Of a stretch of 64,000 bases of DNA, positions 1 to 64,000 are shown piece after piece (the first letter of the stretch is position 1; every line of letters begins with the position of its first letter). The notes below the pieces were generated by a model. That model worked only from the letters and a program-made list of their open reading frames with translations, searched no databases and had not been told where the DNA came from. Source of the stretch: Schaalia canis (lineage in GTDB: Bacteria > Actinomycetota > Actinomycetes > Actinomycetales > Actinomycetaceae); contig NZ_RQZF01000002.1 in NCBI RefSeq assembly GCF_003858455.1, positions 1 through 64,000 of the forward strand. The letters run 5' to 3'. The translations under genes and the position numbers were made by a program.

Positions 1-114
1 GCCCAAACCAATGAAAACCGCTCACTCAGCGACCCACACCGTCCGGCGCAACGAGTAAATAATCTACACACCCCCACACCAACACGTCAAACCATTTTGC
101 TGTGAGCGTGAACA

Positions 115-156
115 CACCCGGTGTTTTTCGCAGATTCCTGCGGAAAACACCGGGTG
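115..156. terminator. Long perfect hairpin, probable terminator
   Basis: A 19-bp stem (115-133 with 138-156, one G-T wobble) closes a 4-base ATTC loop. It lies downstream of the minus-strand miniprotein genes and is the likely end of that transcript. No clear T run follows on the minus strand, so it could also act as an mRNA-stabilising or bidirectional structure. The rest of positions 1-217 shows no gene. Confidence 0.6.
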
Positions 157-217
157 CGTCTGGTCGGCATCGGCCTCAGGCCTTCACCTGAATAGCGCAT
201 CAGGCCCGTTTCACGGC

Positions 218-346
218 CTACTTTGCGGCTTCATGGTCTCCATCACACCATTTTGCCGGGGGCACGATCTCCTTCACGGAATCAATGTGCTGACCGCAGC
301 CACTCCAGGTGATCTTGCCGCAGCTACAGGGAACAGGTTGGCACAT
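218..346 (-). CDS. Cys-rich miniprotein, 42 residues
   Basis: A 42-residue protein starting MCQPVPCSCGK and containing WSGCGQHI and WCDGDH. It is a clear paralogue of the 60-residue protein just upstream at 394-576. Conserved positions are C2, C7, C9, C17, the GQH motif and C34; it lacks the basic C-terminal extension of its neighbour. The ribosome binding site GAGGAGAG lies just ahead of the ATG, which supports translation. The cysteine and histidine pattern suggests metal or thiol chemistry, but I know of no assigned function. It is probably the last gene of the operon with the disulfide reductase-rhodanese gene, ahead of the hairpin at 115-156. Confidence 0.7.
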   Translation of the reverse strand: MCQPVPCSCGKITWSGCGQHIDSVKEIVPPAKWCDGDHEAAK

Positions 347-393
347 AGTCCTCTCCTCTTTACTCGTTGAAGCGTCTGAATAACGTGTGTGCC

Positions 394-576
394 CTACTTC
401 TTCTTCGCGCCGAAAAGGCGCGCAAAGAACCCGGGAACTTGGGCCCGTTCTTCAGCTGTGTGCTTGCCATCGCACCATTGGTTACGTGGCACACCAGCCT
501 TCACCGAAGCGATGTGCTGTCCGCAGCCAGCCCACGTGGTCTTACCGCATACCTTGCATGTCACTGCACGACACAT
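394..576 (-). CDS. Cys-rich miniprotein, 60 residues
   Basis: A small protein with MCRAVTCKVCGKTTW, AGCGQHI and WCDGKH blocks, followed by a tail ending FARLFGAKKK. Cysteines are at 2, 7, 10, 18 and 35. The CxxCGKxxWxGCGxH arrangement resembles a half zinc ribbon; proteins of this look occur widely in actinobacteria as hypothetical proteins. A good AAAGGAG ribosome binding site precedes the ATG. It lies 75 bases after the disulfide reductase-rhodanese gene on the same strand and 47 bases before its shorter paralogue, so co-transcription is likely. A redox or metal-handling role is inferred from cysteines and context only. Confidence 0.75.
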   Translation of the reverse strand: MCRAVTCKVCGKTTWAGCGQHIASVKAGVPRNQWCDGKHTAEERAQVPGFFARLFGAKKK

Positions 577-651
577 GGTGTTCTCCTTTCATTGACTAAT
601 GAACGCCAGAGGTTCCCGAGAAGCGGAATACCCTCGGCACAACGTAGAAAA

Positions 652-2337
652 TCAGTCTCCATAGACCAAGACTTCGGGGGCAGAGTCACCCAGATAGGCT
701 TCCAAGCCCAGCATCCCCGCAGAGAGGGATGCCGAGGGAATACCCGCAGCCTTAAGCATGCGATGCGACAGGTAGGAACGCATGCCCGAGCGACAGTGGA
801 CGGCGACAAAACGCCCCTGTGCGGCCTCTCGCACCTCCTCCATTCGTTCACGTAGCTCGGTGTGCGGAATAACTAGTGCACCCTCAATGTGAACCTGCTC
901 AGCTTCGGCAGGCGTACGCACGTCAAGAATCAGCGCATTTTCTTGCATATCCTCAAGCTGCCAGGGATACCAGAGGTCAAGGAAACCCTGGGCAACGTTT
1001 TCGCCCACCATGCCAAGCAGATTGACCGCGTCCTTCGCAGCGCCAAAGGGAGGCGCGTAACAAAGGTCAAGATCCATCAGATCTTCGACGGTCAGCCCAC
1101 CACGCATTGCGGTCGCGATGACATCAATGCGTCGATCGATACCGTCCTCGCCAACACCTTGCGCACCCAGTAGCTCGCCGTTGAGATCGACGTAGAGAAC
1201 GAGGAACATCTGCACGGCACCCGGGAAGTAACCGACATGATTGTTTGCCATGACATGCAGGGCACGGTAGTCAATACCCGCGCTGTCAAGCATTGAGCGG
1301 TTTGCGCCAGTGGTAGCAGCCATTAGCTTTCCTACGCGCACGATAGCTGTTGCCAGCGGCTGCGGCATAGGTCGCGCGTTGCCAGTCGCTCCAAAAGAGG
1401 CGGCGATGTCATCTGCGGCGAGGCGCCCGCCACGGTTGGCTGGGCCTGCAAGCTGAACGGGGCGGACACTGCCGGTTACGGCATGCACAGAGTTGACGGC
1501 ATCACCGATTGCCCAAATGCCTGGGATATTTGTTCGACCGTGATGGTCAACGTTGAATGCACCGTTCTCACACTCGATACCAGCACTTTCAGCAAGCTCG
1601 GTGTTGGCGCGCACCCCCGCAGACGAGACAACAATATCGGCGGGGATTTGGGTCCCGTCAGTGAGTTCAACGATCACTCCGTGCTCGGCCTCGTGAATAG
1701 CAGCAACGGAGACGCCCTCGTGAAGGGTCACACCCAGGCGTCGCATTTCAACACGCAGAGGATGCACGATCTCCTGATCGAAGGGCATCAGGATGTGGGG
1801 AGCACCTTCAACGAGTGCCACCTCCAGCCCCGCTTCGGCAAGGTTTTCAGCAGCTTCGACGCCGATGAAGCCTGCACCAATGACGACAGCGCGCTTAGCG
1901 CCACCGTTCACGGCCGCCTTAAGGAAACGTGCGTCTTCGATGGAACGAAGCGTCCGCACCTCGGGGCGGTCAATACCGGGGATGGGAAGACGAACGGCTT
2001 CTCCACCTGGGGAAAGAACAAGGGCGTCGTATTCGAGCCATTCCTCGCCACGTTCATTTTTGACGAGGACGGCGCGGCGTTCAACGTCAATGCGAATCGC
2101 CTCGTGGTTGGTACGCACATCGAGGTTCAGCCATGCTTTCAGTTTGGCGGGGGTCTGAACCGTGAGGGCGGATTCTTCCTCGATCTCTCCGCCAACAAAG
2201 TAGGGCAGACCACAGGTTGCAACCGATACATCTGGGTCCTTTTCTAAAACGATGACCTCGGCGTCTTCCATGTGGCGTCGCATACGAGCGGCGCAGCTCA
2301 TGCCGCCACCCACACCACCAACGACAACGATCCTCAT
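652..2337 (-). CDS. CoA-disulfide reductase-like flavoprotein fused to rhodanese
   Basis: This 561-residue enzyme has two parts. The first (about 1-450) is an FAD/NAD(P)-dependent disulfide reductase with GGVGGGMS at the N terminus, the single redox cysteine C42 in TCGLPYF, and the second dinucleotide site VVIGAGFIGVEAAE. The second (about 465-561) is a rhodanese domain with LDVRTPAE and active-site C515 in HCRSGMRS. This is the architecture of CoA-disulfide/persulfide reductases (CDR-Rhd), which reduce CoA or polysulfide-type disulfides in the cytoplasm. The start is set by GGAAGGG upstream of the ATG. Its promoter region contains a CsoR/CstR-type operator at 2379-2394, shared with the divergent regulator. 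A role in persulfide homeostasis is inferred. Confidence 0.9.
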   Translation of the reverse strand: MRIVVVGGVGGGMSCAARMRRHMEDAEVIVLEKDPDVSVATCGLPYFVGGEIEEESALTVQTPAKLKAWLNLDVRTNHEAIRIDVERRAVLVKNERGEEWLEYDALVLSPGGEAVRLPIPGIDRPEVRTLRSIEDARFLKAAVNGGAKRAVVIGAGFIGVEAAENLAEAGLEVALVEGAPHILMPFDQEIVHPLRVEMRRLGVTLHEGVSVAAIHEAEHGVIVELTDGTQIPADIVVSSAGVRANTELAESAGIECENGAFNVDHHGRTNIPGIWAIGDAVNSVHAVTGSVRPVQLAGPANRGGRLAADDIAASFGATGNARPMPQPLATAIVRVGKLMAATTGANRSMLDSAGIDYRALHVMANNHVGYFPGAVQMFLVLYVDLNGELLGAQGVGEDGIDRRIDVIATAMRGGLTVEDLMDLDLCYAPPFGAAKDAVNLLGMVGENVAQGFLDLWYPWQLEDMQENALILDVRTPAEAEQVHIEGALVIPHTELRERMEEVREAAQGRFVAVHCRSGMRSYLSHRMLKAAGIPSASLSAGMLGLEAYLGDSAPEVLVYGD

Positions 2338-2378
2338 ATTTGTGTCCCTTCCTCAGGAGTGCCAAACATGTACACATA

Positions 2379-2394
2379 ATACCCCCTGGGGTAT
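2379..2394. promoter_or_regulatory. CsoR/CstR-type operator
   Basis: The palindrome ATACCCCCTGGGGTAT matches the G/C-tract operators of the CsoR/CstR/RcnR family. It sits between the disulfide reductase-rhodanese gene and the divergent CsoR-family gene. A TATTAT hexamer read on the minus strand (2376-2381) overlaps its edge and could be the -10 of the reductase operon, which would fit repression by occlusion. The -35 is not obvious. Confidence 0.85.
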
Positions 2395-2512
2395 ATTTGT
2401 GGCTAGGTATTGTCTCACCATCGAGGACACTTCCAGAGTTTCTTGCCTGTCCTTTAGGATGCGTGAGTACACACCGCGTACACGCAGCGAAGAACAAACG
2501 AGGACGGACACC

Positions 2513-2794
2513 GTGAGCAACATTTCCGCGTCAACACCAGTGCCGGTCAGCGAACCAAAGAAAGTGCTCAATCGCCTCAAGCGTGCCCGCGGGCAACTCG
2601 ACGCTGTCATTTCCGCCATCGAGAATGGTGCCCCCTGCGAGGAAATCATTACCCAGCTCTCTGCCGCACACTCTGCTGTGCGCCGCACGGCCTTCGTCGT
2701 TGTTGCAGGTGCCATGCGAGATTGCACCATCGACCCCAACCACAGTGAAGAGGACCTCGCCCGCCTGGAAAAACTCTTCCTTTCACTGTCCTAA
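2513..2794 (+). CDS. CsoR/CstR-family transcriptional repressor
   Basis: A 93-residue all-helical DUF156 protein from a GTG preceded by GAGG. The core is KKVLNRLKRARGQLDAV, then C42 in GAPCEEIITQLSAAHSAV, then C71 in MRDCTID. Copper-sensing CsoR needs Cys-His-Cys, with the His four residues before the second Cys. Here that position is Ala67, and the two cysteines are 29 apart, as in the persulfide sensor CstR (C31/C60 in S. aureus). It therefore looks like a thiol/persulfide sensor, not a copper sensor. The operator at 2379-2394 and the divergent rhodanese fusion support this. An upstream in-frame ATG at 2459 is an alternative start. Confidence 0.85.
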   Translation: MSNISASTPVPVSEPKKVLNRLKRARGQLDAVISAIENGAPCEEIITQLSAAHSAVRRTAFVVVAGAMRDCTIDPNHSEEDLARLEKLFLSLS

Positions 2795-3365
2795 AGGCTC
2801 ACCCCCAAGCCCTGCGCCGACGTGGCAGGGTCTGTCCTCACTGGTTCATCTAGGCTGCGCCCCCACGCTATTGCTGCGTCGACAAAGACTGACTGCTCAG
2901 CAAAACGGTGGCTTGTTGTTATTCCGGTGACGTACACGTCACCGGTGTGTTGACGAGCCACCGGTTTACAAACAGGCAAGCAAAGCAGAGGGCGTGCGAC
3001 GCTTGCGGCGCGGACGGGCACAGGGGCTTAAGTAGGAATGCCGCGAGCGGCGGCGCGGATGGGCATAGGACCTTAAGCAGGAATACCGCAAGCGGCGGCA
3101 CGGCAGGCCATGAAGCAACACATGCTGGCGGCGTGCGGTGCTTGCAGCGCGGACGGGCATAGGACCTTCAGCAGGAATGCCGCTAGCGGCGGCACGGCAG
3201 GGCCTGGTCGGGCTTCGAGCCCCTTGCCGCGCAAGGGGCGAGCGGGCGGGCCGTGCCGCCGTTCCGGCATGAGAGTGCAAACACCAAGGCCCCGCCTGGT
3301 ATTCCAGGCGGGGCCTCAGCACATTCAGCAGTGAACGCTACACAAGCCTTTCAGCTCAGGCAGCT
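2795..3365. repeat. Non-coding repeat-rich intergenic region
   Basis: I see no convincing gene here; short reading frames exist on both strands but only because the repeat unit is a multiple of three. The region contains nested inverted repeats (2904-2967), a 45-bp tandem unit (copies near 3007, 3052 and a divergent one at 3097), a further copy near 3146 whose flank repeats that of the first copy at a 140-bp offset, a 9-bp-stem hairpin (3219-3239) and a terminator (3287-3316). Each full repeat carries a 12-bp palindrome of the form GCCGC-NA-GCGGC, so REP-like elements are the best description. Confidence 0.6.
3287..3316 (-). terminator. Terminator of the DeoR-E2-E3-E1 operon
   Basis: A perfect 13-bp stem (AGGCCCCGCCTGG, loop TATT) lies 50 bases past the stop codon of the long zinc-type dehydrogenase gene. 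It is the natural end of the minus-strand operon that starts at the DeoR gene. Confidence 0.75.
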
Positions 3366-4973
3366 TCACTTGGCTGTCGCTAGCAGAGCCTCTTCGGCAG
3401 CCTTGGTCCACAGGCCGTTATCGAGCTTGGCAGCAACCTCAGGCAGCTTCTCGCCCATCTCTGACAGCGGGGTCAGGCCCAGGTCGTGGAGCATGGGGAA
3501 GACCATGATCTTGCCGCCGGAGGTGCGGTTCATGACCGCGTTGATGGCATCGACGAAGCCAGCCATGCCGGTTACGGCGTACAGGGAGATGGTGGTGTCG
3601 ATGATGCCTTCTTCGATCTTACGCAAAACGGTGCGCATGTCGGAGACATCCGAACCGGAGGTGCCCAGAACGAAGATGCGACGCTCAATAATGCCCTGCA
3701 AGTCGAACTCACCGAAGGTGCCTGCGGGAATACCGGCGAAGGCGTTGACGATGGAGTCTTCTGCTGCCAGGTCAATGGCCTGCGACACCAGTGCGGGCAC
3801 GGGAACCATGCAGGACACGTGGGTGTAGCCGTATTCCAGGGGCGTTGTGGAGGTGTTGATGATCTCCAGAGGCACATTGCGGGCTTGGGCGACGGGGCCA
3901 ACCACGCTGCGCAGGCCTTCAAGACGCTCGTCAGACAGGTCTGTGCCAGCAACGGTGATGCCAGGAACGCCTGAGGTGACAGCGCGCATGGTGTGCATCT
4001 GGCCCATGGGCCCAGCCGCACCGATGATGGCGATACGGTCGTTTTCACGCAGATCGCCATTAGCGGGAATCCAGGCGTAGCCGTCACGAGGATCAGAGCC
4101 TGTGGTGCCGCAGAAGCGGATGAAGTCGTAGTGGACGCGACCGATATCCAGGCTCACCTTGCGTTCGATACGCTCCCCACCCAGGACCACGCAGAAGGTG
4201 CCGCGGGTGCCGAGCAGCAGGGAGAGGGCCTCGATGACCTCGGCTGAGGCTCCGAAGTAGACGATGTCATCAAACTCTTGGCCTTCAACGGTGGACACCT
4301 CGGCGGCGGAGATACGCACGACCTCGCCGGGGACATGCTCGGCGGTCAGCTCATCAACAGAGCCTTCACCAATAACGAGGAGGCGACCACCGTCAGCAAC
4401 GTGGTTGCGCTCTGCCCAGGCGTAGGAGCCTTCCACCGTCGCCCAGGGTTCGATCAGACCAACAGCGGCAGCTGAGGGAGCGTCGGAAACGTGGATAAGG
4501 AATTCTTCGCCGTCAGCGGGGTTCACAACGCAGCGTTCGTCGACAACAACGTATTCCTGAAGGGCTCCGTCGAAGTTGTAGCCGAAAGCGCCGTTGGACT
4601 TGGCGGTGCGCAGGTGCTTCCAGTCGGCCTGAACGAGCACGCGATCACCCACCTTGAAGTGGGTGACCTTGTCGCCAACTTCGATGACGCGGCAGACGGG
4701 TTCGTGGCCGGGAACGACGGGGGCTGAACCGGGCTTGTAGGAGGGGATTTCTGCCAGGGCATCCAGATCGATGCCGGCAATTACCTCAGACTTACGGGGG
4801 TGGTTGTCGAATGCGTGCAGTAGCTTGGTGTCGGAGAAGCAAATGCCGCAGGCTTCGACCTGAAGCATCATTTGGTGGGGGCCAACAGGATCGACAGACT
4901 TGTTGGGGTTGACGATCACCTCATCTGCGCCAACGATCTGGATCGCGTGCTGAGTGGTAGGGATCTCGCTCAT
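3366..4973 (-). CDS. Long zinc-type dehydrogenase (MDR family), 535 residues
   Basis: A medium-chain dehydrogenase with catalytic-zinc residues in ACGICFSDTK and PGHEPVCRVIEVGDKV, and a cofactor site in IAIIGAAGPMGQM. Family members are usually 340-400 residues. This one is 535, and the extra length looks like a second Rossmann-type segment (about 200-300) before the canonical one (about 305-500). Both segments end in a similar stretch, FCGTTGSDPRDG and VLGTSGSDVSDM. Probable substrate: a polyol or sugar phosphate, judged from the neighbouring short-chain dehydrogenase; not proven. AAGGAAAG precedes the ATG. It is the last gene of the operon, 55 bases after the short-chain dehydrogenase. A lactaldehyde or alcohol dehydrogenase role is an alternative. 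Confidence 0.75.
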   Translation of the reverse strand: MSEIPTTQHAIQIVGADEVIVNPNKSVDPVGPHQMMLQVEACGICFSDTKLLHAFDNHPRKSEVIAGIDLDALAEIPSYKPGSAPVVPGHEPVCRVIEVGDKVTHFKVGDRVLVQADWKHLRTAKSNGAFGYNFDGALQEYVVVDERCVVNPADGEEFLIHVSDAPSAAAVGLIEPWATVEGSYAWAERNHVADGGRLLVIGEGSVDELTAEHVPGEVVRISAAEVSTVEGQEFDDIVYFGASAEVIEALSLLLGTRGTFCVVLGGERIERKVSLDIGRVHYDFIRFCGTTGSDPRDGYAWIPANGDLRENDRIAIIGAAGPMGQMHTMRAVTSGVPGITVAGTDLSDERLEGLRSVVGPVAQARNVPLEIINTSTTPLEYGYTHVSCMVPVPALVSQAIDLAAEDSIVNAFAGIPAGTFGEFDLQGIIERRIFVLGTSGSDVSDMRTVLRKIEEGIIDTTISLYAVTGMAGFVDAINAVMNRTSGGKIMVFPMLHDLGLTPLSEMGEKLPEVAAKLDNGLWTKAAEEALLATAK

Positions 4974-5028
4974 GACTTCTTTCCTTCAGTAGGACGGGAT
5001 CTTGCCGCCGGGGATAGATCGTTGGGGG

Positions 5029-6045
5029 TTAGTTCATCATGACCTGGCCGCCCGTGACGGGAACAGCCTGGCCGGTTTCGTATGCCTGCTCGACGATGTA
5101 GTAGATCGCGCGCAGGACGTCGATGCCTGTTGCACCGCGGCGCATCGGCACCTTGGATTCGTAGAACTCCTTGACTTCAGCAACGGTTGTCGCACCGGGC
5201 ACCTTTCCAGATGCCAGGTATTGGACGAAGAGGCCCTTCTCCGGGTCGGACCACAGGGGGCCGTCGTAGAAGTTGCCGGGGCAGATGGCGTTGACCTTCA
5301 CACCGTGCTCGACCATTTCCAGGGCGAAGGACTGGACCAGGCCAATACCGCCAAACTTTGAGCCAGCGTAGGCGGCGTTCTTATTGGAGCCCGCCAGGCC
5401 GGACTTGGAGTTGATCTGGATAATGTCGGTCAGCCATGCGGGTGCGGTGAGGTGCTGGCGGGCCAGCAGGGCTCCCACATGCTTGGTGACAAGGAAGAAT
5501 GCCACGTAGTTGATGTCGGTGGAGAGCTTAAAGTCAGAGAGGTTCTGCTCCAGCACCGAGCCTGCACGCACAATGCCGGCATTGGACACGAGCAGGTCCA
5601 GGCCTCCGGTGACGCGGGCGATCTCATCAGCCATAGCAGCAACGGAATCTTCGTCGCCGACGTTGACGGTAATGGGATGGGTATTGGGGCCAAGCTCAGC
5701 ACACTTGGCTTTGGCGCCTTCGCCGTTCAGGTCCGCAATGAACACGAAGCAGCCCTGATCCACCAGGCCCTTAGCGATTTCAGCGCCAAAACCCTGGGCG
5801 CCGCCAGTCACGACGGCCACGCGGCCGGAGATTTCGCGCTCGCCACGTTCGGTGGCGACGACCTCGAAACGCTCCTCGCCGACGGAAACGACGACAGGCA
5901 GTTCGACCTCGCCCAGCGAGTAGCCGATAAGTTCTTCTTCAGTGACGGGAAGAGCCAGGGTGGCCTCAGCCGTGGTGGGGCGCACGATCACTGGACGTTC
6001 CAGTGCTGAGAGGAAGAGTCCTCTCACGAGAGGTGCGACGGTCAT
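5029..6045 (-). CDS. Short-chain dehydrogenase, sorbitol-6-phosphate dehydrogenase type
   Basis: A 338-residue SDR with the cofactor motif TGGAQGFG, the NAG motif (LVSNAGIV) and the catalytic Ser/Tyr/Lys set in INSKSG and YAGSKFGG. About 80 extra residues precede the Rossmann fold, which is unusual for classical SDRs of about 250 residues. The second ATG is chosen because GGAGG lies directly ahead of it. The predicted reaction is NAD(P)-linked oxidation of a sugar or polyol, possibly phosphorylated. Its place between a PHP-domain protein and a zinc-type dehydrogenase implies consecutive steps on one substrate. Confidence 0.8.
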   Translation of the reverse strand: MTVAPLVRGLFLSALERPVIVRPTTAEATLALPVTEEELIGYSLGEVELPVVVSVGEERFEVVATERGEREISGRVAVVTGGAQGFGAEIAKGLVDQGCFVFIADLNGEGAKAKCAELGPNTHPITVNVGDEDSVAAMADEIARVTGGLDLLVSNAGIVRAGSVLEQNLSDFKLSTDINYVAFFLVTKHVGALLARQHLTAPAWLTDIIQINSKSGLAGSNKNAAYAGSKFGGIGLVQSFALEMVEHGVKVNAICPGNFYDGPLWSDPEKGLFVQYLASGKVPGATTVAEVKEFYESKVPMRRGATGIDVLRAIYYIVEQAYETGQAVPVTGGQVMMN

Positions 6046-6108
6046 GTGTTCCTCCATAGAGTTTTACGAGGGTTAGGCCCCATCGTTGGGGAGTGAAAAA
6101 GTGGACAC

Positions 6109-7428
6109 TTATGCGCGACTTGCCGACTGCGCGAGCTCGCTGACATCCGCACCATCAGCAAAAGCGCGACCCAGGGGCGCGTATTCGGCAATGCGTTCGG
6201 CAAGGCGCTCGGGGGTGAGGCGTCCAGAGCCGAGGATGTGGAGCTCGGGGTCAACGGTGGACAGCGCCTCGTGCGCGACCATCGCCCAGGTGGCCTCGTT
6301 AAGATCAGCGAATTCAGGGCGACGCAGCTCCGGGCAGTTGAAGGACTGTCGCGGCTGGTTAATGTCAACGCCGGAGATCTCCAGCATGCCGTGGCGCAGG
6401 GCGAGCTCGTGGATACGTGCAAGCTGCTCAGGGGTGTTGCGCGGCGGCATGTAGGTGACAGCGCGGAAGCCTCGTTCTTCAAGGGCTTCGAAAAGCTCAT
6501 CAAGGAATTCATCCTCGAACTTTTCTGCCTTCTTGTCACCCGTGGGCGAGGCGGCCACGTCACCAAGGTAGGCGTAGGCGGCGATCGCGCCGATGGAGTC
6601 AGCGAAGGCGACGACCTCGGCGGCTGTGGGGAGTTCGTCGGTGGGCTGGATGTAGATGCGGTCGAGGTATTCGGACTTGAGGACGCCCAGCAGGTCGTAC
6701 ATGAGGTGCGGATTGTCCGCATCCCCCAGCGCATCAGCGAGGGCGGGTGGAATGGTGACGCCCATGCCGGTTAGTCCTTCGACGAGGGCGGCGCCGCGTC
6801 CAAAGCCTGCGATGAGGGCGTCAGCCATGGCCGCGAGGAGGTGACGCTCGGTAATGCCGCCACCGTTGGCGTACTGGGAAATGTCCACCATGTCCTTTTG
6901 TGGGTCGAAGGGCTCAAGGCCCAGGTCGACCAGGATTGCATTGGCGGCTTCAGCCATAGCCAGGGTGCGGCGCAGGCGAGCCTCACGCTTGGGGGCGAGC
7001 CACTGGGCGACTGTCTCGCGCGCCCAAGCGGGCACACCCTGCACGGTGAGGTAAGCAATGCCGTAGGAGTCGGGGTTGTTGAGCTTACGGCTGGCGAAGG
7101 GGCCGTCGTTACCTTCTTCGAAGAAGGCGCGGCATTCAAAGCCCGTCACTGAACCCATGCCGAGGATGCGGCAGGCTTGGGTCATTTCATCGGCGGCGGC
7201 GATGGAGTCGTGGTCGACGGAGCCAACAACACGTAGTCCCGCGCGGCGGCCTCCAAGGGCGGCGGCGGCGGGCGTGTACGGGCTGAAGGAGTAGCAGGTG
7301 TGAATGTGGTTGTTGGACTCGACCTCCCATGCGGGGAAGGTTTCAGTGGAGGCGAGCTCGCGCAGGGCGGCGAGGCGTTCCTCGGGGGTGACTGTCACAT
7401 CATTGGTGGCGTCATGAGTGGTGTGCAT
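6109..7428 (-). CDS. PHP-domain protein, putative metal-dependent hydrolase
   Basis: A 439-residue protein. The PHP signature is present: H41-x-H43 in NNHIHTCYS, D72-H73-D74 in GSVDHDS, and E98 in GFECR. The usual final D-x-H of the PHP site appears as VDINQ, so the last metal-binding histidine seems to be missing. PHP enzymes are mostly phosphoesterases. The middle part (about 120-300) is not a standard PHP segment and may give substrate specificity. GAGG precedes the ATG. It lies between the oxo-acid dehydrogenase genes and the two dehydrogenases, so it probably acts on an intermediate of the same route. The substrate is unknown. Confidence 0.7.
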   Translation of the reverse strand: MHTTHDATNDVTVTPEERLAALRELASTETFPAWEVESNNHIHTCYSFSPYTPAAAALGGRRAGLRVVGSVDHDSIAAADEMTQACRILGMGSVTGFECRAFFEEGNDGPFASRKLNNPDSYGIAYLTVQGVPAWARETVAQWLAPKREARLRRTLAMAEAANAILVDLGLEPFDPQKDMVDISQYANGGGITERHLLAAMADALIAGFGRGAALVEGLTGMGVTIPPALADALGDADNPHLMYDLLGVLKSEYLDRIYIQPTDELPTAAEVVAFADSIGAIAAYAYLGDVAASPTGDKKAEKFEDEFLDELFEALEERGFRAVTYMPPRNTPEQLARIHELALRHGMLEISGVDINQPRQSFNCPELRRPEFADLNEATWAMVAHEALSTVDPELHILGSGRLTPERLAERIAEYAPLGRAFADGADVSELAQSASRA

Positions 7429-7479
7429 GGGTTCCTCACATCAGCGGCGACGATAGGAAGGTTTTTGGTGTGAAGTGTG

Positions 7480-7524
7480 TGCGGGCTGGGGTGGGGAGGG
7501 TGTTCTCCTCACCCCAGCCCGTGT
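7480..7524 (-). promoter_or_regulatory. Intra-operon hairpin between E1 and PHP genes
   Basis: A 12-bp perfect stem (CGGGCTGGGGTG at 7482-7493 with 7510-7521), extended inward by partial pairing, fills the 148-base gap between the E1 stop and the PHP start. It may attenuate transcription or protect the upstream mRNA, giving more E1/E2/E3 than downstream enzymes. Confidence 0.55.
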
Positions 7525-7576
7525 GCTTTCTCAGTGGCGCGGCGTGAGATGCCGTCTCCTGAGTGAAGCTGGGACC

Positions 7577-10027
7577 TCAGATGCCCAGACGGTTGCGACG
7601 GATGATTTCGCCTTCGGTCTGGTTCGAGGTGGGCACGTGGCCGGGGATCGGCACAACGCGCTCGTGAATGGTGTCGATGATCCACTCGGGCTGCGGGAAG
7701 AAGATCGATTCGAGCTCGGGGCCGGGGGTAATGCCGTTGCGCGAGCCGACGACGGCGACGGGGGCGTCAAGATCGTCGAAGGCAAGGGTCTGGACTGTTG
7801 AGGCCACGGTGTGGAGGAAGGATCCACGTTCGACAGCGTCGGAGGCCAGAACCAGGCGGCCGGTCTTCTTCACGGAAGCCAGGAGCTTCTCGTAGTTCAA
7901 AGGAGCCACGAAGCGCAGGTCAATGACCTCAGCGGACATGCCGTACTTTTCTTCGAGGATCTTTGCTGCTTCCATCGCGCGGTACAGGGTTGCACCGTAG
8001 GTGGCGATGGTGACGTCGGTGCCTTCGCGGCGCACGGCGGGCTCGCCTTCGGGCGTCTCGTAGTAGCCAGTGGGGACACCGTCCTTTTCGAACTCTTCGC
8101 CCTTGTCGTACAGGAGCTGGGATTCGAAGAAGACCACGGGGTCGGTGCCTCGCAGGGCCAGGTTGAGCATGCCCTTAGCGTCGGTTGGGGTGGCGGGGAA
8201 GAACACCTTCAGACCAGGGATGTGGGCGGTCAGTGCCGACCAGTCCTGGGAGTGCTGAGCGCCGTACTTGTTACCCACGGACACGCGCAGGACCAGGGGC
8301 ATCTTCAGTAGGCCAGCGGACATGGACTGCCACTTGGCCATCTGGTTGAATACCTCGTCACCGGAGCGGCCCAGGAAGTCACAGTACATGAGCTCGATAA
8401 CCGCGCGGCCGCCGGCCATGGCGTAGCCAACACCGGCGCCAACAATCGAGGCTTCCGCGATGGGCGAGTTGAAGAGGCGACGGTAGGGCAGGGCCTCGGT
8501 CAGGCCGCGGTAGACGGCGAAGGCGCCGCCCCAGTCGCGGTTTTCTTCACCCCATGCTGCCATCGTGGGATCGATGGAGAAGCGGTGGAGCATCGCTTCA
8601 AAGAGAGCGTCGCGGAACTGGAACATCTTCATCTTCGAGACGGGCTTACCGTTCTCGTCGAATGCGGTGCGGATCTTCTTTTCGAGGGCGGCCACGCGGG
8701 GGTTGCCTTCGAGGGTGATCTCAGGCTCGCCTTCCTCCATTGCCTCGGTGGGCGTGTTGGAGAACATGACGGTTTCGATGTAGCCGTCGGCGATACGGGG
8801 GCACTTATCTTCGTCAGTGGCCAGGCGCAAAACCTTGGTGAGCTTTTCGGTGAAGGCTGCGGTGTAGGCATCAATGTCGCTCTGGGTGGTGAGGCCATTG
8901 GCGATGAGGAGCTCGGAGTAGGACTTGATGCAGTCCACGTTCTGCCACAGCTCGACTTCGTCGGCATTGCGGTAGGAGGAGGCGTCCGAGGGCGAGTGGC
9001 CGGAGAAGCGGTAGGTGAGGGTGTCCATGAGGACGGGGCCCTTGCCTGCTTCGAGGATGGCCTTCTTGCGGGTGGTGGCGTCTGCAACGGCGAGGGGGTT
9101 GATGCCGTCGACGCGTTCGGCGTGCATAGCCTCCGGGTTGAGGCCTGCGCCGACGCGGGCGAGGACCTCGTAGCCCATGGTTTCACCGAAGGTCTGGCCA
9201 CCCATACCATAGAAGTTGTTGAAGAAGTTGAACAGGATGGGCGGGTAGCCGCCGTCCTCTTCACGCCACAGGGTGGCGAACTGGTCCATGGTGGCGAAGT
9301 TCATGGCTTCCCACACGGGGCCGCAGGCCATGGAGGCGTCACCAATATTGGAGATGACGATACCGGGCTTGCGGTTGATGCGCTTGAACAGTGCTGCACC
9401 GTTGGCGACGGGGGCCGAACCGCCAACGATGGCGTTGTTCGGGTAGGAGCCGAAGGGCAGGAAGAAGGTGTGCATGGAGCCGCCCAGGCCTCGGTTGAAG
9501 CCTGACTTGCGGGCGAAGATTTCAGCCAGGGCACCGAAGAGGATGAAGTTTTCGGTGAGGTCCTTGGTGTCGGTGTAGTCGATCTGCTCAGCGAAGGACA
9601 GGGTTTCTCCGTCAAGGAAGTCCTTCATGATCGTCTCAAGCTGGCTGTTGTCGATCTGACGCATTGCCGAGTAGCACTTGGCGAGGATTTCACCGTGGGA
9701 ACGGTGGGAGCCGAAGAGCTGATCGTCGGGGGTGAGAACGAAGGACTGGCCAACGTAGGCGGCTTCCTGGCCAATACCAAGGTGGGCGGGGCCAGCGTGG
9801 TTGTATTCGATACCTTCCCACGAGCCGGTCTTCTTAATGGAGTCCAGCATTGACTCGAAGGTGCGCACAACGATCATGTCGTGGAGCATGCGTACCATGC
9901 CGTCCTTGCCGTAGCGGGCAAGTTCGGTGTCGAGGTTGAAGGTGTAGGTGTTGAGGGGGATCTCCGGGATGGTGAGTTTGCCGGGAGCGCGCACCACCGA
10001 GGGATCAACGATAAGAGACTTAGTCAT
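7577..10027 (-). CDS. Fused E1 alpha-beta, TPP-dependent 2-oxo acid/acyloin dehydrogenase
   Basis: An 816-residue protein. The E1 alpha half (about 40-440) has the thiamine diphosphate motif starting GDA (229-231) and ending NN (270-271). The E1 beta half (about 480-810) begins [15 protein letters not shown] and has IGAGVG-type and [10 protein letters not shown] blocks. Most E1 proteins of this type are separate alpha and beta chains, so this is a natural fusion. The GDA-to-NN spacing is longer than the usual GDG(about 30)NN. The start at MTKSLIV is chosen because the upstream extension is low-quality sequence overlapping the E3 stop. With E2 and E3 from the same operon it would form a complete complex making an acyl-CoA. 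Pyruvate, branched-chain or acetoin-type substrate cannot be decided from sequence alone. Confidence 0.85.
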
Positions 10028-10073
10028 TGTCGTGTTTCTTTTCTGCCTACTTTGGCGGTTTGGAGGAGAGGAA

Positions 10074-11435
10074 TCAGAAAGCCCAGAGAGCTTCGCGGAT
10101 GACTTCGGACACCGTCGGGTGCGGGAATACAAGCTGGCGAGCGTCCTCAATGGTCAGCTCGGTTTCCAGCATGGCCTGTGCGCCCCAGATCATTTCGGAG
10201 GCGTAGGCACCCAGGACGTGAACGCCCAGGATCTGGCGGGTGTGCTTGTCAGCGATGACCTTGGCAAAGCCCGGTGCGCGGAAGCCGTTTTCTGCGATGA
10301 AACGGCCCGACATGAGGGCAGGTGCCTTGGCGGTGATGATCTCGTGTCCAGCCTCAATAGCGGAGGCTTCGGTCATGCCAACGCCGGCCATTTCGGGGGC
10401 CGTGTACACCACCCACGGGACGGTGTTCCAGCGCATGACTTCACCGCGGCGGTAGGCCTCGGGGTCAAGGATATTGGCGGCGGCAACCTCGCCCATACGG
10501 TAGGCGGAGTGTGCCAGCGGGGAGCGACCGTTGCAGTCACCCACTGCCCACACGTTGGGCAGGTTCGTGCGCATACGATCGTCGACAACGATACCGCGAG
10601 GAGTCATCTCCAGGCCGGTGTTTTCTGCGCCCCAGCCCTGCAGTGCGGGGCGGCGGCCAACGGCCATGAGGATGACGTCGGCGTCAACGGTCTGGGCAAC
10701 CCCATCCTTGGAGTAGGTGATAGTGCCATCGGAGATGGACTCGACCTTGCATCCCATTTCGAAGGTGACGTTTTTGAGGGCCTTGCGCAGCGCGGAAGCA
10801 ACCTCGGCATCAGCAAAGGGAGTGATCTCGGCGGCCATTTCAATGACGGTGACCGTCGTGCCCAGCGCAGCGTAGAGTGCTGCGAACTCAACGCCGATCA
10901 CGCCGCCGCCGACAACAGTCAGACGGGAGGGAACGGTTTCGAGGGAGAGGATGCCCGTGGAGTCAACAACCTTGGGGTTGTCGGCTGCGCCCGGGATTGG
11001 GGGCATGACGGGCACGGAGCCGGTGGCGAGGATGACGTGTTCGGCGGTGTAGGTGGTGCCCTCAACCGTCACACGTCCGGGGCCTTCAAAGATGCCGCGG
11101 GCGTTGAGGACGGTGACGCCAGCCTTCTTTTCTGCCATGCCCACACCGGCGACGAGGCCCTTAACGACCTCGGCTTTCCAGGCCTGCATGCGCTCCCAAC
11201 TGTAGGAGACGCCCTCGGCATGAACGCCAAACTGGTCGCCTTCAAGAGCGTGGGTGTAGGTCTTGACGGAGTTCAGCAGGGTCTTGGTGGGGATGCAGCC
11301 CACGTTGAGGCAGGTGCCGCCAAGGGCGACTTCTTCAACGAGGAGGACCTTCTTGCCTGCGTGGCCGAGGCGTTCAGCAGCGAGGTAGCCGCCGGGGCCA
11401 CCACCGAGGACGATAACGTCGAATTCAGTAGTCAT
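10074..11435 (-). CDS. lpdA: Dihydrolipoyl dehydrogenase (E3)
   Basis: A 453-residue flavoprotein disulfide reductase. It has the FAD motif GGGPGGY, the redox pair C42 and C47 in [13 protein letters not shown], a second nucleotide site [12 protein letters not shown], and the C-terminal catalytic H439/E444 in HPTVSE. It reoxidises lipoyl groups on E2 with NAD+. The start at MTTEFDV has GATGAGAG just upstream; an ATG nine bases earlier overlaps the E2 stop as ATGA and is the alternative. The gene is translationally coupled to E2 and lies 46 bases before E1. Confidence 0.93.
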
Positions 11436-11440
11436 ATCTC

Positions 11441-12796
11441 TCATCCCAGAACAGTGACGTCGATGTTTTCAATGGCGGCGACGAGGTCGCGCAGGAAGCG
11501 AGCGGCATCCGCACCGTCGATGACCTGGTGGTCAGCGGTGAGGGAGAAGCCGATGCGCTGTTCCACGCCCACGCTGCCGTCTGCAAGGACGACCGCGCGA
11601 GGAGTAATGGCAGCCACGCCCAGAATGGCGGTCTGGGGGCGGTTGATGATCGGGGTGAAGGTTTCCACGCCGAAAGAGCCCAGGTTGGACACGGTGAAGG
11701 TGCCGCCCGAGAGCAGATCGGGGCTGATGGTTCCAGCGATGGCGTCGGCAGCAAGCTGCTTGGAGGCGGCGGAGAACTGCTTGAGGGTCATGGCCGATGC
11801 GCCGCGAACCACGGGGACGAGCAGGCCACGGGGGGTATCTGCTGCGAAGCCGAGGTGGACGTTTTCGAAGGTGGTGAGCACGCCGTCAGCCAGGGTGGCG
11901 TTAAAGACGGGGTACTTGGTGAGGGTCTTAACAACGGCGTAGCCCACGAGGTCACCGATGGTGATGGCGTTCAGCCCCAGGGACTCGTCAGCATTCTTGA
12001 GCTTCTTACGCATAGCGAGCAGACCGTCAGCCTTAGCTGAGACGGTGTAGGACAGTTGCGCGGCCTCTGCCAGGGAGGCGACCATGCGTTCTGCAACGAC
12101 CTTGCGAATACCCTTGAGGGGTGCTGATTCGGTGGCACCGGGGTATTCGCCTGCGGAAACAGGGGCAGCAGCACTGGCAGCAGCAGGTGCTGGCGCTGCG
12201 GCTGCACCTGCAGCAAGGTCAGCGGTGGAGACGCGTCCGCCGAGGCCGGTTCCAGAGCCACTTGCGCCTTCTGCGCGGGCGGCGGAGGTGGCGGGGTTGG
12301 CGGCCAGGTGAGCTTGAACGTCGCGTTCGATGACGCGTCCGCCAGGGCCAGAACCTTCGGTGACGGCGGAGGCGTCAAGACCATGGCCTTCAGCGAGGCT
12401 GCGTGCGCGCGGGGAGATGGCGCCGCCGGAGGCGGAGGTCGCAAAGGAGGGAGCGGGAGCTTCGGCTGCGGGGGCGGCCTCGGCGGGAGCCTCGTCGTTG
12501 GATGCTGCGGGGGCAGCGTCGGTGCTGCCGCCGGGCACGAGGGAGGAGATGTCTTCGCCGGGCTCACCGAGGATGATGAGGGGATCCTTGACGGGGACTT
12601 CGTCGCCTTCTTCCCACAGGAGTTTCAGGACGGTGCCAGCGTCAGTGCTTTGCACCTCCATGGTGGACTTATCTGTCTCAACCGAGCACAGAACCTGGTC
12701 GACGGCGACGGTGTCGCCAACGGCGACCTCCCACGACATGATCAGGCACGACTCGACCGAGTTGCCGAGCTGGGGCATCACCACGATGGTGGCCAT
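11441..12796 (-). CDS. Dihydrolipoamide acyltransferase (E2)
   Basis: A 451-residue E2 with one lipoyl domain (1-80; lipoyl lysine K43 in ETDKSTMEV), an Ala/Pro-rich linker, a peripheral subunit-binding domain (about 125-160, ISPRARSLAEGHGLD), another Ala/Pro linker and the catalytic acyltransferase domain (about 215-451) with H423 and D427-G428 in DHQVIDG. It moves the acyl group from the E1-bound thiamine intermediate to CoA. It follows the DeoR gene by 9 bases and overlaps the E3 region, so the three genes are one transcript. The order E2-E3-E1 is unusual. Confidence 0.9.
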   Translation of the reverse strand: MATIVVMPQLGNSVESCLIMSWEVAVGDTVAVDQVLCSVETDKSTMEVQSTDAGTVLKLLWEEGDEVPVKDPLIILGEPGEDISSLVPGGSTDAAPAASNDEAPAEAAPAAEAPAPSFATSASGGAISPRARSLAEGHGLDASAVTEGSGPGGRVIERDVQAHLAANPATSAARAEGASGSGTGLGGRVSTADLAAGAAAAPAPAAASAAAPVSAGEYPGATESAPLKGIRKVVAERMVASLAEAAQLSYTVSAKADGLLAMRKKLKNADESLGLNAITIGDLVGYAVVKTLTKYPVFNATLADGVLTTFENVHLGFAADTPRGLLVPVVRGASAMTLKQFSAASKQLAADAIAGTISPDLLSGGTFTVSNLGSFGVETFTPIINRPQTAILGVAAITPRAVVLADGSVGVEQRIGFSLTADHQVIDGADAARFLRDLVAAIENIDVTVLG

Positions 12797-12805
12797 GTGT
12801 TCCTC

Positions 12806-13558
12806 CTAGACGACACGCAGTTGCGTGTGCTCTTCCAATTCCTTGACCGATTCAGCGGTGAGGGCGTCATCGGTGATGATGCCGGTGACCTCTCCGATGT
12901 CCATATAGCTGACAAATCCGCTGCGACCGTACTTTGACGAGTCTGCGAGCAGCCAGGTCTCCTCAGCGCGGGCTCGCATGAGGGATCCGACTTGTCCACC
13001 TTCGACAAGTTGCGTGGTGAGGCCACGGTCGATGGTGAATCCGTCGGTGCCCAGGAATGCAATGCGGGCGTTGAAGGCGTTAATGGAGCGTTCAGCGACG
13101 GGGCCGACGAGTGATTCCGATTCGGGCCGGAATTGGCCGCCTGTCAGCGTGATGCTCAGTTGGGGGTTGTTTCGCGCGTTGGCGAATACGAGGACGGAGT
13201 TGGTGACGATTTGCACCCCTCGACGTCCAAAAAGGTAGCGGACCATCATGGCGCAGGTGGTGCCTGCTTCGATCATGATGCGGTCATCGTCGCGCACGAG
13301 GGCGGCGGCCGCAGCTGCGATGCGTTCTTTTTCTTCGACGCGGTCGCTTTGACGCAGGTGGATGTTGCGATAGGCGGTGGGGCGTGCGCCGCCGTGGGTG
13401 CGCACAAGGTAGCCGTCTTCTTCGAGGCCTTTGAGTGTGGAGCGGATGGTGACTGGGGAGACGCCAAGTTCTTCGGAGAGCACGTTGACGCTGACCTCGC
13501 CATTCATGGCGAGGCGGTCAAGGATGTGGTTCGCGCGTTCAACGCGATCCATGCTCAT
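12806..13558 (-). CDS. DeoR-family transcriptional regulator
   Basis: A 250-residue repressor. The N-terminal winged helix (about 5-58) contains ELGVSPVTIRSTLKGLEEDG. The C-terminal sugar-phosphate sensor domain has IEAGTTC, NSVLV, LTGGQF and FLGTDGF blocks typical of DeoR proteins that bind phosphorylated sugars. GAGGAAG precedes the chosen ATG. It is the first gene of the E2-E3-E1-PHP-SDR-MDR operon, so it most likely autoregulates that operon in response to a sugar phosphate such as fuculose-1-phosphate. The inducer is inferred. Confidence 0.88.
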   Translation of the reverse strand: MSMDRVERANHILDRLAMNGEVSVNVLSEELGVSPVTIRSTLKGLEEDGYLVRTHGGARPTAYRNIHLRQSDRVEEKERIAAAAAALVRDDDRIMIEAGTTCAMMVRYLFGRRGVQIVTNSVLVFANARNNPQLSITLTGGQFRPESESLVGPVAERSINAFNARIAFLGTDGFTIDRGLTTQLVEGGQVGSLMRARAEETWLLADSSKYGRSGFVSYMDIGEVTGIITDDALTAESVKELEEHTQLRVV

Positions 13559-13598
13559 TGCGGTCACTTCCTCGTGATGTCCGAAGGGCAAGCCCTTC

Positions 13599-13638
13599 CG
13601 TTTATCTTTCTCTTGTGGCCATAATAATCGATAAAACG
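13599..13638. promoter_or_regulatory. Candidate DeoR operator
   Basis: An imperfect inverted repeat, CGTTTATC (13599-13606) and GATAAAACG (13630-13638), lies 41-80 bases upstream of the DeoR start in an AT-rich patch that probably holds the promoter. No clear -35/-10 pair could be fixed. The rest of 13559-13838 shows no gene. Confidence 0.4.
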
Positions 13639-13730
13639 AAAGACAGCAAGGTCACATTCCACTGAGAAGATACCTCTGACGACAGCCTCTTGAGTAGGAC
13701 TTTCCCTTGATAAGTCGGCAGAATATGCGG

Positions 13731-13774
13731 GAGGGCCTGCCGTTTCGTCCCACCACGACAAACGACAGACCCTC
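13731..13774 (-). terminator. Hairpin after fucU, probable end of the fucose operon
   Basis: A long imperfect stem (GAGGG-CTG-CGTTT-GTC pairing with GAC-AAACG-CAG-CCCTC) lies about 65 bases past the fucU stop codon. It has no strong T run, so termination may be partial and read-through into the DeoR operon is possible. Confidence 0.5.
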
Positions 13775-13838
13775 TCGATCAGAGTTTCACCTTTGCAAGG
13801 CAAATGAAAGGACTAAGGTCCTTCACAGGCTCGGGGAT

Positions 13839-14270
13839 TCATTCACCCGGCTGACGCACTCCCACTGTCAGCAGCAGATTCGCGTACAAGCGCTGATCGC
13901 CGGTGGCAATGATAATGCCGACATCCCCGCTGCGGGCAGCATCATAGAATGCCCAGCGCTTAATCTCGCCGAACTCGACATCAGGCAAAGCAGCGCGGTA
14001 ATCGTCGTGGGCATCAATGACGATGGGGTCATTGTCATCCTCAGGCACCATAATTTCGGCCTTCTCAATCGGAATGGTTCGCTTGAGAACGTCAAGCACC
14101 TGATTGACATCCAGCAGGCCGGGGGCAAGGTTGAGTGAAACAAGCTCACACAGTTCGTTGACGCCAGTGGTGTGGGGGTAGTTGCCGTCAGCAATAAGGA
14201 TCTTCGAACCGTGGCCTGCCGCAGCCAGAGCACGCAGAAGTTGGGGATGGGTCATGGGTCCGTACAGCAT
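13839..14270 (-). CDS. fucU: RbsD/FucU-family mutarotase (L-fucose mutarotase)
   Basis: A 143-residue protein of the RbsD/FucU family, with the conserved N-terminal block AAAGHGSKILIADGNYP and a C-terminal LYANLLLTVG. These enzymes interconvert sugar anomers so the isomerase gets the right form. Assignment to fucose, not ribose, comes from the neighbouring fucose isomerase. AAAGGA precedes the ATG, and the gene starts 12 bases after the LacI stop. It is the last gene of the fucose operon. Confidence 0.85.
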   Translation of the reverse strand: MLYGPMTHPQLLRALAAAGHGSKILIADGNYPHTTGVNELCELVSLNLAPGLLDVNQVLDVLKRTIPIEKAEIMVPEDDNDPIVIDAHDDYRAALPDVEFGEIKRWAFYDAARSGDVGIIIATGDQRLYANLLLTVGVRQPGE

Positions 14271-14282
14271 TGTCGGGTCCTT

Positions 14283-15278
14283 TCATACAAGCGAGCTGTT
14301 CCGGATGACCAGCTCAGGTTCAATCAGAACATCTGTGGGAGCTTCACCCTCAAGCAGGGAAGCCATTTGGTTGATAGCCGCCCGTCCCACCAGGTCAAAG
14401 CGCTGACGAATCGTGGTCAGGGGAGGTAGATAACATTCTGCCCCATCGTTGTCGTCAAAGCCGACGATCTTCACCTCGTGGGGAATGTCCACCCCGCGCT
14501 CATGAAGAGCACGCATCGCACCAAGAGCAAGCTGATCGTTAGCCGCCACGAAACCTTCAGGGAGAGTCGCCATAGCTTTCACCGTGCGATAGCCGTCCTC
14601 TGCGTTCCACGACGGATTCGTCACGATGTCGTAGTTGACGCCTGCGGCTTCGCAAGCTGTCACAAAACCTTCGCGACGTCGGTCGGCATCGCTCCAACTA
14701 TCCGGGCCAGCCAGATGGGTGAGGCTACGCACTCCTGCCTGGCACAGGTGCCGGGTTGCCACCTCGGTACCGTGGGCATTATCCACTGACACAGTCGATA
14801 CTCCCGGCAGGTTCGTCTCATTCGCTAGAAGAAGAACCGTCGGCGTATGCGTAGCCATCTCCATCGCCAACTCAACTGTTGGCTGCTGGCCGCCCAGAAT
14901 AATGACACCATCCACTTGGAAAGGAGGGGCACCATTGTCGATTCTTCCCGCACCGAGATAAGCGTTCGTCACACTCACCGTGTAATCTGCCCCACCGGCC
15001 TCGTCCATCACAGCCAACAGAGTCTGGCCGTGACCGTGGAACATTGGCGCAGCCAGAACCACATGGAGCACGCCGGTTTTATTTCCCGCCAGGGCACGGG
15101 CAGCGTAGTTGGGACGATAGCCAACTTCGTCAATGATCTCCGCAATCCTGCGTCGCGTAGAATCAGCAACTTCGCCATCGCCCCGCACCACGCGGGACAC
15201 AGTGTTAGAGGACACGCCCGCTAGCCGCGCAACGTCGGCTAGCGAGACGCGCCTTCGCCGTTCACGGGTTGTGGACAC
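14283..15278 (-). CDS. LacI-family repressor of the fucose operon
   Basis: A 331-residue LacI/GalR regulator. The helix-turn-helix is VSLADVARLAGVSSNTVSRV (11-30), followed by the hinge-helix region and a periplasmic-binding-like sensor domain containing FVAANDQLALGAMRAL and VKIVGFDDND. The GTG start at 15278 gives the normal family length and overlaps the kinase gene by 17 bases; the longer upstream frame is only a shadow of the kinase gene. It probably binds the operator at 22489-22506 at the head of the operon. Its effector is presumably L-fucose or a derivative. Confidence 0.88.
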   Translation of the reverse strand: MSTTRERRRRVSLADVARLAGVSSNTVSRVVRGDGEVADSTRRRIAEIIDEVGYRPNYAARALAGNKTGVLHVVLAAPMFHGHGQTLLAVMDEAGGADYTVSVTNAYLGAGRIDNGAPPFQVDGVIILGGQQPTVELAMEMATHTPTVLLLANETNLPGVSTVSVDNAHGTEVATRHLCQAGVRSLTHLAGPDSWSDADRRREGFVTACEAAGVNYDIVTNPSWNAEDGYRTVKAMATLPEGFVAANDQLALGAMRALHERGVDIPHEVKIVGFDDNDGAECYLPPLTTIRQRFDLVGRAAINQMASLLEGEAPTDVLIEPELVIRNSSLV

Positions 15279-16662
15279 GAGTCTGAGCCGTCTCAGCGAT
15301 AACAGCGGGACGATCTGCTGGGTCGAGGTGTCCCATGATCTCAAGCTGCGCCAGCAAGCCACCGAGGATCGAGGCCTCGATAGGCCCGGCGACCACGCGC
15401 ACATTCGCCAGGCGAGCGGTCAGATCCGACAGCAGGTGGTTGCGTGCACCGCCGCCGACGAGGTTAAGCTGCTCGGGGCGCTCCCCCACAATCGCCGCCA
15501 AGTCATCAATGGCGCGCGCATAGCGGCGAGCGAAGGACTCAATAACAAGGCGGACGTATTCCGGCATGGAGGTCGGCGCTGCGACACCTTGCTCAGCCAT
15601 TGCCTCGTCAATTTTTTCGACCATGCCGCCAGGTTCGGCAAAACGCGGATCGTCGGGATCGAAAACGGCCTCGCACGGTGCACACTCGCGGGCCTGAGCG
15701 ACAAGCTCATCAGTATCAGTGGGGGTTCCCTCACGTTCCCACTGGCGCTGGAGTTCCTGCAGAATCCACATGCCGGTGATATTAAACAGAGGGCGCACGC
15801 CACCATCAGTGCGGCCTTCATTTGTCAGGCCGATGGCGTAGGCTTCGGGGCTGATCAACGGCTCATCTTCCATGGCGCCCAAAACCGACCAGGAGCCAGC
15901 CGACAGGAAGAATGCCTTCTTCACGCTGTCTTCAATAGGCAGGCCGTGGACAGCACAGGCGGTGTCATGGGCTCCTGCGCGGACAACAGTGAGATGTTCA
16001 AGGCCAGGCACAGTGCACGGGCCAACGACAGTGAGGTCCTTGTTGAGTTCCCCGGCCCACTCCTTCTTCAGGCCAAGGCGGGTGAAGACCTCGTCAGACC
16101 ATTCACGCGCGCCCGGGCCACACAGGCCCGAGGTGGAAGCAATCGTGCGGGACCAGCCCTTCACGCCGGTGAGTTTCCAAGCGAAATAGTCAGGAAGGAA
16201 CAGGAAGGTTGCGATCTCGTCAACCTGTTCGGGGTGTTCCTGGGTGAGGGCAAAGAGTTGATTAGCGGAGTTAATGGTTGCCGGAGCGTTTCCGGTCAGT
16301 TCAAAGAACTCCTCATCACCAATGCGGGCGCGGAAGGCATCGTGGGTGCGGACGGTGCGCTCGTCACGGTAGGCAAGCGACTTACCAACAATTTCGTCAT
16401 TGCTGTTCAGGGGAACGAAGTCAACGCCCCAGGTGTCAACAGAGATAGAGACGGCGTCGGGGAACTGTTCCGCAGCCTTTTTCAGGCCAGCGACAAGTTC
16501 TGTCCACATGGTGTCCAGGTCCCACACCAGGTCGTCACCGTCGCGGCGCGCCTCATGGTAAAAGCGGTGAACCTTCGTGATCTCAAGATGTCCATCAACA
16601 AGAGTGCCGGCAAGAACGCGACCGGACGAGGAGCCAAGATCAACGGCAAGTGCGGTAGTCAT
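15262..16662 (-). CDS. RhaB-like FGGY sugar kinase, probable L-fuculokinase
   Basis: A 466-residue FGGY kinase starting MTTALAVDLGSSSGRV. Blocks seen are SISVDTWGVDF, AYRDERT, the substrate/nucleotide block SAGSWSVLG, and NLVGGGARNHLL. These resemble rhamnulokinase (RhaB) more than E. coli FucK, but the gene sits directly after fucose isomerase, so L-fuculose to L-fuculose-1-phosphate is the likely reaction. AGGAAGG supports the chosen ATG; the upstream in-frame extension runs through hairpin sequence. It overlaps the LacI gene. L-rhamnulose could be an additional substrate. Confidence 0.82.
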   Translation of the reverse strand: MTTALAVDLGSSSGRVLAGTLVDGHLEITKVHRFYHEARRDGDDLVWDLDTMWTELVAGLKKAAEQFPDAVSISVDTWGVDFVPLNSNDEIVGKSLAYRDERTVRTHDAFRARIGDEEFFELTGNAPATINSANQLFALTQEHPEQVDEIATFLFLPDYFAWKLTGVKGWSRTIASTSGLCGPGAREWSDEVFTRLGLKKEWAGELNKDLTVVGPCTVPGLEHLTVVRAGAHDTACAVHGLPIEDSVKKAFFLSAGSWSVLGAMEDEPLISPEAYAIGLTNEGRTDGGVRPLFNITGMWILQELQRQWEREGTPTDTDELVAQARECAPCEAVFDPDDPRFAEPGGMVEKIDEAMAEQGVAAPTSMPEYVRLVIESFARRYARAIDDLAAIVGERPEQLNLVGGGARNHLLSDLTARLANVRVVAGPIEASILGGLLAQLEIMGHLDPADRPAVIAETAQTRVHNP

Positions 16663-16707
16663 AGCGTGGCCCTTCCTGGGCAGTGAGAGGAGAGTCGAAG
16701 CAGAATC

Positions 16708-16785
16708 GGCCGCATCTTTGCGGCCCAAAAGCCTAGGTGGTGGGGTGTGCTGTGGGGTGAATACCCGGAGTATCCACCCCACAGC
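16708..16785 (-). promoter_or_regulatory. Two hairpins between fucI and the kinase gene
   Basis: The 213-base gap between fucI and the kinase holds a strong hairpin (GCTGTGGGGTG at 16749-16759 pairing with 16775-16785, with ATAC/GTAT inside) and a second one (GGCCGCA-TCTT-TGCGGCC, 16708-16725). In the direction of transcription they follow fucI, so partial termination or mRNA protection that raises FucI over kinase is plausible. Confidence 0.5.
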
Positions 16786-16875
16786 CACCTGTGCTTATTC
16801 ACGAGAGTAACGCGTCAATGCGTTCCTTTCTCGCGGTGAGCGCCCAACGTGGAGGCACTCAGTTGCTAACGAGCG

Positions 16876-18639
16876 TCAGCGGTACATGGGACCGTAGGTC
16901 TGGCAGGCGCGGTAGTCGGCGCTTTCCAGATCTGCGGTGCCAAAGAGCGACCAGGACTTCGGGCGGAAGATGCGATCCTCGGAGACATTGTGCATGTTCA
17001 CGGGGATGCGCAGCATCGAAGCCAGGGTGATGAGCTGAGCGCCGATGTGACCGTAGGAGATCGCACCGTGGTTGGCACCCCAGTTGTTCATCACGTCGTA
17101 GACCGAAGCGAAGGCGCCTTCACCGGTGAGGTTCGGGACGAACCAGGTGGTGGGCCATGCGCGGTCGGTGCGGTTTTCGATGGTGGTGGCTACTTCGTCG
17201 GGCAGCTCCACGGTCCAGCCTTCAGCGATCTGCAGGACGGGGCCAAGGCCAGCAACGAGGTTGATGCGGCTCATGGTCACGGGCATTTCGCCGGAGGTGC
17301 GGAAGTGGGTGGAGAAGCCGCCGCCGGGGAAGTACTCGTAGGTGGCAGGGTGGAAGGTGGTGGCATCCAGTGCTGCCTGGCAGTCTTCCTCGGTCATCTC
17401 CCACCAGGGCTTGATGACGTTCTCGCCGTCACGTACGGACTTGCCAGCGCCGTCCATCGAGGTCGAGCCGGAGTTGCGCAGGTCAAGCAGACCAACGGCA
17501 GCGCGGCCTTCGGGCTTCCAGCCGGTGACGCGTTCGATGGATTCGGGGCTCCAGTAGGTGCGCACGTCGGAGAAGATCTGCGGCGTGCCGGTCAGGAGGT
17601 GGCCGAAGAGCATGGAGGCGCCGTTGAGGGAGTCATTCTCGGTGGCGAGGATGTAGGGCTGGCGGATGCCCGTCCAGTCGAAGTTGGTGTTGAGGATCGT
17701 TTCGAGGACGTCACCGTTGGGCATGTGGTCGGTCCACTGGCGCTGTCCCTGGAAGCCACCGGCGAGGGCACCGTGACCGAGGGCTTCTTCACCCCAGCCA
17801 ATTTCAGCGAGCTTGGGGTTACCGCGCATGAGGTCACGACCAATAATGGTCATCTTGGCGCAGATCTCCCACCACTCGTCATGGAGTTCGGGGTGCTGGT
17901 TGAAGTCGGGGTTGAAGTCTTCGCCCTGGGTGAGGTTTTCACGCATCCACTTGAGGGCGGCTTCGTATTCTTCTTCGTCGTAGATCTTTTCATCCATGCG
18001 GCGGATGAACTCGGTCATGTCGATGTATTCGTTGCGCATGCCCAGGTAGGGGCCGAAGAATTCGTCCTTGACGACCGAGCCGGCAATACCCATGGAGACT
18101 GAGCCCATGGACAGGTAGGACTTGCCCTTCATCTGGGCGACAGCCAGACCGGCCTTGGCGTAATCAAGGAGTCGGCCGCGCACGTCTGCGGGGATGGATT
18201 CGTCGTCGGAATCCTGAACTTCCTTGCCGTAGATGCCAAAGGCTGGGATACCTAGCTGTGCGTGTCCGGCGAGGGCGGCTGCGAGGTAGACGGCGCCGGG
18301 ACGTTCAGTGCCATTGAAGCCCCAGATGGCGTGGGGCATGGTGGGATCCATGTCCACGGTTTCGGTGCCGTAGCACCAGCAGGGGGTGACTGAGAGGGTC
18401 AGGCCGACACCATTGCGGGCGAACTTCTCGGCGCATGCTTGCGCTTCAGCGACGCCGCCGATGGTGGTGTCTGCGATGACGACCTCAACGGGGGTGCCGT
18501 CGACGTAACGGAGGTTCTCGGTGAAGAGTGCCGCGACGCGCTTGGCCATGTTCATGGTCTGATCTTCGAGGCTTTCACGGACTCCGCGGCGACGACCGTC
18601 GATGGTGGGGCGGATACCAATGCGGGGATGGTCTGTCAT
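16876..18639 (-). CDS. fucI: L-fucose isomerase
   Basis: A 587-residue protein, close to the 591 residues of E. coli FucI. It starts [20 protein letters not shown], typical of the family. The manganese-binding catalytic residues are visible: E334 in [11 protein letters not shown]358 in [11 protein letters not shown] and H531 in SYGHIGAQL. It converts L-fucose to L-fuculose (it may also accept D-arabinose) in the cytoplasm. Its neighbours are the sugar-binding protein 183 bases upstream and the kinase downstream. This gene gives the best support for naming the operon. Confidence 0.96.
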
Positions 18640-18750
18640 GTTGTTCCCTTGTCCTTTGTGTGTGGAGGTGGTGGGTGTATCTCTGCGGCTTCACTGCCCG
18701 GGAGTCGCGCACCCCTGAAATCTGTGATTTTCCTTGATTACCGGTGGTGT

Positions 18751-18822
18751 GACAGTGGGGCGGGGCGCAGCGCGCACCGCCCCACTGTCGGTTTCAGTCA
18801 CTCATTGAGGGACTGAGAAACC
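18751..18822 (-). promoter_or_regulatory. Hairpins after the sugar-binding protein gene
   Basis: A 13-bp perfect stem (GACAGTGGGGCGG at 18751-18763 with 18777-18789) and a second bulged stem (GGTTTCAGTC ... GACTGAGAAACC, 18790-18822) directly follow the binding-protein stop codon. Such structures commonly stabilise binding-protein mRNA and reduce downstream transcription. Confidence 0.55.
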
Positions 18823-19830
18823 TCACTCGTAGAGGTTGGGCTTGATCTCGTCGTCTTCGATGTTGGCCTTGTCGTACCAGTAGAAGCCGGAGTCAATGAT
18901 CTTCTCGAGCTTTTCACCCTTGATGGCCTTGACGGCGGCCTCAACGGTCATGCGTCCCATCTTCTTGGGGGCCTGGGTGATGGCGCCAGCCTGCTTGCCT
19001 TCCTTGATGGCGGCAATCTGGGTCTTGCCGGAGTCGAAGCCGACAACCTTCAGCTCAGCCTTGCCCGCTTCGGTGGCACCCTGGATGGCGCCGGTAGCGG
19101 CAGCTTCGTTGGAGCCGTAGAGGCCAACGAGTTCGGGGTTAGCCTGGATGAGAGCCTTGGCGGTGTCTGCAGCCTTGCCGACCTCACCTGCGTACTGGGG
19201 ATCGAGGAGGGTCACGTCAGGAGCGTTGGTCTTGATGTATTCCTGGAAGCCTTCGCAACGCTGCTTGCCGGTCTGGGAGGTCTGGTCGTGGCAGATGAGA
19301 CCAACGGTGCCCTTGCCGCCGATGAGTTCGACCATGTGCTTTGCAGCTTCAGCAGCAGCAGCCTTGTTGTCGGTCTGAACGGTGGTCAGAGGAATGTCGG
19401 ACTCAACGCCGGAGTCGAAGGCGATAACGGGGATGCCAGCGGCCTTGATCTCTTCAAGGACGGGGGCTGCAGCCTTGGAGTCAAGAGCGGCGAAGCCGAT
19501 AGCCTTGGGGCCGGAGGCGAGGGCGGTCTTGAGCTGGTCGAGCTGCTCGGTGACCTTGGTTTCATCCTGAGGACCGACGAACTCAACGGTGTAGCCGAGT
19601 TCCTTGCCAGCCTCTTGAGCGCCTTCATTCACTGCCTGCCAGAAGCGGTGCTGGAAGCCCTTGGACACCAGGTAAATGGTGCCGCCTTCTTCCGTTGCGG
19701 GAGCCTCGGTTGCAGGGGCTTCAGATGCAGGTGCATCTGCTGCGGGGGCGGTGGAGCCGGAGCAGGCGGCCAGGCCGAGGGCCATCACGCATGCGGCGGC
19801 AACTGTGGTCATACGTCCGATGGAGCGCAT
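18823..19830 (-). CDS. Sugar-binding lipoprotein of ABC transporter
   Basis: A 335-residue substrate-binding protein of the ribose/galactose (LacI-like) type. The lipoprotein signal peptide ends in LAAC with lipidated C23. A low-complexity Ala/Pro/Glu/Thr linker (about 27-48) leads to the two-lobed binding domain, which contains YLVSKGFQHRFWQAVNEGA, FDSGVESD and VVGFDSGKTQ. It captures the sugar outside the membrane and hands it to the permease. Substrate inferred from fucI context: L-fucose or a fucosyl sugar. It follows the permease gene by 90 bases. Confidence 0.9.
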   Translation of the reverse strand: MRSIGRMTTVAAACVMALGLAACSGSTAPAADAPASEAPATEAPATEEGGTIYLVSKGFQHRFWQAVNEGAQEAGKELGYTVEFVGPQDETKVTEQLDQLKTALASGPKAIGFAALDSKAAAPVLEEIKAAGIPVIAFDSGVESDIPLTTVQTDNKAAAAEAAKHMVELIGGKGTVGLICHDQTSQTGKQRCEGFQEYIKTNAPDVTLLDPQYAGEVGKAADTAKALIQANPELVGLYGSNEAAATGAIQGATEAGKAELKVVGFDSGKTQIAAIKEGKQAGAITQAPKKMGRMTVEAAVKAIKGEKLEKIIDSGFYWYDKANIEDDEIKPNLYE

Positions 19831-19920
19831 TGATTTTCCTTTCTTGGGGACGAGAAACGCCGGCGTTTCTCGTGCTTGGGGGTGGGCGCGAGGCCCGTTC
19901 TCATCTGTTGTTTAGGGGGC

Positions 19921-20922
19921 TCACACTGCGGCAGCGCGAGCGCGGCGGATGTTGTCAACGAAGACGGCCAGGAGGACGACGATACCGGTGACGACGAGCT
20001 GCCATTCGGCGGCGACACCCATCATGGTCAGGCCCTTCTTGAGGGTTTCCATGAGGAGGGCACCGATGAGGGTACCGAAGATCGAGGCGCGGCCACCGGC
20101 CAGGGAGGTGCCACCGATCACGACTGCGGCGATGACGTTGAGCTCGAAGCCGACGCCTTCAGCGGGCTGAACGAAGCCGAAACGTGCCGAGTAGAGGATG
20201 GCGCCGAAAGCCATGAAGATGCCCGCGACCATGTAAATGATGATCTTCCACTTGCGCACATCCACACCGGAGAGGCGGGTTGCTTCTTCGTTGGAGCCGA
20301 TGGCCAGAGCGTAGCGTCCCAGGACGGTCTTGTTCATCAGGAAGGCTGCGATGATGGTGGCGATGATGAAGAAGAGTGCTGCGTTGGACAGGCCGGGAAT
20401 GATATTGCCGGTGGAGAGGAAGATGTAGCCGGGGTTAGCAATCGAGATGGTTGCGGTGCCGGAGATGATGAGGGCCAGACCGCGGGCGACCATCATCATG
20501 GCCAGGGTGGCAATGAAGGGTGGAAGTCCCAGGATTGAGACATTCACACCGTTAATAACACCCATGAGGGCACCCAAAGCGATGGTCAGGACGAGGCCGG
20601 CAGCTAGGGGCAGGTTAAGCCAGTCGGCGGAGAGGAAGACACCAGCACCGACGGCAACGAGGGTCATACCTGTACCGACCGAGAGGTCAATGCCGGAGGT
20701 GGCGATAATAAATGTTGCGCCCAGGGCCATCACGCCCATGTAGGCTGCCTGCAGCAGAATATCGGTGAAGATGCTGAACTGCGCGAACTTCGGTGCTGCG
20801 AACATGAAGAAGATGTAGACGACGATCAACGCCAGCATGACGAAGACAAGCTGCATCTGGGACTTAATCGACGCGAGAACGCGGTTCGGCGTCTTGGCAT
20901 CGAGGGCTTTAGCGTTGCTCAC
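19921..20922 (-). CDS. Ribose-type sugar ABC transporter permease
   Basis: A 333-residue integral membrane protein of the RbsC family, with about 8-10 hydrophobic segments. The family signatures are ATFIIATSGIDLSVGTGM, the EAA-like loop VSILGLPPFIATLAMMM, and VIGGTSLAGGRASIFGTLIGALL near the C terminus. It probably forms a homodimer in the membrane. Its start overlaps the end of the ATPase gene by 4 bases (GTGA-type coupling). Confidence 0.93.
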   Translation of the reverse strand: MSNAKALDAKTPNRVLASIKSQMQLVFVMLALIVVYIFFMFAAPKFAQFSIFTDILLQAAYMGVMALGATFIIATSGIDLSVGTGMTLVAVGAGVFLSADWLNLPLAAGLVLTIALGALMGVINGVNVSILGLPPFIATLAMMMVARGLALIISGTATISIANPGYIFLSTGNIIPGLSNAALFFIIATIIAAFLMNKTVLGRYALAIGSNEEATRLSGVDVRKWKIIIYMVAGIFMAFGAILYSARFGFVQPAEGVGFELNVIAAVVIGGTSLAGGRASIFGTLIGALLMETLKKGLTMMGVAAEWQLVVTGIVVLLAVFVDNIRRARAAAV

Positions 20923-22436
20923 GCGACTACTCCATTCGCTTCTTCCTGACCGACGGTGGCCAGTTCCATAATGTTTTCTTGGGTGGCTTCCTCATTGTCG
21001 AGGGTGCCGATGATACGACCGTGTGCCATCACCGCGATACGGTGGGACAGGCGCAAAACCTCGGGCAGTTCAGAGGAGATCATGATGATTGCCTTGCCCT
21101 GGGCGGCGAGGGCTTCGAGAAGCTGGTAGATCTCTTCCTTTGCACCAACGTCGATACCGCGGGTTGGTTCGTCGAAGATCAGCACATCAGAGTCTCGGAT
21201 CAGCCACTTGGCGATAACAACCTTCTGCTGGTTGCCACCGGAGAGGTTGCGCAGAAGCTGGTTGATCGAGGGGGTACGGGTGCGCAGCTTGTCGGTGTAT
21301 TCCTGGGTGACAGAACCCACCTTGGCATCTTTGATGACGCCCAGCGAGGTGAAGGCTTCCATGGTGGACAAGATGGTGTTGAACTTGATGTCTTGTTCAA
21401 GCAGGAGGCCGAATCGCTTGCGGTCTTCGGAAAGGTAACCGATACCTGCCTTGACTGCATCGCGGCAGCTGTGCACGTTCACGGTCTTGCCATTGACGGC
21501 AATCTCGCCTGTCACGCGGGGGTCGGCACCAAAGACGCAGCGTGCGACCTCAGTGCGGCCTGCGCCCATAAGGCCTGCGAAGCCAAGGATTTCACCCTTG
21601 CGCACCTCAAAGGAAACATCCTTGAGAAGCTTGGTGGTGGACAGACCCTTAACGGAGAGAACAACGTCATCTGAAACGCGAGGGTTCGTGGGGCGAGCAT
21701 CTGCTGCAACCTCGCGGCCCACCATCATCGAGATGATTTCACGCATCTCAACGTCCTTGGTGGTGACGGTGCCAACATACTGGCCGTCACGCAGAACGGA
21801 GACGCGGTCGGTGATCTCTTCGATTTCCGGCATGCGGTGCGAGATGTAGATCAGGCCCGTCGTGGGGGAAACGAAGTCGCGGATCAGTCCGAAGAGAGTT
21901 TCAGTTTCCTGGGTGGTGAGTGCCGCGGTGGGCTCATCCATGACGAGGATGCGTGCGTCGTAGGACAGTGCGCGAGCAATTTCCACCATCTGCAGGCGGG
22001 CAACAGTCAGATCACGGCAGTACGCCGATGGGTCGATGTCCATACCCAGGCGGTCAAAGAGTTCACGAGCCTGCTTTTCAAGCTGTGCGTCCTTGATGTA
22101 GCCCTTATTGGTCGAGCCTGGGCGACCAATGTAGAGGTTCTGGGCAACAGTAAGGTCAGGAATGATGTTGAGTTCCTGGTGGATGATGCTCAGGCCTAGG
22201 TCGCGAGCATGGTTGGGATCGCGAACCGCGACCTTCTGCCCTTCGAGCCAAATTTCGCCGCCTGGATCGGCGGTGTAAATACCCGTGAGGATCTTCATCA
22301 GTGTGGACTTACCAGCACCATTTTCGCCACACAGGCCCAAAACCTCACCAGCGCGCAGGTCAATGTTGACGTTGGACAACGCCTTCACGCCGGGGAACGT
22401 CTTGGAGATCCCCTTTAATTCGAGTAAGTTCGTCAC
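20919..22436 (-). CDS. Double-domain sugar ABC transporter ATPase
   Basis: A 505-residue RbsA-type protein with two fused ATPase domains. The N-terminal domain has a canonical Walker A, GENGAGKSTLMK, and MDEPTAALT. The C-terminal domain has the degenerate Walker A GLMGAGRTEV, the signature LSGGNQQKVVIAKWL and FDEPTRGIDVGAK. This asymmetry is normal for the family. It is the first gene of the fucose operon, preceded by a promoter and a LacI operator, and overlaps the permease gene. Confidence 0.95.
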   Translation of the reverse strand: MTNLLELKGISKTFPGVKALSNVNIDLRAGEVLGLCGENGAGKSTLMKILTGIYTADPGGEIWLEGQKVAVRDPNHARDLGLSIIHQELNIIPDLTVAQNLYIGRPGSTNKGYIKDAQLEKQARELFDRLGMDIDPSAYCRDLTVARLQMVEIARALSYDARILVMDEPTAALTTQETETLFGLIRDFVSPTTGLIYISHRMPEIEEITDRVSVLRDGQYVGTVTTKDVEMREIISMMVGREVAADARPTNPRVSDDVVLSVKGLSTTKLLKDVSFEVRKGEILGFAGLMGAGRTEVARCVFGADPRVTGEIAVNGKTVNVHSCRDAVKAGIGYLSEDRKRFGLLLEQDIKFNTILSTMEAFTSLGVIKDAKVGSVTQEYTDKLRTRTPSINQLLRNLSGGNQQKVVIAKWLIRDSDVLIFDEPTRGIDVGAKEEIYQLLEALAAQGKAIIMISSELPEVLRLSHRIAVMAHGRIIGTLDNEEATQENIMELATVGQEEANGVVA

Positions 22437-22488
22437 TTCTCACCCCTTCGTGCCAATCACATCTCTGTGGTCGGGCTGAAAACCCCTC

Positions 22489-22506
22489 TTCGTTAACGCT
22501 AACGAA
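22489..22506. promoter_or_regulatory. LacI-family operator of the fucose operon
   Basis: TTCGTTAACGCTAACGAA is a near-perfect 18-bp palindrome with a central CG, the form recognised by LacI-family repressors. It lies in the leader of the ABC transporter operon, about 50 bases ahead of the first ATG, just downstream of the predicted promoter. The LacI gene of the same operon is the obvious partner. Confidence 0.8.
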
Positions 22507-22543
22507 ACCGAATAGAGGAGGCACCCTCTTTGGTGTGACACCC

Positions 22544-22572
22544 ATCGTAGGGCAGATTGTGCTCTACGACAA
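22544..22572 (-). promoter_or_regulatory. Predicted promoter of the fucose operon
   Basis: On the minus strand TTGTCG (22567-22572) and TACGAT (22544-22549) are separated by 17 bases, a good housekeeping-sigma arrangement. The predicted transcript start falls shortly before the LacI operator at 22489-22506, so a bound repressor would block initiation or early elongation. Together with the operator and the terminator at 22697 this accounts for the gene-free stretch 22437-22744. Confidence 0.6.
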
Positions 22573-22696
22573 AACCGATCCAGACGCTGTTATTGAACTG
22601 TTATAGATCTCGTCAATTCCAGGCGTCATTTTGTTGAGATTCCGCCAAAATACGGGGCTGTATCGCCCAGCGGAAAGAGTCATCAGATTAAGAAAA

Positions 22697-22729
22697 TTGG
22701 GGGATATTCCTCTACGGAATATCCCCCAA
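22697..22729 (-). terminator. Rho-independent terminator after the first L,D-transpeptidase
   Basis: A 14-bp stem (TTGGGGGATATTCC, loop TCTAC) is followed on the minus strand by TTTTCTTAATCT. This is a canonical intrinsic terminator, 16 bases past the stop codon of the gene at 22745-24190. Confidence 0.9.
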
Positions 22730-22744
22730 CAAGCGGACTATCAA

Positions 22745-24190
22745 TCAGTAATGGCTGACAACAGGTGTACCCATTTCAGACCACTGATGCACCCATTTCG
22801 CCTCATGAACGGGCATATTCACACAGCCATGTGAACCGCCCGGACCACTCCAGCCGAAGGAATCCTGCCAGGGCGCCCCATGGAAAGCATAGGAACCATG
22901 GAAGTAGGACACCCAGGGAACATCCTTGGCGCAGTAAGGCCACTCCGGCGTACACCCCATGTCCTGCTTGTCGTACTTGAGGTAAATGTGGAACAGACCA
23001 GTGACCGTTTCATTACCTGGCGAACCTGGCACGATCGGCACAGGACCATGAACCCGGGAAAGCCCCACATAGGCTGACACCGAGTTGTTCCCCAGGTTGA
23101 TCTCCAACCACTTCTCCCCCTCGGCAGCGGGGTAAAGGGCGTTCTCAGCACCTGGCAATGCCGGTCGGCTCTCGTAAGGGGCTTCAACCTCGTCGTAGTC
23201 AAAATCGCCGGTGAAGCTCTTGCCATCGCTCAAGGAGGTCAAGACTCCTTGAGCCACGGCAGCAGCGTTGTTGACTTTAAAGCCCTTCACGCCCTTGCGC
23301 GCCTCTACCAAGACCTTCCCGCTGGCATTGACATTGTTGATGCCAGGCTTCGGGGCGACATTTGTCTCTTCAGCAGTCTTTTCCACCCACGAACGCACCT
23401 TCGCCTCATCAACAATAGGCTTTTCAAGGCTCTTGCCATCAGGCGATAGAGGAACCTTCACCCACGACGCACGCGTAGCAGCGTCCGCTGTGAAGTCATC
23501 AATGCCATCGGAAATAGAAACCTCAAGCCCCGCCAATGCCTGAGCAGCAGCAACCATCTGCTCAGCTTCCTCGGTAGTGATTTCAGGCTTTACTTCCTGC
23601 ACAACGGCAGTTGTGGACACATTCGACAGGCTGCCCGCAGCCTGTTCAGCGACCTTACTCAAAGCATCGACATCCAGGCCCGTCCCCGACTTCGCCTCAG
23701 TTGCCCGGAAAGTGTTGCTCTCAGAATCAAGAGCCACCGTCGCGTTCACCACTACCGGGCCCGCCTTCCGCGCCAAAGCATCAGCGAAGGACTGTAGTTT
23801 CTCGCGATTCACAGTCACCACAGGCGTCACCTCACGCGAAGAGAAGAGAGCCCCCAACTTCGAGGCGAACGAGCGATTCCCCTCCATTGCCTGTTCAGCG
23901 GTTGCCTGGGCGTCCACCGTCACCCCCAAATCCCCCAGGGAGGCAGCTACGGTCTCACCCTCCACGGACACCTCAACGCTAACGTCCTTGACGCGCTGTT
24001 CAACCATGGCAGCAATAGCGGCAACGTCCATTCCTGTGACCTGCTGCCCCGCAACACTCACCCCCGGAAGAGCTCGGGTGTCATAGTGAGCGGCATAGGC
24101 GTAGGAGCCTGATGCTCCACCAATCAGAACCAGGCTTGCAAGCACACCACCGGCGATCCACAAACGCCGACGTGAGGGATGGTCTGTCAT
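22745..24190 (-). CDS. L,D-transpeptidase with peptidoglycan-binding domains
   Basis: A 481-residue membrane-anchored enzyme. There is one N-terminal transmembrane segment (about 10-32). A tandem of PG-binding-4-type domains follows (about 35-330), with GVSVAGQQVTGMD and GDLGVTVDAQ motifs. The YkuD catalytic domain (about 350-481) has FHGAPWQDSFG and the active-site C456 in GSHGCVNMP. It makes 3-3 peptidoglycan cross-links or attaches proteins to the wall. It is a paralogue of the next gene, with the same ending VVSHY. It has its own terminator, and a 212-base gap separates it from the upstream copy, so the two may be transcribed independently. Confidence 0.92.
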   Translation of the reverse strand: MTDHPSRRRLWIAGGVLASLVLIGGASGSYAYAAHYDTRALPGVSVAGQQVTGMDVAAIAAMVEQRVKDVSVEVSVEGETVAASLGDLGVTVDAQATAEQAMEGNRSFASKLGALFSSREVTPVVTVNREKLQSFADALARKAGPVVVNATVALDSESNTFRATEAKSGTGLDVDALSKVAEQAAGSLSNVSTTAVVQEVKPEITTEEAEQMVAAAQALAGLEVSISDGIDDFTADAATRASWVKVPLSPDGKSLEKPIVDEAKVRSWVEKTAEETNVAPKPGINNVNASGKVLVEARKGVKGFKVNNAAAVAQGVLTSLSDGKSFTGDFDYDEVEAPYESRPALPGAENALYPAAEGEKWLEINLGNNSVSAYVGLSRVHGPVPIVPGSPGNETVTGLFHIYLKYDKQDMGCTPEWPYCAKDVPWVSYFHGSYAFHGAPWQDSFGWSGPGGSHGCVNMPVHEAKWVHQWSEMGTPVVSHY

Positions 24191-24347
24191 GGAACCTGAT
24201 CATAGTGGGTAAAGCTTCAGTTTCCGAAGAGCTAATCAGCATTCACACAATGCGATTGCACACGTTTTCAGCTTGCACTCAGGAAAATACTGATGTGCAG
24301 CATAGTGTCCTTCACCCTCCAACAAACATCCCACTGCCTGCAGCAAA

Positions 24348-24387
24348 GCCTCCAGCACGCAGCATCACCATGCTGCGAACTGGAGGC
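24348..24387 (-). terminator. Terminator after the second L,D-transpeptidase
   Basis: A two-part stem (GCCTCCAG/CTGGAGGC outside, GCAGCAT/ATGCTGC inside, loop CACC) lies 16 bases past the stop codon of the gene at 24403-25851. Confidence 0.75.
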
Positions 24388-24402
24388 CTCACATGACAAA
24401 GG

Positions 24403-25851
24403 TCAGTAGTGGCTCACAACCGTGGTCCCGATATCAGCCCACTCGTAGATCCAACGAGCCGAATCCACCGGCATATTCACACAGCCATGAGATCCACCCG
24501 GACCATTCCACCCGAAGGAGGAGCGCCAGGGAGCCCCATGCAAAGCGAAGTCACCATGGAAGTATGTTGCCCACGGAACATTAGGGGTCTCATACGGGGT
24601 GCCATCAGCGTTCAAACCACGCATGGTCTGCAGCGGGTTTTGATGCCACACCTTGAAGGTGCCCGTGATAGTCGGCGTCTCGGGGGCACCGGGAACCATG
24701 TACACCGGCCCTTGAACAATTGTTGCTCCCTCATAGGCGCTCACGGTATTGGTCGACAGATTAATATCAATCCACTTCTCGCCAGGTACCGCGTGGTAGA
24801 CCAAGGAACCAGCCCCGTCAGCGATCAGTCGCGTCTCAAACTCGGGCTTGGCCTCGTCATAGTCAAAGTCGCCCGCATAGGGAGTGGCAGAGCCAAAGGC
24901 GGCGGTCACCTCCTTGATGACTTCCTCGGCGTTCTTCACCTTCCATCCCGATTTTCCAGCGGAGTGAATCGACACCTCATCACCGCGAGAGTTGACATTC
25001 TTGACGCCCTTCACAGGCTCTTCATTGGTGGCATCTGCCGTCTTCTTCACCCACTCGGCAACCTTCGCAGCGTCAACCTCGGGTCCCTTCATGCCCGCAG
25101 CATCAACCCGCAAGGACACCCAAGCGGCCTTATCTGCAAGGCTCGCCTGGTAGACAGTGATGCCATCGGTAACGGACACCTCCGTGCCGATCAGACGATT
25201 GGCAGCCGCAGCGGATTCCTCGGCCATCTCTGTGGTGACAGTCGGCTTCTCATGATCGACGGTAACGCGAGCATTCGTCGGGCTCAAGGTCGAAGCAAGA
25301 GTCTGAACAGCCTTTTTGACCTGCTCGACATCAACCTTCTTCCCTTCGCGCGCAGGCGAGGCAACAAACTTCGCTGAATCGGCATTAAAGGTGACAGCCG
25401 CATTCTCCACCCGACCAGAGGCGTCTTCAACCAAATGGAGAGCAAAATCTGACACGACAGCCTCATCCAGGGCATAGTCAGGACGCAGATCCACCCCACT
25501 AAAGGCCGCCTTCATCTGGCCGCTCAGGCTAGAGGACAGAGCAAAAACATCATTGACCGTTTTTTCAACGTCAACTGTCACACCAAGGTCACCGGTAGAG
25601 GCTGTCCGCGTTGCCCCCTCGACGTCAAGGGTCAATGTCGCAGCTTCCACGCGGGCGTTGAGGCGATCAGTGACAGCCTGACGATTAAGGCCGGAAATAT
25701 TTTCGCCCAGCACAGTAATTCCGGGGACCGCATGGGTCCGGTAATACATGTGGGCTGCTGTCAGTGCAGCAGCACAGGCAGTAAGCACGATAAGGGCGAG
25801 AGCGATAAGCCACTTCGCGCGCGTTGAAGGCGCAGACAGATTGAGTTTCAT
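24403..25851 (-). CDS. L,D-transpeptidase with peptidoglycan-binding domains (paralogue)
   Basis: A 482-residue protein with the same plan as its neighbour: one transmembrane segment (about 12-34), PG-binding-4-type region with GITVLGENISGLN and GDLGVTVDVE, then a YkuD domain with ALHGAPWRSSFG and C457 in GSHGCVNMP. The order and spacing of motifs match, but the sequences between them differ clearly, so the duplication is old. It faces divergently away from menE across 149 bases that should hold both promoters. Confidence 0.92.
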   Translation of the reverse strand: MKLNLSAPSTRAKWLIALALIVLTACAAALTAAHMYYRTHAVPGITVLGENISGLNRQAVTDRLNARVEAATLTLDVEGATRTASTGDLGVTVDVEKTVNDVFALSSSLSGQMKAAFSGVDLRPDYALDEAVVSDFALHLVEDASGRVENAAVTFNADSAKFVASPAREGKKVDVEQVKKAVQTLASTLSPTNARVTVDHEKPTVTTEMAEESAAAANRLIGTEVSVTDGITVYQASLADKAAWVSLRVDAAGMKGPEVDAAKVAEWVKKTADATNEEPVKGVKNVNSRGDEVSIHSAGKSGWKVKNAEEVIKEVTAAFGSATPYAGDFDYDEAKPEFETRLIADGAGSLVYHAVPGEKWIDINLSTNTVSAYEGATIVQGPVYMVPGAPETPTITGTFKVWHQNPLQTMRGLNADGTPYETPNVPWATYFHGDFALHGAPWRSSFGWNGPGGSHGCVNMPVDSARWIYEWADIGTTVVSHY

Positions 25852-26000
25852 TACTTCTGATCCTAAATCACTGCGTCCCCTTTTTCTGCTTCACTGCCAG
25901 TAACTCAGCTCACGCCTGTCACTTCTTTCCGCTCCTCAGCAGCAGCGCAGGCTATGCTCAAGATCGGCCTCCCCGTCCGCACTGTAGAAAGGCACCGCTG

Positions 26001-27338
26001 ATGTCTACCCGCATCCTCCTTGTTCCCGGCGGTACGGCCATTGGTGCCGTCGCCCTGGCCCACGCGGGGATTCATAAGCTGGTCGAACTCTACGAGGAAC
26101 GTCAGGCTGACCCTGAACATCCCGCTCCACACACGGTTGTGGTTATTCGCTCCCCCGAGCGTGTCCCCCCCTCAACGCTTCGGACCGCCGCAGCAGACCC
26201 TCACAGTGTCTTTCCCGAATTAGCTGAGAGAATCGCCGCCGATCCGCACTTTTTTGATGGCATTGACCTCGTGATCGAAACCTCGGGTTCCTCAACTGGC
26301 ACGCCGCATCTGGTGGGCATCTCCACCGAGGCTCTCCTTGCTTCTGCCGCTGCCACCCACGCTGCCCTCGACGGGCCAGGAATCTGGATTCTTGCCCTGC
26401 CAACACATCACATTGCGGGCGCCCAGGTTCTCCTGCGATCCACAGCGCACGATTTCCCTCCGCGTATCGTCGACACCTCTGCAGGTTTCACCCCCGCAGC
26501 ACTTCTTCCCGCGATTCGTGGGGCCACCTCGCAAGAGGGCGTGCCCGCATACCTCTCGCTCGTTCCGGCCCAGTTACGCGAATGCCTTCATGACGACGAG
26601 GTCAGCGCAGCCCTGGCAACCCTGTCTGCGGTTTTGGTTGGCGGGCAGGGGATCTCCCCGGCACTCCTGGATGCGGCCCGCGAGCGCGGGATCCGTGTTC
26701 ACACCACCTACGGTATGACGGAAACCAGCGGGGGCTGCGTGTATGACGGCATGCCCTTAGATGGCGTTGAAGTGCGTCTGCTTGAGGAAAGCGGAGCATC
26801 TCGTTTGGCAATCCGTGGCCCTATGCTGATGACACGTTATCTTGATGGGGATTCGCCTTTTGTCGAGATAGACGGGCAGCGCTGGCTTCTGACCGGTGAT
26901 ACCGGCAGGATTGGCGAGGACGGTCGCGTGCACGTCACTGGCCGCGCTGATGACGTCATTGTCTCGGGAGGCCTGTCGATCTCGCCGCGTGAAGTTGAGC
27001 AGGCTCTGACGCACCTCCCCGATATTGAGGATGCCTGGGTGGGGGCTCTGCCCGACGAGCAGTGGGGGCATATTGTGGCGGCACTTGTTGTGCCCTCCGC
27101 TTTGCCTCAGGTGACGGGGGCTCACGGAGAGGGGCCAGCGTTGGCTCAGCCTCCCTCCGATCAGTGGTGTGAGGCCTTGCGTCGTGAGTGCGCAGCCCAC
27201 ATTGACCGCCATCATGTCCCGCGCGTGATTGCTGTGACCGACGCGTTGCCGCTCGCTGGCAGTGGGAAAGTGGATGGTCGCGAGGCTGCGCGTATTCTCA
27301 ACACATTGGTTGAGCGCGGATTAGCGTGGAGGAAATAA
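26001..27338 (+). CDS. menE: O-succinylbenzoate-CoA ligase
   Basis: A 445-residue adenylate-forming enzyme. It has the phosphate loop SGSSTGTPHLV, the adenine-binding block TYGMTETSGG, LTGDTGRI and the C-terminal GRADDVIVSGG hinge. It activates O-succinylbenzoate with CoA in menaquinone synthesis. The neighbouring menA confirms the pathway. It is shorter than average acyl-CoA ligases, as usual for actinobacterial MenE. GAAAGG precedes the ATG. Other men genes are not in the window. Confidence 0.9.
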   Translation: MSTRILLVPGGTAIGAVALAHAGIHKLVELYEERQADPEHPAPHTVVVIRSPERVPPSTLRTAAADPHSVFPELAERIAADPHFFDGIDLVIETSGSSTGTPHLVGISTEALLASAAATHAALDGPGIWILALPTHHIAGAQVLLRSTAHDFPPRIVDTSAGFTPAALLPAIRGATSQEGVPAYLSLVPAQLRECLHDDEVSAALATLSAVLVGGQGISPALLDAARERGIRVHTTYGMTETSGGCVYDGMPLDGVEVRLLEESGASRLAIRGPMLMTRYLDGDSPFVEIDGQRWLLTGDTGRIGEDGRVHVTGRADDVIVSGGLSISPREVEQALTHLPDIEDAWVGALPDEQWGHIVAALVVPSALPQVTGAHGEGPALAQPPSDQWCEALRRECAAHIDRHHVPRVIAVTDALPLAGSGKVDGREAARILNTLVERGLAWRK

Positions 27339-27340
27339 GT

Positions 27341-28252
27341 ATGGCAACGGCCGCTCACTGGTTAGAAGGGGCACGTCTTCGGACTCTGCCGGCAGCTGTG
27401 GCTCCCGTCATTGTCGGTACTGCCGCAGCGATCAACATGGGTGTGTGGGAACCTCTGCGGGCTTTTCTCGCTCTTGTAGTTGCGCTGCTATTGCAGGTTG
27501 GCGTGAACTTTTCCAACGACTATTCCGATGGGATTCGCGGTACTGACGACCACCGGGTAGGTCCGCCGCGTCTGACAGCCTCGGGGACGGTTAGCCCTCG
27601 CACTGTCCTTTTTGCGGCTCTGGCGTGCTTTGCTGCCGCTGGGGCAGCCGGACTGGTCTTGGTTGTCCTCTCCGGCACCTGGTGGCTAATCCTCGCTGGA
27701 ATTGCCGCCATTATTGCCGCATGGTTCTACACGGGGGGTCGCACCCCTTATGGCTACATGGGCATTGGCCTGTCAGAGCTGATGGTATTCGTTTTCTTTG
27801 GCCTTATGGCCACTGCTGGCACCACCTACACTCAGCTCATGCCCGGAGAGGACGCGGCTTTACCCGCCTGGGTGTGGCTTTTGGCCTGTGGAATGGGCCT
27901 ACTGTCGGTGGCGCTGCTGATGGTCAATAACATTCGTGATATTCCCACCGACCGTGAATGTGGGAAGGTGACTCTGGCCGTCCGCTTGGGGGATCGCATC
28001 TCACGCTGGGTATATGTGCTGAGTGTCCTCGCTGCCTTCTTCTGTTTGGGAGGCGCCCTCGTGTTGGCACCCGGCGCTCAGCCTCTGCTTGCTGCCCTTG
28101 CTGTTCCCACGAGCGGCGCCCTCGTTTATGGCATTGCTCAGGCAAAGGAACGCACGCAGTTCCTTGCCCTGCTGCGCAACACTGGCCTGCATACCCTGCT
28201 GTGGGCGTTTGTCGCAGCATGTGGCTTACTGTGGGTACTTTTCAGCTCGTGA
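27341..28252 (+). CDS. menA: 1,4-dihydroxy-2-naphthoate polyprenyltransferase
   Basis: A 303-residue UbiA-family membrane enzyme with about 8-9 hydrophobic segments. The first prenyl-diphosphate site is NFSNDYSDGIRGTDD. The second region has NNIRDIPTDRECGK. It attaches the polyprenyl tail to make demethylmenaquinone. The ATG two bases after the menE stop has GGAGG inside the menE end, so translation is coupled. Confidence 0.94.
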   Translation: MATAAHWLEGARLRTLPAAVAPVIVGTAAAINMGVWEPLRAFLALVVALLLQVGVNFSNDYSDGIRGTDDHRVGPPRLTASGTVSPRTVLFAALACFAAAGAAGLVLVVLSGTWWLILAGIAAIIAAWFYTGGRTPYGYMGIGLSELMVFVFFGLMATAGTTYTQLMPGEDAALPAWVWLLACGMGLLSVALLMVNNIRDIPTDRECGKVTLAVRLGDRISRWVYVLSVLAAFFCLGGALVLAPGAQPLLAALAVPTSGALVYGIAQAKERTQFLALLRNTGLHTLLWAFVAACGLLWVLFSS

Positions 28253-28392
28253 AGGGGGCTTCGCCACCGGCCGCCACCGTGGGCACCGGCCCTACTCGCT
28301 GCGCGTTCACGCTGACACTCCCACCCTATCGGCGCGGGTGATGCGCACCTCCTCACACCCCGAAGCCTCCACAGACTGACTATGCTCGAAGG

Positions 28393-28950
28393 ATGCTGAG
28401 AGTAGTTCTTGTCCTGCTGTGGATTGCCGTGACGGTCTATGCCATTGCCGACTGGTGGCGCACGCCCGAGGAGCGCTGCCCCGGCCGCATCCCTAAGGCC
28501 CTGTGGCTACTTCTCATTCTTTTGACAATCCCCTCGTTTTCCATTGGCTCCATTGCCTGGGTCATCCTGCGTGCCGTTGCCCGCGCTGAAGCACGCCAAC
28601 GCGGCGAGATCATCGACGATGAAGGGTTGTTCAGTAACATGCGCGAACGTATGACTCCCACTGCTGCGCCTTCTGCACCAGCTCCTGTCGCTCCCGACGA
28701 CGATCCAGAGTTTCTTTTCCGCCTTGAACGTGATTTAGCGCGGAAAAGAGCCGAGGAACGCGCTGCCGAGGAGAAAGCAGAACGCGAGCGCCAAGCCCGC
28801 GAACGTGAAGACAGGCGCGCAGCGAGCCCCTCAGAGCACACCACAGGCGAAGCCGACCCTGCCGCGGCTAACGACACCCAGCCAGGTAATCACTCGGTCG
28901 AGGCCGATACTCCCGAGGAAGGCGACACTCAACCGCCCGCTAGCGTTTAA
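28393..28950 (+). CDS. Small membrane protein with PLDc_N-type domain
   Basis: A 185-residue protein. Two hydrophobic segments lie at about 2-20 and 35-63, separated by DWWRTPEERCPGRIPKALW; this resembles the PLDc_N (phospholipase D N-terminal) membrane domain common in actinobacteria. The rest is charged, with an Arg/Glu-rich helical stretch (about 112-145) and an acidic tail. Function unknown; the domain name does not imply phospholipase activity, since no HKD motif is present. It follows menA by 140 bases and overlaps the convergent phosphatase gene by 11 bases. Confidence 0.8.
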   Translation: MLRVVLVLLWIAVTVYAIADWWRTPEERCPGRIPKALWLLLILLTIPSFSIGSIAWVILRAVARAEARQRGEIIDDEGLFSNMRERMTPTAAPSAPAPVAPDDDPEFLFRLERDLARKRAEERAAEEKAERERQAREREDRRAASPSEHTTGEADPAAANDTQPGNHSVEADTPEEGDTQPPASV

Positions 28951-29608
28951 GGGAGGCCGCCGAGTTTCCGGGAGTCATATCAAGAGCCCCATCAAGAAGA
29001 TGCCCTGCGGGTTCATCGTAGGAGATTCCAACCAGGGTGTTCCCATCAAAGATGAACGACGTCACCGAAGCCAGGGAACATTCCCGTGAGAGCGGATTGT
29101 GCGCCAACCTGAGTCCACGCGCAAAGCGGGTGAGGGTCACGATCGGCATCTGATGGGATACCAGCACGGCCTCATGCCCCTTCGCCACCTTCAGGGCGTG
29201 TGAAAGTGCAGCACTCATCCGGGAGGCGACCTCAACATAGGGCTCTCCCCACGAAGGGCGAAGCGGCGCGCGGTAATACTTCCAGTAGCGAGGATGAGCC
29301 AGGGCAGCACGATTCGCGTTGACAGGCATACCTTCCAAGGCACTCGCCGCCTCGATAAGGCGTGAGTCAGATTCCAGTGGCAAGCCGAAAGCCTGCGCTG
29401 TCGGCGCAGCGGTCTGCTGAGCGCGCTTAAGTGGCGAAGCAATAACCGCAGTAATATCAGCCCCGCGTTGAACGAAAGCATCCGCGACGCACTGGGCCAT
29501 AGCGTGGCCGCGCTCGGTCAGACCAAAACCGGGGAGTCGCCCATAGAGAAGCCCCTCTGGGTTATCGACCTCTCCGTGACGCATAACATGAATAACCGTG
29601 GCAACCAT
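28940..29608 (-). CDS. Histidine phosphatase family protein
   Basis: A 222-residue phosphoglycerate-mutase-like phosphatase. The catalytic RHG motif is in VMRHGEVDNPEG, the second arginine in ASPLKRAQQTA, and the second histidine in VLVSHQMPI. It should hydrolyse a small phosphate ester; the substrate is unknown. GGGAG precedes the ATG. It converges on the membrane protein gene, overlapping by 11 bases. Confidence 0.88.
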   Translation of the reverse strand: MVATVIHVMRHGEVDNPEGLLYGRLPGFGLTERGHAMAQCVADAFVQRGADITAVIASPLKRAQQTAAPTAQAFGLPLESDSRLIEAASALEGMPVNANRAALAHPRYWKYYRAPLRPSWGEPYVEVASRMSAALSHALKVAKGHEAVLVSHQMPIVTLTRFARGLRLAHNPLSRECSLASVTSFIFDGNTLVGISYDEPAGHLLDGALDMTPGNSAASLKR

Positions 29609-29644
29609 GCCCCTAGTCTCCCACAGTGTCAGCCAGACGGCCTC

Positions 29645-31045
29645 TTACGAGGCCGCCGCAGCGGGTGGCGCGAGAGGTAGAGAGCGGGCACGCACCTGAG
29701 CACGGATCATCGCGCCCGTAGGGATTGCCCTGTCGCACGGCAGGGAGAACTCGTGAGCTGGGTGGTTGATCTGCCCAACAGGGTCCCCATTCTCATCACG
29801 CAGCCCTTCGGCAGGGACACGGTAGACAACAGGGGCGTGTCCGGGGAACAGGAACTCAATATCCATCCCGGGACTGATCTTATTCTTGGCGTAAATGTGA
29901 AGACGCCCTTCGGCCTCGTCAAAGCGGAGCACGTTACCCAGCCACCGCCAGTCGTTCATATAACCGCCAACCACGATATTCTCTCCCGCTGGGTGATCCG
30001 GGTAGTAGAACCCGGTGGAGTATTCACGGTGAGTGACCTTCATGGGTTCCTCAAGAAGCCACTCTGGCAGGACCACCGGCCCGTTCTGCTGGCCCTCATG
30101 GGGGGTGTATCCTTCGGCGGCGGAAAGCTGGTGGGTGAAGGGTCGTAGAGAACGCCCGTCCTCGTCCTCGTAGCCGCGTTGGATCATGTACTCATTGACG
30201 GCAGTCTTGTACGCATTCGCCATAGCCGCCACGTAATAGGCGCTCTTGGCACGGCCTTCAATCTTCAGGCTCGTCACGCCAGCATCAAGAATCTCATCAA
30301 CATGAGCCAGAACGTTCATGTCATGGGAGTTGAACAAGAAGGTCCCGCCGTCAGTGACCTCCACCGGGATGAATTGTCCGGGGCGTTTTTCTTCAACAAC
30401 ATGGTATTTCCATCGGCAGGATTGAGCACAGTCGCCGTGGTTTGCATCCCTGCCGGTCAGATGCTGAGAGATCAGGCATCGGCCTGAAAAAGCCATGCAC
30501 ATGGAGCCGTGCACGAAGGCTTCAATCTCAAGGTCTGCGGGCACCTGAGCGCGAATACCTCGAATTGCCTCAAGGTCAAGTTCTCTGGCCAGGACGACAC
30601 GGCTGGCCCCCATGGCGGCAAAAGCGTTGGCCGCCTGATAGTTCGTGATACCAGCCTGGGTAGACACATGCACCTCTACGTGGGGCGCCACCTGGCGGGC
30701 CGCCATCAAGACGCCAATGTCAGAGACGATCAGCGCGTCCACGCCGATCTCCCCAAGCTCACCCATATAGGTATTCATTGCGTCAATTTCGTCGTTTGTC
30801 GGCAAAATATTGCAGGTCACGAAGAGACGCGCATTCCGAGCGTGAGCGTAGGCGACAGCCTCCTCGAAATCTTCCATCGAGAGATTTCGAGGCGCACTTC
30901 GCATACCAAAAGCTTTACCGCCGCAGTAGACGGCGTCAGCACCAAAGTCGATAGCGGTTTTCACGGTGGCGAGGCTGCCCGCTGGCGCAAGCACCTCGGG
31001 CTTTTGCCGCCTCATAATCGGGGGAAACTCGAAAGACACCACCAT
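29645..31045 (-). CDS. U32-family protein, probable tRNA hydroxylation enzyme (TrhP-like)
   Basis: A 466-residue peptidase U32 family member with PEVLAPAGSLATVKTAIDFGADAVYCGG at its start and the family signature around EAFVHGSMCMAFSGRC. Four cysteines in MCMAFSGRC and GDCAQSCRW fit an iron-sulfur site. Family members TrhP/YegQ hydroxylate the wobble uridine of tRNAs using prephenate, and RlhA modifies 23S rRNA; protease activity is doubtful. The start is uncertain because no ribosome binding site is clear; MRRQKPEV at 31015 is an alternative. Confidence 0.82.
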   Translation of the reverse strand: MVVSFEFPPIMRRQKPEVLAPAGSLATVKTAIDFGADAVYCGGKAFGMRSAPRNLSMEDFEEAVAYAHARNARLFVTCNILPTNDEIDAMNTYMGELGEIGVDALIVSDIGVLMAARQVAPHVEVHVSTQAGITNYQAANAFAAMGASRVVLARELDLEAIRGIRAQVPADLEIEAFVHGSMCMAFSGRCLISQHLTGRDANHGDCAQSCRWKYHVVEEKRPGQFIPVEVTDGGTFLFNSHDMNVLAHVDEILDAGVTSLKIEGRAKSAYYVAAMANAYKTAVNEYMIQRGYEDEDGRSLRPFTHQLSAAEGYTPHEGQQNGPVVLPEWLLEEPMKVTHREYSTGFYYPDHPAGENIVVGGYMNDWRWLGNVLRFDEAEGRLHIYAKNKISPGMDIEFLFPGHAPVVYRVPAEGLRDENGDPVGQINHPAHEFSLPCDRAIPTGAMIRAQVRARSLPLAPPAAAAS

Positions 31046-31097
31046 AGGATAGGTGATTGTTCTTGCCTTGATTCAGGGCTTTAGGCGGAGAAGGAAA

Positions 31098-31127
31098 GAG
31101 GGGACCTGGCTTCAGCCAAGTCCCCTC
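31098..31127 (-). terminator. Terminator after the bS22 gene
   Basis: A 13-bp stem with one mismatch (GAGGGGAC-TGGC, loop TTCA) lies 7 bases past the stop codon, followed on the minus strand by a pyrimidine-rich CTTTCCTTTCTCC. Confidence 0.75.
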
Positions 31128-31133
31128 AATACG

Positions 31134-31232
31134 TCACTTCTTGTTGCGACGCTGGTGGCGCGTCTTGCGCAGGAGCTTGCGGTGCTTCTTCTTTGCCATG
31201 CGCTTGCGGCGCTTCTTAATGACGGAGCCCAT
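31134..31232 (-). CDS. Ribosomal protein bS22 (AURKAIP1/COX24 domain)
   Basis: A 32-residue, extremely basic protein: MGSVIKKRRKRMAKKKHR, then KLLRKTRHQRRNKK. This is the actinobacterial small-subunit protein bS22. GGGAGG lies ideally upstream of the ATG. It follows bldC by 74 bases on the same strand, an arrangement common in actinobacteria. Confidence 0.92.
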   Translation of the reverse strand: MGSVIKKRRKRMAKKKHRKLLRKTRHQRRNKK

Positions 31233-31306
31233 CGGGTTCCTCCCTCTTTCAGAGTCGTTGCTGTTACCGCGCTCTCAGGGGTGCCAAGAACGCAACAGAA
31301 GTAATA

Positions 31307-31525
31307 CTACCCGCCAATTCCGGTAAGTCGATCATCGGACCACTGTGACATTTGGGCATCGATGAGTTGGCGCACGGCAACTTCAGGAACACGGAAGCTC
31401 TTACCAACACGAATAGCGGGGATCTCCCCACCGTGAATCAGCCGATAAACGGTCATTTTCGAGACGCGCATAAGCTCCGCCACCTCTGTCACCGTCATAA
31501 AACGGGGGGCGGAATGCTCAGTCAT
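31307..31525 (-). CDS. bldC: BldC-family MerR-like DNA-binding protein
   Basis: A 72-residue protein made almost entirely of a MerR/excisionase-type winged helix: FMTVTEVAELMRVSKMTVYR and IPAIRVGKSFRVPEVAV. This is very close to the BldC developmental regulators of actinobacteria, which bind direct repeats cooperatively. The chosen ATG has GGGAG upstream; the longer frame lacks one. Its function in a non-sporulating actinobacterium is unknown. Confidence 0.9.
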   Translation of the reverse strand: MTEHSAPRFMTVTEVAELMRVSKMTVYRLIHGGEIPAIRVGKSFRVPEVAVRQLIDAQMSQWSDDRLTGIGG

Positions 31526-31788
31526 TACCAGGTCTCCCAGTGGTACAGGCAGCGGATCCTTTATCCGCACTTGTGACGCCTCTGAAGATATATTACAGAC
31601 TCATCGTCACACTCAGCGACCAAATGAGCGACGAATTTTTCTTTTATCGCCGTGCCAGTTCCCACACTCTCGTCTTGGCCCCTACGATGGAGGCAAATTG
31701 TGTCCATCAGTGACGCTGAAATCCGGTGCCAACCGCACCACATGACCTGCCCCAGAAGGCTCCCCAGACGCAAGAAAGCTCCGCACAC

Positions 31789-33324
31789 ATGGAACGTCGT
31801 CCTGAAGAACCCCGCGCGGGGCGCACCTTCTTCCGGCGACGCCCCACGCGCCCGGCTCCGCCCTCGAACAGTCACCATTTCGACGCCGAAACTCTGCTTG
31901 ACGCCGCCATGCCCCTGCCCGTACTGCGCATGGAAGAGGCCCGCCAACATTCCATCTTGAAAAAGACGCGCCTGCGTAAAGTACGCGAATGGGCAGAAGA
32001 CCAGGCACGCATTGCCCCCGCACGCCTGGCTTTGGTTGTCTTTACCTCCATTATCGTCGTCATCACAGCCCTTTTAGCACTCCCGATCTCAACCGCTTCA
32101 GATCGCCCCGCACCCTTCGTTGACATCCTTTTTACGGCGGTGTCGGCTGTCTGCGTCACCGGCCTTACAACCGTTGATACCGCGACCTACTGGTCCCCTT
32201 TCGGTCAGGCTGTCATTGCCCTAGGGATATTCATTGGCGGCTTGGGTGTCATGACTTTGGCTTCGATTCTGGGGTTCGCAGTCTCTCACCATCTGGGGCT
32301 CACGCAGCGCCTTCTCACGGCAGCGGAAACAAAAACCGAGCAAATGGGACGCATCACCACCCTAATTCGCGCGGTGATTGGGACATCCGTTATCGCTCAA
32401 GGTGTTCTTTTCCTCGCTTTCTTTCCGCGTTTCCTTGCCTTGGGAGAGTCCGTCTTGCCTGCCGCATGGCATGGGCTTTTCATGGCGATCTCTGTCTTTA
32501 ACAACGCGGGATTTGTGGTGATTGTCGGCGGCTTAGCCCCCCACATTTCCGACTGGTGGATGCTCACCCCGATTATCGTGGGAACCTTTGTGGGTGCCAT
32601 TGGCTTCCCTGTCGTCTCTGACCTCGCCGCCCGCTGGCGCACCCCTTCTAAGTGGACACTTCACACGAAGCTGACACTGTCGACCTACCTGATTCTTGCC
32701 GCCATCGGCGCAGTCATGATGGCCCTGACAGAGTGGACAAATCCAGAAACTTTGGGGGAACTCGATACCTCCTCAAAAATGCTCAACGTCCTCTTAGCCG
32801 GTGTTAATGCGCGTTCTTCTGGACTGTCGGCCCTTGACGTTGGTGTCATGCGCCCGCAAACCCACTTCGTCCAAGACATCCTTATGATGATTGGCGGCGG
32901 TCCGGCATCCACCGCCGGCGGTATTAAGGTCACGACTTTTGCCGTCCTTGTGCTTGCAGTGATCGCTGAGGCACGAGGCGACCGCGACATTGAGTCATTC
33001 GGGCGTCGCATCCCTATCCCGGTGGTGCGCGTGGCGGTGTCCGTGGCACTCATTGGGTCGGCAATGGTGGCGGTGTCGGTGGTGTTCTTATTGACCCTGA
33101 CGCAGTATTCCCTTGACGTCATTCTTTTTGAGACGATTTCTGCCTTCGCCACAGTAGGTCTTTCTACGGGTATCACGCCGACTTTGCCGCCCCTGGCAAA
33201 GTATGTGCTGGTCGCTTTGATGTTCGCGGGGCGCACCGGCACGATGACGCTGGCGGCTGCCCTGGCATTGCGTGAGCGTCGCCGCGTGATCCGCATGCCC
33301 GAGGAACGTCCGATTATCGGCTAA
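31789..33324 (+). CDS. TrkH/KtrB-family potassium uptake channel
   Basis: An integral membrane protein of about 511 residues from the ATG at 31789; an upstream GTG at 31726 would add 21 residues. After a basic, probably disordered N terminus (about 80 residues) come four membrane-pore repeats with filter glycines in AVCVTGLTT, FNNAGF, NARSSGLS and FATVGLSTG. It conducts K+ (with Na+ or H+) and needs the TrkA-type subunit encoded next. RNA start and ribosome binding site are unclear. Confidence 0.9.
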   Translation: MERRPEEPRAGRTFFRRRPTRPAPPSNSHHFDAETLLDAAMPLPVLRMEEARQHSILKKTRLRKVREWAEDQARIAPARLALVVFTSIIVVITALLALPISTASDRPAPFVDILFTAVSAVCVTGLTTVDTATYWSPFGQAVIALGIFIGGLGVMTLASILGFAVSHHLGLTQRLLTAAETKTEQMGRITTLIRAVIGTSVIAQGVLFLAFFPRFLALGESVLPAAWHGLFMAISVFNNAGFVVIVGGLAPHISDWWMLTPIIVGTFVGAIGFPVVSDLAARWRTPSKWTLHTKLTLSTYLILAAIGAVMMALTEWTNPETLGELDTSSKMLNVLLAGVNARSSGLSALDVGVMRPQTHFVQDILMMIGGGPASTAGGIKVTTFAVLVLAVIAEARGDRDIESFGRRIPIPVVRVAVSVALIGSAMVAVSVVFLLTLTQYSLDVILFETISAFATVGLSTGITPTLPPLAKYVLVALMFAGRTGTMTLAAALALRERRRVIRMPEERPIIG

Positions 33325-33418
33325 AACTCAGTGTTTCCCCTCGTTAATGCTGGGCGCACGGTGGCGCGTATCGAAAGAGGTCGGCGGAAACGCCTCGGAA
33401 GATGAGAGAATACGAGCT

Positions 33419-34087
33419 ATGGCAGATGATAGGCAGCGTACTTCCGGCACCCTCGTCATTGGTCTGGGACGCTTTGGTTCAGCCGTGGCCACCACGATGG
33501 AGTCCCTTGGCCACGAGATTTTGGCGGTGGAGAAGGACCCCCGCCGTGTCCAGCAGTTCACCGGACGTTTCCCTCTGGTTGAAGCCGACGCCACTACGAA
33601 CGAGGCCCTTGAGCAGTTAGGCGCACGCGAGTTTTCATCCGCTGTTGTGGGCGTGGGCTCATCTTTAGAGGCATCAGTGCTCATTACTGCCAATCTTGTC
33701 GAATTAGAGGTGCCCAATATTTGGGCGAAGGCGACCTCTCGTGAGCATGGACGAATCCTGAAGCGTATTGGCGCCCACCACGTTGTCTACCCCGAGTTCG
33801 ACGCGGGTATTCGCGCCGCCCACCTGGTGTCGGGCCGCATGATCGATTACCTCAAGATGGACCGCTACGGCTTTGCTGTAATGAAACTGCACCCGCCGAA
33901 GGAGATTCAGGGCTTCACGATCGGCGAGTTGGATTTGCGTGGCCGCTACGGGGTGAATGTGTTGGGTGTGATCTCTCCCGATAAGCCCTTTGAGTACGCC
34001 AGCGCGCAGACGCGTATTAATCCCGAGGATGTCATTATCGTCTCGGGTGATACGAGCCTGCTTGAGCACTTCGCTGCACGCCCATAA
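33419..34087 (+). CDS. TrkA/KtrA-family potassium channel regulatory subunit
   Basis: A 222-residue cytoplasmic RCK protein. The NAD/ATP-binding RCK-N domain has VIGLGRFGSAVA and AVEKDPRRVQ. The C-terminal RCK-C domain (about 140-222) has IGELDLRGRYGVNVLGV and VIIVSGDTSLLE. It gates the TrkH/KtrB channel encoded 94 bases upstream. RCK-C domains of this type are known c-di-AMP receptors, which is notable because disA follows two genes later. Confidence 0.9.
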   Translation: MADDRQRTSGTLVIGLGRFGSAVATTMESLGHEILAVEKDPRRVQQFTGRFPLVEADATTNEALEQLGAREFSSAVVGVGSSLEASVLITANLVELEVPNIWAKATSREHGRILKRIGAHHVVYPEFDAGIRAAHLVSGRMIDYLKMDRYGFAVMKLHPPKEIQGFTIGELDLRGRYGVNVLGVISPDKPFEYASAQTRINPEDVIIVSGDTSLLEHFAARP

Positions 34088-34164
34088 GGCACACCCCCAG
34101 GGCAGCGTGGCCCGCTCTTGAGCGCTTGACCTCAGATTCGGGGTGGAGTGTGTAGCGTGGTGGC

Positions 34165-35544
34165 ATGGCAAAAGAGAAGGTGACCTACCGTTGTAGTGAG
34201 TGCGGCTGGTCCTCCCCCAAGTGGGTCGGGCAGTGTCGGGAATGTCAGGCCTGGGGCACGATTGACGAGGCCGGAGCCGCCTCCCCCACCTCCGTTGCGG
34301 CCACCACGCCGCGCTCCCCTGCTCTCCCCATCGGTCAGGTTGATGGCGAGCAGGCCCGCCGCCGCCCAACGGGTGTGAGCGAGCTGGACCGTGTCCTTGG
34401 CGGGGGTATTGTGCCTGGTGCCGTGGTACTTATGGCTGGGGAGCCGGGGGTTGGTAAGTCCACCTTGCTGCTGGATGTGGCCGCCCGCGCTGCTCGTCAG
34501 GCGCGCAGCGCTGAAGGTGCTGGCACTGGCCCGGTGCTCTACGTGACTGGCGAGGAATCCTCCGCTCAGGTCAAAGCCCGCGCTGAACGTATTGGCGCTA
34601 TTGATGATCATCTTCTTCTGGCCGACGATAATGACCTTGCGGTGCTTCTTGGACACGTGGAGGCGGCCTCACCCTCGCTCCTGATCGTTGATTCCGTGCA
34701 AACTATCCAGTCTGCGCAGGTTGAGGGTGGTGCCGGTGGTGTGGCGCAGGTGCGTGCGGTGGCCGCAGGGCTCATTCGTGTCGCCAAAGAACGCAATCTC
34801 CCTGTTCTTCTGGTCGGTCATGTCACCAAGGACGGCGGTATTGCTGGGCCTCGTGTGCTTGAGCACCTCGTTGATGTGGTCTGCCAGTTCGAGGGTGAAC
34901 GCCACGGCCGCCTGCGCCTGCTGCGCGCCGTGAAAAACCGCTACGGCCCCACCGATGAGGTGGGCTGTTTTGAACTGACCGACACCGGTATTCGCGGTCT
35001 GCCAGACCCTTCAGGCTTGTTCTTGTCGCAGTCTTTATCCTCCGTGCCAGGCTCGTGCGTCACTGTCTCGATGGAGGGACGCCGCCCTATGCCCACTGAA
35101 GTGCAAGCTCTTGTAGCTGCTACGTCGTCGGGCTCGCCTCGGCGCACGACCTCGGGGGTGGACCATTCTCGGGTAGCGATGGTTCTGGCCGTGCTGCAGG
35201 CGCGCCTGGGGGCGGACACGTCCACGTTGGATGTGTATGTATCGACAGTGGGCGGGGCGCGCACCAGCGAATCCGCTGTTGACCTGGCCACGGCTATCGC
35301 TGTTGTCTCTGCTGCACGCAACCAAGCGACCGCTACGGGCCTGGTTGTCATTGGCGAAGTTGGGCTGACCGGAGAGATTCGCTCCTGTCTCAGTGTTCAA
35401 CGCCGCCTGCAGGAAGCCGCACGGCTTGGCTTTACTCGCGCGATTGTGCCCGCACAGGGTTCGGAAGACTTACAGGCCGTTGATGGTCTGACGGTTTTGC
35501 CCGTGTCGGATCTCGCAACCGCTGTTCGCGTTGCCCTGCCGTAG
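34165..35544 (+). CDS. radA: DNA repair protein RadA
   Basis: A 459-residue RecA-like branch-migration ATPase. It has a C4 zinc finger (C10, C13, C24, C27 in YRCSECGWSS and GQCRECQAWG), Walker A GEPGVGKSTLL, the RadA-specific KNRYG motif and a C-terminal Lon-protease-like domain with VYVSTVGGARTSES. It processes recombination intermediates. It lies 74 bases before disA, a common actinobacterial and firmicute pairing. Confidence 0.96.
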   Translation: MAKEKVTYRCSECGWSSPKWVGQCRECQAWGTIDEAGAASPTSVAATTPRSPALPIGQVDGEQARRRPTGVSELDRVLGGGIVPGAVVLMAGEPGVGKSTLLLDVAARAARQARSAEGAGTGPVLYVTGEESSAQVKARAERIGAIDDHLLLADDNDLAVLLGHVEAASPSLLIVDSVQTIQSAQVEGGAGGVAQVRAVAAGLIRVAKERNLPVLLVGHVTKDGGIAGPRVLEHLVDVVCQFEGERHGRLRLLRAVKNRYGPTDEVGCFELTDTGIRGLPDPSGLFLSQSLSSVPGSCVTVSMEGRRPMPTEVQALVAATSSGSPRRTTSGVDHSRVAMVLAVLQARLGADTSTLDVYVSTVGGARTSESAVDLATAIAVVSAARNQATATGLVVIGEVGLTGEIRSCLSVQRRLQEAARLGFTRAIVPAQGSEDLQAVDGLTVLPVSDLATAVRVALP

Positions 35545-35618
35545 AATCCTTACTAGGTGATAACACTGTTTGAATGCACCAGTACCTTGTGAACGCTTCG
35601 AGTGATTAAGGAACGCCG

Positions 35619-36689
35619 ATGAGCTCAGATGCTTCCCGGATGAGGCGAGCCCTCCAAGCAGTTGCCCCTGGCACTGCCCTGCGTGAAGGACTGGGCCGTA
35701 TTCAGCGTTCACACACGGGCGCTCTGATTGTGCTGGGATACAACGAAGAGGTGACAAGCCTCTGCTCAGGCGGCTTCGAACTTGATGTTCCCTTCACTGC
35801 CTCGCGTCTGCGAGAGCTGTGCAAGATGGATGGTGCGGTTGTCATTGACCCTGAGCATTGGCGAATCCGCCTGGCGAATGTGCAACTCCTGCCCGACCCG
35901 TCAATCCCCACCACCGAGTCCGGTATGCGTCATCGCACAGCTCAGCGAGTGGCCCGTCAGACTCGTTTACCTGTGCTTTCCCTGTCAGCCTCCATGCGGA
36001 TGATTTCCATTTACGTTGGAGAACTTCACCAGACCGTTGAAGAGCCTGAAGCACTGCTATCGCGTGCGAACCTTGCTGTTGACACCCTTGACCGGTACAG
36101 TCAACGCCTGGATGAGGTCTTGCAGTCACTGACGGTTCTGGAAATGCGGGATTCGGCAACCATTCGTGACGTTGCGACCGTCATGCAGCGCATGGAGATG
36201 ATCCGCCGTATCACCACAGAAATCAACGGTTTCCTTGATGAGCTGGGTTCTGAGGGTCGTCTGCTTGCCCTGCAGATGGATGACCTTTTGCACGGTTCAG
36301 CTTCGCAGCGTGCGCTCATTATGCGCGACTACATCCGCGACCAGGATTCTATTCCTACCGCTGAAACGCTCCTGTCTGAGCTTTCTGGCGAGAAACTCGT
36401 TGACCTCATGGCCGTGGCGAATGTGCTGTCCCTGGGTGTCTTTGACGTCGCTGACCTCGACCGCCTCGTCCAACCGCGAGGCTACCGCGCGCTCTCCCTG
36501 GTGCCCCGCCTACCCTGGTCGGTCATTAAGGATATCGCCCAGCATTGGAACTCTCTGTCTGACTTGCGCGAAGCAACCGTTGAAGAACTCCAAGAGATCG
36601 AAGCGATTGGCCCCTACCGAGCCAAGCTCATCCGGGATAGCCTGCTGCGCCAGCAAGAGATGGCAGACTCGGGCATCGTCGGCTGGTAA
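35619..36689 (+). CDS. disA: DNA integrity scanning diadenylate cyclase DisA
   Basis: A 356-residue enzyme. The N-terminal DAC domain has the catalytic D71-G72-A73 and the R104-H-R-T107 motif. A helical linker (about 150-290) and a C-terminal helix-hairpin-helix DNA-binding domain (LQEIEAIGPYRAKLIRDSL) follow. It makes c-di-AMP from two ATP and stops when it meets branched DNA; RadA is a known partner. AAGGAA precedes the ATG. Confidence 0.96.
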   Translation: MSSDASRMRRALQAVAPGTALREGLGRIQRSHTGALIVLGYNEEVTSLCSGGFELDVPFTASRLRELCKMDGAVVIDPEHWRIRLANVQLLPDPSIPTTESGMRHRTAQRVARQTRLPVLSLSASMRMISIYVGELHQTVEEPEALLSRANLAVDTLDRYSQRLDEVLQSLTVLEMRDSATIRDVATVMQRMEMIRRITTEINGFLDELGSEGRLLALQMDDLLHGSASQRALIMRDYIRDQDSIPTAETLLSELSGEKLVDLMAVANVLSLGVFDVADLDRLVQPRGYRALSLVPRLPWSVIKDIAQHWNSLSDLREATVEELQEIEAIGPYRAKLIRDSLLRQQEMADSGIVGW

Positions 36690-36709
36690 GCGCACGCCGC
36701 AAGCCCCTC

Positions 36710-36772
36710 GTCCCCTGAGCTGGGGACACGCAGCGGCTCGTACCCATATGAGCCATGCTTCGTCCGGCTCAT
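36710..36772. terminator. Paired hairpins between convergent genes
   Basis: Two short stems, GTCCCC/GGGGAC (36710-36727) and ATGAGCC/GGCTCAT (36748-36772), lie between the convergent disA and minus-strand membrane-protein genes. They could serve as terminators for both directions. No T run is clear. Confidence 0.45.
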
Positions 36773-36850
36773 GGGCTCATCCGCGCCGCGAGCACTGCCT
36801 GCCACCACCCCTGAATAGACTCCAGCCCCATGGGGAATCAAGCGGCGTAC

Positions 36851-37642
36851 CTAGGGCAGGACCTCAATGACGTGCTCGCTGCTGGTGTTTTGGTCGCCGT
36901 ACATGACGCGCACCTTATAGGTGCCCGGCTGGGCGAGGTCGGTCGCGCCATCCCCGTCACTATCAACGGGCGCACAGCCCCTGTGACGACGCCCATCCCA
37001 TGTCAGCTCTCCCGTCCAGGACGCCGTTGGGGATAAAAGCAGCGGAGCACTCCCTTCACCGCCCTCGCATTGACGCGAGTCGTAGTACACCTCATCACCG
37101 CTGGTAATCACCAACCCGAAGAGGTCGGCACGGGTGGAGCATGCTGTATTGGCCTGCGTGGCCACTGAAAGTGAGGCCGTCAGAGCTTGCCCAACATGGA
37201 TGCTGCCGGTCGTCGAGTTTAGGGCGAGCATCTCTGAAGTACATTCGGGGATACGCACCGCGTCATTGGGATAGAGAATCCCATCTGCGGTCATCCGGGG
37301 TGAGTCACTATCCTCAACCGCGCCGGACTGCGCACCGCTTTGCACCACGGACTCATCAGAATCAGAAAAGACCCACGCTACCGCGTTAAAAACAGCCCAC
37401 AGGATAAGTCCAACAACAAGAAGCAAGCCCGTGCCCGTAATAATGCGGCGCGGCCACAGGTTCGGGCGTCCTTTCCTCCGACCCGCCTGACGGCGAATCC
37501 CCGACGGCGATCCCGCTAAAGAGGCCTGACGAGGCCGAGCCCGTCCGCTCGCAGACGTGGATGTTCCACTTCCAGAGCGTGTAGCACCCCGACGAGGGCG
37601 TTCCCCCTGCGAAGATCCTGAAGGACGAGAAGAGTTCGGCAT
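36851..37642 (-). CDS. Membrane-anchored protein of unknown function
   Basis: A 263-residue protein. Residues 1-62 are basic and Ser/Gly/Arg-rich, presumably cytoplasmic and disordered. A single transmembrane helix (about 66-92) follows. The outside part has an acidic Ser/Asp linker and a compact domain (about 120-263) with four cysteines that could form two disulfides (PECTSE, NTACST, SRQCEGG, HRGCAP) and a GTYKVRVMYG ending, suggesting a beta-sandwich. I do not recognise the family. It is the last gene of the ftsH-folate run, 38 bases after the DUF3180 gene. Confidence 0.75.
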   Translation of the reverse strand: MPNSSRPSGSSQGERPRRGATRSGSGTSTSASGRARPRQASLAGSPSGIRRQAGRRKGRPNLWPRRIITGTGLLLVVGLILWAVFNAVAWVFSDSDESVVQSGAQSGAVEDSDSPRMTADGILYPNDAVRIPECTSEMLALNSTTGSIHVGQALTASLSVATQANTACSTRADLFGLVITSGDEVYYDSRQCEGGEGSAPLLLSPTASWTGELTWDGRRHRGCAPVDSDGDGATDLAQPGTYKVRVMYGDQNTSSEHVIEVLP

Positions 37643-37680
37643 AGGAGGAACGCTAGCGCGCCCAGAGCAATCCCGAGAGC

Positions 37681-38190
37681 CTACACGCCGCCCGTCAACG
37701 GAGTGTGACGCGTCAAGGAACGAGAGTCACTGCCGCCGCGATTATTCTCTGAATCGTCCGAATCAATCTGGCACCAGCGTTCAACGACGATACCGGAAAG
37801 CGCCCACGACATTGAGCACAGGGCAGCAAAAAGAGCCCACAGTAAAGCCTGGCGAACCCCCACAGCTTCAACCCAGGGAAGGTAAGACACGGATAGGCCC
37901 AACCAGCAACCGACAAGAAAGATGTTGACTCCGGCCGATGCCCGTGCCAGCAAGGCAATTCGGAAAGCCCACAGAGGGGTCATCCGAGTTGGCTTTCCCT
38001 CGCGTAAACGTCGTACGCCCTGACCGGCAATCAACAAGATGATTGCTATCAGCACCGAGGCGAGCGCCCCCAGTGGGCTGACAACAAAAGGACTGTATCC
38101 CAGCGTGAGCAGCACAAAGTTCACTCCCGCAGTTAACGCCGCACCCAGCAGGCCGAAGCCGACAAGAGGCAGCACGGCAAGAGGCTTCAT
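37681..38190 (-). CDS. DUF3180-family membrane protein
   Basis: A 169-residue protein with four hydrophobic segments (about 5-30, 35-58, 78-102, 112-138) and a polar tail. Size, topology and place directly after the folate genes match actinobacterial DUF3180 proteins. Its ATG overlaps the FolB-FolK stop codon as ATGA. Function unknown. Confidence 0.82.
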   Translation of the reverse strand: MKPLAVLPLVGFGLLGAALTAGVNFVLLTLGYSPFVVSPLGALASVLIAIILLIAGQGVRRLREGKPTRMTPLWAFRIALLARASAGVNIFLVGCWLGLSVSYLPWVEAVGVRQALLWALFAALCSMSWALSGIVVERWCQIDSDDSENNRGGSDSRSLTRHTPLTGGV

Positions 38191-40820
38191 GGGTGCTGCG
38201 TATCCCGCTTCACAACCGGAATCATGCCGGTTGCCGTCGGACGCATTGTCACACGATCCAACATTCCCGTTGCGCTCGGAAGATCGGTGACTGCTCCGGT
38301 CAATGTCCCTTCAGGAAGGTCGGGTGCAAGCAGTGAAGCTCGGGGAGTCGCGTTGCGCCCGCCTTCGGAGGAATCGTCAACGATGGTGACCTTCGCACTC
38401 GAAAAATCCCATTGTGGTAGGGGACGCTCACCCATTTCAGCGGCGGAGCCATAATCTGCGCCGTCAACGCCGTGGCCTCGCGTGAGGTTCTCAGAAGAGG
38501 CACGCGGCCCGTCTTCAGGAAGCGGCGCATACTGGGCCGTCCTCTTCGGCAGAGGTCGCCGCGTAGCTTCACGCTCTGCGGCGGCACGCGCTTGGGCGGC
38601 AATCCGCTCGGCCTCAATGCGAGCTGTTTCAGCGCGGACGGCTTCTTCTTGAAGTCGCGTAGCTTCACGAGCGGCAATTTCACGTTGTTCGCGTGCCAGA
38701 CGTTCACGCTGGTACTGTTCCTGTGCTCGACGCTCACGCTCGAACTCTTCTTGCGCCAAGCGCTCACGTTCACGTCGTTCTTCCTCCTGGCGGAGGGCAC
38801 GGCGGCGAGCTTCTTCGGCGCGTTGGGCCTCGATGCGTTCCAGCTCGGCGCGGGCTCGTGCCTCGTCAGCGACTGCGCTCTCTGCTCTGCTACCGGGCAC
38901 ACTCGGATGATTCACCGTGCGCCCACTAAAAGCATGTCCAGAACCTGCCGCACCCGAAGGGTCAGCATCAAAGTGTTGTAATGGAGCCCAGCGCATGGGA
39001 CGGTGTCCCGGATTCTCTTCGAGAACCGCATCATCCACGAGAACCTGCTGGAAGGGAAGAGGCTGGGCGACGGCCGGCCCTTCCGCAGCGGAGGCTACCT
39101 CCGTGTGGGGAGCTTCTGTCCGGGAGGGAACGCCCTGCCTGGTTTCATGTGAGGTCGCAGGATTGCCAGGAGAAACGACAAAGTCCAGACGGTGCCCATT
39201 ACCTTGGGCCGAGGCGGCGGGCGTTGGGGTGGGAGCCTGGCGAGGAAGCGAAACTGCCGGAGAAACCGCGGCTATCGGGGAAGCCGGAACTGGAGGAGAC
39301 GAAGGGGGGGCAGAAGATGGAGTGGCAGGGCGAGGCGCATGAGCCTGCACAGGGGGCTGGTCCTGTGCGGTAGTAACCGAGGGAGTCTCCCTCTGACGCG
39401 TCACGTTGCCTGGCTCATTCTCGGCAGTCGGCTGCTGAGGAATATCCTCGGGTTCAATAGGTGTTTGTGCCCAGGAATTCCACACCTTGTGCCACAGCAG
39501 GTCAGCTCCTTGATCAGGCTGCAAGGAGGCTTTCGAGCTCGGATCAAGTCTGTCAAGGCGGCTCAGCGCTAGGGGTTGGGCAATCTCTGGCACCGCAATG
39601 GGGGGTATAACCAGAGGGCGGGCGGGATCGGACATCCCGGGAATCTCTGCAAGAGTGGACGGCTCGTTCAGCACCGGCTGAGGTTCGGCACCGGGTGAGG
39701 ATTCACGGGTATGACCACCAGCAGCAACCAGGGAATCGGACTCCGCTTGGATCCCCTCTGGGGACTCCAACCAGTCATCTACTGCGTCGACAATGCCGTT
39801 CAGGTCAGCCGTACGACTGAGAAGATCATCAATGGAGCCAAAGCCCGGTAGCGTAGCCTCTGGGTCGATCAGGAGCCAGGGCGCAAGAACGAAAGCACGC
39901 AGGTGAGCGCGCGGGTGAGGAATAGTGAGCGTAGCGTCGCTGACATGAAGATCACCCATCGAAATGATGTCGATATCAATGCTGCGCGGCCCCCAGTGCT
40001 CATGGCGCTCACGGCCAAGTGCTGCTTCAATACCGGCAGTGTGATTCAGCAACTCGTGGGGAGTCAAGGTAGTGCTGCCAAGAATGACCGCATTCCAATG
40101 ATCGTCTTGGGGCGCCTGCCCGGGTGCGAGCACCGCGTGGGTGCGCAGCAAAGGTGAGACATCATGGATGTGGATTCGGGGGATATCAATAAGGTGTGAG
40201 ACCGCAGCCGCAAGAGTAACGGGTACATCTCCGACATTACCGCCCAGAGCCAGCACAAAAGGATGAGACTGGGGTTCTTGGAGAGGCGTCTGTGGTGTAA
40301 GCGGCGCGGCGGGCGTAGGTGGCGACTCTACTAAGGACGGCAGAGCGGGAGCCTCGTCAGGCCCGCCAAACCCTACCAGGGGTTCGTCTGCTTCTGGAGC
40401 GACCTTGCCGTCAACAACAGTGATATCACGGATTCGCGCGATTGTTCCGGGCGTATTCCCGCGGCGGACGGTGACCGCCACGTCGGTGAACTCCTGTTCG
40501 AGGGGCGCCTGCGGCTTGTGAACGGTGACCTCTAATCCTTCAACGCGAGGGTTGGCCAGGAGGACGTCCGAGATTCGCTGGGCGAGGGTTTCAATCAGGT
40601 GAGCGGGGGGACCTTCAACGACTGCCACGACATCATTGGCAACGTCAGCGTAAGAGACAGTGTCGGCAATATCATCGCTGCTGATCGCGTCTGTTGTGTC
40701 AACCCACAGGGCGATGTCGATGACAAAAGGTTGCGGGGCAGCATGCTCGAACTCAAACACCCCGTGGATGCCTTCGGCGGTCAGCCCTCGGAGGGTGATG
40801 ATGTCAAGCTTCGCGCTCAC
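38187..40820 (-). CDS. folK: FolB-FolK fusion with very long disordered/coiled-coil tail
   Basis: An 877-residue protein. Residues 1-120 are dihydroneopterin aldolase (FolB: LRGLTAEGIHGVFEFE, VSYADVAN). Residues about 190-330 are hydroxymethyldihydropterin pyrophosphokinase (FolK: LALGGNVGD, RHEHWGPRSIDIDII, IPHPRAHLRAFVLAPW). These are two consecutive steps of folate synthesis. The remaining 540 residues are not enzymatic: a Pro/Ala/Gln/Ser-rich stretch (about 340-645), an Arg/Glu/Ala coiled coil (about 648-754) and an acidic, Pro/Thr-rich end. Separate FolB and FolK are about 120 and 160 residues. The GTG start follows the folP stop by 10 bases. Confidence 0.9.
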   Translation of the reverse strand: MSAKLDIITLRGLTAEGIHGVFEFEHAAPQPFVIDIALWVDTTDAISSDDIADTVSYADVANDVVAVVEGPPAHLIETLAQRISDVLLANPRVEGLEVTVHKPQAPLEQEFTDVAVTVRRGNTPGTIARIRDITVVDGKVAPEADEPLVGFGGPDEAPALPSLVESPPTPAAPLTPQTPLQEPQSHPFVLALGGNVGDVPVTLAAAVSHLIDIPRIHIHDVSPLLRTHAVLAPGQAPQDDHWNAVILGSTTLTPHELLNHTAGIEAALGRERHEHWGPRSIDIDIISMGDLHVSDATLTIPHPRAHLRAFVLAPWLLIDPEATLPGFGSIDDLLSRTADLNGIVDAVDDWLESPEGIQAESDSLVAAGGHTRESSPGAEPQPVLNEPSTLAEIPGMSDPARPLVIPPIAVPEIAQPLALSRLDRLDPSSKASLQPDQGADLLWHKVWNSWAQTPIEPEDIPQQPTAENEPGNVTRQRETPSVTTAQDQPPVQAHAPRPATPSSAPPSSPPVPASPIAAVSPAVSLPRQAPTPTPAASAQGNGHRLDFVVSPGNPATSHETRQGVPSRTEAPHTEVASAAEGPAVAQPLPFQQVLVDDAVLEENPGHRPMRWAPLQHFDADPSGAAGSGHAFSGRTVNHPSVPGSRAESAVADEARARAELERIEAQRAEEARRRALRQEEERRERERLAQEEFERERRAQEQYQRERLAREQREIAAREATRLQEEAVRAETARIEAERIAAQARAAAEREATRRPLPKRTAQYAPLPEDGPRASSENLTRGHGVDGADYGSAAEMGERPLPQWDFSSAKVTIVDDSSEGGRNATPRASLLAPDLPEGTLTGAVTDLPSATGMLDRVTMRPTATGMIPVVKRDTQHP

Positions 40821-40830
40821 TGTCTCAACC

Positions 40831-41784
40831 TCACTTCCCGCTGTTCTCTGTATCTGGATTCTCTGTATCTGGGTTCTTTACGTCTGGCTCGTGTCGACGG
40901 AGGCTCTCCATTTCCTGGAGCACCCGCACATTCGCTTCGATGTTATGAACTCGGACTGCCCATATGCCCTGATGGGCAAGCATCCGAGTGACCTCGGCTG
41001 TCAAAGCATCCTTGTCATTTCCCCGTGTTGCCAGGAAACGTTTACGTGATGCTCCAACGAGCACAGGATACCCTAGCGCCCTGAAGGCTTCGAGTGAGTC
41101 AAGAATAGTCCAACATTGTTCATTAGTGAGCGAGAAGCCAAGACCAGGATCAATAATGATGCGTTCACGGGCTACTCCCGCCGCCAGAGCATCATCCACC
41201 TGCCCCTGAATACGCTCACACAGTGTGGCAATCAGATCATCACCATAGTCAAAATGTTCCTCTGGAGTGCCCGGCAAAGCACGGAAATGCTGAACAACAT
41301 AGGCACACTCAGTTCCCGCAACAACCTCGTTCATCGCCGGATCGAGACGGCCACCAGAGACGTCATTAATAATGCTCGCCCCGACCGCCGCAGCCCGCCG
41401 CGCAGTGTCAGCATGAATCGTGTCGACAGAAACAAGGAAACCAGCCCCCGCAAGAGCCTCGACCACCTGCCCGATTCGAGACCATTCCTCTTCGGAGCTA
41501 ATACGGCGCGACCCCGGACGGGTCGATTCTCCGCCAACGTCAATGATGTCAGCACCCTGGAGACGCATCTGCTCCGCATGAGCAAATGCGTCTACGGGAT
41601 TCACCCACAGCCCCCCATCCGAGAAAGAATCGGGGGTCATGTTGAGAATACCCATTACCAGAGTTCGCCCCTGAGGGAGCACGCGCCCAGCGGGTAGCTG
41701 CGGAGACAACGGCAGCGCAATGGGCGAGTGACCATCATTCGCCCCGCTCATAGGGCGACTGTCAGCAGAGGCAAGGAAAGTCAC
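40831..41784 (-). CDS. folP: Dihydropteroate synthase
   Basis: A 317-residue TIM-barrel enzyme with the pterin-binding signatures [15 protein letters not shown] and [10 protein letters not shown], plus [14 protein letters not shown] and VGASRKRFL. It condenses the pterin diphosphate with p-aminobenzoate and is the sulfonamide target. About 35 residues precede the usual start. The C terminus ends in an NPDTEN-type repeat encoded by three 15-bp units. The GTG start overlaps the folE stop (GTGA). Confidence 0.95.
40844..40888. repeat. 15-bp tandem repeat in the 3' end of folP
   Basis: Three consecutive 15-bp units (TTCTCTGTATCTGGA, TTCTCTGTATCTGGG, TTCTTTACGTCTGGC on the plus strand) encode the repetitive NPDTE tail of FolP. 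Because the unit is a multiple of three, copy-number change would alter only tail length. Confidence 0.85.
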
Positions 41785-42347
41785 CGAGGCCCACCCATCA
41801 CCAGGGCCATCATCTCGGCTCGGGTCGCTGGGTGGTTCATAATGCCTCGCAGAGCTGAAGTGACCGTTGATGCGCCTGGCTTACGAATACCGCGCATCGT
41901 CATACACATGTGCTCGGCTTCCATCACCACAATCGTGCCTTGAGGTGCAAGAACTTCATGCAAAGCGTCAGCGATCTGAGAAGTCAGTCGCTCTTGGACC
42001 TGCGGCCGACGCGCGTAGCCTTCAACAACGCGAGCCAACTTTGACAGGCCGGTCACGCGGCCTTGTGAGGGAATGTACCCCACATGCGCCCGCCCGTAAA
42101 AGGGAAGCAGGTGGTGTTCGCACACCGAGTGAAACTCAATGTCGCGGACAAGCACAAGCTCGTCGGTGCCCGTCTCAAACGTCGTACGTAGATGTTCCCG
42201 GGGATCCTCATTCATCCCCGACAGGAGTTCCTTCCACGCGCGCCCCATACGAGCAGGCGTATCTTGGATTCCTTCGCGGGTTGGGTCCTCACCGACCGCG
42301 ACGAGTAAGTCCTTTACTGCGGCAACAACAGCTTCCTCGTTATACAT
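41781..42347 (-). CDS. folE: GTP cyclohydrolase I
   Basis: A 188-residue enzyme with zinc ligands C76, H79 ([12 protein letters not shown]) and C148 (EHMCMTMRG), and the catalytic region [11 protein letters not shown]. It converts GTP to dihydroneopterin triphosphate, the first step of folate synthesis. Its ATG overlaps the ftsH stop by one base (TGATG). Confidence 0.97.
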
Positions 42348-44401
42348 CAGATGCTACGTTCCTCACTCGTCTGAGTCCCGTCAGTGGCAGTGTTCTCTCC
42401 CGCGCTGACCTGCGAGGTGAGGTCAAGGGCAGGTCCTGTGGCAGGCGTATCGCTAACGCCCACAGGGTTTCCCATCACGGCTCCGGGGATGGCAGCATCG
42501 GCACCGTAGTTCCACACGGGGCGTTCATCCTGCTTGACAATGTCAGCGAAAATCTCGGCAAGCTGCGCCTCATCAAGAGTTTCTTCCTCAAGAAGACGCT
42601 CAGCAAGGGTGTCAAGGACGGCGCGGTTTCGAGTGAGAATCTCCCACGCTTCACGCACGGCGTTATCCATCAAGGTGCGCACTTCTGCGTCCACGATGGC
42701 CGCAGTTTCACCCGAGTATCCCGGACCTTGGGCGTGTCCGCCCCCGGTGTGAGAGAAGGGTTCCGTGTCGGAACCACCCAGCTTAACGGTACCGACCCGT
42801 TCTGACATGCCGTATTCGACAACCATTGCCCGAGCGGTCTGAGTGGCTTTTTGAATGTCATTGGCTGCGCCACTGGAGGGATCTCGGAAGATCAGTTCTT
42901 CAGCGACGCGACCACCCATGGCATACACCAGGTCATCGAGCATTTGATTGCGCGTCTTGGAGTAGCGGTCTTCCGTGGGCATCACCATCGTGTAGCCCAA
43001 AGCGCGGCCACGGGGCAGGATCGTCACCTTCGTCACCGGATCGGTGTAGCGCAATGCGGCAGCGCACAGTGCGTGGCCGCCCTCGTGGTAGGCGGTAACA
43101 GCCTTATCGTGATCATTCATGACGCGGGTGCGCTTTTGCGGACCGGCGATCACACGGTCAATAGCCTCATCAATAGCACGATCATCAATGAGGTCAGCGT
43201 TGGAACGCGCAGTCAACAAAGCTGCCTCGTTAAGGACATTAGCCAGATCCGCACCGGTGAAACCGGGGGTACGTTTCGCAATCTGACGCAAATCCACGTC
43301 ATCGGTGAGAGGCTTACCTGCGGCGTGCACCTTGAGGATGGCCTCACGGCCCTTCAGGTCAGGGGCATCCACAGCGATCTGACGATCAAAACGGCCCGGA
43401 CGCAACAGGGCAGGGTCAAGAATGTCGGGGCGGTTGGTTGCCGCAATGAGGATGACATTGGCGCGATCATCGAAACCGTCAAGCTCCACAAGAAGCTGGT
43501 TAAGGGTTTGTTCACGCTCGTCATTGCCGCCACCAATACCGGAGCCACGGTGTCGACCAACAGCATCAATCTCGTCGATAAAGACGATCGCAGGAGCGTT
43601 CTTCTTGGCACGCACGAAAAGGTCACGCACACGTGAGGCACCAACGCCGACGTAGAGCTCAAGGAACTCTGAGCCGGAGATTGAGAAGAAAGGAACCTGG
43701 GCTTCGCCAGCCACTGCCTTCGCTAGCAGGGTCTTACCCGTGCCGGGAGGACCATACAGCAGAACGCCACGGGGAATTTTCGCGCCAACCTTACGGAACT
43801 TTTCAGGGCTGGCCAAGAACTCGCGGATTTCCTCAAGTTCTTCGACTGCTTCGTCCTCGCCTGCGACATCAGCGAAGGTAACATCTGGGCGTTCCTGGTT
43901 AAATTCTTTCGCCTGAGACTGGGTGAAACCACCCAGCATCTTGCCCCCACCCATCCGTGAATTAAGGAACCAGAACGCCAGACCCATCACCAACAGCAAA
44001 GGCAGAACCATCTGCAGCATTGCCATCAGTGCCGAGGTACGCGGATACAGAGCGTTCCAGCCCTTTGCCGGTTCGGCTTTCTGCGCTGCTGCAATGATGT
44101 CCTTGGTCTGAACCTCGGCATAGGTAAAGACAATGGAGGTTCCCAGGTTGCGGGAGGGGTCACCGAGTCCGGTTGTCTTGTGTTCCCAATCCTTGGTCAG
44201 CGTGAGATTCACCTGCTGGGTCACGTCATTAATGACAACGCGCTCAACGGTGTCGCTCTTAAGGATTTCGAGACCTTCAGAGGTGTCGACCTCTTGCGGT
44301 TGGAAAACCTGCCACAGGTACCATCCCGCCATCATCAAAATCAACAGTGGGATGAGAATAAACGCGAGATTAATCCGCTTCATTTTCGTGCGCTCTGCCA
44401 C
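42347..44401 (-). CDS. ftsH: ATP-dependent zinc metalloprotease FtsH
   Basis: A 684-residue membrane protease. Two transmembrane segments (about 10-30 and 128-148) flank an outside domain. The AAA domain has [16 protein letters not shown] and FIDEIDAVG. The protease domain has the zinc motif HEGGH. A Gly/Thr-rich tail of about 60 residues follows. It degrades membrane and short-lived cytosolic proteins. The start is a GTG with AAAGGA upstream. Gene order hpt-ftsH-folE-folP-folBK is the standard actinobacterial arrangement. Confidence 0.97.
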
Positions 44402-44421
44402 GAGAATCCTTTGTTCTTTAC

Positions 44422-44976
44422 TTATCCGCCGTAAACATGAGATGCCAGGGTGCCAACGAAAGGCAGGTGGCGATAGCGTTCGGCGTAGTCGAGCCCGTAT
44501 CCAATGACAAACTCATTGGGAATATCAAAACCAACATAGGAGACATCCACATCAACCTTCGCTGCCTCTGGCTTTCGCAGCAAGGTGGCGATACGGACCG
44601 ACGCCGCACCGCGATTCTCCAGATTAGTTTTCAGCCAGGAAAGGGTCAGACCGGAGTCGATAATGTCTTCCACGATGAGAACATGTCTGCCGTGGACATC
44701 ATTGTCGAGGTCCTTGAGAATGCGGACAACCCCTGAGGATTTGGTACCAGATCCATAGGAGGATACGGCCATCCAGTCCATCTGCAGGGAAGCATGGATC
44801 TTACGAGAAAGATCAGCCATCACCATGACGGCTCCGCGTAAAACACCAACGAGGAGAATATCCTTGTCCTCGTAGTCGCGGTCGATTTCGGCTGCCATTT
44901 CTTCCAGGCGCGCGTGGATTTGTTCCTCTGTGAACAAGATGTCCTTGAGGTCGCTTCCCATATCTTTCGCGTCCAC
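44422..44976 (-). CDS. hpt: Hypoxanthine-guanine phosphoribosyltransferase
   Basis: A 184-residue purine salvage enzyme. The PRPP-binding motif is [30 protein letters not shown] and [10 protein letters not shown] are also characteristic. It converts hypoxanthine or guanine to IMP or GMP. The GTG at 44976 has GGAAGG upstream and is preferred; the ATG at 44991 has none. It lies 20 bases before ftsH. The 166 bases between it and tilS show nothing recognisable. Confidence 0.93.
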
Positions 44977-45142
44977 TCCAGGCCCTTCCATCAGTTTGCG
45001 TGGTGGCAGGTAAACACCTGCACCTTTAAGCGTGCCACATTTCCCTGGGGAACGCCCCCTCCATCCCGTTTCTTCGCCCAGAGCGTAGACGCACCCCCAC
45101 TGCCCTTCTCCGTAGCTAATTCACAGTGAGCACGCCGAGTTT

Positions 45143-46387
45143 TCAGCTACCAGGGGCCTTCGGCGCGAAGCAGAGCACGGGCCGATTTGCGGAATCTTTT
45201 GTTCTCCATACCTGCAGTTGAGGAAGGTGAATGGGCCCCTGCCCCTTCCATGCGGTCATCAATTCATCGACGCGCATGAGATGTTCAGCACTCAGGTTCC
45301 CTGCCTTGACCCCCGCCCCCACGCAGGCGTGACGCAGCACGCGACGCCGCAGTGCACGCGGCAGAGACGCAATAGTCTCAATATCGAGGGCGAGGCCGGC
45401 GCCCTCGTTTCCCTCGTTGCTTACCAGTGGGCGCACTGCGGTAGCAAATGAATGGCTCGCGTAATGCTCTAAGGCCTCGTTGTCGTCACGAGCAAGTTCA
45501 GCAGTTCGCGCAAGGGCAGGAACGGGGTCCATTGCGAGGGCTTCCCCAATGGCGGGGAGGACCCTGTGACGGATGGCTGAACGTCGAAGCGGGCTTCCGT
45601 CGGCACTTTTCCACGGCCCGTCAATAGCATTGGTCGGATCGTCGACAGTGGGGCAGCCTAATTCTTGGCAGAAGGCAAGCGTGTGAGCGCGCCGCACTCC
45701 CAGCAAGGGCCGGAGAAGCATTGCTTCTACAGGGCTGTCTGCGCTGACCAGCCCCGGAGCGACAGTCAGTGGGAATGGTCGCGTGTGCGCCATGGATTGC
45801 AGGGAGCCCACGCCGGAGCCTCGCGCCAGACGCAAAAGGACCGTTTCAGCTTGATCATCCATCGTGTGCCCCAGGAGGATGAGGACGGTGGAGCGCCCGC
45901 CTGCGTCCTCATAAAGCTCGTGAGCGAGGCGCGCGATTGCGCCATAGCGTAGGGTGCGGGCATCTCCTTCTGGGCCGTGACCTTCAAGATCGGGCGATAG
46001 ATGGAAGATGGGCTTCTCGTCGAAGAACGTCCCAGACGGGCCTTCTAGATGGGGGCCGCGTCGGTGCGCGCAGGCGCCCATTTCTTGCAAATATGCGGCG
46101 ACAGTGGCGGCCTCGTCGGCGCTGCCTGGGCGAAGGCCGTGGTCAACGGTCACCGAGTGGATGGGAAGTCCCAAACGGTGAGCTGAATCGATAGCAGAAA
46201 CGGCCAGTGCCATCGAATCCGCGCCGCCCGAACAGGCAACGAGGACGATCGGGGGCGCGGCCGGTTTGCTGTGATCTGCCCAAGACGCCAGGCAGTGATG
46301 GACAGGTAAAGAGATGGCCCGTACTGCAGCTGCGGGAGTGGAACCAATGAGCTGTGAGGCAGTGACGCGGTTCTTAGATGCCGACAC
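45143..46387 (-). CDS. tilS: tRNA(Ile)-lysidine synthetase
   Basis: A protein of about 414 residues from a GTG that overlaps the upstream gene by 14 bases. The N-type ATP pyrophosphatase motif is ACSGGADSMAL, with VTVDHGLRPGS and LGHTMDDQAETVLLRLARGSG. It makes lysidine at the wobble position of the AUA-reading tRNA-Ile. The exact start is uncertain because no ribosome binding site is obvious; translation may be coupled to the upstream gene. Confidence 0.92.
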   Translation of the reverse strand: MSASKNRVTASQLIGSTPAAAVRAISLPVHHCLASWADHSKPAAPPIVLVACSGGADSMALAVSAIDSAHRLGLPIHSVTVDHGLRPGSADEAATVAAYLQEMGACAHRRGPHLEGPSGTFFDEKPIFHLSPDLEGHGPEGDARTLRYGAIARLAHELYEDAGGRSTVLILLGHTMDDQAETVLLRLARGSGVGSLQSMAHTRPFPLTVAPGLVSADSPVEAMLLRPLLGVRRAHTLAFCQELGCPTVDDPTNAIDGPWKSADGSPLRRSAIRHRVLPAIGEALAMDPVPALARTAELARDDNEALEHYASHSFATAVRPLVSNEGNEGAGLALDIETIASLPRALRRRVLRHACVGAGVKAGNLSAEHLMRVDELMTAWKGQGPIHLPQLQVWRTKDSANRPVLCFAPKAPGS

Positions 46388-47228
46388 GCTGACGCCACAG
46401 GGAGGGGTTGGAGAACTCGTCGACTGTGGGAAGATTCTCGACTGTCTCAAGGAGCAGCGGCAGAGCATCGTTGTCCATCACCATTCGAGCGAAGGCTTGT
46501 GCTGCTGCTTGTTCCTCTTCCAGATGTGCTGAGGGAACACCCGCCTTGTGCAGTAGGTGCAGCCCAGCTAGTCCTGCTGAATCCATCTTGTGGCGACGAA
46601 TCCATCCAATTGAGGGTAGATCACGCGGAGTCAGGGCCTCCATCTCCACATCAGGGAGAGCCACGAGCAGCATGATGAGTTGTTTGAACTCCACCGCACG
46701 TGCTGGCAGATCGGCAGCGAGCTTCCCCATATGTGCGATGAGGTGTGGCGCATGTTCTAAATGCACCGCCCATAGCCCGGTGCGAAGGGCACTCCAGCGG
46801 CAATAGTCTTTTTGATCGAGGGCGTATTTTTCTGAGGCAGCCAGGACATTCGGGGCGATCAGGACGCGATGCTGGGTGAAGGGATCCCACACTCCCATGG
46901 ATTGAGCTGCCATCGCGCGAATCCCCATTGCAAGAGCGACACTCGATAATGGCGAGGCGGCGCCCCCGAGCGCGCGGGCGATCATTGCCTCCATAGTGTC
47001 GATGGCTGCGCGGCGGTCAACGACCACGGCGCGGGTGGAGCGCACACGGTCCGCGGCTTCATTCAGCCCTGTAAGCCGTGACAAATACGGATCTGACCAG
47101 TGGATTGCTTTGCGCAGACGTGCAACGGTTGCGGCAGCACCGGTTGCCGAAACATAGGGGCCTGCTGCGGTGAGCGCCGCAGCGACGCGGCCCAATGCGG
47201 AAGTGTATTCACTGCTGGTCATGGTCAT
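46374..47228 (-). CDS. DUF2342-type protein lacking the HEXXH motif
   Basis: A 284-residue protein in the dacB-tilS interval, where actinobacteria normally carry a DUF2342 putative zinc metalloprotease of about 350 residues. The family-like block GVWDPFTQHRVLIAPNVLAASEKY is present. From memory of the family, the catalytic stretch reads as W-V-A-L-HEVTH. Here the aligned place reads WSALRTGLW (residues 145-153), so both zinc histidines and the glutamate appear to be lost. It is probably a non-catalytic homologue. Family assignment rests on position and this local similarity. Confidence 0.7.
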   Translation of the reverse strand: MTMTSSEYTSALGRVAAALTAAGPYVSATGAAATVARLRKAIHWSDPYLSRLTGLNEAADRVRSTRAVVVDRRAAIDTMEAMIARALGGAASPLSSVALAMGIRAMAAQSMGVWDPFTQHRVLIAPNVLAASEKYALDQKDYCRWSALRTGLWAVHLEHAPHLIAHMGKLAADLPARAVEFKQLIMLLVALPDVEMEALTPRDLPSIGWIRRHKMDSAGLAGLHLLHKAGVPSAHLEEEQAAAQAFARMVMDNDALPLLLETVENLPTVDEFSNPSLWRQRVGI

Positions 47229-47273
47229 CAGTTTAGCCCGAGCGTGGACGCTATCCGCCCCTCACCCGGTCAG

Positions 47274-48656
47274 TCATGACAGGGCGGACAAACGTTCAAT
47301 GAAGGAATCAATATGCGAGCGAAGGAAATATGATTCCCCATCTGCCGTGCCATCAAGACCAACAGCAAAGACTAGCTCTCGGCCGGTTGAGGTCCGCACT
47401 ATGCCCGCCAATGACGTCACCTGAGAGAGCGATCCTGTTTTCGCCTGCACATTACCGGCAGCCTCATTGCCCTCGTAGCGACGTTTCATTGTTCCCTGCC
47501 ACGCTCCCCACGGCAAAGCACGTACCAGATCACGCAGATCAGCGCGCTCAGAGTTCATGGCCTTCATTAAGGCTCCCGTCATCGCTTCAGGAGCGATGCG
47601 GTCATTCGCTGACAAGCCTGAGCAATCCTCCAGCTTCATGCCAGCGACCTCCACCCCGGCGCTGAGCATGGTGTTGGTGATATTGGCTGTTGCACCCGAA
47701 TAGGAGGGTTCAACGCCCGCCGCTTGGGCAGCGAGACGGCAATGCTGATCGGCCAAGGTGTTATCGGATTCGTGCAGCATAAGCCGAATCTGTTGCCCTA
47801 GGGTTGCTGACTCAACTCGGGCGATCTCCTGCGCTCCTTCAGGCGCATCGCCCTCTGCTGTCACGATTGCTTCCACTCCCCCATTCCGAAGATGCGCGGC
47901 AAGTTCCAGCGCGACATCCATCTCAGGATCGGAACGAAACGCATTGCTTTCAACTCCTACTCGGCCCGCATCAATAGCGAAAGCTGCGACATGCCCTTCG
48001 TAGTTCCCCACTTCCTGAGTGTCCCAGGCAGCCAGATGCGAGGGTCCCTCGAAGGGATTTCCCTGCCAGCGCAAGGTGACGGTGTCGATTTCGCGGTCTT
48101 TGAGCGCAGCCAGAGTTGCTGCTGCGAGGTCAGCAACGCCCGCATGTCCATTAACCGCGTTCGGATTGCCTTCACCACGGGCCAGAAGGATATCGCCTTG
48201 CCCCCACAGGAACAGGTCTGTCCCATGTAGGGATGTCCCGGTGGCGAGGCGCGCATTCTCATCCAAGTGCGTGTAGGCCGTGTAGGCGGTGAGGATTTTC
48301 GTCACCGATGCGGGTGTGTGTAGCTGCTGTGCACCTTCGTCCAGAAGTGTCTGCCCTGTCTGAGCATCTACCACATGCGCCCATGCACTCCAGGACTGCT
48401 CGCTGTCTAATTGCGCGATGTCAGCAAAGGCTTCTTCGACCTGCGCGGCCGATACTTCCTGGCCTTGACGCACCTGCCCGCTGTGAAGCGAAGGCTGGGA
48501 CTGAGGTTCTAGATCTGGGGCCTCGGTAGCGGAAATAGGTCCTAACTCAGTGTCTGCCGAAGCAAAGGGGCGGTAAAAACTCGCCACGAGGTAGGCTCCG
48601 ATGCCCAGTAAAATGAAACTTAAGCATACAATCGCAGCAATAGTTCTGCGTCGCAT
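47274..48656 (-). CDS. dacB: D-alanyl-D-alanine carboxypeptidase (PBP4, S13 family)
   Basis: A 460-residue exported penicillin-binding protein. One N-terminal membrane segment (about 6-27) precedes an acidic linker. The catalytic triad of motifs is SVTK (in TPASVTKILTAY), SDN (in ESDNTLADQH) and KTG (in QAKTGSLSQV). The insert between SxxK and SxN is typical for S13. It trims or cleaves peptidoglycan cross-links. The start MRRRTIAAIVC is chosen because it begins the signal segment and follows AGGGGG; the upstream frame is not protein-like. It is divergent from ppa. Confidence 0.93.
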   Translation of the reverse strand: MRRRTIAAIVCLSFILLGIGAYLVASFYRPFASADTELGPISATEAPDLEPQSQPSLHSGQVRQGQEVSAAQVEEAFADIAQLDSEQSWSAWAHVVDAQTGQTLLDEGAQQLHTPASVTKILTAYTAYTHLDENARLATGTSLHGTDLFLWGQGDILLARGEGNPNAVNGHAGVADLAAATLAALKDREIDTVTLRWQGNPFEGPSHLAAWDTQEVGNYEGHVAAFAIDAGRVGVESNAFRSDPEMDVALELAAHLRNGGVEAIVTAEGDAPEGAQEIARVESATLGQQIRLMLHESDNTLADQHCRLAAQAAGVEPSYSGATANITNTMLSAGVEVAGMKLEDCSGLSANDRIAPEAMTGALMKAMNSERADLRDLVRALPWGAWQGTMKRRYEGNEAAGNVQAKTGSLSQVTSLAGIVRTSTGRELVFAVGLDGTADGESYFLRSHIDSFIERLSALS

Positions 48657-48816
48657 AGGTGACCCCCTTGGTGTTCCTCTCCGTCGTTCACAATAGACGG
48701 TGCGCGCAGCAGACTCGAATAAACAGGCCGCACGGGTGAAAACTGGGCGGAGCAGACGGCAAAAATTGGGGGCCTCTCCCAATGATGGCGACCTCATAGG
48801 TTGGATGGAGACAGAC

Positions 48817-49311
48817 ATGGAATTCGACGTCACAATCGAGATCCCCAAGGGGAATCGCAACAAGTACGAGATCGATCACGAGACCGGCCGCATCCGCCTG
48901 GACCGCATGCTCTTCACCTCGACCCGCTACCCCGACGATTACGGTTTCATCGATGACACTCTCGGTGAAGATGGCGACCCGCTGGACGCCCTCGTTCTTC
49001 TGGACGAGCCGACCTTCCCCGGCTGCGTGATTCGTTGCCGCGCGCTTGGCATGTTCCGTATGCGCGATGAAAAGGGTGGTGACGATAAGGTCTTGTGCGT
49101 GCCAGCAGCAGATCAGCGTGCCTCGTGGCGCACCGATATTGATGATGTGTCCGAATACCACCGTCTAGAGATCCAGCACTTCTTCGAGGTCTACAAGGAT
49201 CTCGAACCAGGTAAGTCTGTTGAAGGCGCGCACTGGGTGGGGCGCGAAGCGGCTGAGGAAGAAATTCGCCGTTCCTTCCAGCGCCTGAAGGATGCTGGCG
49301 ACCAACACTAA
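48817..49311 (+). CDS. ppa: Inorganic pyrophosphatase
   Basis: A 164-residue family I pyrophosphatase starting [18 protein letters not shown], with the metal-binding signature [10 protein letters not shown]. It hydrolyses pyrophosphate in the cytoplasm. The ATG four codons upstream (48805) is possible, but GGAG is placed better for 48817. It ends at a strong terminator. Confidence 0.97.
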
Positions 49312-49372
49312 GACTTACGCGCCGCTGGGCGCGTATTGGGGGAGGATTGACCCCTCAGATCACCTGCACAAG

Positions 49373-49413
49373 AAAGCCTGGGGCGTAAGGATTATCCTTA
49401 CGCCCCAGGCTTT
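49373..49413. terminator. Bidirectional terminator between ppa and the NlpC/P60 gene
   Basis: A perfect 19-bp stem (AAAGCCTGGGGCGTAAGGA, loop TTA) begins with A residues and ends with T residues, so it can terminate both ppa (plus) and the NlpC/P60 gene (minus). Confidence 0.9.
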
Positions 49414-49492
49414 CGTTCAATGAGCATCTTCAACAGCGCTCACCCGTGGGATGCGATCGATGTGGCGGCCTCGTCTGAATCCGCTTGGACCC

Positions 49493-50803
49493 TCAGACGA
49501 CGCGTACCGCGTAGGGCATCATTGAGCCGCGGTTGTACATGCCGGTAATACGCAGGGGAACACCAAAGGTGGCTGCTTCAATGATCTGCCCACCGCCGAG
49601 GTAGATGGCAACGTGGTAGACACCCGATGCAGAACCATTCGAGGACCAGAAGACAAGATCGCCGGGTTCGGCCTCGCTGAGGGGCACATAAGCACCGCCT
49701 GATGCGCCGTAGCGGTATTGTGCAACCGACCAGTGTTCAAGGTAGATACCCTGGGAACGGTAGGCGACAGTGACCAGACCAGAGCAGTCGTACCCTCCGT
49801 CAGCTCCGCCTTCGCCACCCCAGACGTAGGGGGATCCCAGCAGGCTCTTTGCCACATCAATAGCGCCTTGGGCCGCGCCAACATTGCCTCGCGAGGGCGG
49901 CGCCGGGGGGATGTAGGGTGCAGGATCGGGTGCGGGTGCTGGACGGTAAGCGTCGCGCTGCGCAGCTTCTTCTGCCTCACGGCGTCGAGCCTCTTCACGG
50001 CGGCGAGCTGCTTCTTCAGCGGCGCGCTGTGCTGCAGCCGCTTCTGCGGCTGCGCGAGCTTCAGCCTCGGCCCGTTCCTTTGCCTCAATGAGTTCAACGG
50101 TGGTGTTCTGTTTGCGCGCGAGTTCTTGTCGGAGTACATCGCGGCGCATCTCAGTGTCGGCTTGAACGGCTGCCGCGTCATTTGCCGCTTTTTCTGCAGC
50201 CTTCGAGCGCGCCTCTACTTCAGCGGTAGCGGTCTTTTGCAGATCCAAGGCTTTGTCGGCGGCCTTTTGCATGACGTCGGCAACCTGCTCTAGTGCCGCC
50301 ACCTTTTGCATCTTGACATTGGCTTGATTGCCGAAGGTGGTCAGTGTGGCCTGGCGGGCTTCAACTGTGCGCAGTCCTTCAGCTTCAAGATAAGGGGCAA
50401 GTGAATCCAGGGCTGAGCCACCATTGCGGTAGGCAGCCTGCGCGACGGAGGCGACTTCCTGGCGGCCTTTCTCGTACTCGGCTTGGGCTGCGTCGGCCTC
50501 GCTTTGAGCCTTTTTCGCTGCTGCGGTGGCCTGGTCAAGGGCAACGCGTGCCCCGTTGAACTGCTCGGCGGCTATCTGCGCGGCTTGCAGGGCCTGTTGA
50601 GCTTGCGTGGCAACGGTGGCGAGCTCAACTTCGATGCGAGCCACGGACATCCGCGCTGCTTCTTCTTCGGCGCGAGCGCGAGCGATGTCGTCGTCTCCGG
50701 GCGCAGCCCAGGCGAGGGAGGGTAGGCAGAGAGCGAGGACGGCACCTGCGCTCAGGGCCGCTGTGAAGCGACGCCTCTGTCCGCCGGAACGGAAGATACT
50801 CAC
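49493..50803 (-). CDS. Secreted NlpC/P60 peptidoglycan endopeptidase (RipA-like)
   Basis: A 436-residue secreted hydrolase. A signal peptide ends near SLAWAAPG. A long coiled coil (about 35-280, rich in Ala/Glu/Arg) is followed by a short Pro-rich linker and the NlpC/P60 domain (about 310-436), with C340 in GYDCSGLV, H397 in YHVAIYLG and WGGEGG. It should cut between D-Glu and the diamino acid in stem peptides and aid cell separation; the coiled coil would mask the active site until relieved. The GTG start has AAGGA upstream. Its promoter overlaps a 9-bp iterated array. Confidence 0.92.
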   Translation of the reverse strand: MSIFRSGGQRRRFTAALSAGAVLALCLPSLAWAAPGDDDIARARAEEEAARMSVARIEVELATVATQAQQALQAAQIAAEQFNGARVALDQATAAAKKAQSEADAAQAEYEKGRQEVASVAQAAYRNGGSALDSLAPYLEAEGLRTVEARQATLTTFGNQANVKMQKVAALEQVADVMQKAADKALDLQKTATAEVEARSKAAEKAANDAAAVQADTEMRRDVLRQELARKQNTTVELIEAKERAEAEARAAAEAAAAQRAAEEAARRREEARRREAEEAAQRDAYRPAPAPDPAPYIPPAPPSRGNVGAAQGAIDVAKSLLGSPYVWGGEGGADGGYDCSGLVTVAYRSQGIYLEHWSVAQYRYGASGGAYVPLSEAEPGDLVFWSSNGSASGVYHVAIYLGGGQIIEAATFGVPLRITGMYNRGSMMPYAVRVV

Positions 50804-50894
50804 AATGGATTCCTTGTTCAGGTCATTGTCATGTTGATGGGGGATGTGTGCCGCCCAATCCTTTGCGGGATAGTTCAGCACTACATTCCGCATC

Positions 50895-50923
50895 AGACTA
50901 ACGGATCTATTCCCCATTTGCAA
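50895..50923 (-). promoter_or_regulatory. Predicted promoter of the NlpC/P60 gene
   Basis: On the minus strand TTGCAA (50918-50923) and TAGTCT (50895-50900) are 17 bases apart. The first unit of the 9-bp array overlaps the -35, placing the array where a response-regulator activator would contact RNA polymerase. The predicted leader is about 85 bases. Confidence 0.55.
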
Positions 50924-51000
50924 CATTTATCACAATGGCAACAGAAATCTCTGTTGTCACAATCGCAACACTAGCAACAATCGCAACATTCGCAACACGT
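50920..51000. promoter_or_regulatory. Nine-unit array of 9-bp direct repeats, possible MtrA sites
   Basis: The hexamer GCAACA occurs at 50920, 50938, 50965, 50974, 50983 and 50992, all in the same 9-bp register. The in-between register positions hold ATCACA (50929), ATCTCT (50947) and GTCACA (50956). The array lies between the NlpC/P60 gene and the divergent hydrolase. Nine-bp direct repeats of the GTCACA kind are described for the response regulator MtrA, which controls cell-wall hydrolases in actinobacteria. Assignment to MtrA is inference. Nothing else is recognisable in 50804-51137. Confidence 0.65.
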
Positions 51001-51137
51001 ATCTCAGATATGTGCGCTGCTCAGAGGCAATTCCCCCTCTGAAACCTTCGTTCACACCCCCCACAAGCGCTTGAACACATATTCGAGGCAGCCACGGATT
51101 TCACCCCCTCCACACCGCAAGACGTACCCTTAATGAC

Positions 51138-52262
51138 ATGAGTGACCACGAAGAAGTGACAACCGACAACGTCGACAACACCCCTACCGTTGATGTCCTC
51201 GCCCCCTGGGGGGCAGACGGCCCTCCCCCCGCCGACGCCTGGCGAACCGACATTATGGGACCCGGCTTCGAATCACGCACACTCCCCCTTCTTCCCGATG
51301 AAGAAGGCGAATGCGTCGCCACCCTCGTGCGCTACCTCCCCCACGAGGACCCCCACGCCTACGAGGGCGCCACCACTACCCCCCACTTCGTCGCCCTCTA
51401 CGTCCACGGACGCAACGACTACTTCTTCCAGCACGAACTCGCACGCAATATCGCAGCATGGGGAGGCACCTTCTACGCCCTCGACCTACGCAAGTACGGG
51501 CGCTCCCTACGCCCCCACCAAACCATCGGCTTCATCACCGACCTTGCTGACTACGACGAGGACGTCTCCGAAGCCCTCGACCTTATCCGCAGCGAAGTCC
51601 CCAACCTCCCCCTCATCCTGATCGGGCACTCAACCGGCGGACTCATCTTGACCATGTGGACCTACCGCCACCCCGGCGTGGCCTCCGGCCTCATCCTTAA
51701 CTCCGCATGGCTCGAAATGCAGTCGGCAGCCTCCATGCGCTCCACCATCCAGCCCGTCCTCGAACGCATCGCCAACCGCAACCCCCACTGGGAGCTCCCC
51801 ATGGGAACCGGCCCCGACCACTACGCGAGATCCCTCGGCGGCGGCTGGGCAGAGTCCGGCTTCGACCTCCCCGACGAACTCACAGGCTACGAAGACGATC
51901 CCGCCATCACCGGCTGGGAGTTCGCCCTCGAATGGAAACGCCCTGAAAGCTACCCCGTGCCCGTCGGCTGGATGGACACCATCATGGCCGCTCACGGGCA
52001 AATCGAAAAAGAGGCATCCATCGACGCGCCCATCCTGTCGATGGTCTCCACCGCAACTTACTTCGGAGAGGAGTGGACCGAGGAGGTCTTCTCCACCGAC
52101 GTTGTCCTTGATGTCGAAGCCATCGTTGACCGTTCAGCCCGACTTGGCCCGCAGGTCACTATCGCCCGCTTCGCTGGCGTCCACGACCTTTTCCTCTCCT
52201 CACCGCAGGTGCGCGCCCAGGTATGGGAGACGATGCGACGCTGGATCAGCGCCTTCATCTAG
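51138..52262 (+). CDS. Alpha/beta hydrolase, serine aminopeptidase/lysophospholipase type
   Basis: A 374-residue cytoplasmic hydrolase. The nucleophile elbow is GHSTGG (S165), and H349 in GVHDLFL is the catalytic histidine. LYVHGRNDYFF and FYALDLRKYGRSLRPHQ resemble monoacylglycerol lipase/lysophospholipase (S33-like) proteins. No signal peptide is seen. Codon use is strongly C-ending and C-rich in the first half. No clear ribosome binding site precedes the ATG. Substrate unknown. Divergent from the NlpC/P60 gene. Confidence 0.85.
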   Translation: MSDHEEVTTDNVDNTPTVDVLAPWGADGPPPADAWRTDIMGPGFESRTLPLLPDEEGECVATLVRYLPHEDPHAYEGATTTPHFVALYVHGRNDYFFQHELARNIAAWGGTFYALDLRKYGRSLRPHQTIGFITDLADYDEDVSEALDLIRSEVPNLPLILIGHSTGGLILTMWTYRHPGVASGLILNSAWLEMQSAASMRSTIQPVLERIANRNPHWELPMGTGPDHYARSLGGGWAESGFDLPDELTGYEDDPAITGWEFALEWKRPESYPVPVGWMDTIMAAHGQIEKEASIDAPILSMVSTATYFGEEWTEEVFSTDVVLDVEAIVDRSARLGPQVTIARFAGVHDLFLSSPQVRAQVWETMRRWISAFI

Positions 52263-52308
52263 GCAGTTTAAGGCGCTCTTCTCGCAGGGCACCCACCCGG
52301 CAGGTGCC
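52248..52308. terminator. Hairpins between convergent genes
   Basis: AGCGCCTT/AAGGCGCT (52248-52277) spans the hydrolase stop codon, and GGCACC/GGTGCC (52288-52308) precedes the stop of the convergent gene. Both can end transcription in this 46-base gap. Confidence 0.5.
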
Positions 52309-53946
52309 TCAGTTTCCTTCGTACTCGCGAAGGATGTCAGCGTTCACCTCGTCAAGGGCCTCAGCCAAGGAGGGGCCAAGAGCATCGCCCAGGCGCAGCT
52401 CTAACCAGCCGTCCATCCCTTGGTGTCCGTTGAAGGCCAGGGCCTCCGTCGGGTTAGTAAACCCAGAGCCGCCGACGAGGATCCTTCCCTCTTCCGTCAG
52501 GAACATCGGCATACGTACCGTGATTGACGGGCGCACCCCCAGGGGCGTGCGCTCCCCGACAAGACCTGCCAACACGCGCAGTCCCTCAGCATCACGGTTA
52601 TACACCGGCACGCCCTCTTGGCGAGCGCGATTCACCTTCATCTCACGCTCATGCAAAGCGAAGAGTGCCGAATGAGCTGCCGACTCTGCAGCCGCCTGGC
52701 TTTGGGCCTGTTCTCCGCGTGAGGGCAGATCACGTTCGCGAGTGACAGGTGCATCCGTGGCGGCATGGCGGCCTCTAGGACGAGGACGCAAGGTGCGTTC
52801 GAGAGTGCGCTCGATTGCGGGCTCCTCGTACACGCTGGGTTCAACCACGGGGGCGGGCTTGGCCGGAGCGAGCGGAGCGGGAGAGGCCGCATCCATCTTT
52901 TCTGTGGCCTTAGCTGTTGGGCGCGATTGCGCTGCGCGAACGCCCTCGTCAGCCAATGCGGTAGCACTTGCTGCCTGCGGGAATGTGCCCGTGTGGGTGG
53001 GCTGGTCGGAGTCGCGAGTATCCTCAAGCCGCTCACTTTGGGCGGGTGCAGGTTCTGCAGGGCGAGGCCATGCCTGCGGCTGCGGCGCACTCGCAGGACC
53101 TTCTGATGTTGCGTCCCCGTCCTGGGAGGGCGTCGTGGCGGGCTCAGGTTGGTTCACTTGAGGCTGCGCCACAGCGGCCTGGGGCGCATCAGGCTGGAGG
53201 GCATCAGGCTGGGGGACGTCAGGATGCGATGAGGCATGCTCAGCGGGCGAGGCTTGGGGGGCTTGCTCGTGGGCGGCTTGAGATTGGGTCACCTGCGGCT
53301 GAGCTGCCTGGCCTCCGCCAAACGACCCTACGGGAAGGGCCTCGACTGTTGACCCCTGTCCCAAAAGCTGAGGAACGTGAGCGTAGATGCGCGGGCCAAC
53401 GGGGGCGACATCCAAGAATGCGCGGCCGCTTGACATGCGACGCAGGGAGATCTCGTGGATTTCCACGCCGGAGGCTGCGAGCACCTCCAGTGCGGGGCGC
53501 ACCTGCGGGTCGATAGAGCCGACCACCATAATGAGGCGAGGGCCAGCGCCCGGTGAAGGAGGCATCGAATCCCGGAAATTCGCCCACCCTTCACGGAAAG
53601 CCGGAATACCGCCAGGATATTCGCTAGCGAGGTCAGTCCATGAAAGAGCAGCTGCATCAGCAAGGCGCGACAGGGAGGTGATGAGGGCCTCGGAGTTCAA
53701 GTGGGCCAGAACCTCAACGGCGACAACCTGGCCCGTCGCATCCAAGGCTGTCAGACGCGGGCTATCTCCAACACCTTCATGCGCACGCGACATGTCACGC
53801 CAGGTAATAGGGAACAAAGGCCGGGCAACAATCTCAAGAACCTGGCTGCGCACCGTTTCGAGGACGTCCTCCGTCAGCCCTTCAGCGACAGTCCGACCAA
53901 ACTGCGCAGGCACCAGGCGTCCGCCTTCAAGCTCGAACAGCGGCAT
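52309..53946 (-). CDS. Unknown protein with nuclease-like N terminus and RAMA-like C terminus
   Basis: A 545-residue protein with two conserved ends and a low-complexity middle. Residues 1-210 begin MPLFELEGGRLVPAQFGR and look like a folded alpha/beta domain. Residues about 215-430 are Gln/Ala/Pro-rich with repeated QPDALQPDAPQ-like units. The C-terminal 120 residues contain GRILVGGSGFTNPTEALAFNG followed by GMDGWLELRLG, which resembles the RAMA domain seen in DNA-modification proteins and in actinobacterial proteins of unknown role. A DNA-related function is only suggested. GGGAG supports the start. Confidence 0.75.
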   Translation of the reverse strand: MPLFELEGGRLVPAQFGRTVAEGLTEDVLETVRSQVLEIVARPLFPITWRDMSRAHEGVGDSPRLTALDATGQVVAVEVLAHLNSEALITSLSRLADAAALSWTDLASEYPGGIPAFREGWANFRDSMPPSPGAGPRLIMVVGSIDPQVRPALEVLAASGVEIHEISLRRMSSGRAFLDVAPVGPRIYAHVPQLLGQGSTVEALPVGSFGGGQAAQPQVTQSQAAHEQAPQASPAEHASSHPDVPQPDALQPDAPQAAVAQPQVNQPEPATTPSQDGDATSEGPASAPQPQAWPRPAEPAPAQSERLEDTRDSDQPTHTGTFPQAASATALADEGVRAAQSRPTAKATEKMDAASPAPLAPAKPAPVVEPSVYEEPAIERTLERTLRPRPRGRHAATDAPVTRERDLPSRGEQAQSQAAAESAAHSALFALHEREMKVNRARQEGVPVYNRDAEGLRVLAGLVGERTPLGVRPSITVRMPMFLTEEGRILVGGSGFTNPTEALAFNGHQGMDGWLELRLGDALGPSLAEALDEVNADILREYEGN

Positions 53947-54328
53947 CTGAAATCTCCCCCTCATTCATCCGCGCCGGCGTTATCGATCAAGATACACGCC
54001 CACCAATGTCCCATTCTTTCACACAAAGATGAGAACCCCCGGAAATTTCAGCGACGTTGCGAGAAAGGGCACTGCGGCAAACGTCCTGAAATAAACGTAG
54101 AACGCTTCGGGTCACACGACAATGCACTGGGATATATCAGCGTCCCATACAGGTGGCACATATCCACATCCAGCATTCACATGTCATTAATGCAATCTCG
54201 TGAGCACCCGACATCCTCTGTGTTGCGTCGTTAGGAAACACTGGGACGGGCGAGAAACACTCAGGCAGATCGGAAAGCCTTTGCTGGAGATAGCACCTAC
54301 ATCCTGTGTACTTCGTTAACACTGAGCC
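53947..54328. other. Gene-free intergenic region
   Basis: This 382-base stretch between two minus-strand genes is less GC-rich than its surroundings and contains no convincing reading frame, strong hairpin or recognisable RNA. It should hold the promoter of the gene at 52309-53946 and the end of the lipoprotein transcript. Confidence 0.6.
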
Positions 54329-55888
54329 CTAATCTTTGAAAACACTGTTTGGCAAGGCCACCACATAGCTCTCCACCGGGCCACCACCAAAGTTGCTAGC
54401 GAAGATAATGCGGCTGAGGTCGCGTGACGCACTGGCTTGAGGTTCAAGGAAGTACGGATCCCCCTGCACGTCATGTTCATTGGCGCGAATGTGGGCAATA
54501 TTGAGCGCACGCCCCTCGGGCGCAAGCTCTTGTAGCCACACCTTTCGATATTCAGGGCGCACCGTGGGCGACGGAGAAGCCTTCCCATAGTCGGCGCTGT
54601 CGGCATAGGTGGAGATGACAACCCAGCCGGGGCGATCGAAGGCCTGTCCACTGATATGTACGGCATAGGCCTCGCCGGACGCGGGGTAGAGCGTGTGCAG
54701 GTCCGTCACTTCGCGCGTTTCAACGTTGATCGCCACAATGGCACCGCGGCTGTAGTCGGCATAAACCAGGTAGTCCTCACGGTTTGGGCCATAGGCAAGG
54801 TCGGAATGCTCTGAGCCTTCCGCAAGTTTCCATGACTGGGAAAAGTCGCGACTGTAGGCCCAGGTTCCACCGTGTTCTTTCAGCCAGGAAGGGACGGCGT
54901 ATGCGCCGCTGGGTGAGGTGCTGATGTGGTCGGGGAAGGCGTGAGGAACGGGGAATTTCTCAGCGTCAAGGGTGCCGATGATTTCCTTTTTCTGCAGGTC
55001 AAGGGTGAGCAGGCCGTAGATGGTGTTCTTCTGGGTTTGTTCGTTGTATGCCGTGGCCATCAGGGCAAGGTAGCGGCCGTCGGCGCTGAGGGCGCCTTCC
55101 CCCTTTGTCCAAAATGAGGTGGCCTGTGGCCAGGGGGTTTTGCCGGTGAAATCGAAGAGTTCAGTTTTCTCGCCGGTGTTCACGTTGTAGCTCCACCATA
55201 TGCGGCCACCGTTGATGGAGGTGAAGTAGAGGGTGTTCGGGTCACTGGGGTGCCAGAGAGGTTCACAGTCCCCTGCAAGACCTTGAAGCACTGTCAGGTG
55301 AGCAAAAGTGGCGCCGTCGTAGAGATGCCAGTGTCCGGCGGTATCTTGGGCGAGGTAGCGCGAGTTGTCGGCGTTGAAGGCTTGACGGCGCGAGTATTCG
55401 TGACGCATGCGCCCCCCTTCGCCTTCGTCGGCACTGGTGGCGCGATAAATGCGTGTGCCGTAGGTGGGATCAACGAGGCCCGAGTCGGGGCCGGTAGCGC
55501 GCTCTGGCTTTGCAACATCCGCGATAGGGTCTGCCGACAGGGCTGTGAGGGTGAAGTCTGCGGGGTAGAGGGCCGTAAGTGGATCAGCCGAGCCCGCTTG
55601 ATGAGCAGGGGTTGGCGTCTGTGTCGATTGAGGGGCGTTCGGTTGTGTCGGGTTGGCATGGGGTGTGGGCGCAGGAGCGGGCACGGGGTTTGCCGATTGG
55701 GGCGTGGAAGCAGGGGTGTCAGCAGCCTCATCGCTTGTCGAGGCCGGGACACCAATGGCACCTCCATCGGCAACATTGGCCGATTGTGGAGCGCCGGACT
55801 TCAGCCCGTCTTCACATGCCGCGAGCGCGAGAGATGCTGCCACCATGACCGCGAGTGCGCCAAAACGGCGGGAAGTACCTAAGTGCAT
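54329..55888 (-). CDS. Beta-propeller lipoprotein
   Basis: A 519-residue exported protein. The lipobox LAAC gives lipidated C25, after which comes a long Ser/Pro/Thr/Ala linker (about 30-125). The rest (about 130-519) shows repeated beta-strand blocks (YLAQDTAGHWHLYDG, LYFTSINGGRIWWSY, YLALMATAYNEQ, YLVYADYSRGAIVAI, IIFASNFGGGPVESY), as in seven-bladed propellers of the TolB/oligogalacturonate-lyase type. A surface carbohydrate- or ligand-binding role is possible; no catalytic residues can be named. AAGGAGG precedes the ATG. It is divergent from the iron-box-controlled surface protein. Confidence 0.8.
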   Translation of the reverse strand: MHLGTSRRFGALAVMVAASLALAACEDGLKSGAPQSANVADGGAIGVPASTSDEAADTPASTPQSANPVPAPAPTPHANPTQPNAPQSTQTPTPAHQAGSADPLTALYPADFTLTALSADPIADVAKPERATGPDSGLVDPTYGTRIYRATSADEGEGGRMRHEYSRRQAFNADNSRYLAQDTAGHWHLYDGATFAHLTVLQGLAGDCEPLWHPSDPNTLYFTSINGGRIWWSYNVNTGEKTELFDFTGKTPWPQATSFWTKGEGALSADGRYLALMATAYNEQTQKNTIYGLLTLDLQKKEIIGTLDAEKFPVPHAFPDHISTSPSGAYAVPSWLKEHGGTWAYSRDFSQSWKLAEGSEHSDLAYGPNREDYLVYADYSRGAIVAINVETREVTDLHTLYPASGEAYAVHISGQAFDRPGWVVISTYADSADYGKASPSPTVRPEYRKVWLQELAPEGRALNIAHIRANEHDVQGDPYFLEPQASASRDLSRIIFASNFGGGPVESYVVALPNSVFKD

Positions 55889-56139
55889 TATTCCTCCTTC
55901 GACGCCACAAACCCCCGATCGAAAGCAGCCTGGAAGGCACTCGGCTTGGGAGCTTTTGTCGGTTTCATGGCATTGCCTGTTTCCATCCTGACATGCGACG
56001 CTACTGAAAGATTTGCACTTCAGGACTTTGCCAGGACTTTCCCGAGTTTTCTTCACAGCCCTGGAGGATCCCCCGCATTTTTTCTGCACACCTTCAGACA
56101 TTCGCCATGATCGCTTCAATATTTCAATCTTGTTCGTTC

Positions 56140-56169
56140 TTGATTTTTAATCCTCGACAGCTCTATGGT
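56140..56169 (+). promoter_or_regulatory. Predicted promoter of the surface protein gene
   Basis: TTGATT (56140-56145) and TATGGT (56164-56169) are 18 bases apart. The iron box starts 6 bases after the -10, so DtxR binding would block initiation. The remainder of the 351-base gene-free gap 55889-56239 holds no gene. Confidence 0.5.
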
Positions 56170-56175
56170 TGCAGC

Positions 56176-56194
56176 GAAGGTTAGCCTAACCTTT
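56176..56194. promoter_or_regulatory. DtxR/IdeR-type iron box
   Basis: GAAGGTTAGCCTAACCTTT matches the 19-bp DtxR/IdeR consensus (TTAGGTTAGSCTAACCTAA) at all but the outer positions, including the full GGTTAGCCTAACC core palindrome. It lies 45 bases ahead of the fibronectin-type surface protein and could also affect the divergent lipoprotein gene. Confidence 0.9.
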
Positions 56195-56239
56195 CTCAAT
56201 TAAGGAAGAACTCCGCTTCATTATTACGAGGAGAGATTC

Positions 56240-59200
56240 ATGGCGATCAGGCTCACATCACGAAGCCGATCAGCACTACGCGCAGGGCTGGCAACAGTCA
56301 CCCTCAGCGCACTGCTTTTCACATCAGCGGTCATGCCAGCACATGCTGCCGACGCTGGCCCTACTGACACCGGCATCACTTGGACGGAGTCGACACATCA
56401 ATTCGCTGCGCAAAACGTCAGCATTACGGCCGATCACACAACTTTGACTGTGAACTGGGAGCCTGCTGCCGGATTCACCCACAACTACCGCGTGACTGTT
56501 AAGCAGGATTCGCGCATCGCAATTGCCCGCTACCTCAAGCGCGGCCCCCTGCAGCTTGGCGCCCCAACGGTGGTGCCGGGCACAGAGTACACGGTGACTA
56601 TCGAAGCTATAGATGCCTGGGACATTGACCCAATCGCCGGCACCGCCATCACCTCCAGCCCATTCAGCCTGACGCCAGAAGCCGCACCGCCCTCGCCAAA
56701 CGACCCCTCTGAACCCGGCGACTCCCCCGCCCCTGGTGAATCCCCAGCGCCCGGCGCTAACGGGGGCGGCGAACAAACGCCTCCCGGCAATCAGCCACCA
56801 ACTTCGCCCGACTCACCCCACACTCCCCCCTCGTCGGGGAATGAAACGGCACCCACCGGCGTCCCGTCAGCGCCTCAGGGCGTTATCGCGGGCATCCTGT
56901 CCGACACCTCCGTTGGGGTGAACTTCCTTCCCCCGAAAAACCCGGGCAACTCGACCGTGCACTCCTACATCGTGCGCCTCACCCCAACAGACAACAGCCC
57001 CTCAATCGAGACAACGCTATCCGAGGCCCACGAACTCGCCAGCAAGTACGTGATCGTCGAAAACCTCATCCCCGGCAAGACCTACAAGGTTGAGGTCGCC
57101 GCAAAGAACAATGCCGGGGTCGGCCCCTTCGCCACCCCCGACTACGAAACAGTCACACTCACCCCCACCCCCAACACCACCCTCGCTGTCTCTGTGCCCA
57201 CCGGCCAGAAGATCGACGCGCTCGACCCATCGACTCCGACGACCTTCACCGTTGCAGGCACCGGCTACACCGGCGAAGCAGCCAGCACAAACGGCGTTGA
57301 TGTCGTCATTTCCGACACGGAACTGTGGCGCCCCGGAATCTTCCCCATTCCCGAGTTCGTCAAGCAGGTTCACATCGCGCCCGCACAGATCGTCAATGGC
57401 GCGTTCTCGACAACAGTCACCCTGGACCTGACGACCGACAAAATCGACCTCGGCCGCGAATATGTGATCGGCACTCTCGCAGCCGGAGCATCCCAACTCT
57501 CTGAGCGTCGCCTTGATGAAGGCACCGAGTTCAGCTTCGCGCCCGCCGCACCCAAGAACCCCGTCCTGAGCCTCAGCGGAAAGAACGGCGTGCGTATCGT
57601 ATGGGATCGCCCCACTGATGCGCGGATCACCTCCTACTCCGTTAAGCTCTACCGCGTCGTTGACGGGCAAGAGGTCTACGCCAATCAACGTGAGGTCGGT
57701 AAGGCCCTTAATGCTGTTGAGTTCTTCGGCCTCAAAGACGGCGTCTACGTTGCGACCGTACAATCCGAGATCCAGGACTCCTCCAGCTTCTTCGCTCCCC
57801 CGCTCCGTTCCGTCCTCGTTCGCACTGGGCAGGTGACGATCCAGACTGCCTCTACTCCTGATGCGGATATGGTTCCGGCCGCACCCAAGGGGCTGAACCT
57901 GCGCCTCGCGTTGAAGGATGCCACGGCCCTTGAAGCATCCTGGTTGGAGCCGTCGCACAAGCCTGGCGGGAAGGTCACCAACTACGACATTGAACTGCGC
58001 GGAAGTGACCAGAGTGTCCGCACCCTCAAGGCGGATATGAACGACCCACTGCCTGAGTTCATGACGATTAAGGACCTCAAGCTTGGCGTCACCTACACCT
58101 TCACAGTGCGCGCTCAAAATGCCCACGGTTGGTCTGCCTGGTCAGAGCCGTCAAACCCCATCACCATTCCCGCCAACCTTGACGACTTCGCGATGACCCC
58201 ACCCAGCGAGGTTTTCGCAAGCGTCGATAAGGACACAAGCAAGGCCACCGTCCAGTGGATTCGCAGCGGTTATGAGCCCAAGAACGGGCGCTGGCTTGTG
58301 CGCATCGAATGTGTCACGAGCTGCCCCACGGGCTTCAAGTCCTTCATCAAGGATGCCCCCACCGATACGGATTTTGTTGTCCTCGATAACCTGCGTCCTG
58401 GCGTGTACAAGGCTTCCCTGAAGCTGGTCGACGGTGCACGCTCAAGCGCCGTGGTCGTATCCAATAACTTCACCGTGGGCACTCCCGCTGTTGTGCCAAA
58501 TCCGCAGATCACTGTCACTCCTACTGAGAATATTGATCCGGCCGCTGCTACCACCTTCACCGTGACCGCCACCGGTTACCTGGGTTCTTCTGCCAGCCGC
58601 GGCATTTACGTTGTCGTTGCCGACCCGAGCGTGTGGACTCCCGGTAAGGCTCCCACGACCTCAGCTCTGGCTACCTTCGCTGGTGCCACGTGGGTCAAGC
58701 CCCATGAGATCCGCGACGGCAGCTTCACGGCGACCGTCACTGTGCCTGCAGGGACCTTCGATCGCGCGAAGTCCTACGTTGTTGGCACCATGGCCGCCCA
58801 TGAACTCTCCATCAGCGACCGCAGCATGGATGCCGGTACCGCAATTAGCTTTGTGACCGCTCCTGCGCCAAAGCCTGAACCCCAGCCTGAGCCACAGCCC
58901 GGACCTGGAACACAACCGGGCCCCAACCCCAATCCGAAACCCGGGCCCGATCCCAAACCCCAGCCACAACCAGGACCCGGAACCCAGCCGAGCCCGAAGC
59001 CAGGACCTGGAACGCCGGATGCCTCGGTTCACGTGATGACAAATGGTGCGACAGTGAACTCTTTTGTCATGGGTGAAGAAGCGAACGTTGACCTCGTTTT
59101 CACTCAGGCGAAGGAAGGCTCAACGTGGAAGGTGAGCCTCCATTCCACGCCGGTAGAGCTTGGCACCATTGTCGTGAAGAACGGCAAGGCGACTTTGAAG

Positions 59201-59632
59201 ATTCCGGCGGCGGTAGCGGCCACCTTCACTGCGGGCGATCACACCTTGGTTATTACCCCTGTCTCCGATAAGACTGCCAAGGAAATTCGCCTTCCGTGGA
59301 AGGTCTCTCAGGCGCCTGCGAAGCCTCAGAAGCCCACGCCTCCGGCTGTTACCCCTCCAAGCAAGGTACCGCCCACGGTTGTACCGCCCACTGTCGTACC
59401 TCCCAAGGCCGATGCTCCCAAGGTGCAGGCTCCTTCATCGACTGATAAGCCGTCTGTTGCAAAGCCCTCTGACTCTGCGACGCCCAAGGTCACGCAGCAG
59501 GCAAGCCCGTCGGGGAAGTCGGCTTCTCCACGCCTGGCAAGCACCGGTGCAGAGACCGCGCCGATCGCACTGCTTGGCCTTCTGCTCCTGGGCGTTGGCG
59601 TGCTGACACGTCGCTCAGTACGTCAGTCCTGA
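56240..59632 (+). CDS. LASTG-anchored fibronectin type III surface protein
   Basis: A 1130-residue cell-wall protein. A signal peptide ends near MPAHAADA. Then come a fibronectin-like domain (about 40-150), a Pro-rich linker, a fibronectin domain (about 205-310), a domain with GTGYTG and ELWRPG (about 310-430), three more fibronectin domains (about 435-745), a second copy of the first unusual domain (ATGYLG, SVWTPG; about 750-875), a Pro/Lys/Gly-rich spacer, an Ig-like domain (about 930-1030), another Pro-rich wall-spanning stretch and the sorting signal LASTG (1099-1103) with hydrophobic segment and basic tail. LAXTG is the motif of class E sortases. GAGGAGAG precedes the ATG. The iron box suggests a role in iron or heme uptake, but no heme-binding motif is identified. 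Confidence 0.9.
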   Translation: MAIRLTSRSRSALRAGLATVTLSALLFTSAVMPAHAADAGPTDTGITWTESTHQFAAQNVSITADHTTLTVNWEPAAGFTHNYRVTVKQDSRIAIARYLKRGPLQLGAPTVVPGTEYTVTIEAIDAWDIDPIAGTAITSSPFSLTPEAAPPSPNDPSEPGDSPAPGESPAPGANGGGEQTPPGNQPPTSPDSPHTPPSSGNETAPTGVPSAPQGVIAGILSDTSVGVNFLPPKNPGNSTVHSYIVRLTPTDNSPSIETTLSEAHELASKYVIVENLIPGKTYKVEVAAKNNAGVGPFATPDYETVTLTPTPNTTLAVSVPTGQKIDALDPSTPTTFTVAGTGYTGEAASTNGVDVVISDTELWRPGIFPIPEFVKQVHIAPAQIVNGAFSTTVTLDLTTDKIDLGREYVIGTLAAGASQLSERRLDEGTEFSFAPAAPKNPVLSLSGKNGVRIVWDRPTDARITSYSVKLYRVVDGQEVYANQREVGKALNAVEFFGLKDGVYVATVQSEIQDSSSFFAPPLRSVLVRTGQVTIQTASTPDADMVPAAPKGLNLRLALKDATALEASWLEPSHKPGGKVTNYDIELRGSDQSVRTLKADMNDPLPEFMTIKDLKLGVTYTFTVRAQNAHGWSAWSEPSNPITIPANLDDFAMTPPSEVFASVDKDTSKATVQWIRSGYEPKNGRWLVRIECVTSCPTGFKSFIKDAPTDTDFVVLDNLRPGVYKASLKLVDGARSSAVVVSNNFTVGTPAVVPNPQITVTPTENIDPAAATTFTVTATGYLGSSASRGIYVVVADPSVWTPGKAPTTSALATFAGATWVKPHEIRDGSFTATVTVPAGTFDRAKSYVVGTMAAHELSISDRSMDAGTAISFVTAPAPKPEPQPEPQPGPGTQPGPNPNPKPGPDPKPQPQPGPGTQPSPKPGPGTPDASVHVMTNGATVNSFVMGEEANVDLVFTQAKEGSTWKVSLHSTPVELGTIVVKNGKATLKIPAAVAATFTAGDHTLVITPVSDKTAKEIRLPWKVSQAPAKPQKPTPPAVTPPSKVPPTVVPPTVVPPKADAPKVQAPSSTDKPSVAKPSDSATPKVTQQASPSGKSASPRLASTGAETAPIALLGLLLLGVGVLTRRSVRQS

Positions 59633-59739
59633 CAGGAAGCTTCGCCGATCACTAGGCAGAGCTAAGAGACACCGGGGTGGGGTGCCAGTTCTCTGGCATC
59701 CCACCCCGGAACACTTTTGTTGAGATTCTGCGGAAAACT

Positions 59740-59831
59740 CATCCCATCCCGCAACTTTCGGCGATTCTAACCCGCAGTTTGCGGAGAATCTATCCCGCAA
59801 CTTTCGGCGTTTCTAACCCGCAACTTTCCAC
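59740..59831. repeat. Four 23-bp tandem repeats
   Basis: Units start at 59740, 59763, 59786 and 59809. The shared core is CCCGCAACTTTCGGC (with CCCGCAGTTTGCGGA in unit 2), preceded by G-TTCTAA or similar. It is non-coding, between the surface protein gene and the tRNA. Part of the gene-free stretch 59633-60017. Confidence 0.75.
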
Positions 59832-59865
59832 ACTCTTCCCTTCCAGATGCCGGGAAGCATCCAGC

Positions 59866-59931
59866 AAATCTGCGTCTTGTTGTTAAAACAGCCCCGCACA
59901 CGACGCAAAATTAACAACAAGACGCAGATTT
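59866..59931. repeat. Perfect 21-bp inverted repeat
   Basis: The arm at 59866-59886 (AAATCTGCGTC plus TTGTTGTTAA) is repeated exactly in inverted form at 59911-59931, with a 24-base spacer. No gene lies inside. A long RNA hairpin, a two-sided protein-binding site, or the remnant of a small mobile element are all possible. Confidence 0.85.
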
Positions 59932-59969
59932 AGACGGACAGCAGCGAGAAGCGCAAAGCGGGGCATAGG

Positions 59970-60002
59970 AAAACCCGCCGGAGGATTCCTTCCGACGGGT
60001 TT
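59970..60002 (-). terminator. Terminator of the tRNA-Ala gene
   Basis: A hairpin with AAACCCG/CGGGTTT at its base and CGG/CCG above lies 15 bases after the tRNA 3' end on the minus strand, ending in GGGTTTTCC. Confidence 0.7.
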
Positions 60003-60017
60003 GATGTCCCATCACAG

Positions 60018-60093
60018 TGGTGGAGCTAAGGGGATTCGAACCCCTGACCTTCTCATTGCGAACGAGACGCGCTACCAACTGCGCCATAGCCCC
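60018..60093 (-). tRNA. tRNA-Ala (anticodon CGC)
   Basis: A 73-base cloverleaf plus encoded CCA. Acceptor stem GGGGCTA/TAGCTCC contains the G3-U70 pair that marks tRNA-Ala. D arm GCGC-AGTTGGTA-GCGC, anticodon stem-loop TCTCG-TTCGCAA-TGAGA with anticodon CGC, and T arm AGGGG-TTCGAAT-CCCCT are all canonical. It reads GCG codons, useful in a high-GC genome. Confidence 0.97.
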
Positions 60094-60160
60094 AAGGTAT
60101 GCCCCTATTTTAGCACCGCCAACTCTTCTGCTATGCACGCTCGCCCAGCAGGCATCCGAC

Positions 60161-61291
60161 TCACAGCGCGCGGCGTGACTCCAGAATCGCGTCGAGGTCG
60201 AAGGAGACGGGCTGAGCAGCCGCAACTTCTTCAGTGGAGCGCAGGGGCGCGGCAGTTTCTGACATGCCGGAGGGACGCATGGGCACGCTGGCGGCGACCT
60301 TGGGAATACCGCGCAGGTCGGTATCAGGGTGGACGAGGCGACCGCCTACGCGGGCGCGCTGGGCGTACATCGGTGCGGGGATTGGGGTGGGCACCCAGGC
60401 TGACGGGGCGCGCGTAGTACCGGAGGCCTCAGCAGGCTCTGCCCCTTCAACAGGCTCAGCACCTTCAAGAGCCTCTACACCGTCAATAGCCCCGCTGAAG
60501 CCGTCACGCACCTCAGTTTTGCCAGCAACAACATCTGCCTCGGCCTTTGCGACAGGCTCATCCTCAGATGACGTAAAGACGTCGGCCTCGTTCTGGGTTT
60601 CGGTCACGCCTTCGCCAGTCGCATCTACGCTGGCCTCGCCAACAGCGACGTCGTCGCTTTCCACGCGACGATCGACCGCATCGGCCTCGCCCATCGGGAC
60701 AAGACCCATGAGTTCTTCCAGGCGGGCTTGCTCAGCGCGACTGACTTCTTCAAATCGGATGGCTGCCCGGCGCGATACCACCAGGGACACAATCAAAGCC
60801 CCAAAGGGCACCAGCACCCACACCCATGAAACAGCTGTGGAGGCGGCAGCAGCGACACCCACTACAGCAGTCAGGGTGGCGAAGAATCCCGAGAGGACCA
60901 TGCGACGTTTACCTGCGGCGACCTCGGTGGAGCGGCGAGCAGCGCGACGGGCGCGCAGTTGGGCGATCTCACGGAGGCGTTGTTTTTCGGCGCGCGAAGT
61001 AGTGGTGGGGCGGCGAGCCGGACCCTGTTGCGACACCATGTGCCCTCCTTCGATCTGTCGAACCTGTGTGCTTGTGGAAATGAGGCGTTGTGGCTGGCTA
61101 CCACTTTGTCGTTCAGGAGTAATACTAGTATCGCTGAGCATCCTCATTCGTGGTGAGAAACGGTCAATTTCTCGTGATTGCGTAATCGCTGTGCGACGCG
61201 CAACGACGTAGGGCACGACTGTGAGGACGACAAGAGCTGCCGCCAACAATACGATGCCACCGATTTCCACATAATCAACGCTAGAAGGCAC
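60161..61291 (-). CDS. glpR: Divisome membrane protein SepX/GlpR
   Basis: A protein of about 376 residues from a GTG (VPSSVDYVEIGG). One N-terminal membrane helix (about 7-27) is followed by a basic stretch containing TQSREIDRFSPRMRML, then a cytoplasmic region, two membrane segments (about 160-205) and a long acidic, Glu/Ala-rich tail. Known SepX/GlpR proteins have this N terminus and lie next to glp. In Corynebacterium, GlpR is the membrane receptor that ties the gephyrin-like Glp to the FtsZ ring. The start codon is uncertain; the transcript may be nearly leaderless. Confidence 0.82.
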   Translation of the reverse strand: MPSSVDYVEIGGIVLLAAALVVLTVVPYVVARRTAITQSREIDRFSPRMRMLSDTSITPERQSGSQPQRLISTSTQVRQIEGGHMVSQQGPARRPTTTSRAEKQRLREIAQLRARRAARRSTEVAAGKRRMVLSGFFATLTAVVGVAAAASTAVSWVWVLVPFGALIVSLVVSRRAAIRFEEVSRAEQARLEELMGLVPMGEADAVDRRVESDDVAVGEASVDATGEGVTETQNEADVFTSSEDEPVAKAEADVVAGKTEVRDGFSGAIDGVEALEGAEPVEGAEPAEASGTTRAPSAWVPTPIPAPMYAQRARVGGRLVHPDTDLRGIPKVAASVPMRPSGMSETAAPLRSTEEVAAAQPVSFDLDAILESRRAL

Positions 61292-61355
61292 CGCCAAAAT
61301 ACTGGCGTAGTCTAGCGGGCGTGTTGGACATTCGTGCGACTTTCGACGACCTTTT

Positions 61356-62075
61356 TCACTCAATCAGCGATTGCGCCAAGCCCCCTTCCGGCAAACTCTC
61401 AGCATCTATTCCGAAACACACGTGGTCGGCCCACTCGCCATTGATATGCAGGTAACGCGGTTTGAAGCCTTCCTCCCGCAAACCCAGCTTCCGGCACAAC
61501 GCCAGTGAGGCCACATTTTCTGGCCGCACGCTGATTTCTACGCGATGCAGCCCAAGTTCCCCGATCACCAGGTCAATTGTCGAGGCTACCGCGAAGGCCC
61601 CCAACCCGCGCCGCGCATGCCGGGCCGCCACCCAATAGCCGATGGAGGCGCACAATGCCGCCCCTCGATGAACCTGCGAGACGGCAACAACGCCGGCAAC
61701 CTCGCCGTCAATCTCCATGAGCATGCTCAGGGCCGTTCCCTCTCGGTGGGATCGTTCCAAGGATCGCCGGTATTCAGAGACGGTCTGCACATATTCGGTG
61801 GAGGTGGGCGGCAGAGTTGGCTCCCAGGGTTGGAGCCAATCGCGGTCTGCCTCGCGGGCGGCGGCCACCCGGTCGTGGTCGAGGAAACCGAGCGGACGGA
61901 TCACCAGCAAAGCAGGATCCTCACGCCCGGGGATGGAGCGCAAAATGCCTGCCTCAACAGGCTCCTCGAAACGCAGGGTCAGCTCGTCGGGGTGACGCCC
62001 CCACACGGGAGATGCGGGCAATATGGCGCGGAGGAACTCATGCGCACCATCTCGCCAACCTCCTACAGACGCCAT
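61356..62075 (-). CDS. rimJ: GNAT-family N-acetyltransferase, RimJ type
   Basis: A 239-residue acetyltransferase. The acetyl-CoA-binding region is ARHARRGLGAFAVASTID, and the C-terminal VRPENVASLALCRKLGLREEG is typical of RimJ/RimL-like enzymes that acetylate protein N termini. Its ATG overlaps the glp stop by one base (TAATG). It belongs to the conserved FCL-glp-rimJ-sepX cluster. The actual substrate is unknown. Confidence 0.85.
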   Translation of the reverse strand: MASVGGWRDGAHEFLRAILPASPVWGRHPDELTLRFEEPVEAGILRSIPGREDPALLVIRPLGFLDHDRVAAAREADRDWLQPWEPTLPPTSTEYVQTVSEYRRSLERSHREGTALSMLMEIDGEVAGVVAVSQVHRGAALCASIGYWVAARHARRGLGAFAVASTIDLVIGELGLHRVEISVRPENVASLALCRKLGLREEGFKPRYLHINGEWADHVCFGIDAESLPEGGLAQSLIE

Positions 62076-63301
62076 TACTCAAGCACCATGCATTGCAAGA
62101 TGTCGCCCGCACGCACATTCGTCACGTCCTCGGGGACGACAGCCAGGGCGTTTGAATCTGACAACGCTGAGAGCAGTAACGAGGCCGGTACGCCCATGAC
62201 CTTCGCCTGATAACCCGAGCGGGGGTCGCCGCTGAGTCGTACGCGCACGAACTCGCGACGGCCTCGCGGGGAGTACCAGGAACGGTCCACAGCGGCCCTT
62301 ACTGAGGGGCGGTTGACGGAGGTCCATCCCTGCATGTGACGCAGGGCGGGACGAACGTAGACCTCGAAGCAAACCTGAGCCGAGACTGGATCACCGGGCA
62401 GGCAGAAGATCGGAATACCTGGGTTGTTATCGTCTCCGCCGACGGTGCCCACACCCATGATGTGTCCTGGCCAGGCTGCCACGTTGTCGAAGCGCACGGT
62501 TCCTAGGGCTCCGAGGACTTCACGGACGGTGTCGCCTGAGCCGTAGGAGATGCCGCCGGTGGTGAGGATGAGGTCGGCGCGGACAAGCTGATCCTCGATC
62601 GTTTCAGACAGGGCGAAGCGCTCGTCGGGTACGGCTGCCACGCGGAAGGTCTGCGCACCGGCGTCGGCAATAGCCGAAGATAGTGCATGTCCATTGGCGT
62701 CAAAAACGGTACCGGGTCGCGCCTGGCGGCCAGGTTCTACGAGTTCGTCGCCAATCGATAAGATCACGACGCGGGGGCGCGGGTGGACGAGGACGCGTGA
62801 ACGCCCCACGCCTGCCAGCAGGGCAATTTGGCGGGCGCCCAGGCGGGTGCCTTTGCGTAGGACAACGGAGCCTTCCTTAACGTCTTCGGCCTTGCGGCGA
62901 ATATTTTCCCCTACTGCAGGCTGGGTGCGGGCGGCTACCTTGGCGACGCCGTGGTCAGTGAACTCAAGGGCGATGACGGCATCTGCACCGGAAGGCATGG
63001 GCGCGCCAGAGGCAATGCGGATGGCCATACCGGCAAGGAGCGCCGAGGGGTTGACGTCGCCTGCACGTACTTCTTCGGTGACTGGCAGTGTGACTGGAGC
63101 ATCCGGTGTGGCTCCCGCGAGGTCTTGGGCGCGCACGGCGTAGCCGTCGCATGCGGCAAGGTCGGCCACGGGCAGGTTGAAGGGGGCTTCGACGTCCTCG
63201 GCAAGCACGCAGGTGACGGCGTCAGCGAGCTGGACGTCCAGGGGTGGCTGTTGGCCGACGGCTGCTAGGCAGTCCTGGTAGAACTCTGCAACGGAACGCA
63301 T
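62075..63301 (-). CDS. glp: Gephyrin/MoeA-like protein Glp
   Basis: A 408-residue MoeA-family protein with domains III, I (molybdopterin-binding like; VVILSIGDELVEPG, ILTTGGISYGSGDTVREVL) and a C-terminal IV. In Mycobacteriales-type clusters with rimJ and sepX/glpR, this protein acts in cell division, binding FtsZ and GlpR; a molybdenum-cofactor role is the alternative. LPGDPVSAQVCFEVYV is the conserved P-G-x-P loop. The start MRSVAEFYQDCL is chosen by family length and GGAAG; upstream in-frame sequence is not conserved-looking. Confidence 0.88.
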   Translation of the reverse strand: MRSVAEFYQDCLAAVGQQPPLDVQLADAVTCVLAEDVEAPFNLPVADLAACDGYAVRAQDLAGATPDAPVTLPVTEEVRAGDVNPSALLAGMAIRIASGAPMPSGADAVIALEFTDHGVAKVAARTQPAVGENIRRKAEDVKEGSVVLRKGTRLGARQIALLAGVGRSRVLVHPRPRVVILSIGDELVEPGRQARPGTVFDANGHALSSAIADAGAQTFRVAAVPDERFALSETIEDQLVRADLILTTGGISYGSGDTVREVLGALGTVRFDNVAAWPGHIMGVGTVGGDDNNPGIPIFCLPGDPVSAQVCFEVYVRPALRHMQGWTSVNRPSVRAAVDRSWYSPRGRREFVRVRLSGDPRSGYQAKVMGVPASLLLSALSDSNALAVVPEDVTNVRAGDILQCMVLE

Positions 63302-63537
63302 TAGGCTTCCATCTCCTGGATCATGAGGGCGCTGAGCCTTTCGGCTTTGTTGTCGTCTTTGTGGGTGATTGCGGTAGTGGTGGTGAGGTGGCCCACCGGG
63401 CCGCTGGCACCGATCGAGGGCAGACCTGCAACGCGTGGTATCGCTGTGGAGCGCGCCTTGGTGCCCGACAGGAATTGGGAACCTGGGTGTGCGCCAGGAG
63501 ATACTGCGTGTCGGAGGTCGCATGCTCGTTCTACCAT
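63301..63537 (-). CDS. Possible small protein upstream of glp
   Basis: A 78-residue frame beginning MVERACDLRHAV and ending SALMIQEMEA, whose TAA overlaps the glp ATG (TAATG). The overlap and length suggest a translated leader gene, but no family is recognised and only GGAA, very close to the ATG, could act as ribosome binding site. It may instead be the glp leader. Confidence 0.35.
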   Translation of the reverse strand: MVERACDLRHAVSPGAHPGSQFLSGTKARSTAIPRVAGLPSIGASGPVGHLTTTTAITHKDDNKAERLSALMIQEMEA

Positions 63538-63585
63538 GGTTCCAGCGTAGCCCAGTAGTGCGCGGCAACGGAGGTGACAGGCGCA

Positions 63586-64000
63586 GTGGAACTCGCGGGG
63601 GATCTAACCAAGGCGGAGCTTCGTTCGCGTATTCGTGTGCGTCGCCGTGAGCGTCGTCAAGAGGCTCGCAATCGTGCGTCTTCTGACGCTTGTGCGCGTG
63701 AGCGTGATGCTTTGCGGGCAAGTTGGGAGAATGCCTGTCTTTTCTTTGGGGTATCACCATATGCTCCCTCCACTTTTCCGGCTTTGTTCATGCCCCTGCC
63801 TACGGAGCCGGATGTGAGGGGGATTGTCGAGCGTACGCCTCGTTGCGTGCTTCCTATTGTGTGTGACGAGGCCGGTGCGCCGCTGCCGTGGCCGCAGTGG
63901 GGGCTGCATGTGGTGGGCGAGGATGACCTGTGGGTGGGGGATGCTCGCTGGCCCGCTCAACCGCGCACTCCGATTGACGCGCCCTTATGGGATGAGGTGA
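63586..64000 (+). CDS. 5-formyltetrahydrofolate cyclo-ligase (N-terminal part, cut by window end)
   Basis: An open frame from a GTG with GGAGGT ten bases upstream, running to the window end (138 codons). It begins VELAGDLTKAELRSRIRVRR and contains LPIVCDEAGAPLPWPQWGLH. The N-terminal K-x-x-L-R-x-x-x-R-x-x-R pattern and the divergent position next to glp fit 5-formyltetrahydrofolate cyclo-ligase, which makes 5,10-methenyltetrahydrofolate. The 3' end, including the ATP-binding loop, lies outside the window. Only 48 bases separate it from the minus-strand frame. Confidence 0.8.
   Translation, partial: MELAGDLTKAELRSRIRVRRRERRQEARNRASSDACARERDALRASWENACLFFGVSPYAPSTFPALFMPLPTEPDVRGIVERTPRCVLPIVCDEAGAPLPWPQWGLHVVGEDDLWVGDARWPAQPRTPIDAPLWDEV

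Follow-up and report, generated by a model that had tools for sequence, protein, structure and literature searches.

Gene organization of the locus

Two runs of genes were found on the minus strand of the window, i.e., the whole stretch of 64,000 nucleotides analyzed, with transcription proceeding from position 22436 to 3366; all the genes cited sit on that strand at the positions given. The 20 ORFs at 652-25851 were scanned with Pfam, and ten of those ORFs were also run against NCBIfam. The first run had the order ABC transporter-FucI-kinase-LacI-FucU. It comprised a sugar ABC transporter ATPase (20919..22436; PF00005 in two stretches), a sugar ABC transporter permease (19921..20922; PF02653), a sugar-binding protein (18823..19830; PF13407), the L-fucose isomerase FucI (16876..18639; 1029 bits with NF008220, cut-off 775, and 976 bits with TIGR01089, also above the cut-off), a RhaB-like FGGY kinase presumed to be an L-fuculokinase (15262..16662; 344 bits with the rhamnulokinase model TIGR02627, below the cut-off of 528), a LacI-family regulator (14283..15404; PF00356 and PF13377) and a FucU/RbsD mutarotase (13839..14270; PF05025). 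The second run, DeoR-E2-E3-E1(fused)-PHP-SDR-MDR, encoded a DeoR-family regulator (12806..13558, with a presumed ATG at 13558; PF00455 and PF08220), a lipoyl acyltransferase E2 (11441..12796; PF00364, PF02817 and PF00198), a dihydrolipoyl dehydrogenase E3 (10074..11444; TIGR01350, 465 bits, above the cut-off), a fused E1 alpha-beta thiamine enzyme (7577..10027; PF00676, PF02779 and PF02780), a variant PHP-fold protein (6109..7428), an SDR (5029..6045) and an MDR of 535 residues (3366..4973; PF08240). Both gene sets were as described in an earlier sequence-only reading of this DNA. The true starts of the E1, DeoR, kinase, LacI and SDR genes likely lie inside the mechanical ORFs, those of the kinase and E1 presumably at residues 43 and 42, respectively.

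The two operons seem to carry different operators. A predicted LacI-type operator, the palindrome CGTTARCGYTAACG (22491..22504), is located upstream of the transporter-fucI operon and was the sole match in the window at up to one mismatch, with 0.01 expected. Comparison of 14 regions of at least 150 bases located 5' of the ABC gene, our own included, showed the same palindrome in 13 (four further regions were left out); the relative L051 had TGTTAGCGCTAACA instead. A putative DeoR operator half-site, CTTTCGTTT (13634..13642, minus strand), was positioned upstream of deoR. Of the 17 regions compared upstream of deoR, 16 had the 8-mer AAACGAAA on one strand or the other, as compared with at most five for the commonest 8-mer in 50 shuffled sets; taken alone in the window it was no rarer than chance (0.72 expected). 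LacI would govern uptake together with the upper half of the pathway (see below); for the lower half this role would fall to DeoR, whose signal is probably a sugar phosphate, as is frequent among DeoR-type regulators.

Conservation of the module and co-occurrence with FucI

Gene order was compared in 20 of the 25 other genomes of the family, which we take from the named relative Schaalia to be Actinomycetaceae, that had a full-length PHP match. FucI, kinase, LacI, FucU, DeoR, E2, E3, E1 and PHP were present in all 20 loci, and the run from FucI to PHP was kept. The SDR was found in 19 and an orthologous MDR in 17, while two (L047 and L051) had a different, SorE-like MDR; the stretch of L048 stops short of the SDR position and does not cover the MDR. 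Among 200 family genomes, 27 had PHP and FucI, none had PHP without FucI, 22 had FucI without PHP and 151 had neither, in counts that ignore kinship. In these counts G046, whose FucI match was below the family cut-off, was not taken as FucI-positive; G176 and G185, with broken FucI matches, were FucI-positive without PHP, and G196, with a fragmentary PHP match, was entered as PHP-positive.

The module also occurred in Propionibacteriaceae, Spirochaetes and low-GC Actinomycetota. FucI was present in 21 of 21 searched module genomes of Actinomycetes and Spirochaetes, against 3 of 14 control genomes (kinship ignored; the sample came from 22 hand-chosen of 80 module loci, and the FucI of G205, in two pieces, was counted). 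In the order of Rectinema, presumably Treponematales, 146 genomes were divided into 39 with PHP and FucI, 7 with PHP only, 11 with FucI only and 89 with neither, again ignoring kinship; PHP-positive here means a match of at least 250 bits, and the best match of all other genomes reached no more than 37 bits. FucI was at most 25 kb from PHP in 11 of the 39 genomes, farther away on the same contig in 5 and on another contig in 23. The sequence-only reading had named occurrence of the module in genomes without fucose genes as evidence against its proposal. As far as FucI is concerned, such genomes did occur: seven of the 46 PHP-positive Spirochaete-order genomes sampled showed no FucI, and three of the seven match metagenome-assembled contigs.

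Gene order differed in other loci. The Tessaracoccus locus L078 had ABC-PERM-SBP-FucI-KIN-LacI-FucU-MDR-DeoR-PHP-SDR as one run, with DeoR-E2-E3-E1 farther along, and the distant locus L241 had DeoR-SDR-PHP-SorE-E2-E3-E1 followed by one gene and then FucI. All 39 PHP loci of at least 20 kb that held E1 also held E2 and E3. A search of plasmids with the PHP protein gave no match. Conserved synteny, the varied gene orders and the co-occurrence with FucI led us to reject a chance neighbourhood of the two operons, and the module is very probably tied to L-fucose.

Class II aldolases

As the sequence-only reading had noted, no FucA aldolase stands beside the fucose genes: Pfam gave no aldolase match among the 20 ORFs at 652-25851. 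The whole genome, rated 99.88% complete, contained a single PF00596 gene, which was AraD-like (NF005123, 377 bits, cut-off 251) and scored 68 bits with the fucA model TIGR01086 (cut-off 400). In the family, a class II aldolase was located 0.75-3.3 kb from FucI in 19 of 20 PHP-negative, FucI-positive relatives and within 15 kb of FucI in none of 19 PHP-positive ones; the test covered 20 of the 22 PHP-negative genomes (those with broken FucI, G176 and G185, were omitted) and 19 of the 27 PHP-positive ones.

Against an aldolase-free route, L051 had a class II aldolase near the module, in convergent orientation and 15 kb from FucI, and L241 had one of 370 residues directly after E1. A home-made aldolase profile matched in 3 of the 80 module loci, strongly in L071 (the L051 genome) and weakly in L092 and L107; the long L241 aldolase detected with Pfam escaped this profile, so that its negatives are valid for the short type only. 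A FucA elsewhere in the genome, a simpler alternative raised before, was rejected for class II aldolases because the sole genomic one is a strong AraD and none lay within 15 kb of FucI in the 19 PHP-positive family genomes tested.

Enzymes of the second operon

The thiamine E1, lipoyl E2 and FAD E3 genes are placed side by side. The fused E1 reached the cut-off of none of the NCBIfam models listed, those for PDH among them, and in alignments with PDH E1 its alpha part was longer by about 40 residues; E2 scored 58 bits with the acetoin E2 model (cut-off 307). The genome also has AceE, a pyruvate dehydrogenase encoded separately (1331 bits, above the cut-off). This gene, together with the E1 scores under the PDH equivalog cut-offs, makes it unlikely that the complex is the cell's PDH and just handles pyruvate, the other simple alternative; with AraD as sole class II aldolase and AceE separate, neither of the two fits well. 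On three plasmids examined, relatives of E1 lay in sugar operons that also encode a lipoyl protein and an alpha/beta hydrolase. Some E1 relatives had no PHP, SDR or MDR in the surrounding DNA examined. In L244, an E1 55% identical to that of the window had TIM-like, SIS and Rpe-like proteins nearby, with no E2 or E3 within the 19.9 kb examined.

The nearest family of the SDR was sorbitol-6-phosphate dehydrogenase (SrlD), with 209-244 bits (NF009050, 209 bits, below the cut-off of 307; 5o3z, E 4e-44). It has an N-terminal extension of 70 residues, matched only the SDR half of bifunctional rhamnulose-1-phosphate aldolase/dehydrogenase models (140-170 bits) and was 26% identical to the SDR of Klebsiella sor. 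The place of the MDR was taken in some other genomes by a protein of the SorE-like (L-sorbose-1-phosphate reductase) family, 48% (L051) and 51% (Rectinema L116) identical to a protein of Klebsiella that carries the SorE annotation, although the L116 protein was closer to E. coli YggP (56%), whose sole annotation is zinc-binding dehydrogenase. The window MDR was 23-27% identical to SorE/YggP by BLAST, matched the SorE-like family profile with E 4e-21 and resembled that family in its C-terminal tail (GLWxKEAE). Among NCBIfam models, IolM came closest both to the window MDR and to the Rectinema SorE-like protein, though weakly (38 and 82 bits, respectively; cut-off 450). The AlphaFold model of the MDR had a pLDDT of 42 and was not used. 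In Klebsiella, SDR and SorE are encoded within one sorbose gene run; SorE is a reductase acting on a ketose-1-phosphate, and SorE and its SDR partner, a glucitol-6-P dehydrogenase, would jointly move the ketone along a hexulose phosphate. A SorE-like MDR next to a sorbitol-6-phosphate-dehydrogenase-like SDR suggests a ketone shift that is redox-neutral overall, not the formation of a diketone.

The protein at 6109-7428, called a PHP-domain protein in the sequence-only reading, gave no match to models of Pfam or NCBIfam; its PHP kinship was supported by phmmer (3e0f, E 3.5e-8), by hhalign and by an AF2 model (pLDDT 83) whose best PDB matches were PHP proteins (Foldseek E 5e-11 to 3e-9). At E < 0.001 there were five PDB matches, with the annotations metal-dependent phosphoesterase, amidohydrolase 2yb1 or RNase AM, and the modelled fold is that of PHP proteins. 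Across 92 distinct sequences, the nine metal ligands of phosphoesterases were replaced at four positions (3, 6, 7 and 9) and kept at five (positions of the trinuclear centre as given in PMC3666897), and D298 and K299 were new invariant residues. The loss of four ligands makes the role of an ordinary phosphatase unlikely, and the protein is probably no phosphatase. An isomerase or epimerase role is a guess, and given the ligand loss the protein could even be non-catalytic, as the PHP domain of E. coli Pol III is thought to be (PMC3666897).

Proposed pathway and alternative explanations

We give about one chance in two to the reading that both operons encode a single L-fucose pathway with an aldolase-free lower half, the chemistry being deduced from the enzyme families. 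After isomerization to L-fuculose by FucI, the FGGY kinase would yield L-fuculose-1-phosphate. The SorE-like MDR, as an L-fuculose-1-phosphate reductase, would reduce the C2 ketone to give L-fucitol-1-phosphate (1-deoxy-D-galactitol-6-phosphate). Oxidation by the SDR at the hydroxyl adjacent to the methyl group would then yield 1-deoxy-D-tagatose-6-phosphate, which, like acetoin, is an acyloin. E1 with thiamine diphosphate would then cut the acetyl part of this 1-deoxyketose phosphate from the rest; acyloin cleavage is also the reaction of acetoin dehydrogenase. E2 would move the acetyl to CoA and E3 yield NADH, the products being acetyl-CoA and D-threose-4-phosphate. The route would conserve the six carbons of the sugar and form no lactaldehyde or 1,2-propanediol. 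When the stereochemistry was worked through, the direct route ended in D-threose-4-phosphate; we know of no standard use for this compound, which counts against the straight route. The variant PHP protein, as a sugar-phosphate isomerase or epimerase, may join the product to central metabolism, acting either at C4 before cleavage, so that D-erythrose-4-phosphate is released, or on the tetrose phosphate. L-fucitol, i.e., 1-deoxy-D-galactitol, is said to be enzymatically oxidizable to 1-deoxy-D-tagatose (PMC2962223).

The outline given in the sequence-only reading, a lower fucose pathway without FucA that gives acetyl-CoA and a shorter sugar via the thiamine complex, finds good support in the co-occurrence, synteny and aldolase exclusion. 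Its individual steps fared less well. It had the SDR and MDR oxidize the ketose phosphate to a diketone and the PHP protein hydrolyze a phosphate or a C-C bond before the complex formed acetyl-CoA; we consider this improbable, since both the name and the known role of SorE are those of a reductase, acyloin cleavage needs no diketone and four of the nine metal ligands are replaced, even though IolM, the best NCBIfam relative of the MDR, is a scyllo-inosose dehydrogenase. Equally improbable is that the PHP protein acts as a hitherto unnoticed L-fuculose-1-phosphate aldolase giving DHAP and L-lactaldehyde, with SDR and MDR oxidizing the lactaldehyde and the complex making acetyl-CoA from a 2-oxo compound. 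Such an enzyme would equally predict that the module and a FucI-linked class II aldolase exclude each other, and the partly kept metal site, the invariant lysine K299 and the SDR match to the bifunctional rhamnulose-1-phosphate enzymes would suit it; the SDR, however, fits sorbitol-6-phosphate dehydrogenase better, the substrate of SorE-type reductases is a ketose-1-phosphate and not lactaldehyde, and a second pyruvate complex would duplicate AceE.

Two further explanations seem less probable still. An aldolase elsewhere, AraD or one of another fold, might perform the FucA step, the second operon being a mere neighbour for another sugar or pyruvate. AraD and FucA are homologous, our genome search covered class II aldolases only, E1 relatives are found in other sugar operons and the operators differ; against this stand the co-occurrence with FucI across phyla and in differing gene orders, the sole AraD and separate AceE in a nearly complete genome, and the confinement of FucI-linked class II aldolases to family members without the module. 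Alternatively, the route up to the acyloin would hold and E1 would give another product or be transketolase-like, with E2 and E3 only partly used, as the L244 locus might suggest; the presence of both in every E1-holding PHP locus of at least 20 kb speaks against it.

Comparison with known pathways

The cluster shares with the classical FucI-FucK-FucA-FucO/AldA pathway FucI, FucU and a kinase expected to yield L-fuculose-1-phosphate, but has an oxidative module in the place of a class II FucA. The fucolactone (fcl) pathway also reaches central metabolites without lactaldehyde, ending in lactate and pyruvate (PMC5583593), but it runs via fucolactone, not fuculose-1-phosphate; no match to fuconate dehydratase (enolase superfamily, MR_MLE) was found among the 20 proteins at 652-25851. 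The L-sorbose operon likewise pairs an MDR with an SDR that together would shift a ketone, and SorE-like proteins 48-51% identical to its own occur in the two modules compared; the cluster differs in its 6-deoxy sugar substrate, an ABC transporter instead of a PTS, the proposed delivery of the product to a thiamine complex and the divergent MDR. Compared with Aco/PDH complexes, which share E1-E2-E3 and acetyl-CoA as the proposed product, the cluster E1 has alpha and beta fused, is FucI-linked, lies far under the PDH cut-offs and would act on a 1-deoxyketose phosphate. The PHP phosphoesterases (3e0f, 2yb1, RNase AM) share the fold and five ligands with the cluster protein, which is about 150 residues longer.

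The proposed pathway was not found described in the titles and abstract starts among the matches listed in the open PMC subset. We tentatively suggest a third bacterial L-fucose route, somewhat less probable than the single pathway itself, with a ketone shift from C2 to C5, thiamine-lipoate cleavage to acetyl-CoA and a tetrose phosphate, a PHP isomerase/epimerase with a rebuilt metal site feeding the pentose phosphate pathway, and a fused E1 founding a wider class. The module is a concrete candidate answer for the Actinobacteria, one that purified proteins could put to the test. If the route is true, all six fucose carbons could go to acetyl-CoA and a sugar phosphate, and 1,2-propanediol, described as food for other microbes, would not be released. 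It would also suggest a function for the 535-residue MDR, for the PHP-fold family without Pfam or NCBIfam match and for the fused E1 family, currently annotated only as 'alpha-ketoacid dehydrogenase subunit alpha/beta'; the fused E1 would be the first of a broader class of sugar-acyloin dehydrogenases seen in sugar operons of Rhizobium, Agrobacterium and Actinomycetota.

Gene organization and control of the fucose locus

The fucose locus occupies the minus strand of a 2.58 Mb source genome and consists of two halves. The upper half runs from 22436 downward in the order ABC, permease, binding protein, FucI, kinase, LacI and FucU, and is a fucose operon because of its FucI. About 280 bases beyond FucU begins the lower half, hereafter the module: DeoR, E2, E3, E1, a variant PHP-fold protein (6109-7428), an SDR (5029-6045) and a 535-residue SorE-related dehydrogenase (MDR, 3366-4973), ending at 3366. 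E2 and E3 are typical in domain content and E1 is a fused alpha-beta protein. Immediately upstream of the operon lie two L,D-transpeptidase genes in tandem (YkuD with PG_binding_4; 22745-25851). At the other side, the genes for a small CsoR/FrmR-type repressor (PF02583) and for a pyridine-nucleotide-disulphide reductase bearing a C-terminal rhodanese domain are divergently oriented (652-2794), possibly a persulfide-response pair.

A LacI-type palindrome was located upstream of the transporter operon (22491-22504) and, among regions of sufficient length, in 13 of 14. Upstream of deoR, a LacI-type site was absent from 17/17 regions, and a distinct repeated motif, TTTCGTTT, was present in 16/17, a single copy of it being not rare. 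Judging by these different upstream motifs and the missing LacI-type site at deoR, the upper and lower halves seem to answer to two different regulators.

Co-occurrence of the module with FucI

Our main reading, held with a probability of roughly 85%, is that the module is genuine, tied to fucose and free of an aldolase, and that it has been preserved across phyla. Among 200 genomes of the family (Actinomycetaceae, as deduced from the named relatives), the PHP protein was full length in 26, the source genome included, and a fragment in one, and FucI was present in all 27; 22 genomes had FucI without PHP and 151 had neither. FucI was missing from nine genomes of the genus to which the window belongs, and none of the nine had a full PHP gene. 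The run from FucI to PHP was conserved in 20/20 relatives, fetched from the 25 other genomes with a full-length PHP match; in locus L039 the FucU-DeoR gap measured about 4.5 kb, the run being otherwise kept. The union of fucose operon and module proposed in the sequence-only reading is thus borne out in related genomes.

A wider comparison took the best 80 of 168 relatives, from Schaalia, Actinomyces, Propionibacteriaceae (Tessaracoccus, Arachnia) and Spirochaetes. The SDR was found in 77/80 of these loci, and 31 of the 43 loci of at least 20 kb contained E1, E2, E3, SDR and either the MDR or a SorE-like protein. Eight of the 12 incomplete loci (Tessaracoccus, Arachnia and related MAGs) missed the MDR only, and the other four (L092, L107, L108 and L124) had no E1; the MDR was recovered, at 68-78% identity, in 12/12 genomes searched, including the eight with MDR-less loci. 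FucI was present in 21/21 module genomes searched (from 22 loci chosen by hand out of the 80) versus 3/14 control genomes.

In 146 genomes of the Spirochaete order of Rectinema, presumably Treponematales, 39 had both proteins, 7 PHP only, 11 FucI only and 89 neither. In 11 of the 39 double-positive genomes the two genes were no more than 25 kb apart, in 5 they shared a contig at a greater distance, and in 23 they were on separate contigs. Fisher p-values for the association, which ignore relatedness, were 2.5e-20 in the family and 2.0e-18 in this order. A module in genomes without fucose genes, which the sequence-only reading had named as contrary evidence, did not occur in the family (no PHP-only genome in 200) but has a counterpart in the 7 PHP-only Spirochaete genomes, judged by FucI; since three of these agree in length with metagenome-assembled contigs (8823, 20201 and 4352 bases), missing contigs may explain their lack of FucI.

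Aldolase elsewhere and the pyruvate alternative

Two simpler explanations had been offered: that the aldolase FucA (class II, PF00596) lies elsewhere, and that the complex just handles pyruvate. The former was addressed in 39 FucI-positive family genomes, with distances taken start to start. In 19 of the 20 without the module, a class II aldolase lay 0.75-3.3 kb from FucI, the exception (G095) having it on another contig, whereas none of the 19 module-bearing genomes had one within 15 kb; the one in G005 is at 15.0 kb. No class II aldolase was found anywhere in three module-bearing genomes (G042, G177 and G198), one of which is only 70% complete. Several module-bearing relatives do have, at a large distance from FucI, class II aldolases of low score whose frames span about 380-400 residues; such frames were not found in the source genome, rated 99.88% complete, whose single class II aldolase is a strong AraD by NCBIfam. 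Two module loci count against exclusion: in L051 the last module gene is convergent with one for a class II aldolase, and in the distant L241 E1 is directly followed by a 370-residue aldolase that resembles the initial half of rhamnulose-1-phosphate aldolase/SDR proteins of the bifunctional type. The rule is less clean in the order of Rectinema, because a short aldolase was seen at just 4 of the 11 FucI loci of PHP-negative genomes (two strong, two weak; several loci were short). A pyruvate role of the E1-E2-E3 complex is unlikely, since a separate AceE (1331 bits) is encoded elsewhere in the source genome and the fused E1 falls below every PDH equivalog cut-off. The other three thiamine-pyrimidine-domain matches of this genome are on other contigs. 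The alpha part of E1 retains HLxxGQEA, GGSMH, the NN-YGMG stretch and GHSxSD, with about 40 additional residues between the first two, and the beta part retains the HS motif.

In L241 (2295-12567), separate parts of the models for bifunctional aldolase/SDR (RhaD-ADH) proteins are matched by the neighbouring 370-residue aldolase and by the SDR together with some of its N-terminal extension, a pattern that would fit an origin of the module SDR from a split protein of this kind.

Proposed chemistry

Two fucose routes are described in a section of PMC5583593, and no description of the module was found in titles or abstract starts of the literature searched for fucose pathway, SorE and PHP ligands. 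The 535-residue MDR is related by profile to SorE-like proteins and has a similar C-terminal tail. A shorter protein, of 420-441 residues in the frames that were read, stands in its position in L047, L051, the SorE-positive Spirochaete loci and two low-GC Actinomycetota loci (L241 and L243). Identity to a Klebsiella protein annotated SorE is 48% for the L051 protein and 51% for that of Rectinema, which is also 56% identical to E. coli YggP. The yggP gene (L272, 6001-7278), annotated just as a zinc-binding dehydrogenase, adjoins a mannitol-type PTS and a fructose-bisphosphatase gene. The SDR is closest to sorbitol-6-phosphate dehydrogenase but shares only 26% identity with the SDR encoded among the Klebsiella sorbose genes, where an SDR is paired with SorE. 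In sorbose breakdown such a pair shifts the ketone to the opposite chain end.

By analogy, the MDR or SorE-type enzyme would reduce L-fuculose-1-phosphate to L-fucitol-1-phosphate, and the SDR would convert this to 1-deoxy-D-tagatose-6-phosphate. L-fucitol is 1-deoxy-D-galactitol, and its enzymatic oxidation to 1-deoxy-D-tagatose is said to be feasible in a passage of PMC2962223. In the proposed route the C2-C3 configuration at the SDR site is the same as in glucitol. 1-Deoxyketoses belong to the acyloins, the kind of compound on which acetoin dehydrogenase acts, and the E1 complex would cleave this one to acetyl-CoA and D-threose-4-phosphate or, were C4 inverted beforehand, D-erythrose-4-phosphate. 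Ketone shift plus acyloin cleavage is the best-supported mechanism on offer, at about even odds.

The PHP protein

The AlphaFold model has a PHP fold (pLDDT 83), nearest to 3o0f/3e0f, RNase AM and 2yb1, and the PHP protein of relative G163 is 95% identical to that of the window. Nine metal-ligand positions, set out in part of PMC3666897, were compared in 92 distinct sequences (from 108 rows, some genomes appearing twice). H41, H43, H73, E98 and D355 were retained in 92/92. Position 3 is F48 (90/92; Y in two), position 9 is N357 (90/92) and position 7 is Y287 (92/92), shifting to about P295 in the HMMER alignment. Position 6 is A125 by HMMER (A, I, V or L in 92/92) and F111 by hhalign, and neither alignment placed a His at positions 6 and 7; the commonest His reached 15/92 in columns 99-195 and 3/92 in columns 280-330. 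New invariant residues include D298 and K299. The protein is perhaps a changed enzyme, our guess of an isomerase or epimerase being guided by the SDR that constantly accompanies it; a non-catalytic role is also conceivable.

The wider fused E1 family

Within a phylum sample of 396 genomes, 10 further ones encode relatives of the fused E1 (53-58%). The whole module was present in two, L241 (with FucI) and L243. Loci L240 and L242 had E2-E3-E1 and transporter genes, PHP being absent from the stretches examined, and in L246 (7377-14697; contig GC 0.72) E2, fused E1 and transporter genes stand beside FucU and an enolase-superfamily (MR_MLE) gene. In L244 (1141-11743) E1 is near FGGY kinase, creatininase-like, two TIM-like isomerase, SIS, Rpe-like epimerase, UPF0047 and DeoR proteins; no E2 or E3 was found beside it in the stretch examined, and its use is perhaps transketolase-like. 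The L245 contig, also with a DeoR gene, ends directly after E1, and the remaining three stretches were too short for judgement. Of 732 records with some match, the three examined, all alphaproteobacterial plasmids, combined E1 with sugar transporters or kinases, a lipoyl protein and an alpha/beta hydrolase; in the Pleomorphomonas record the lipoyl protein is annotated AceF and the hydrolase AcoC. Given these varied sugar operons, E1 looks like a sugar-operon enzyme that is not restricted to fucose. Rhizobium johnstonii plasmid pRL8 (L268, 5109-17655) carries a fused E1, lipoyl protein, alpha/beta hydrolase, kinase, sugar-phosphate isomerase/epimerase, RbsD/FucU and sugar ABC transporter, which together suggest a so far uncharacterised sugar pathway with an E1 of this family.
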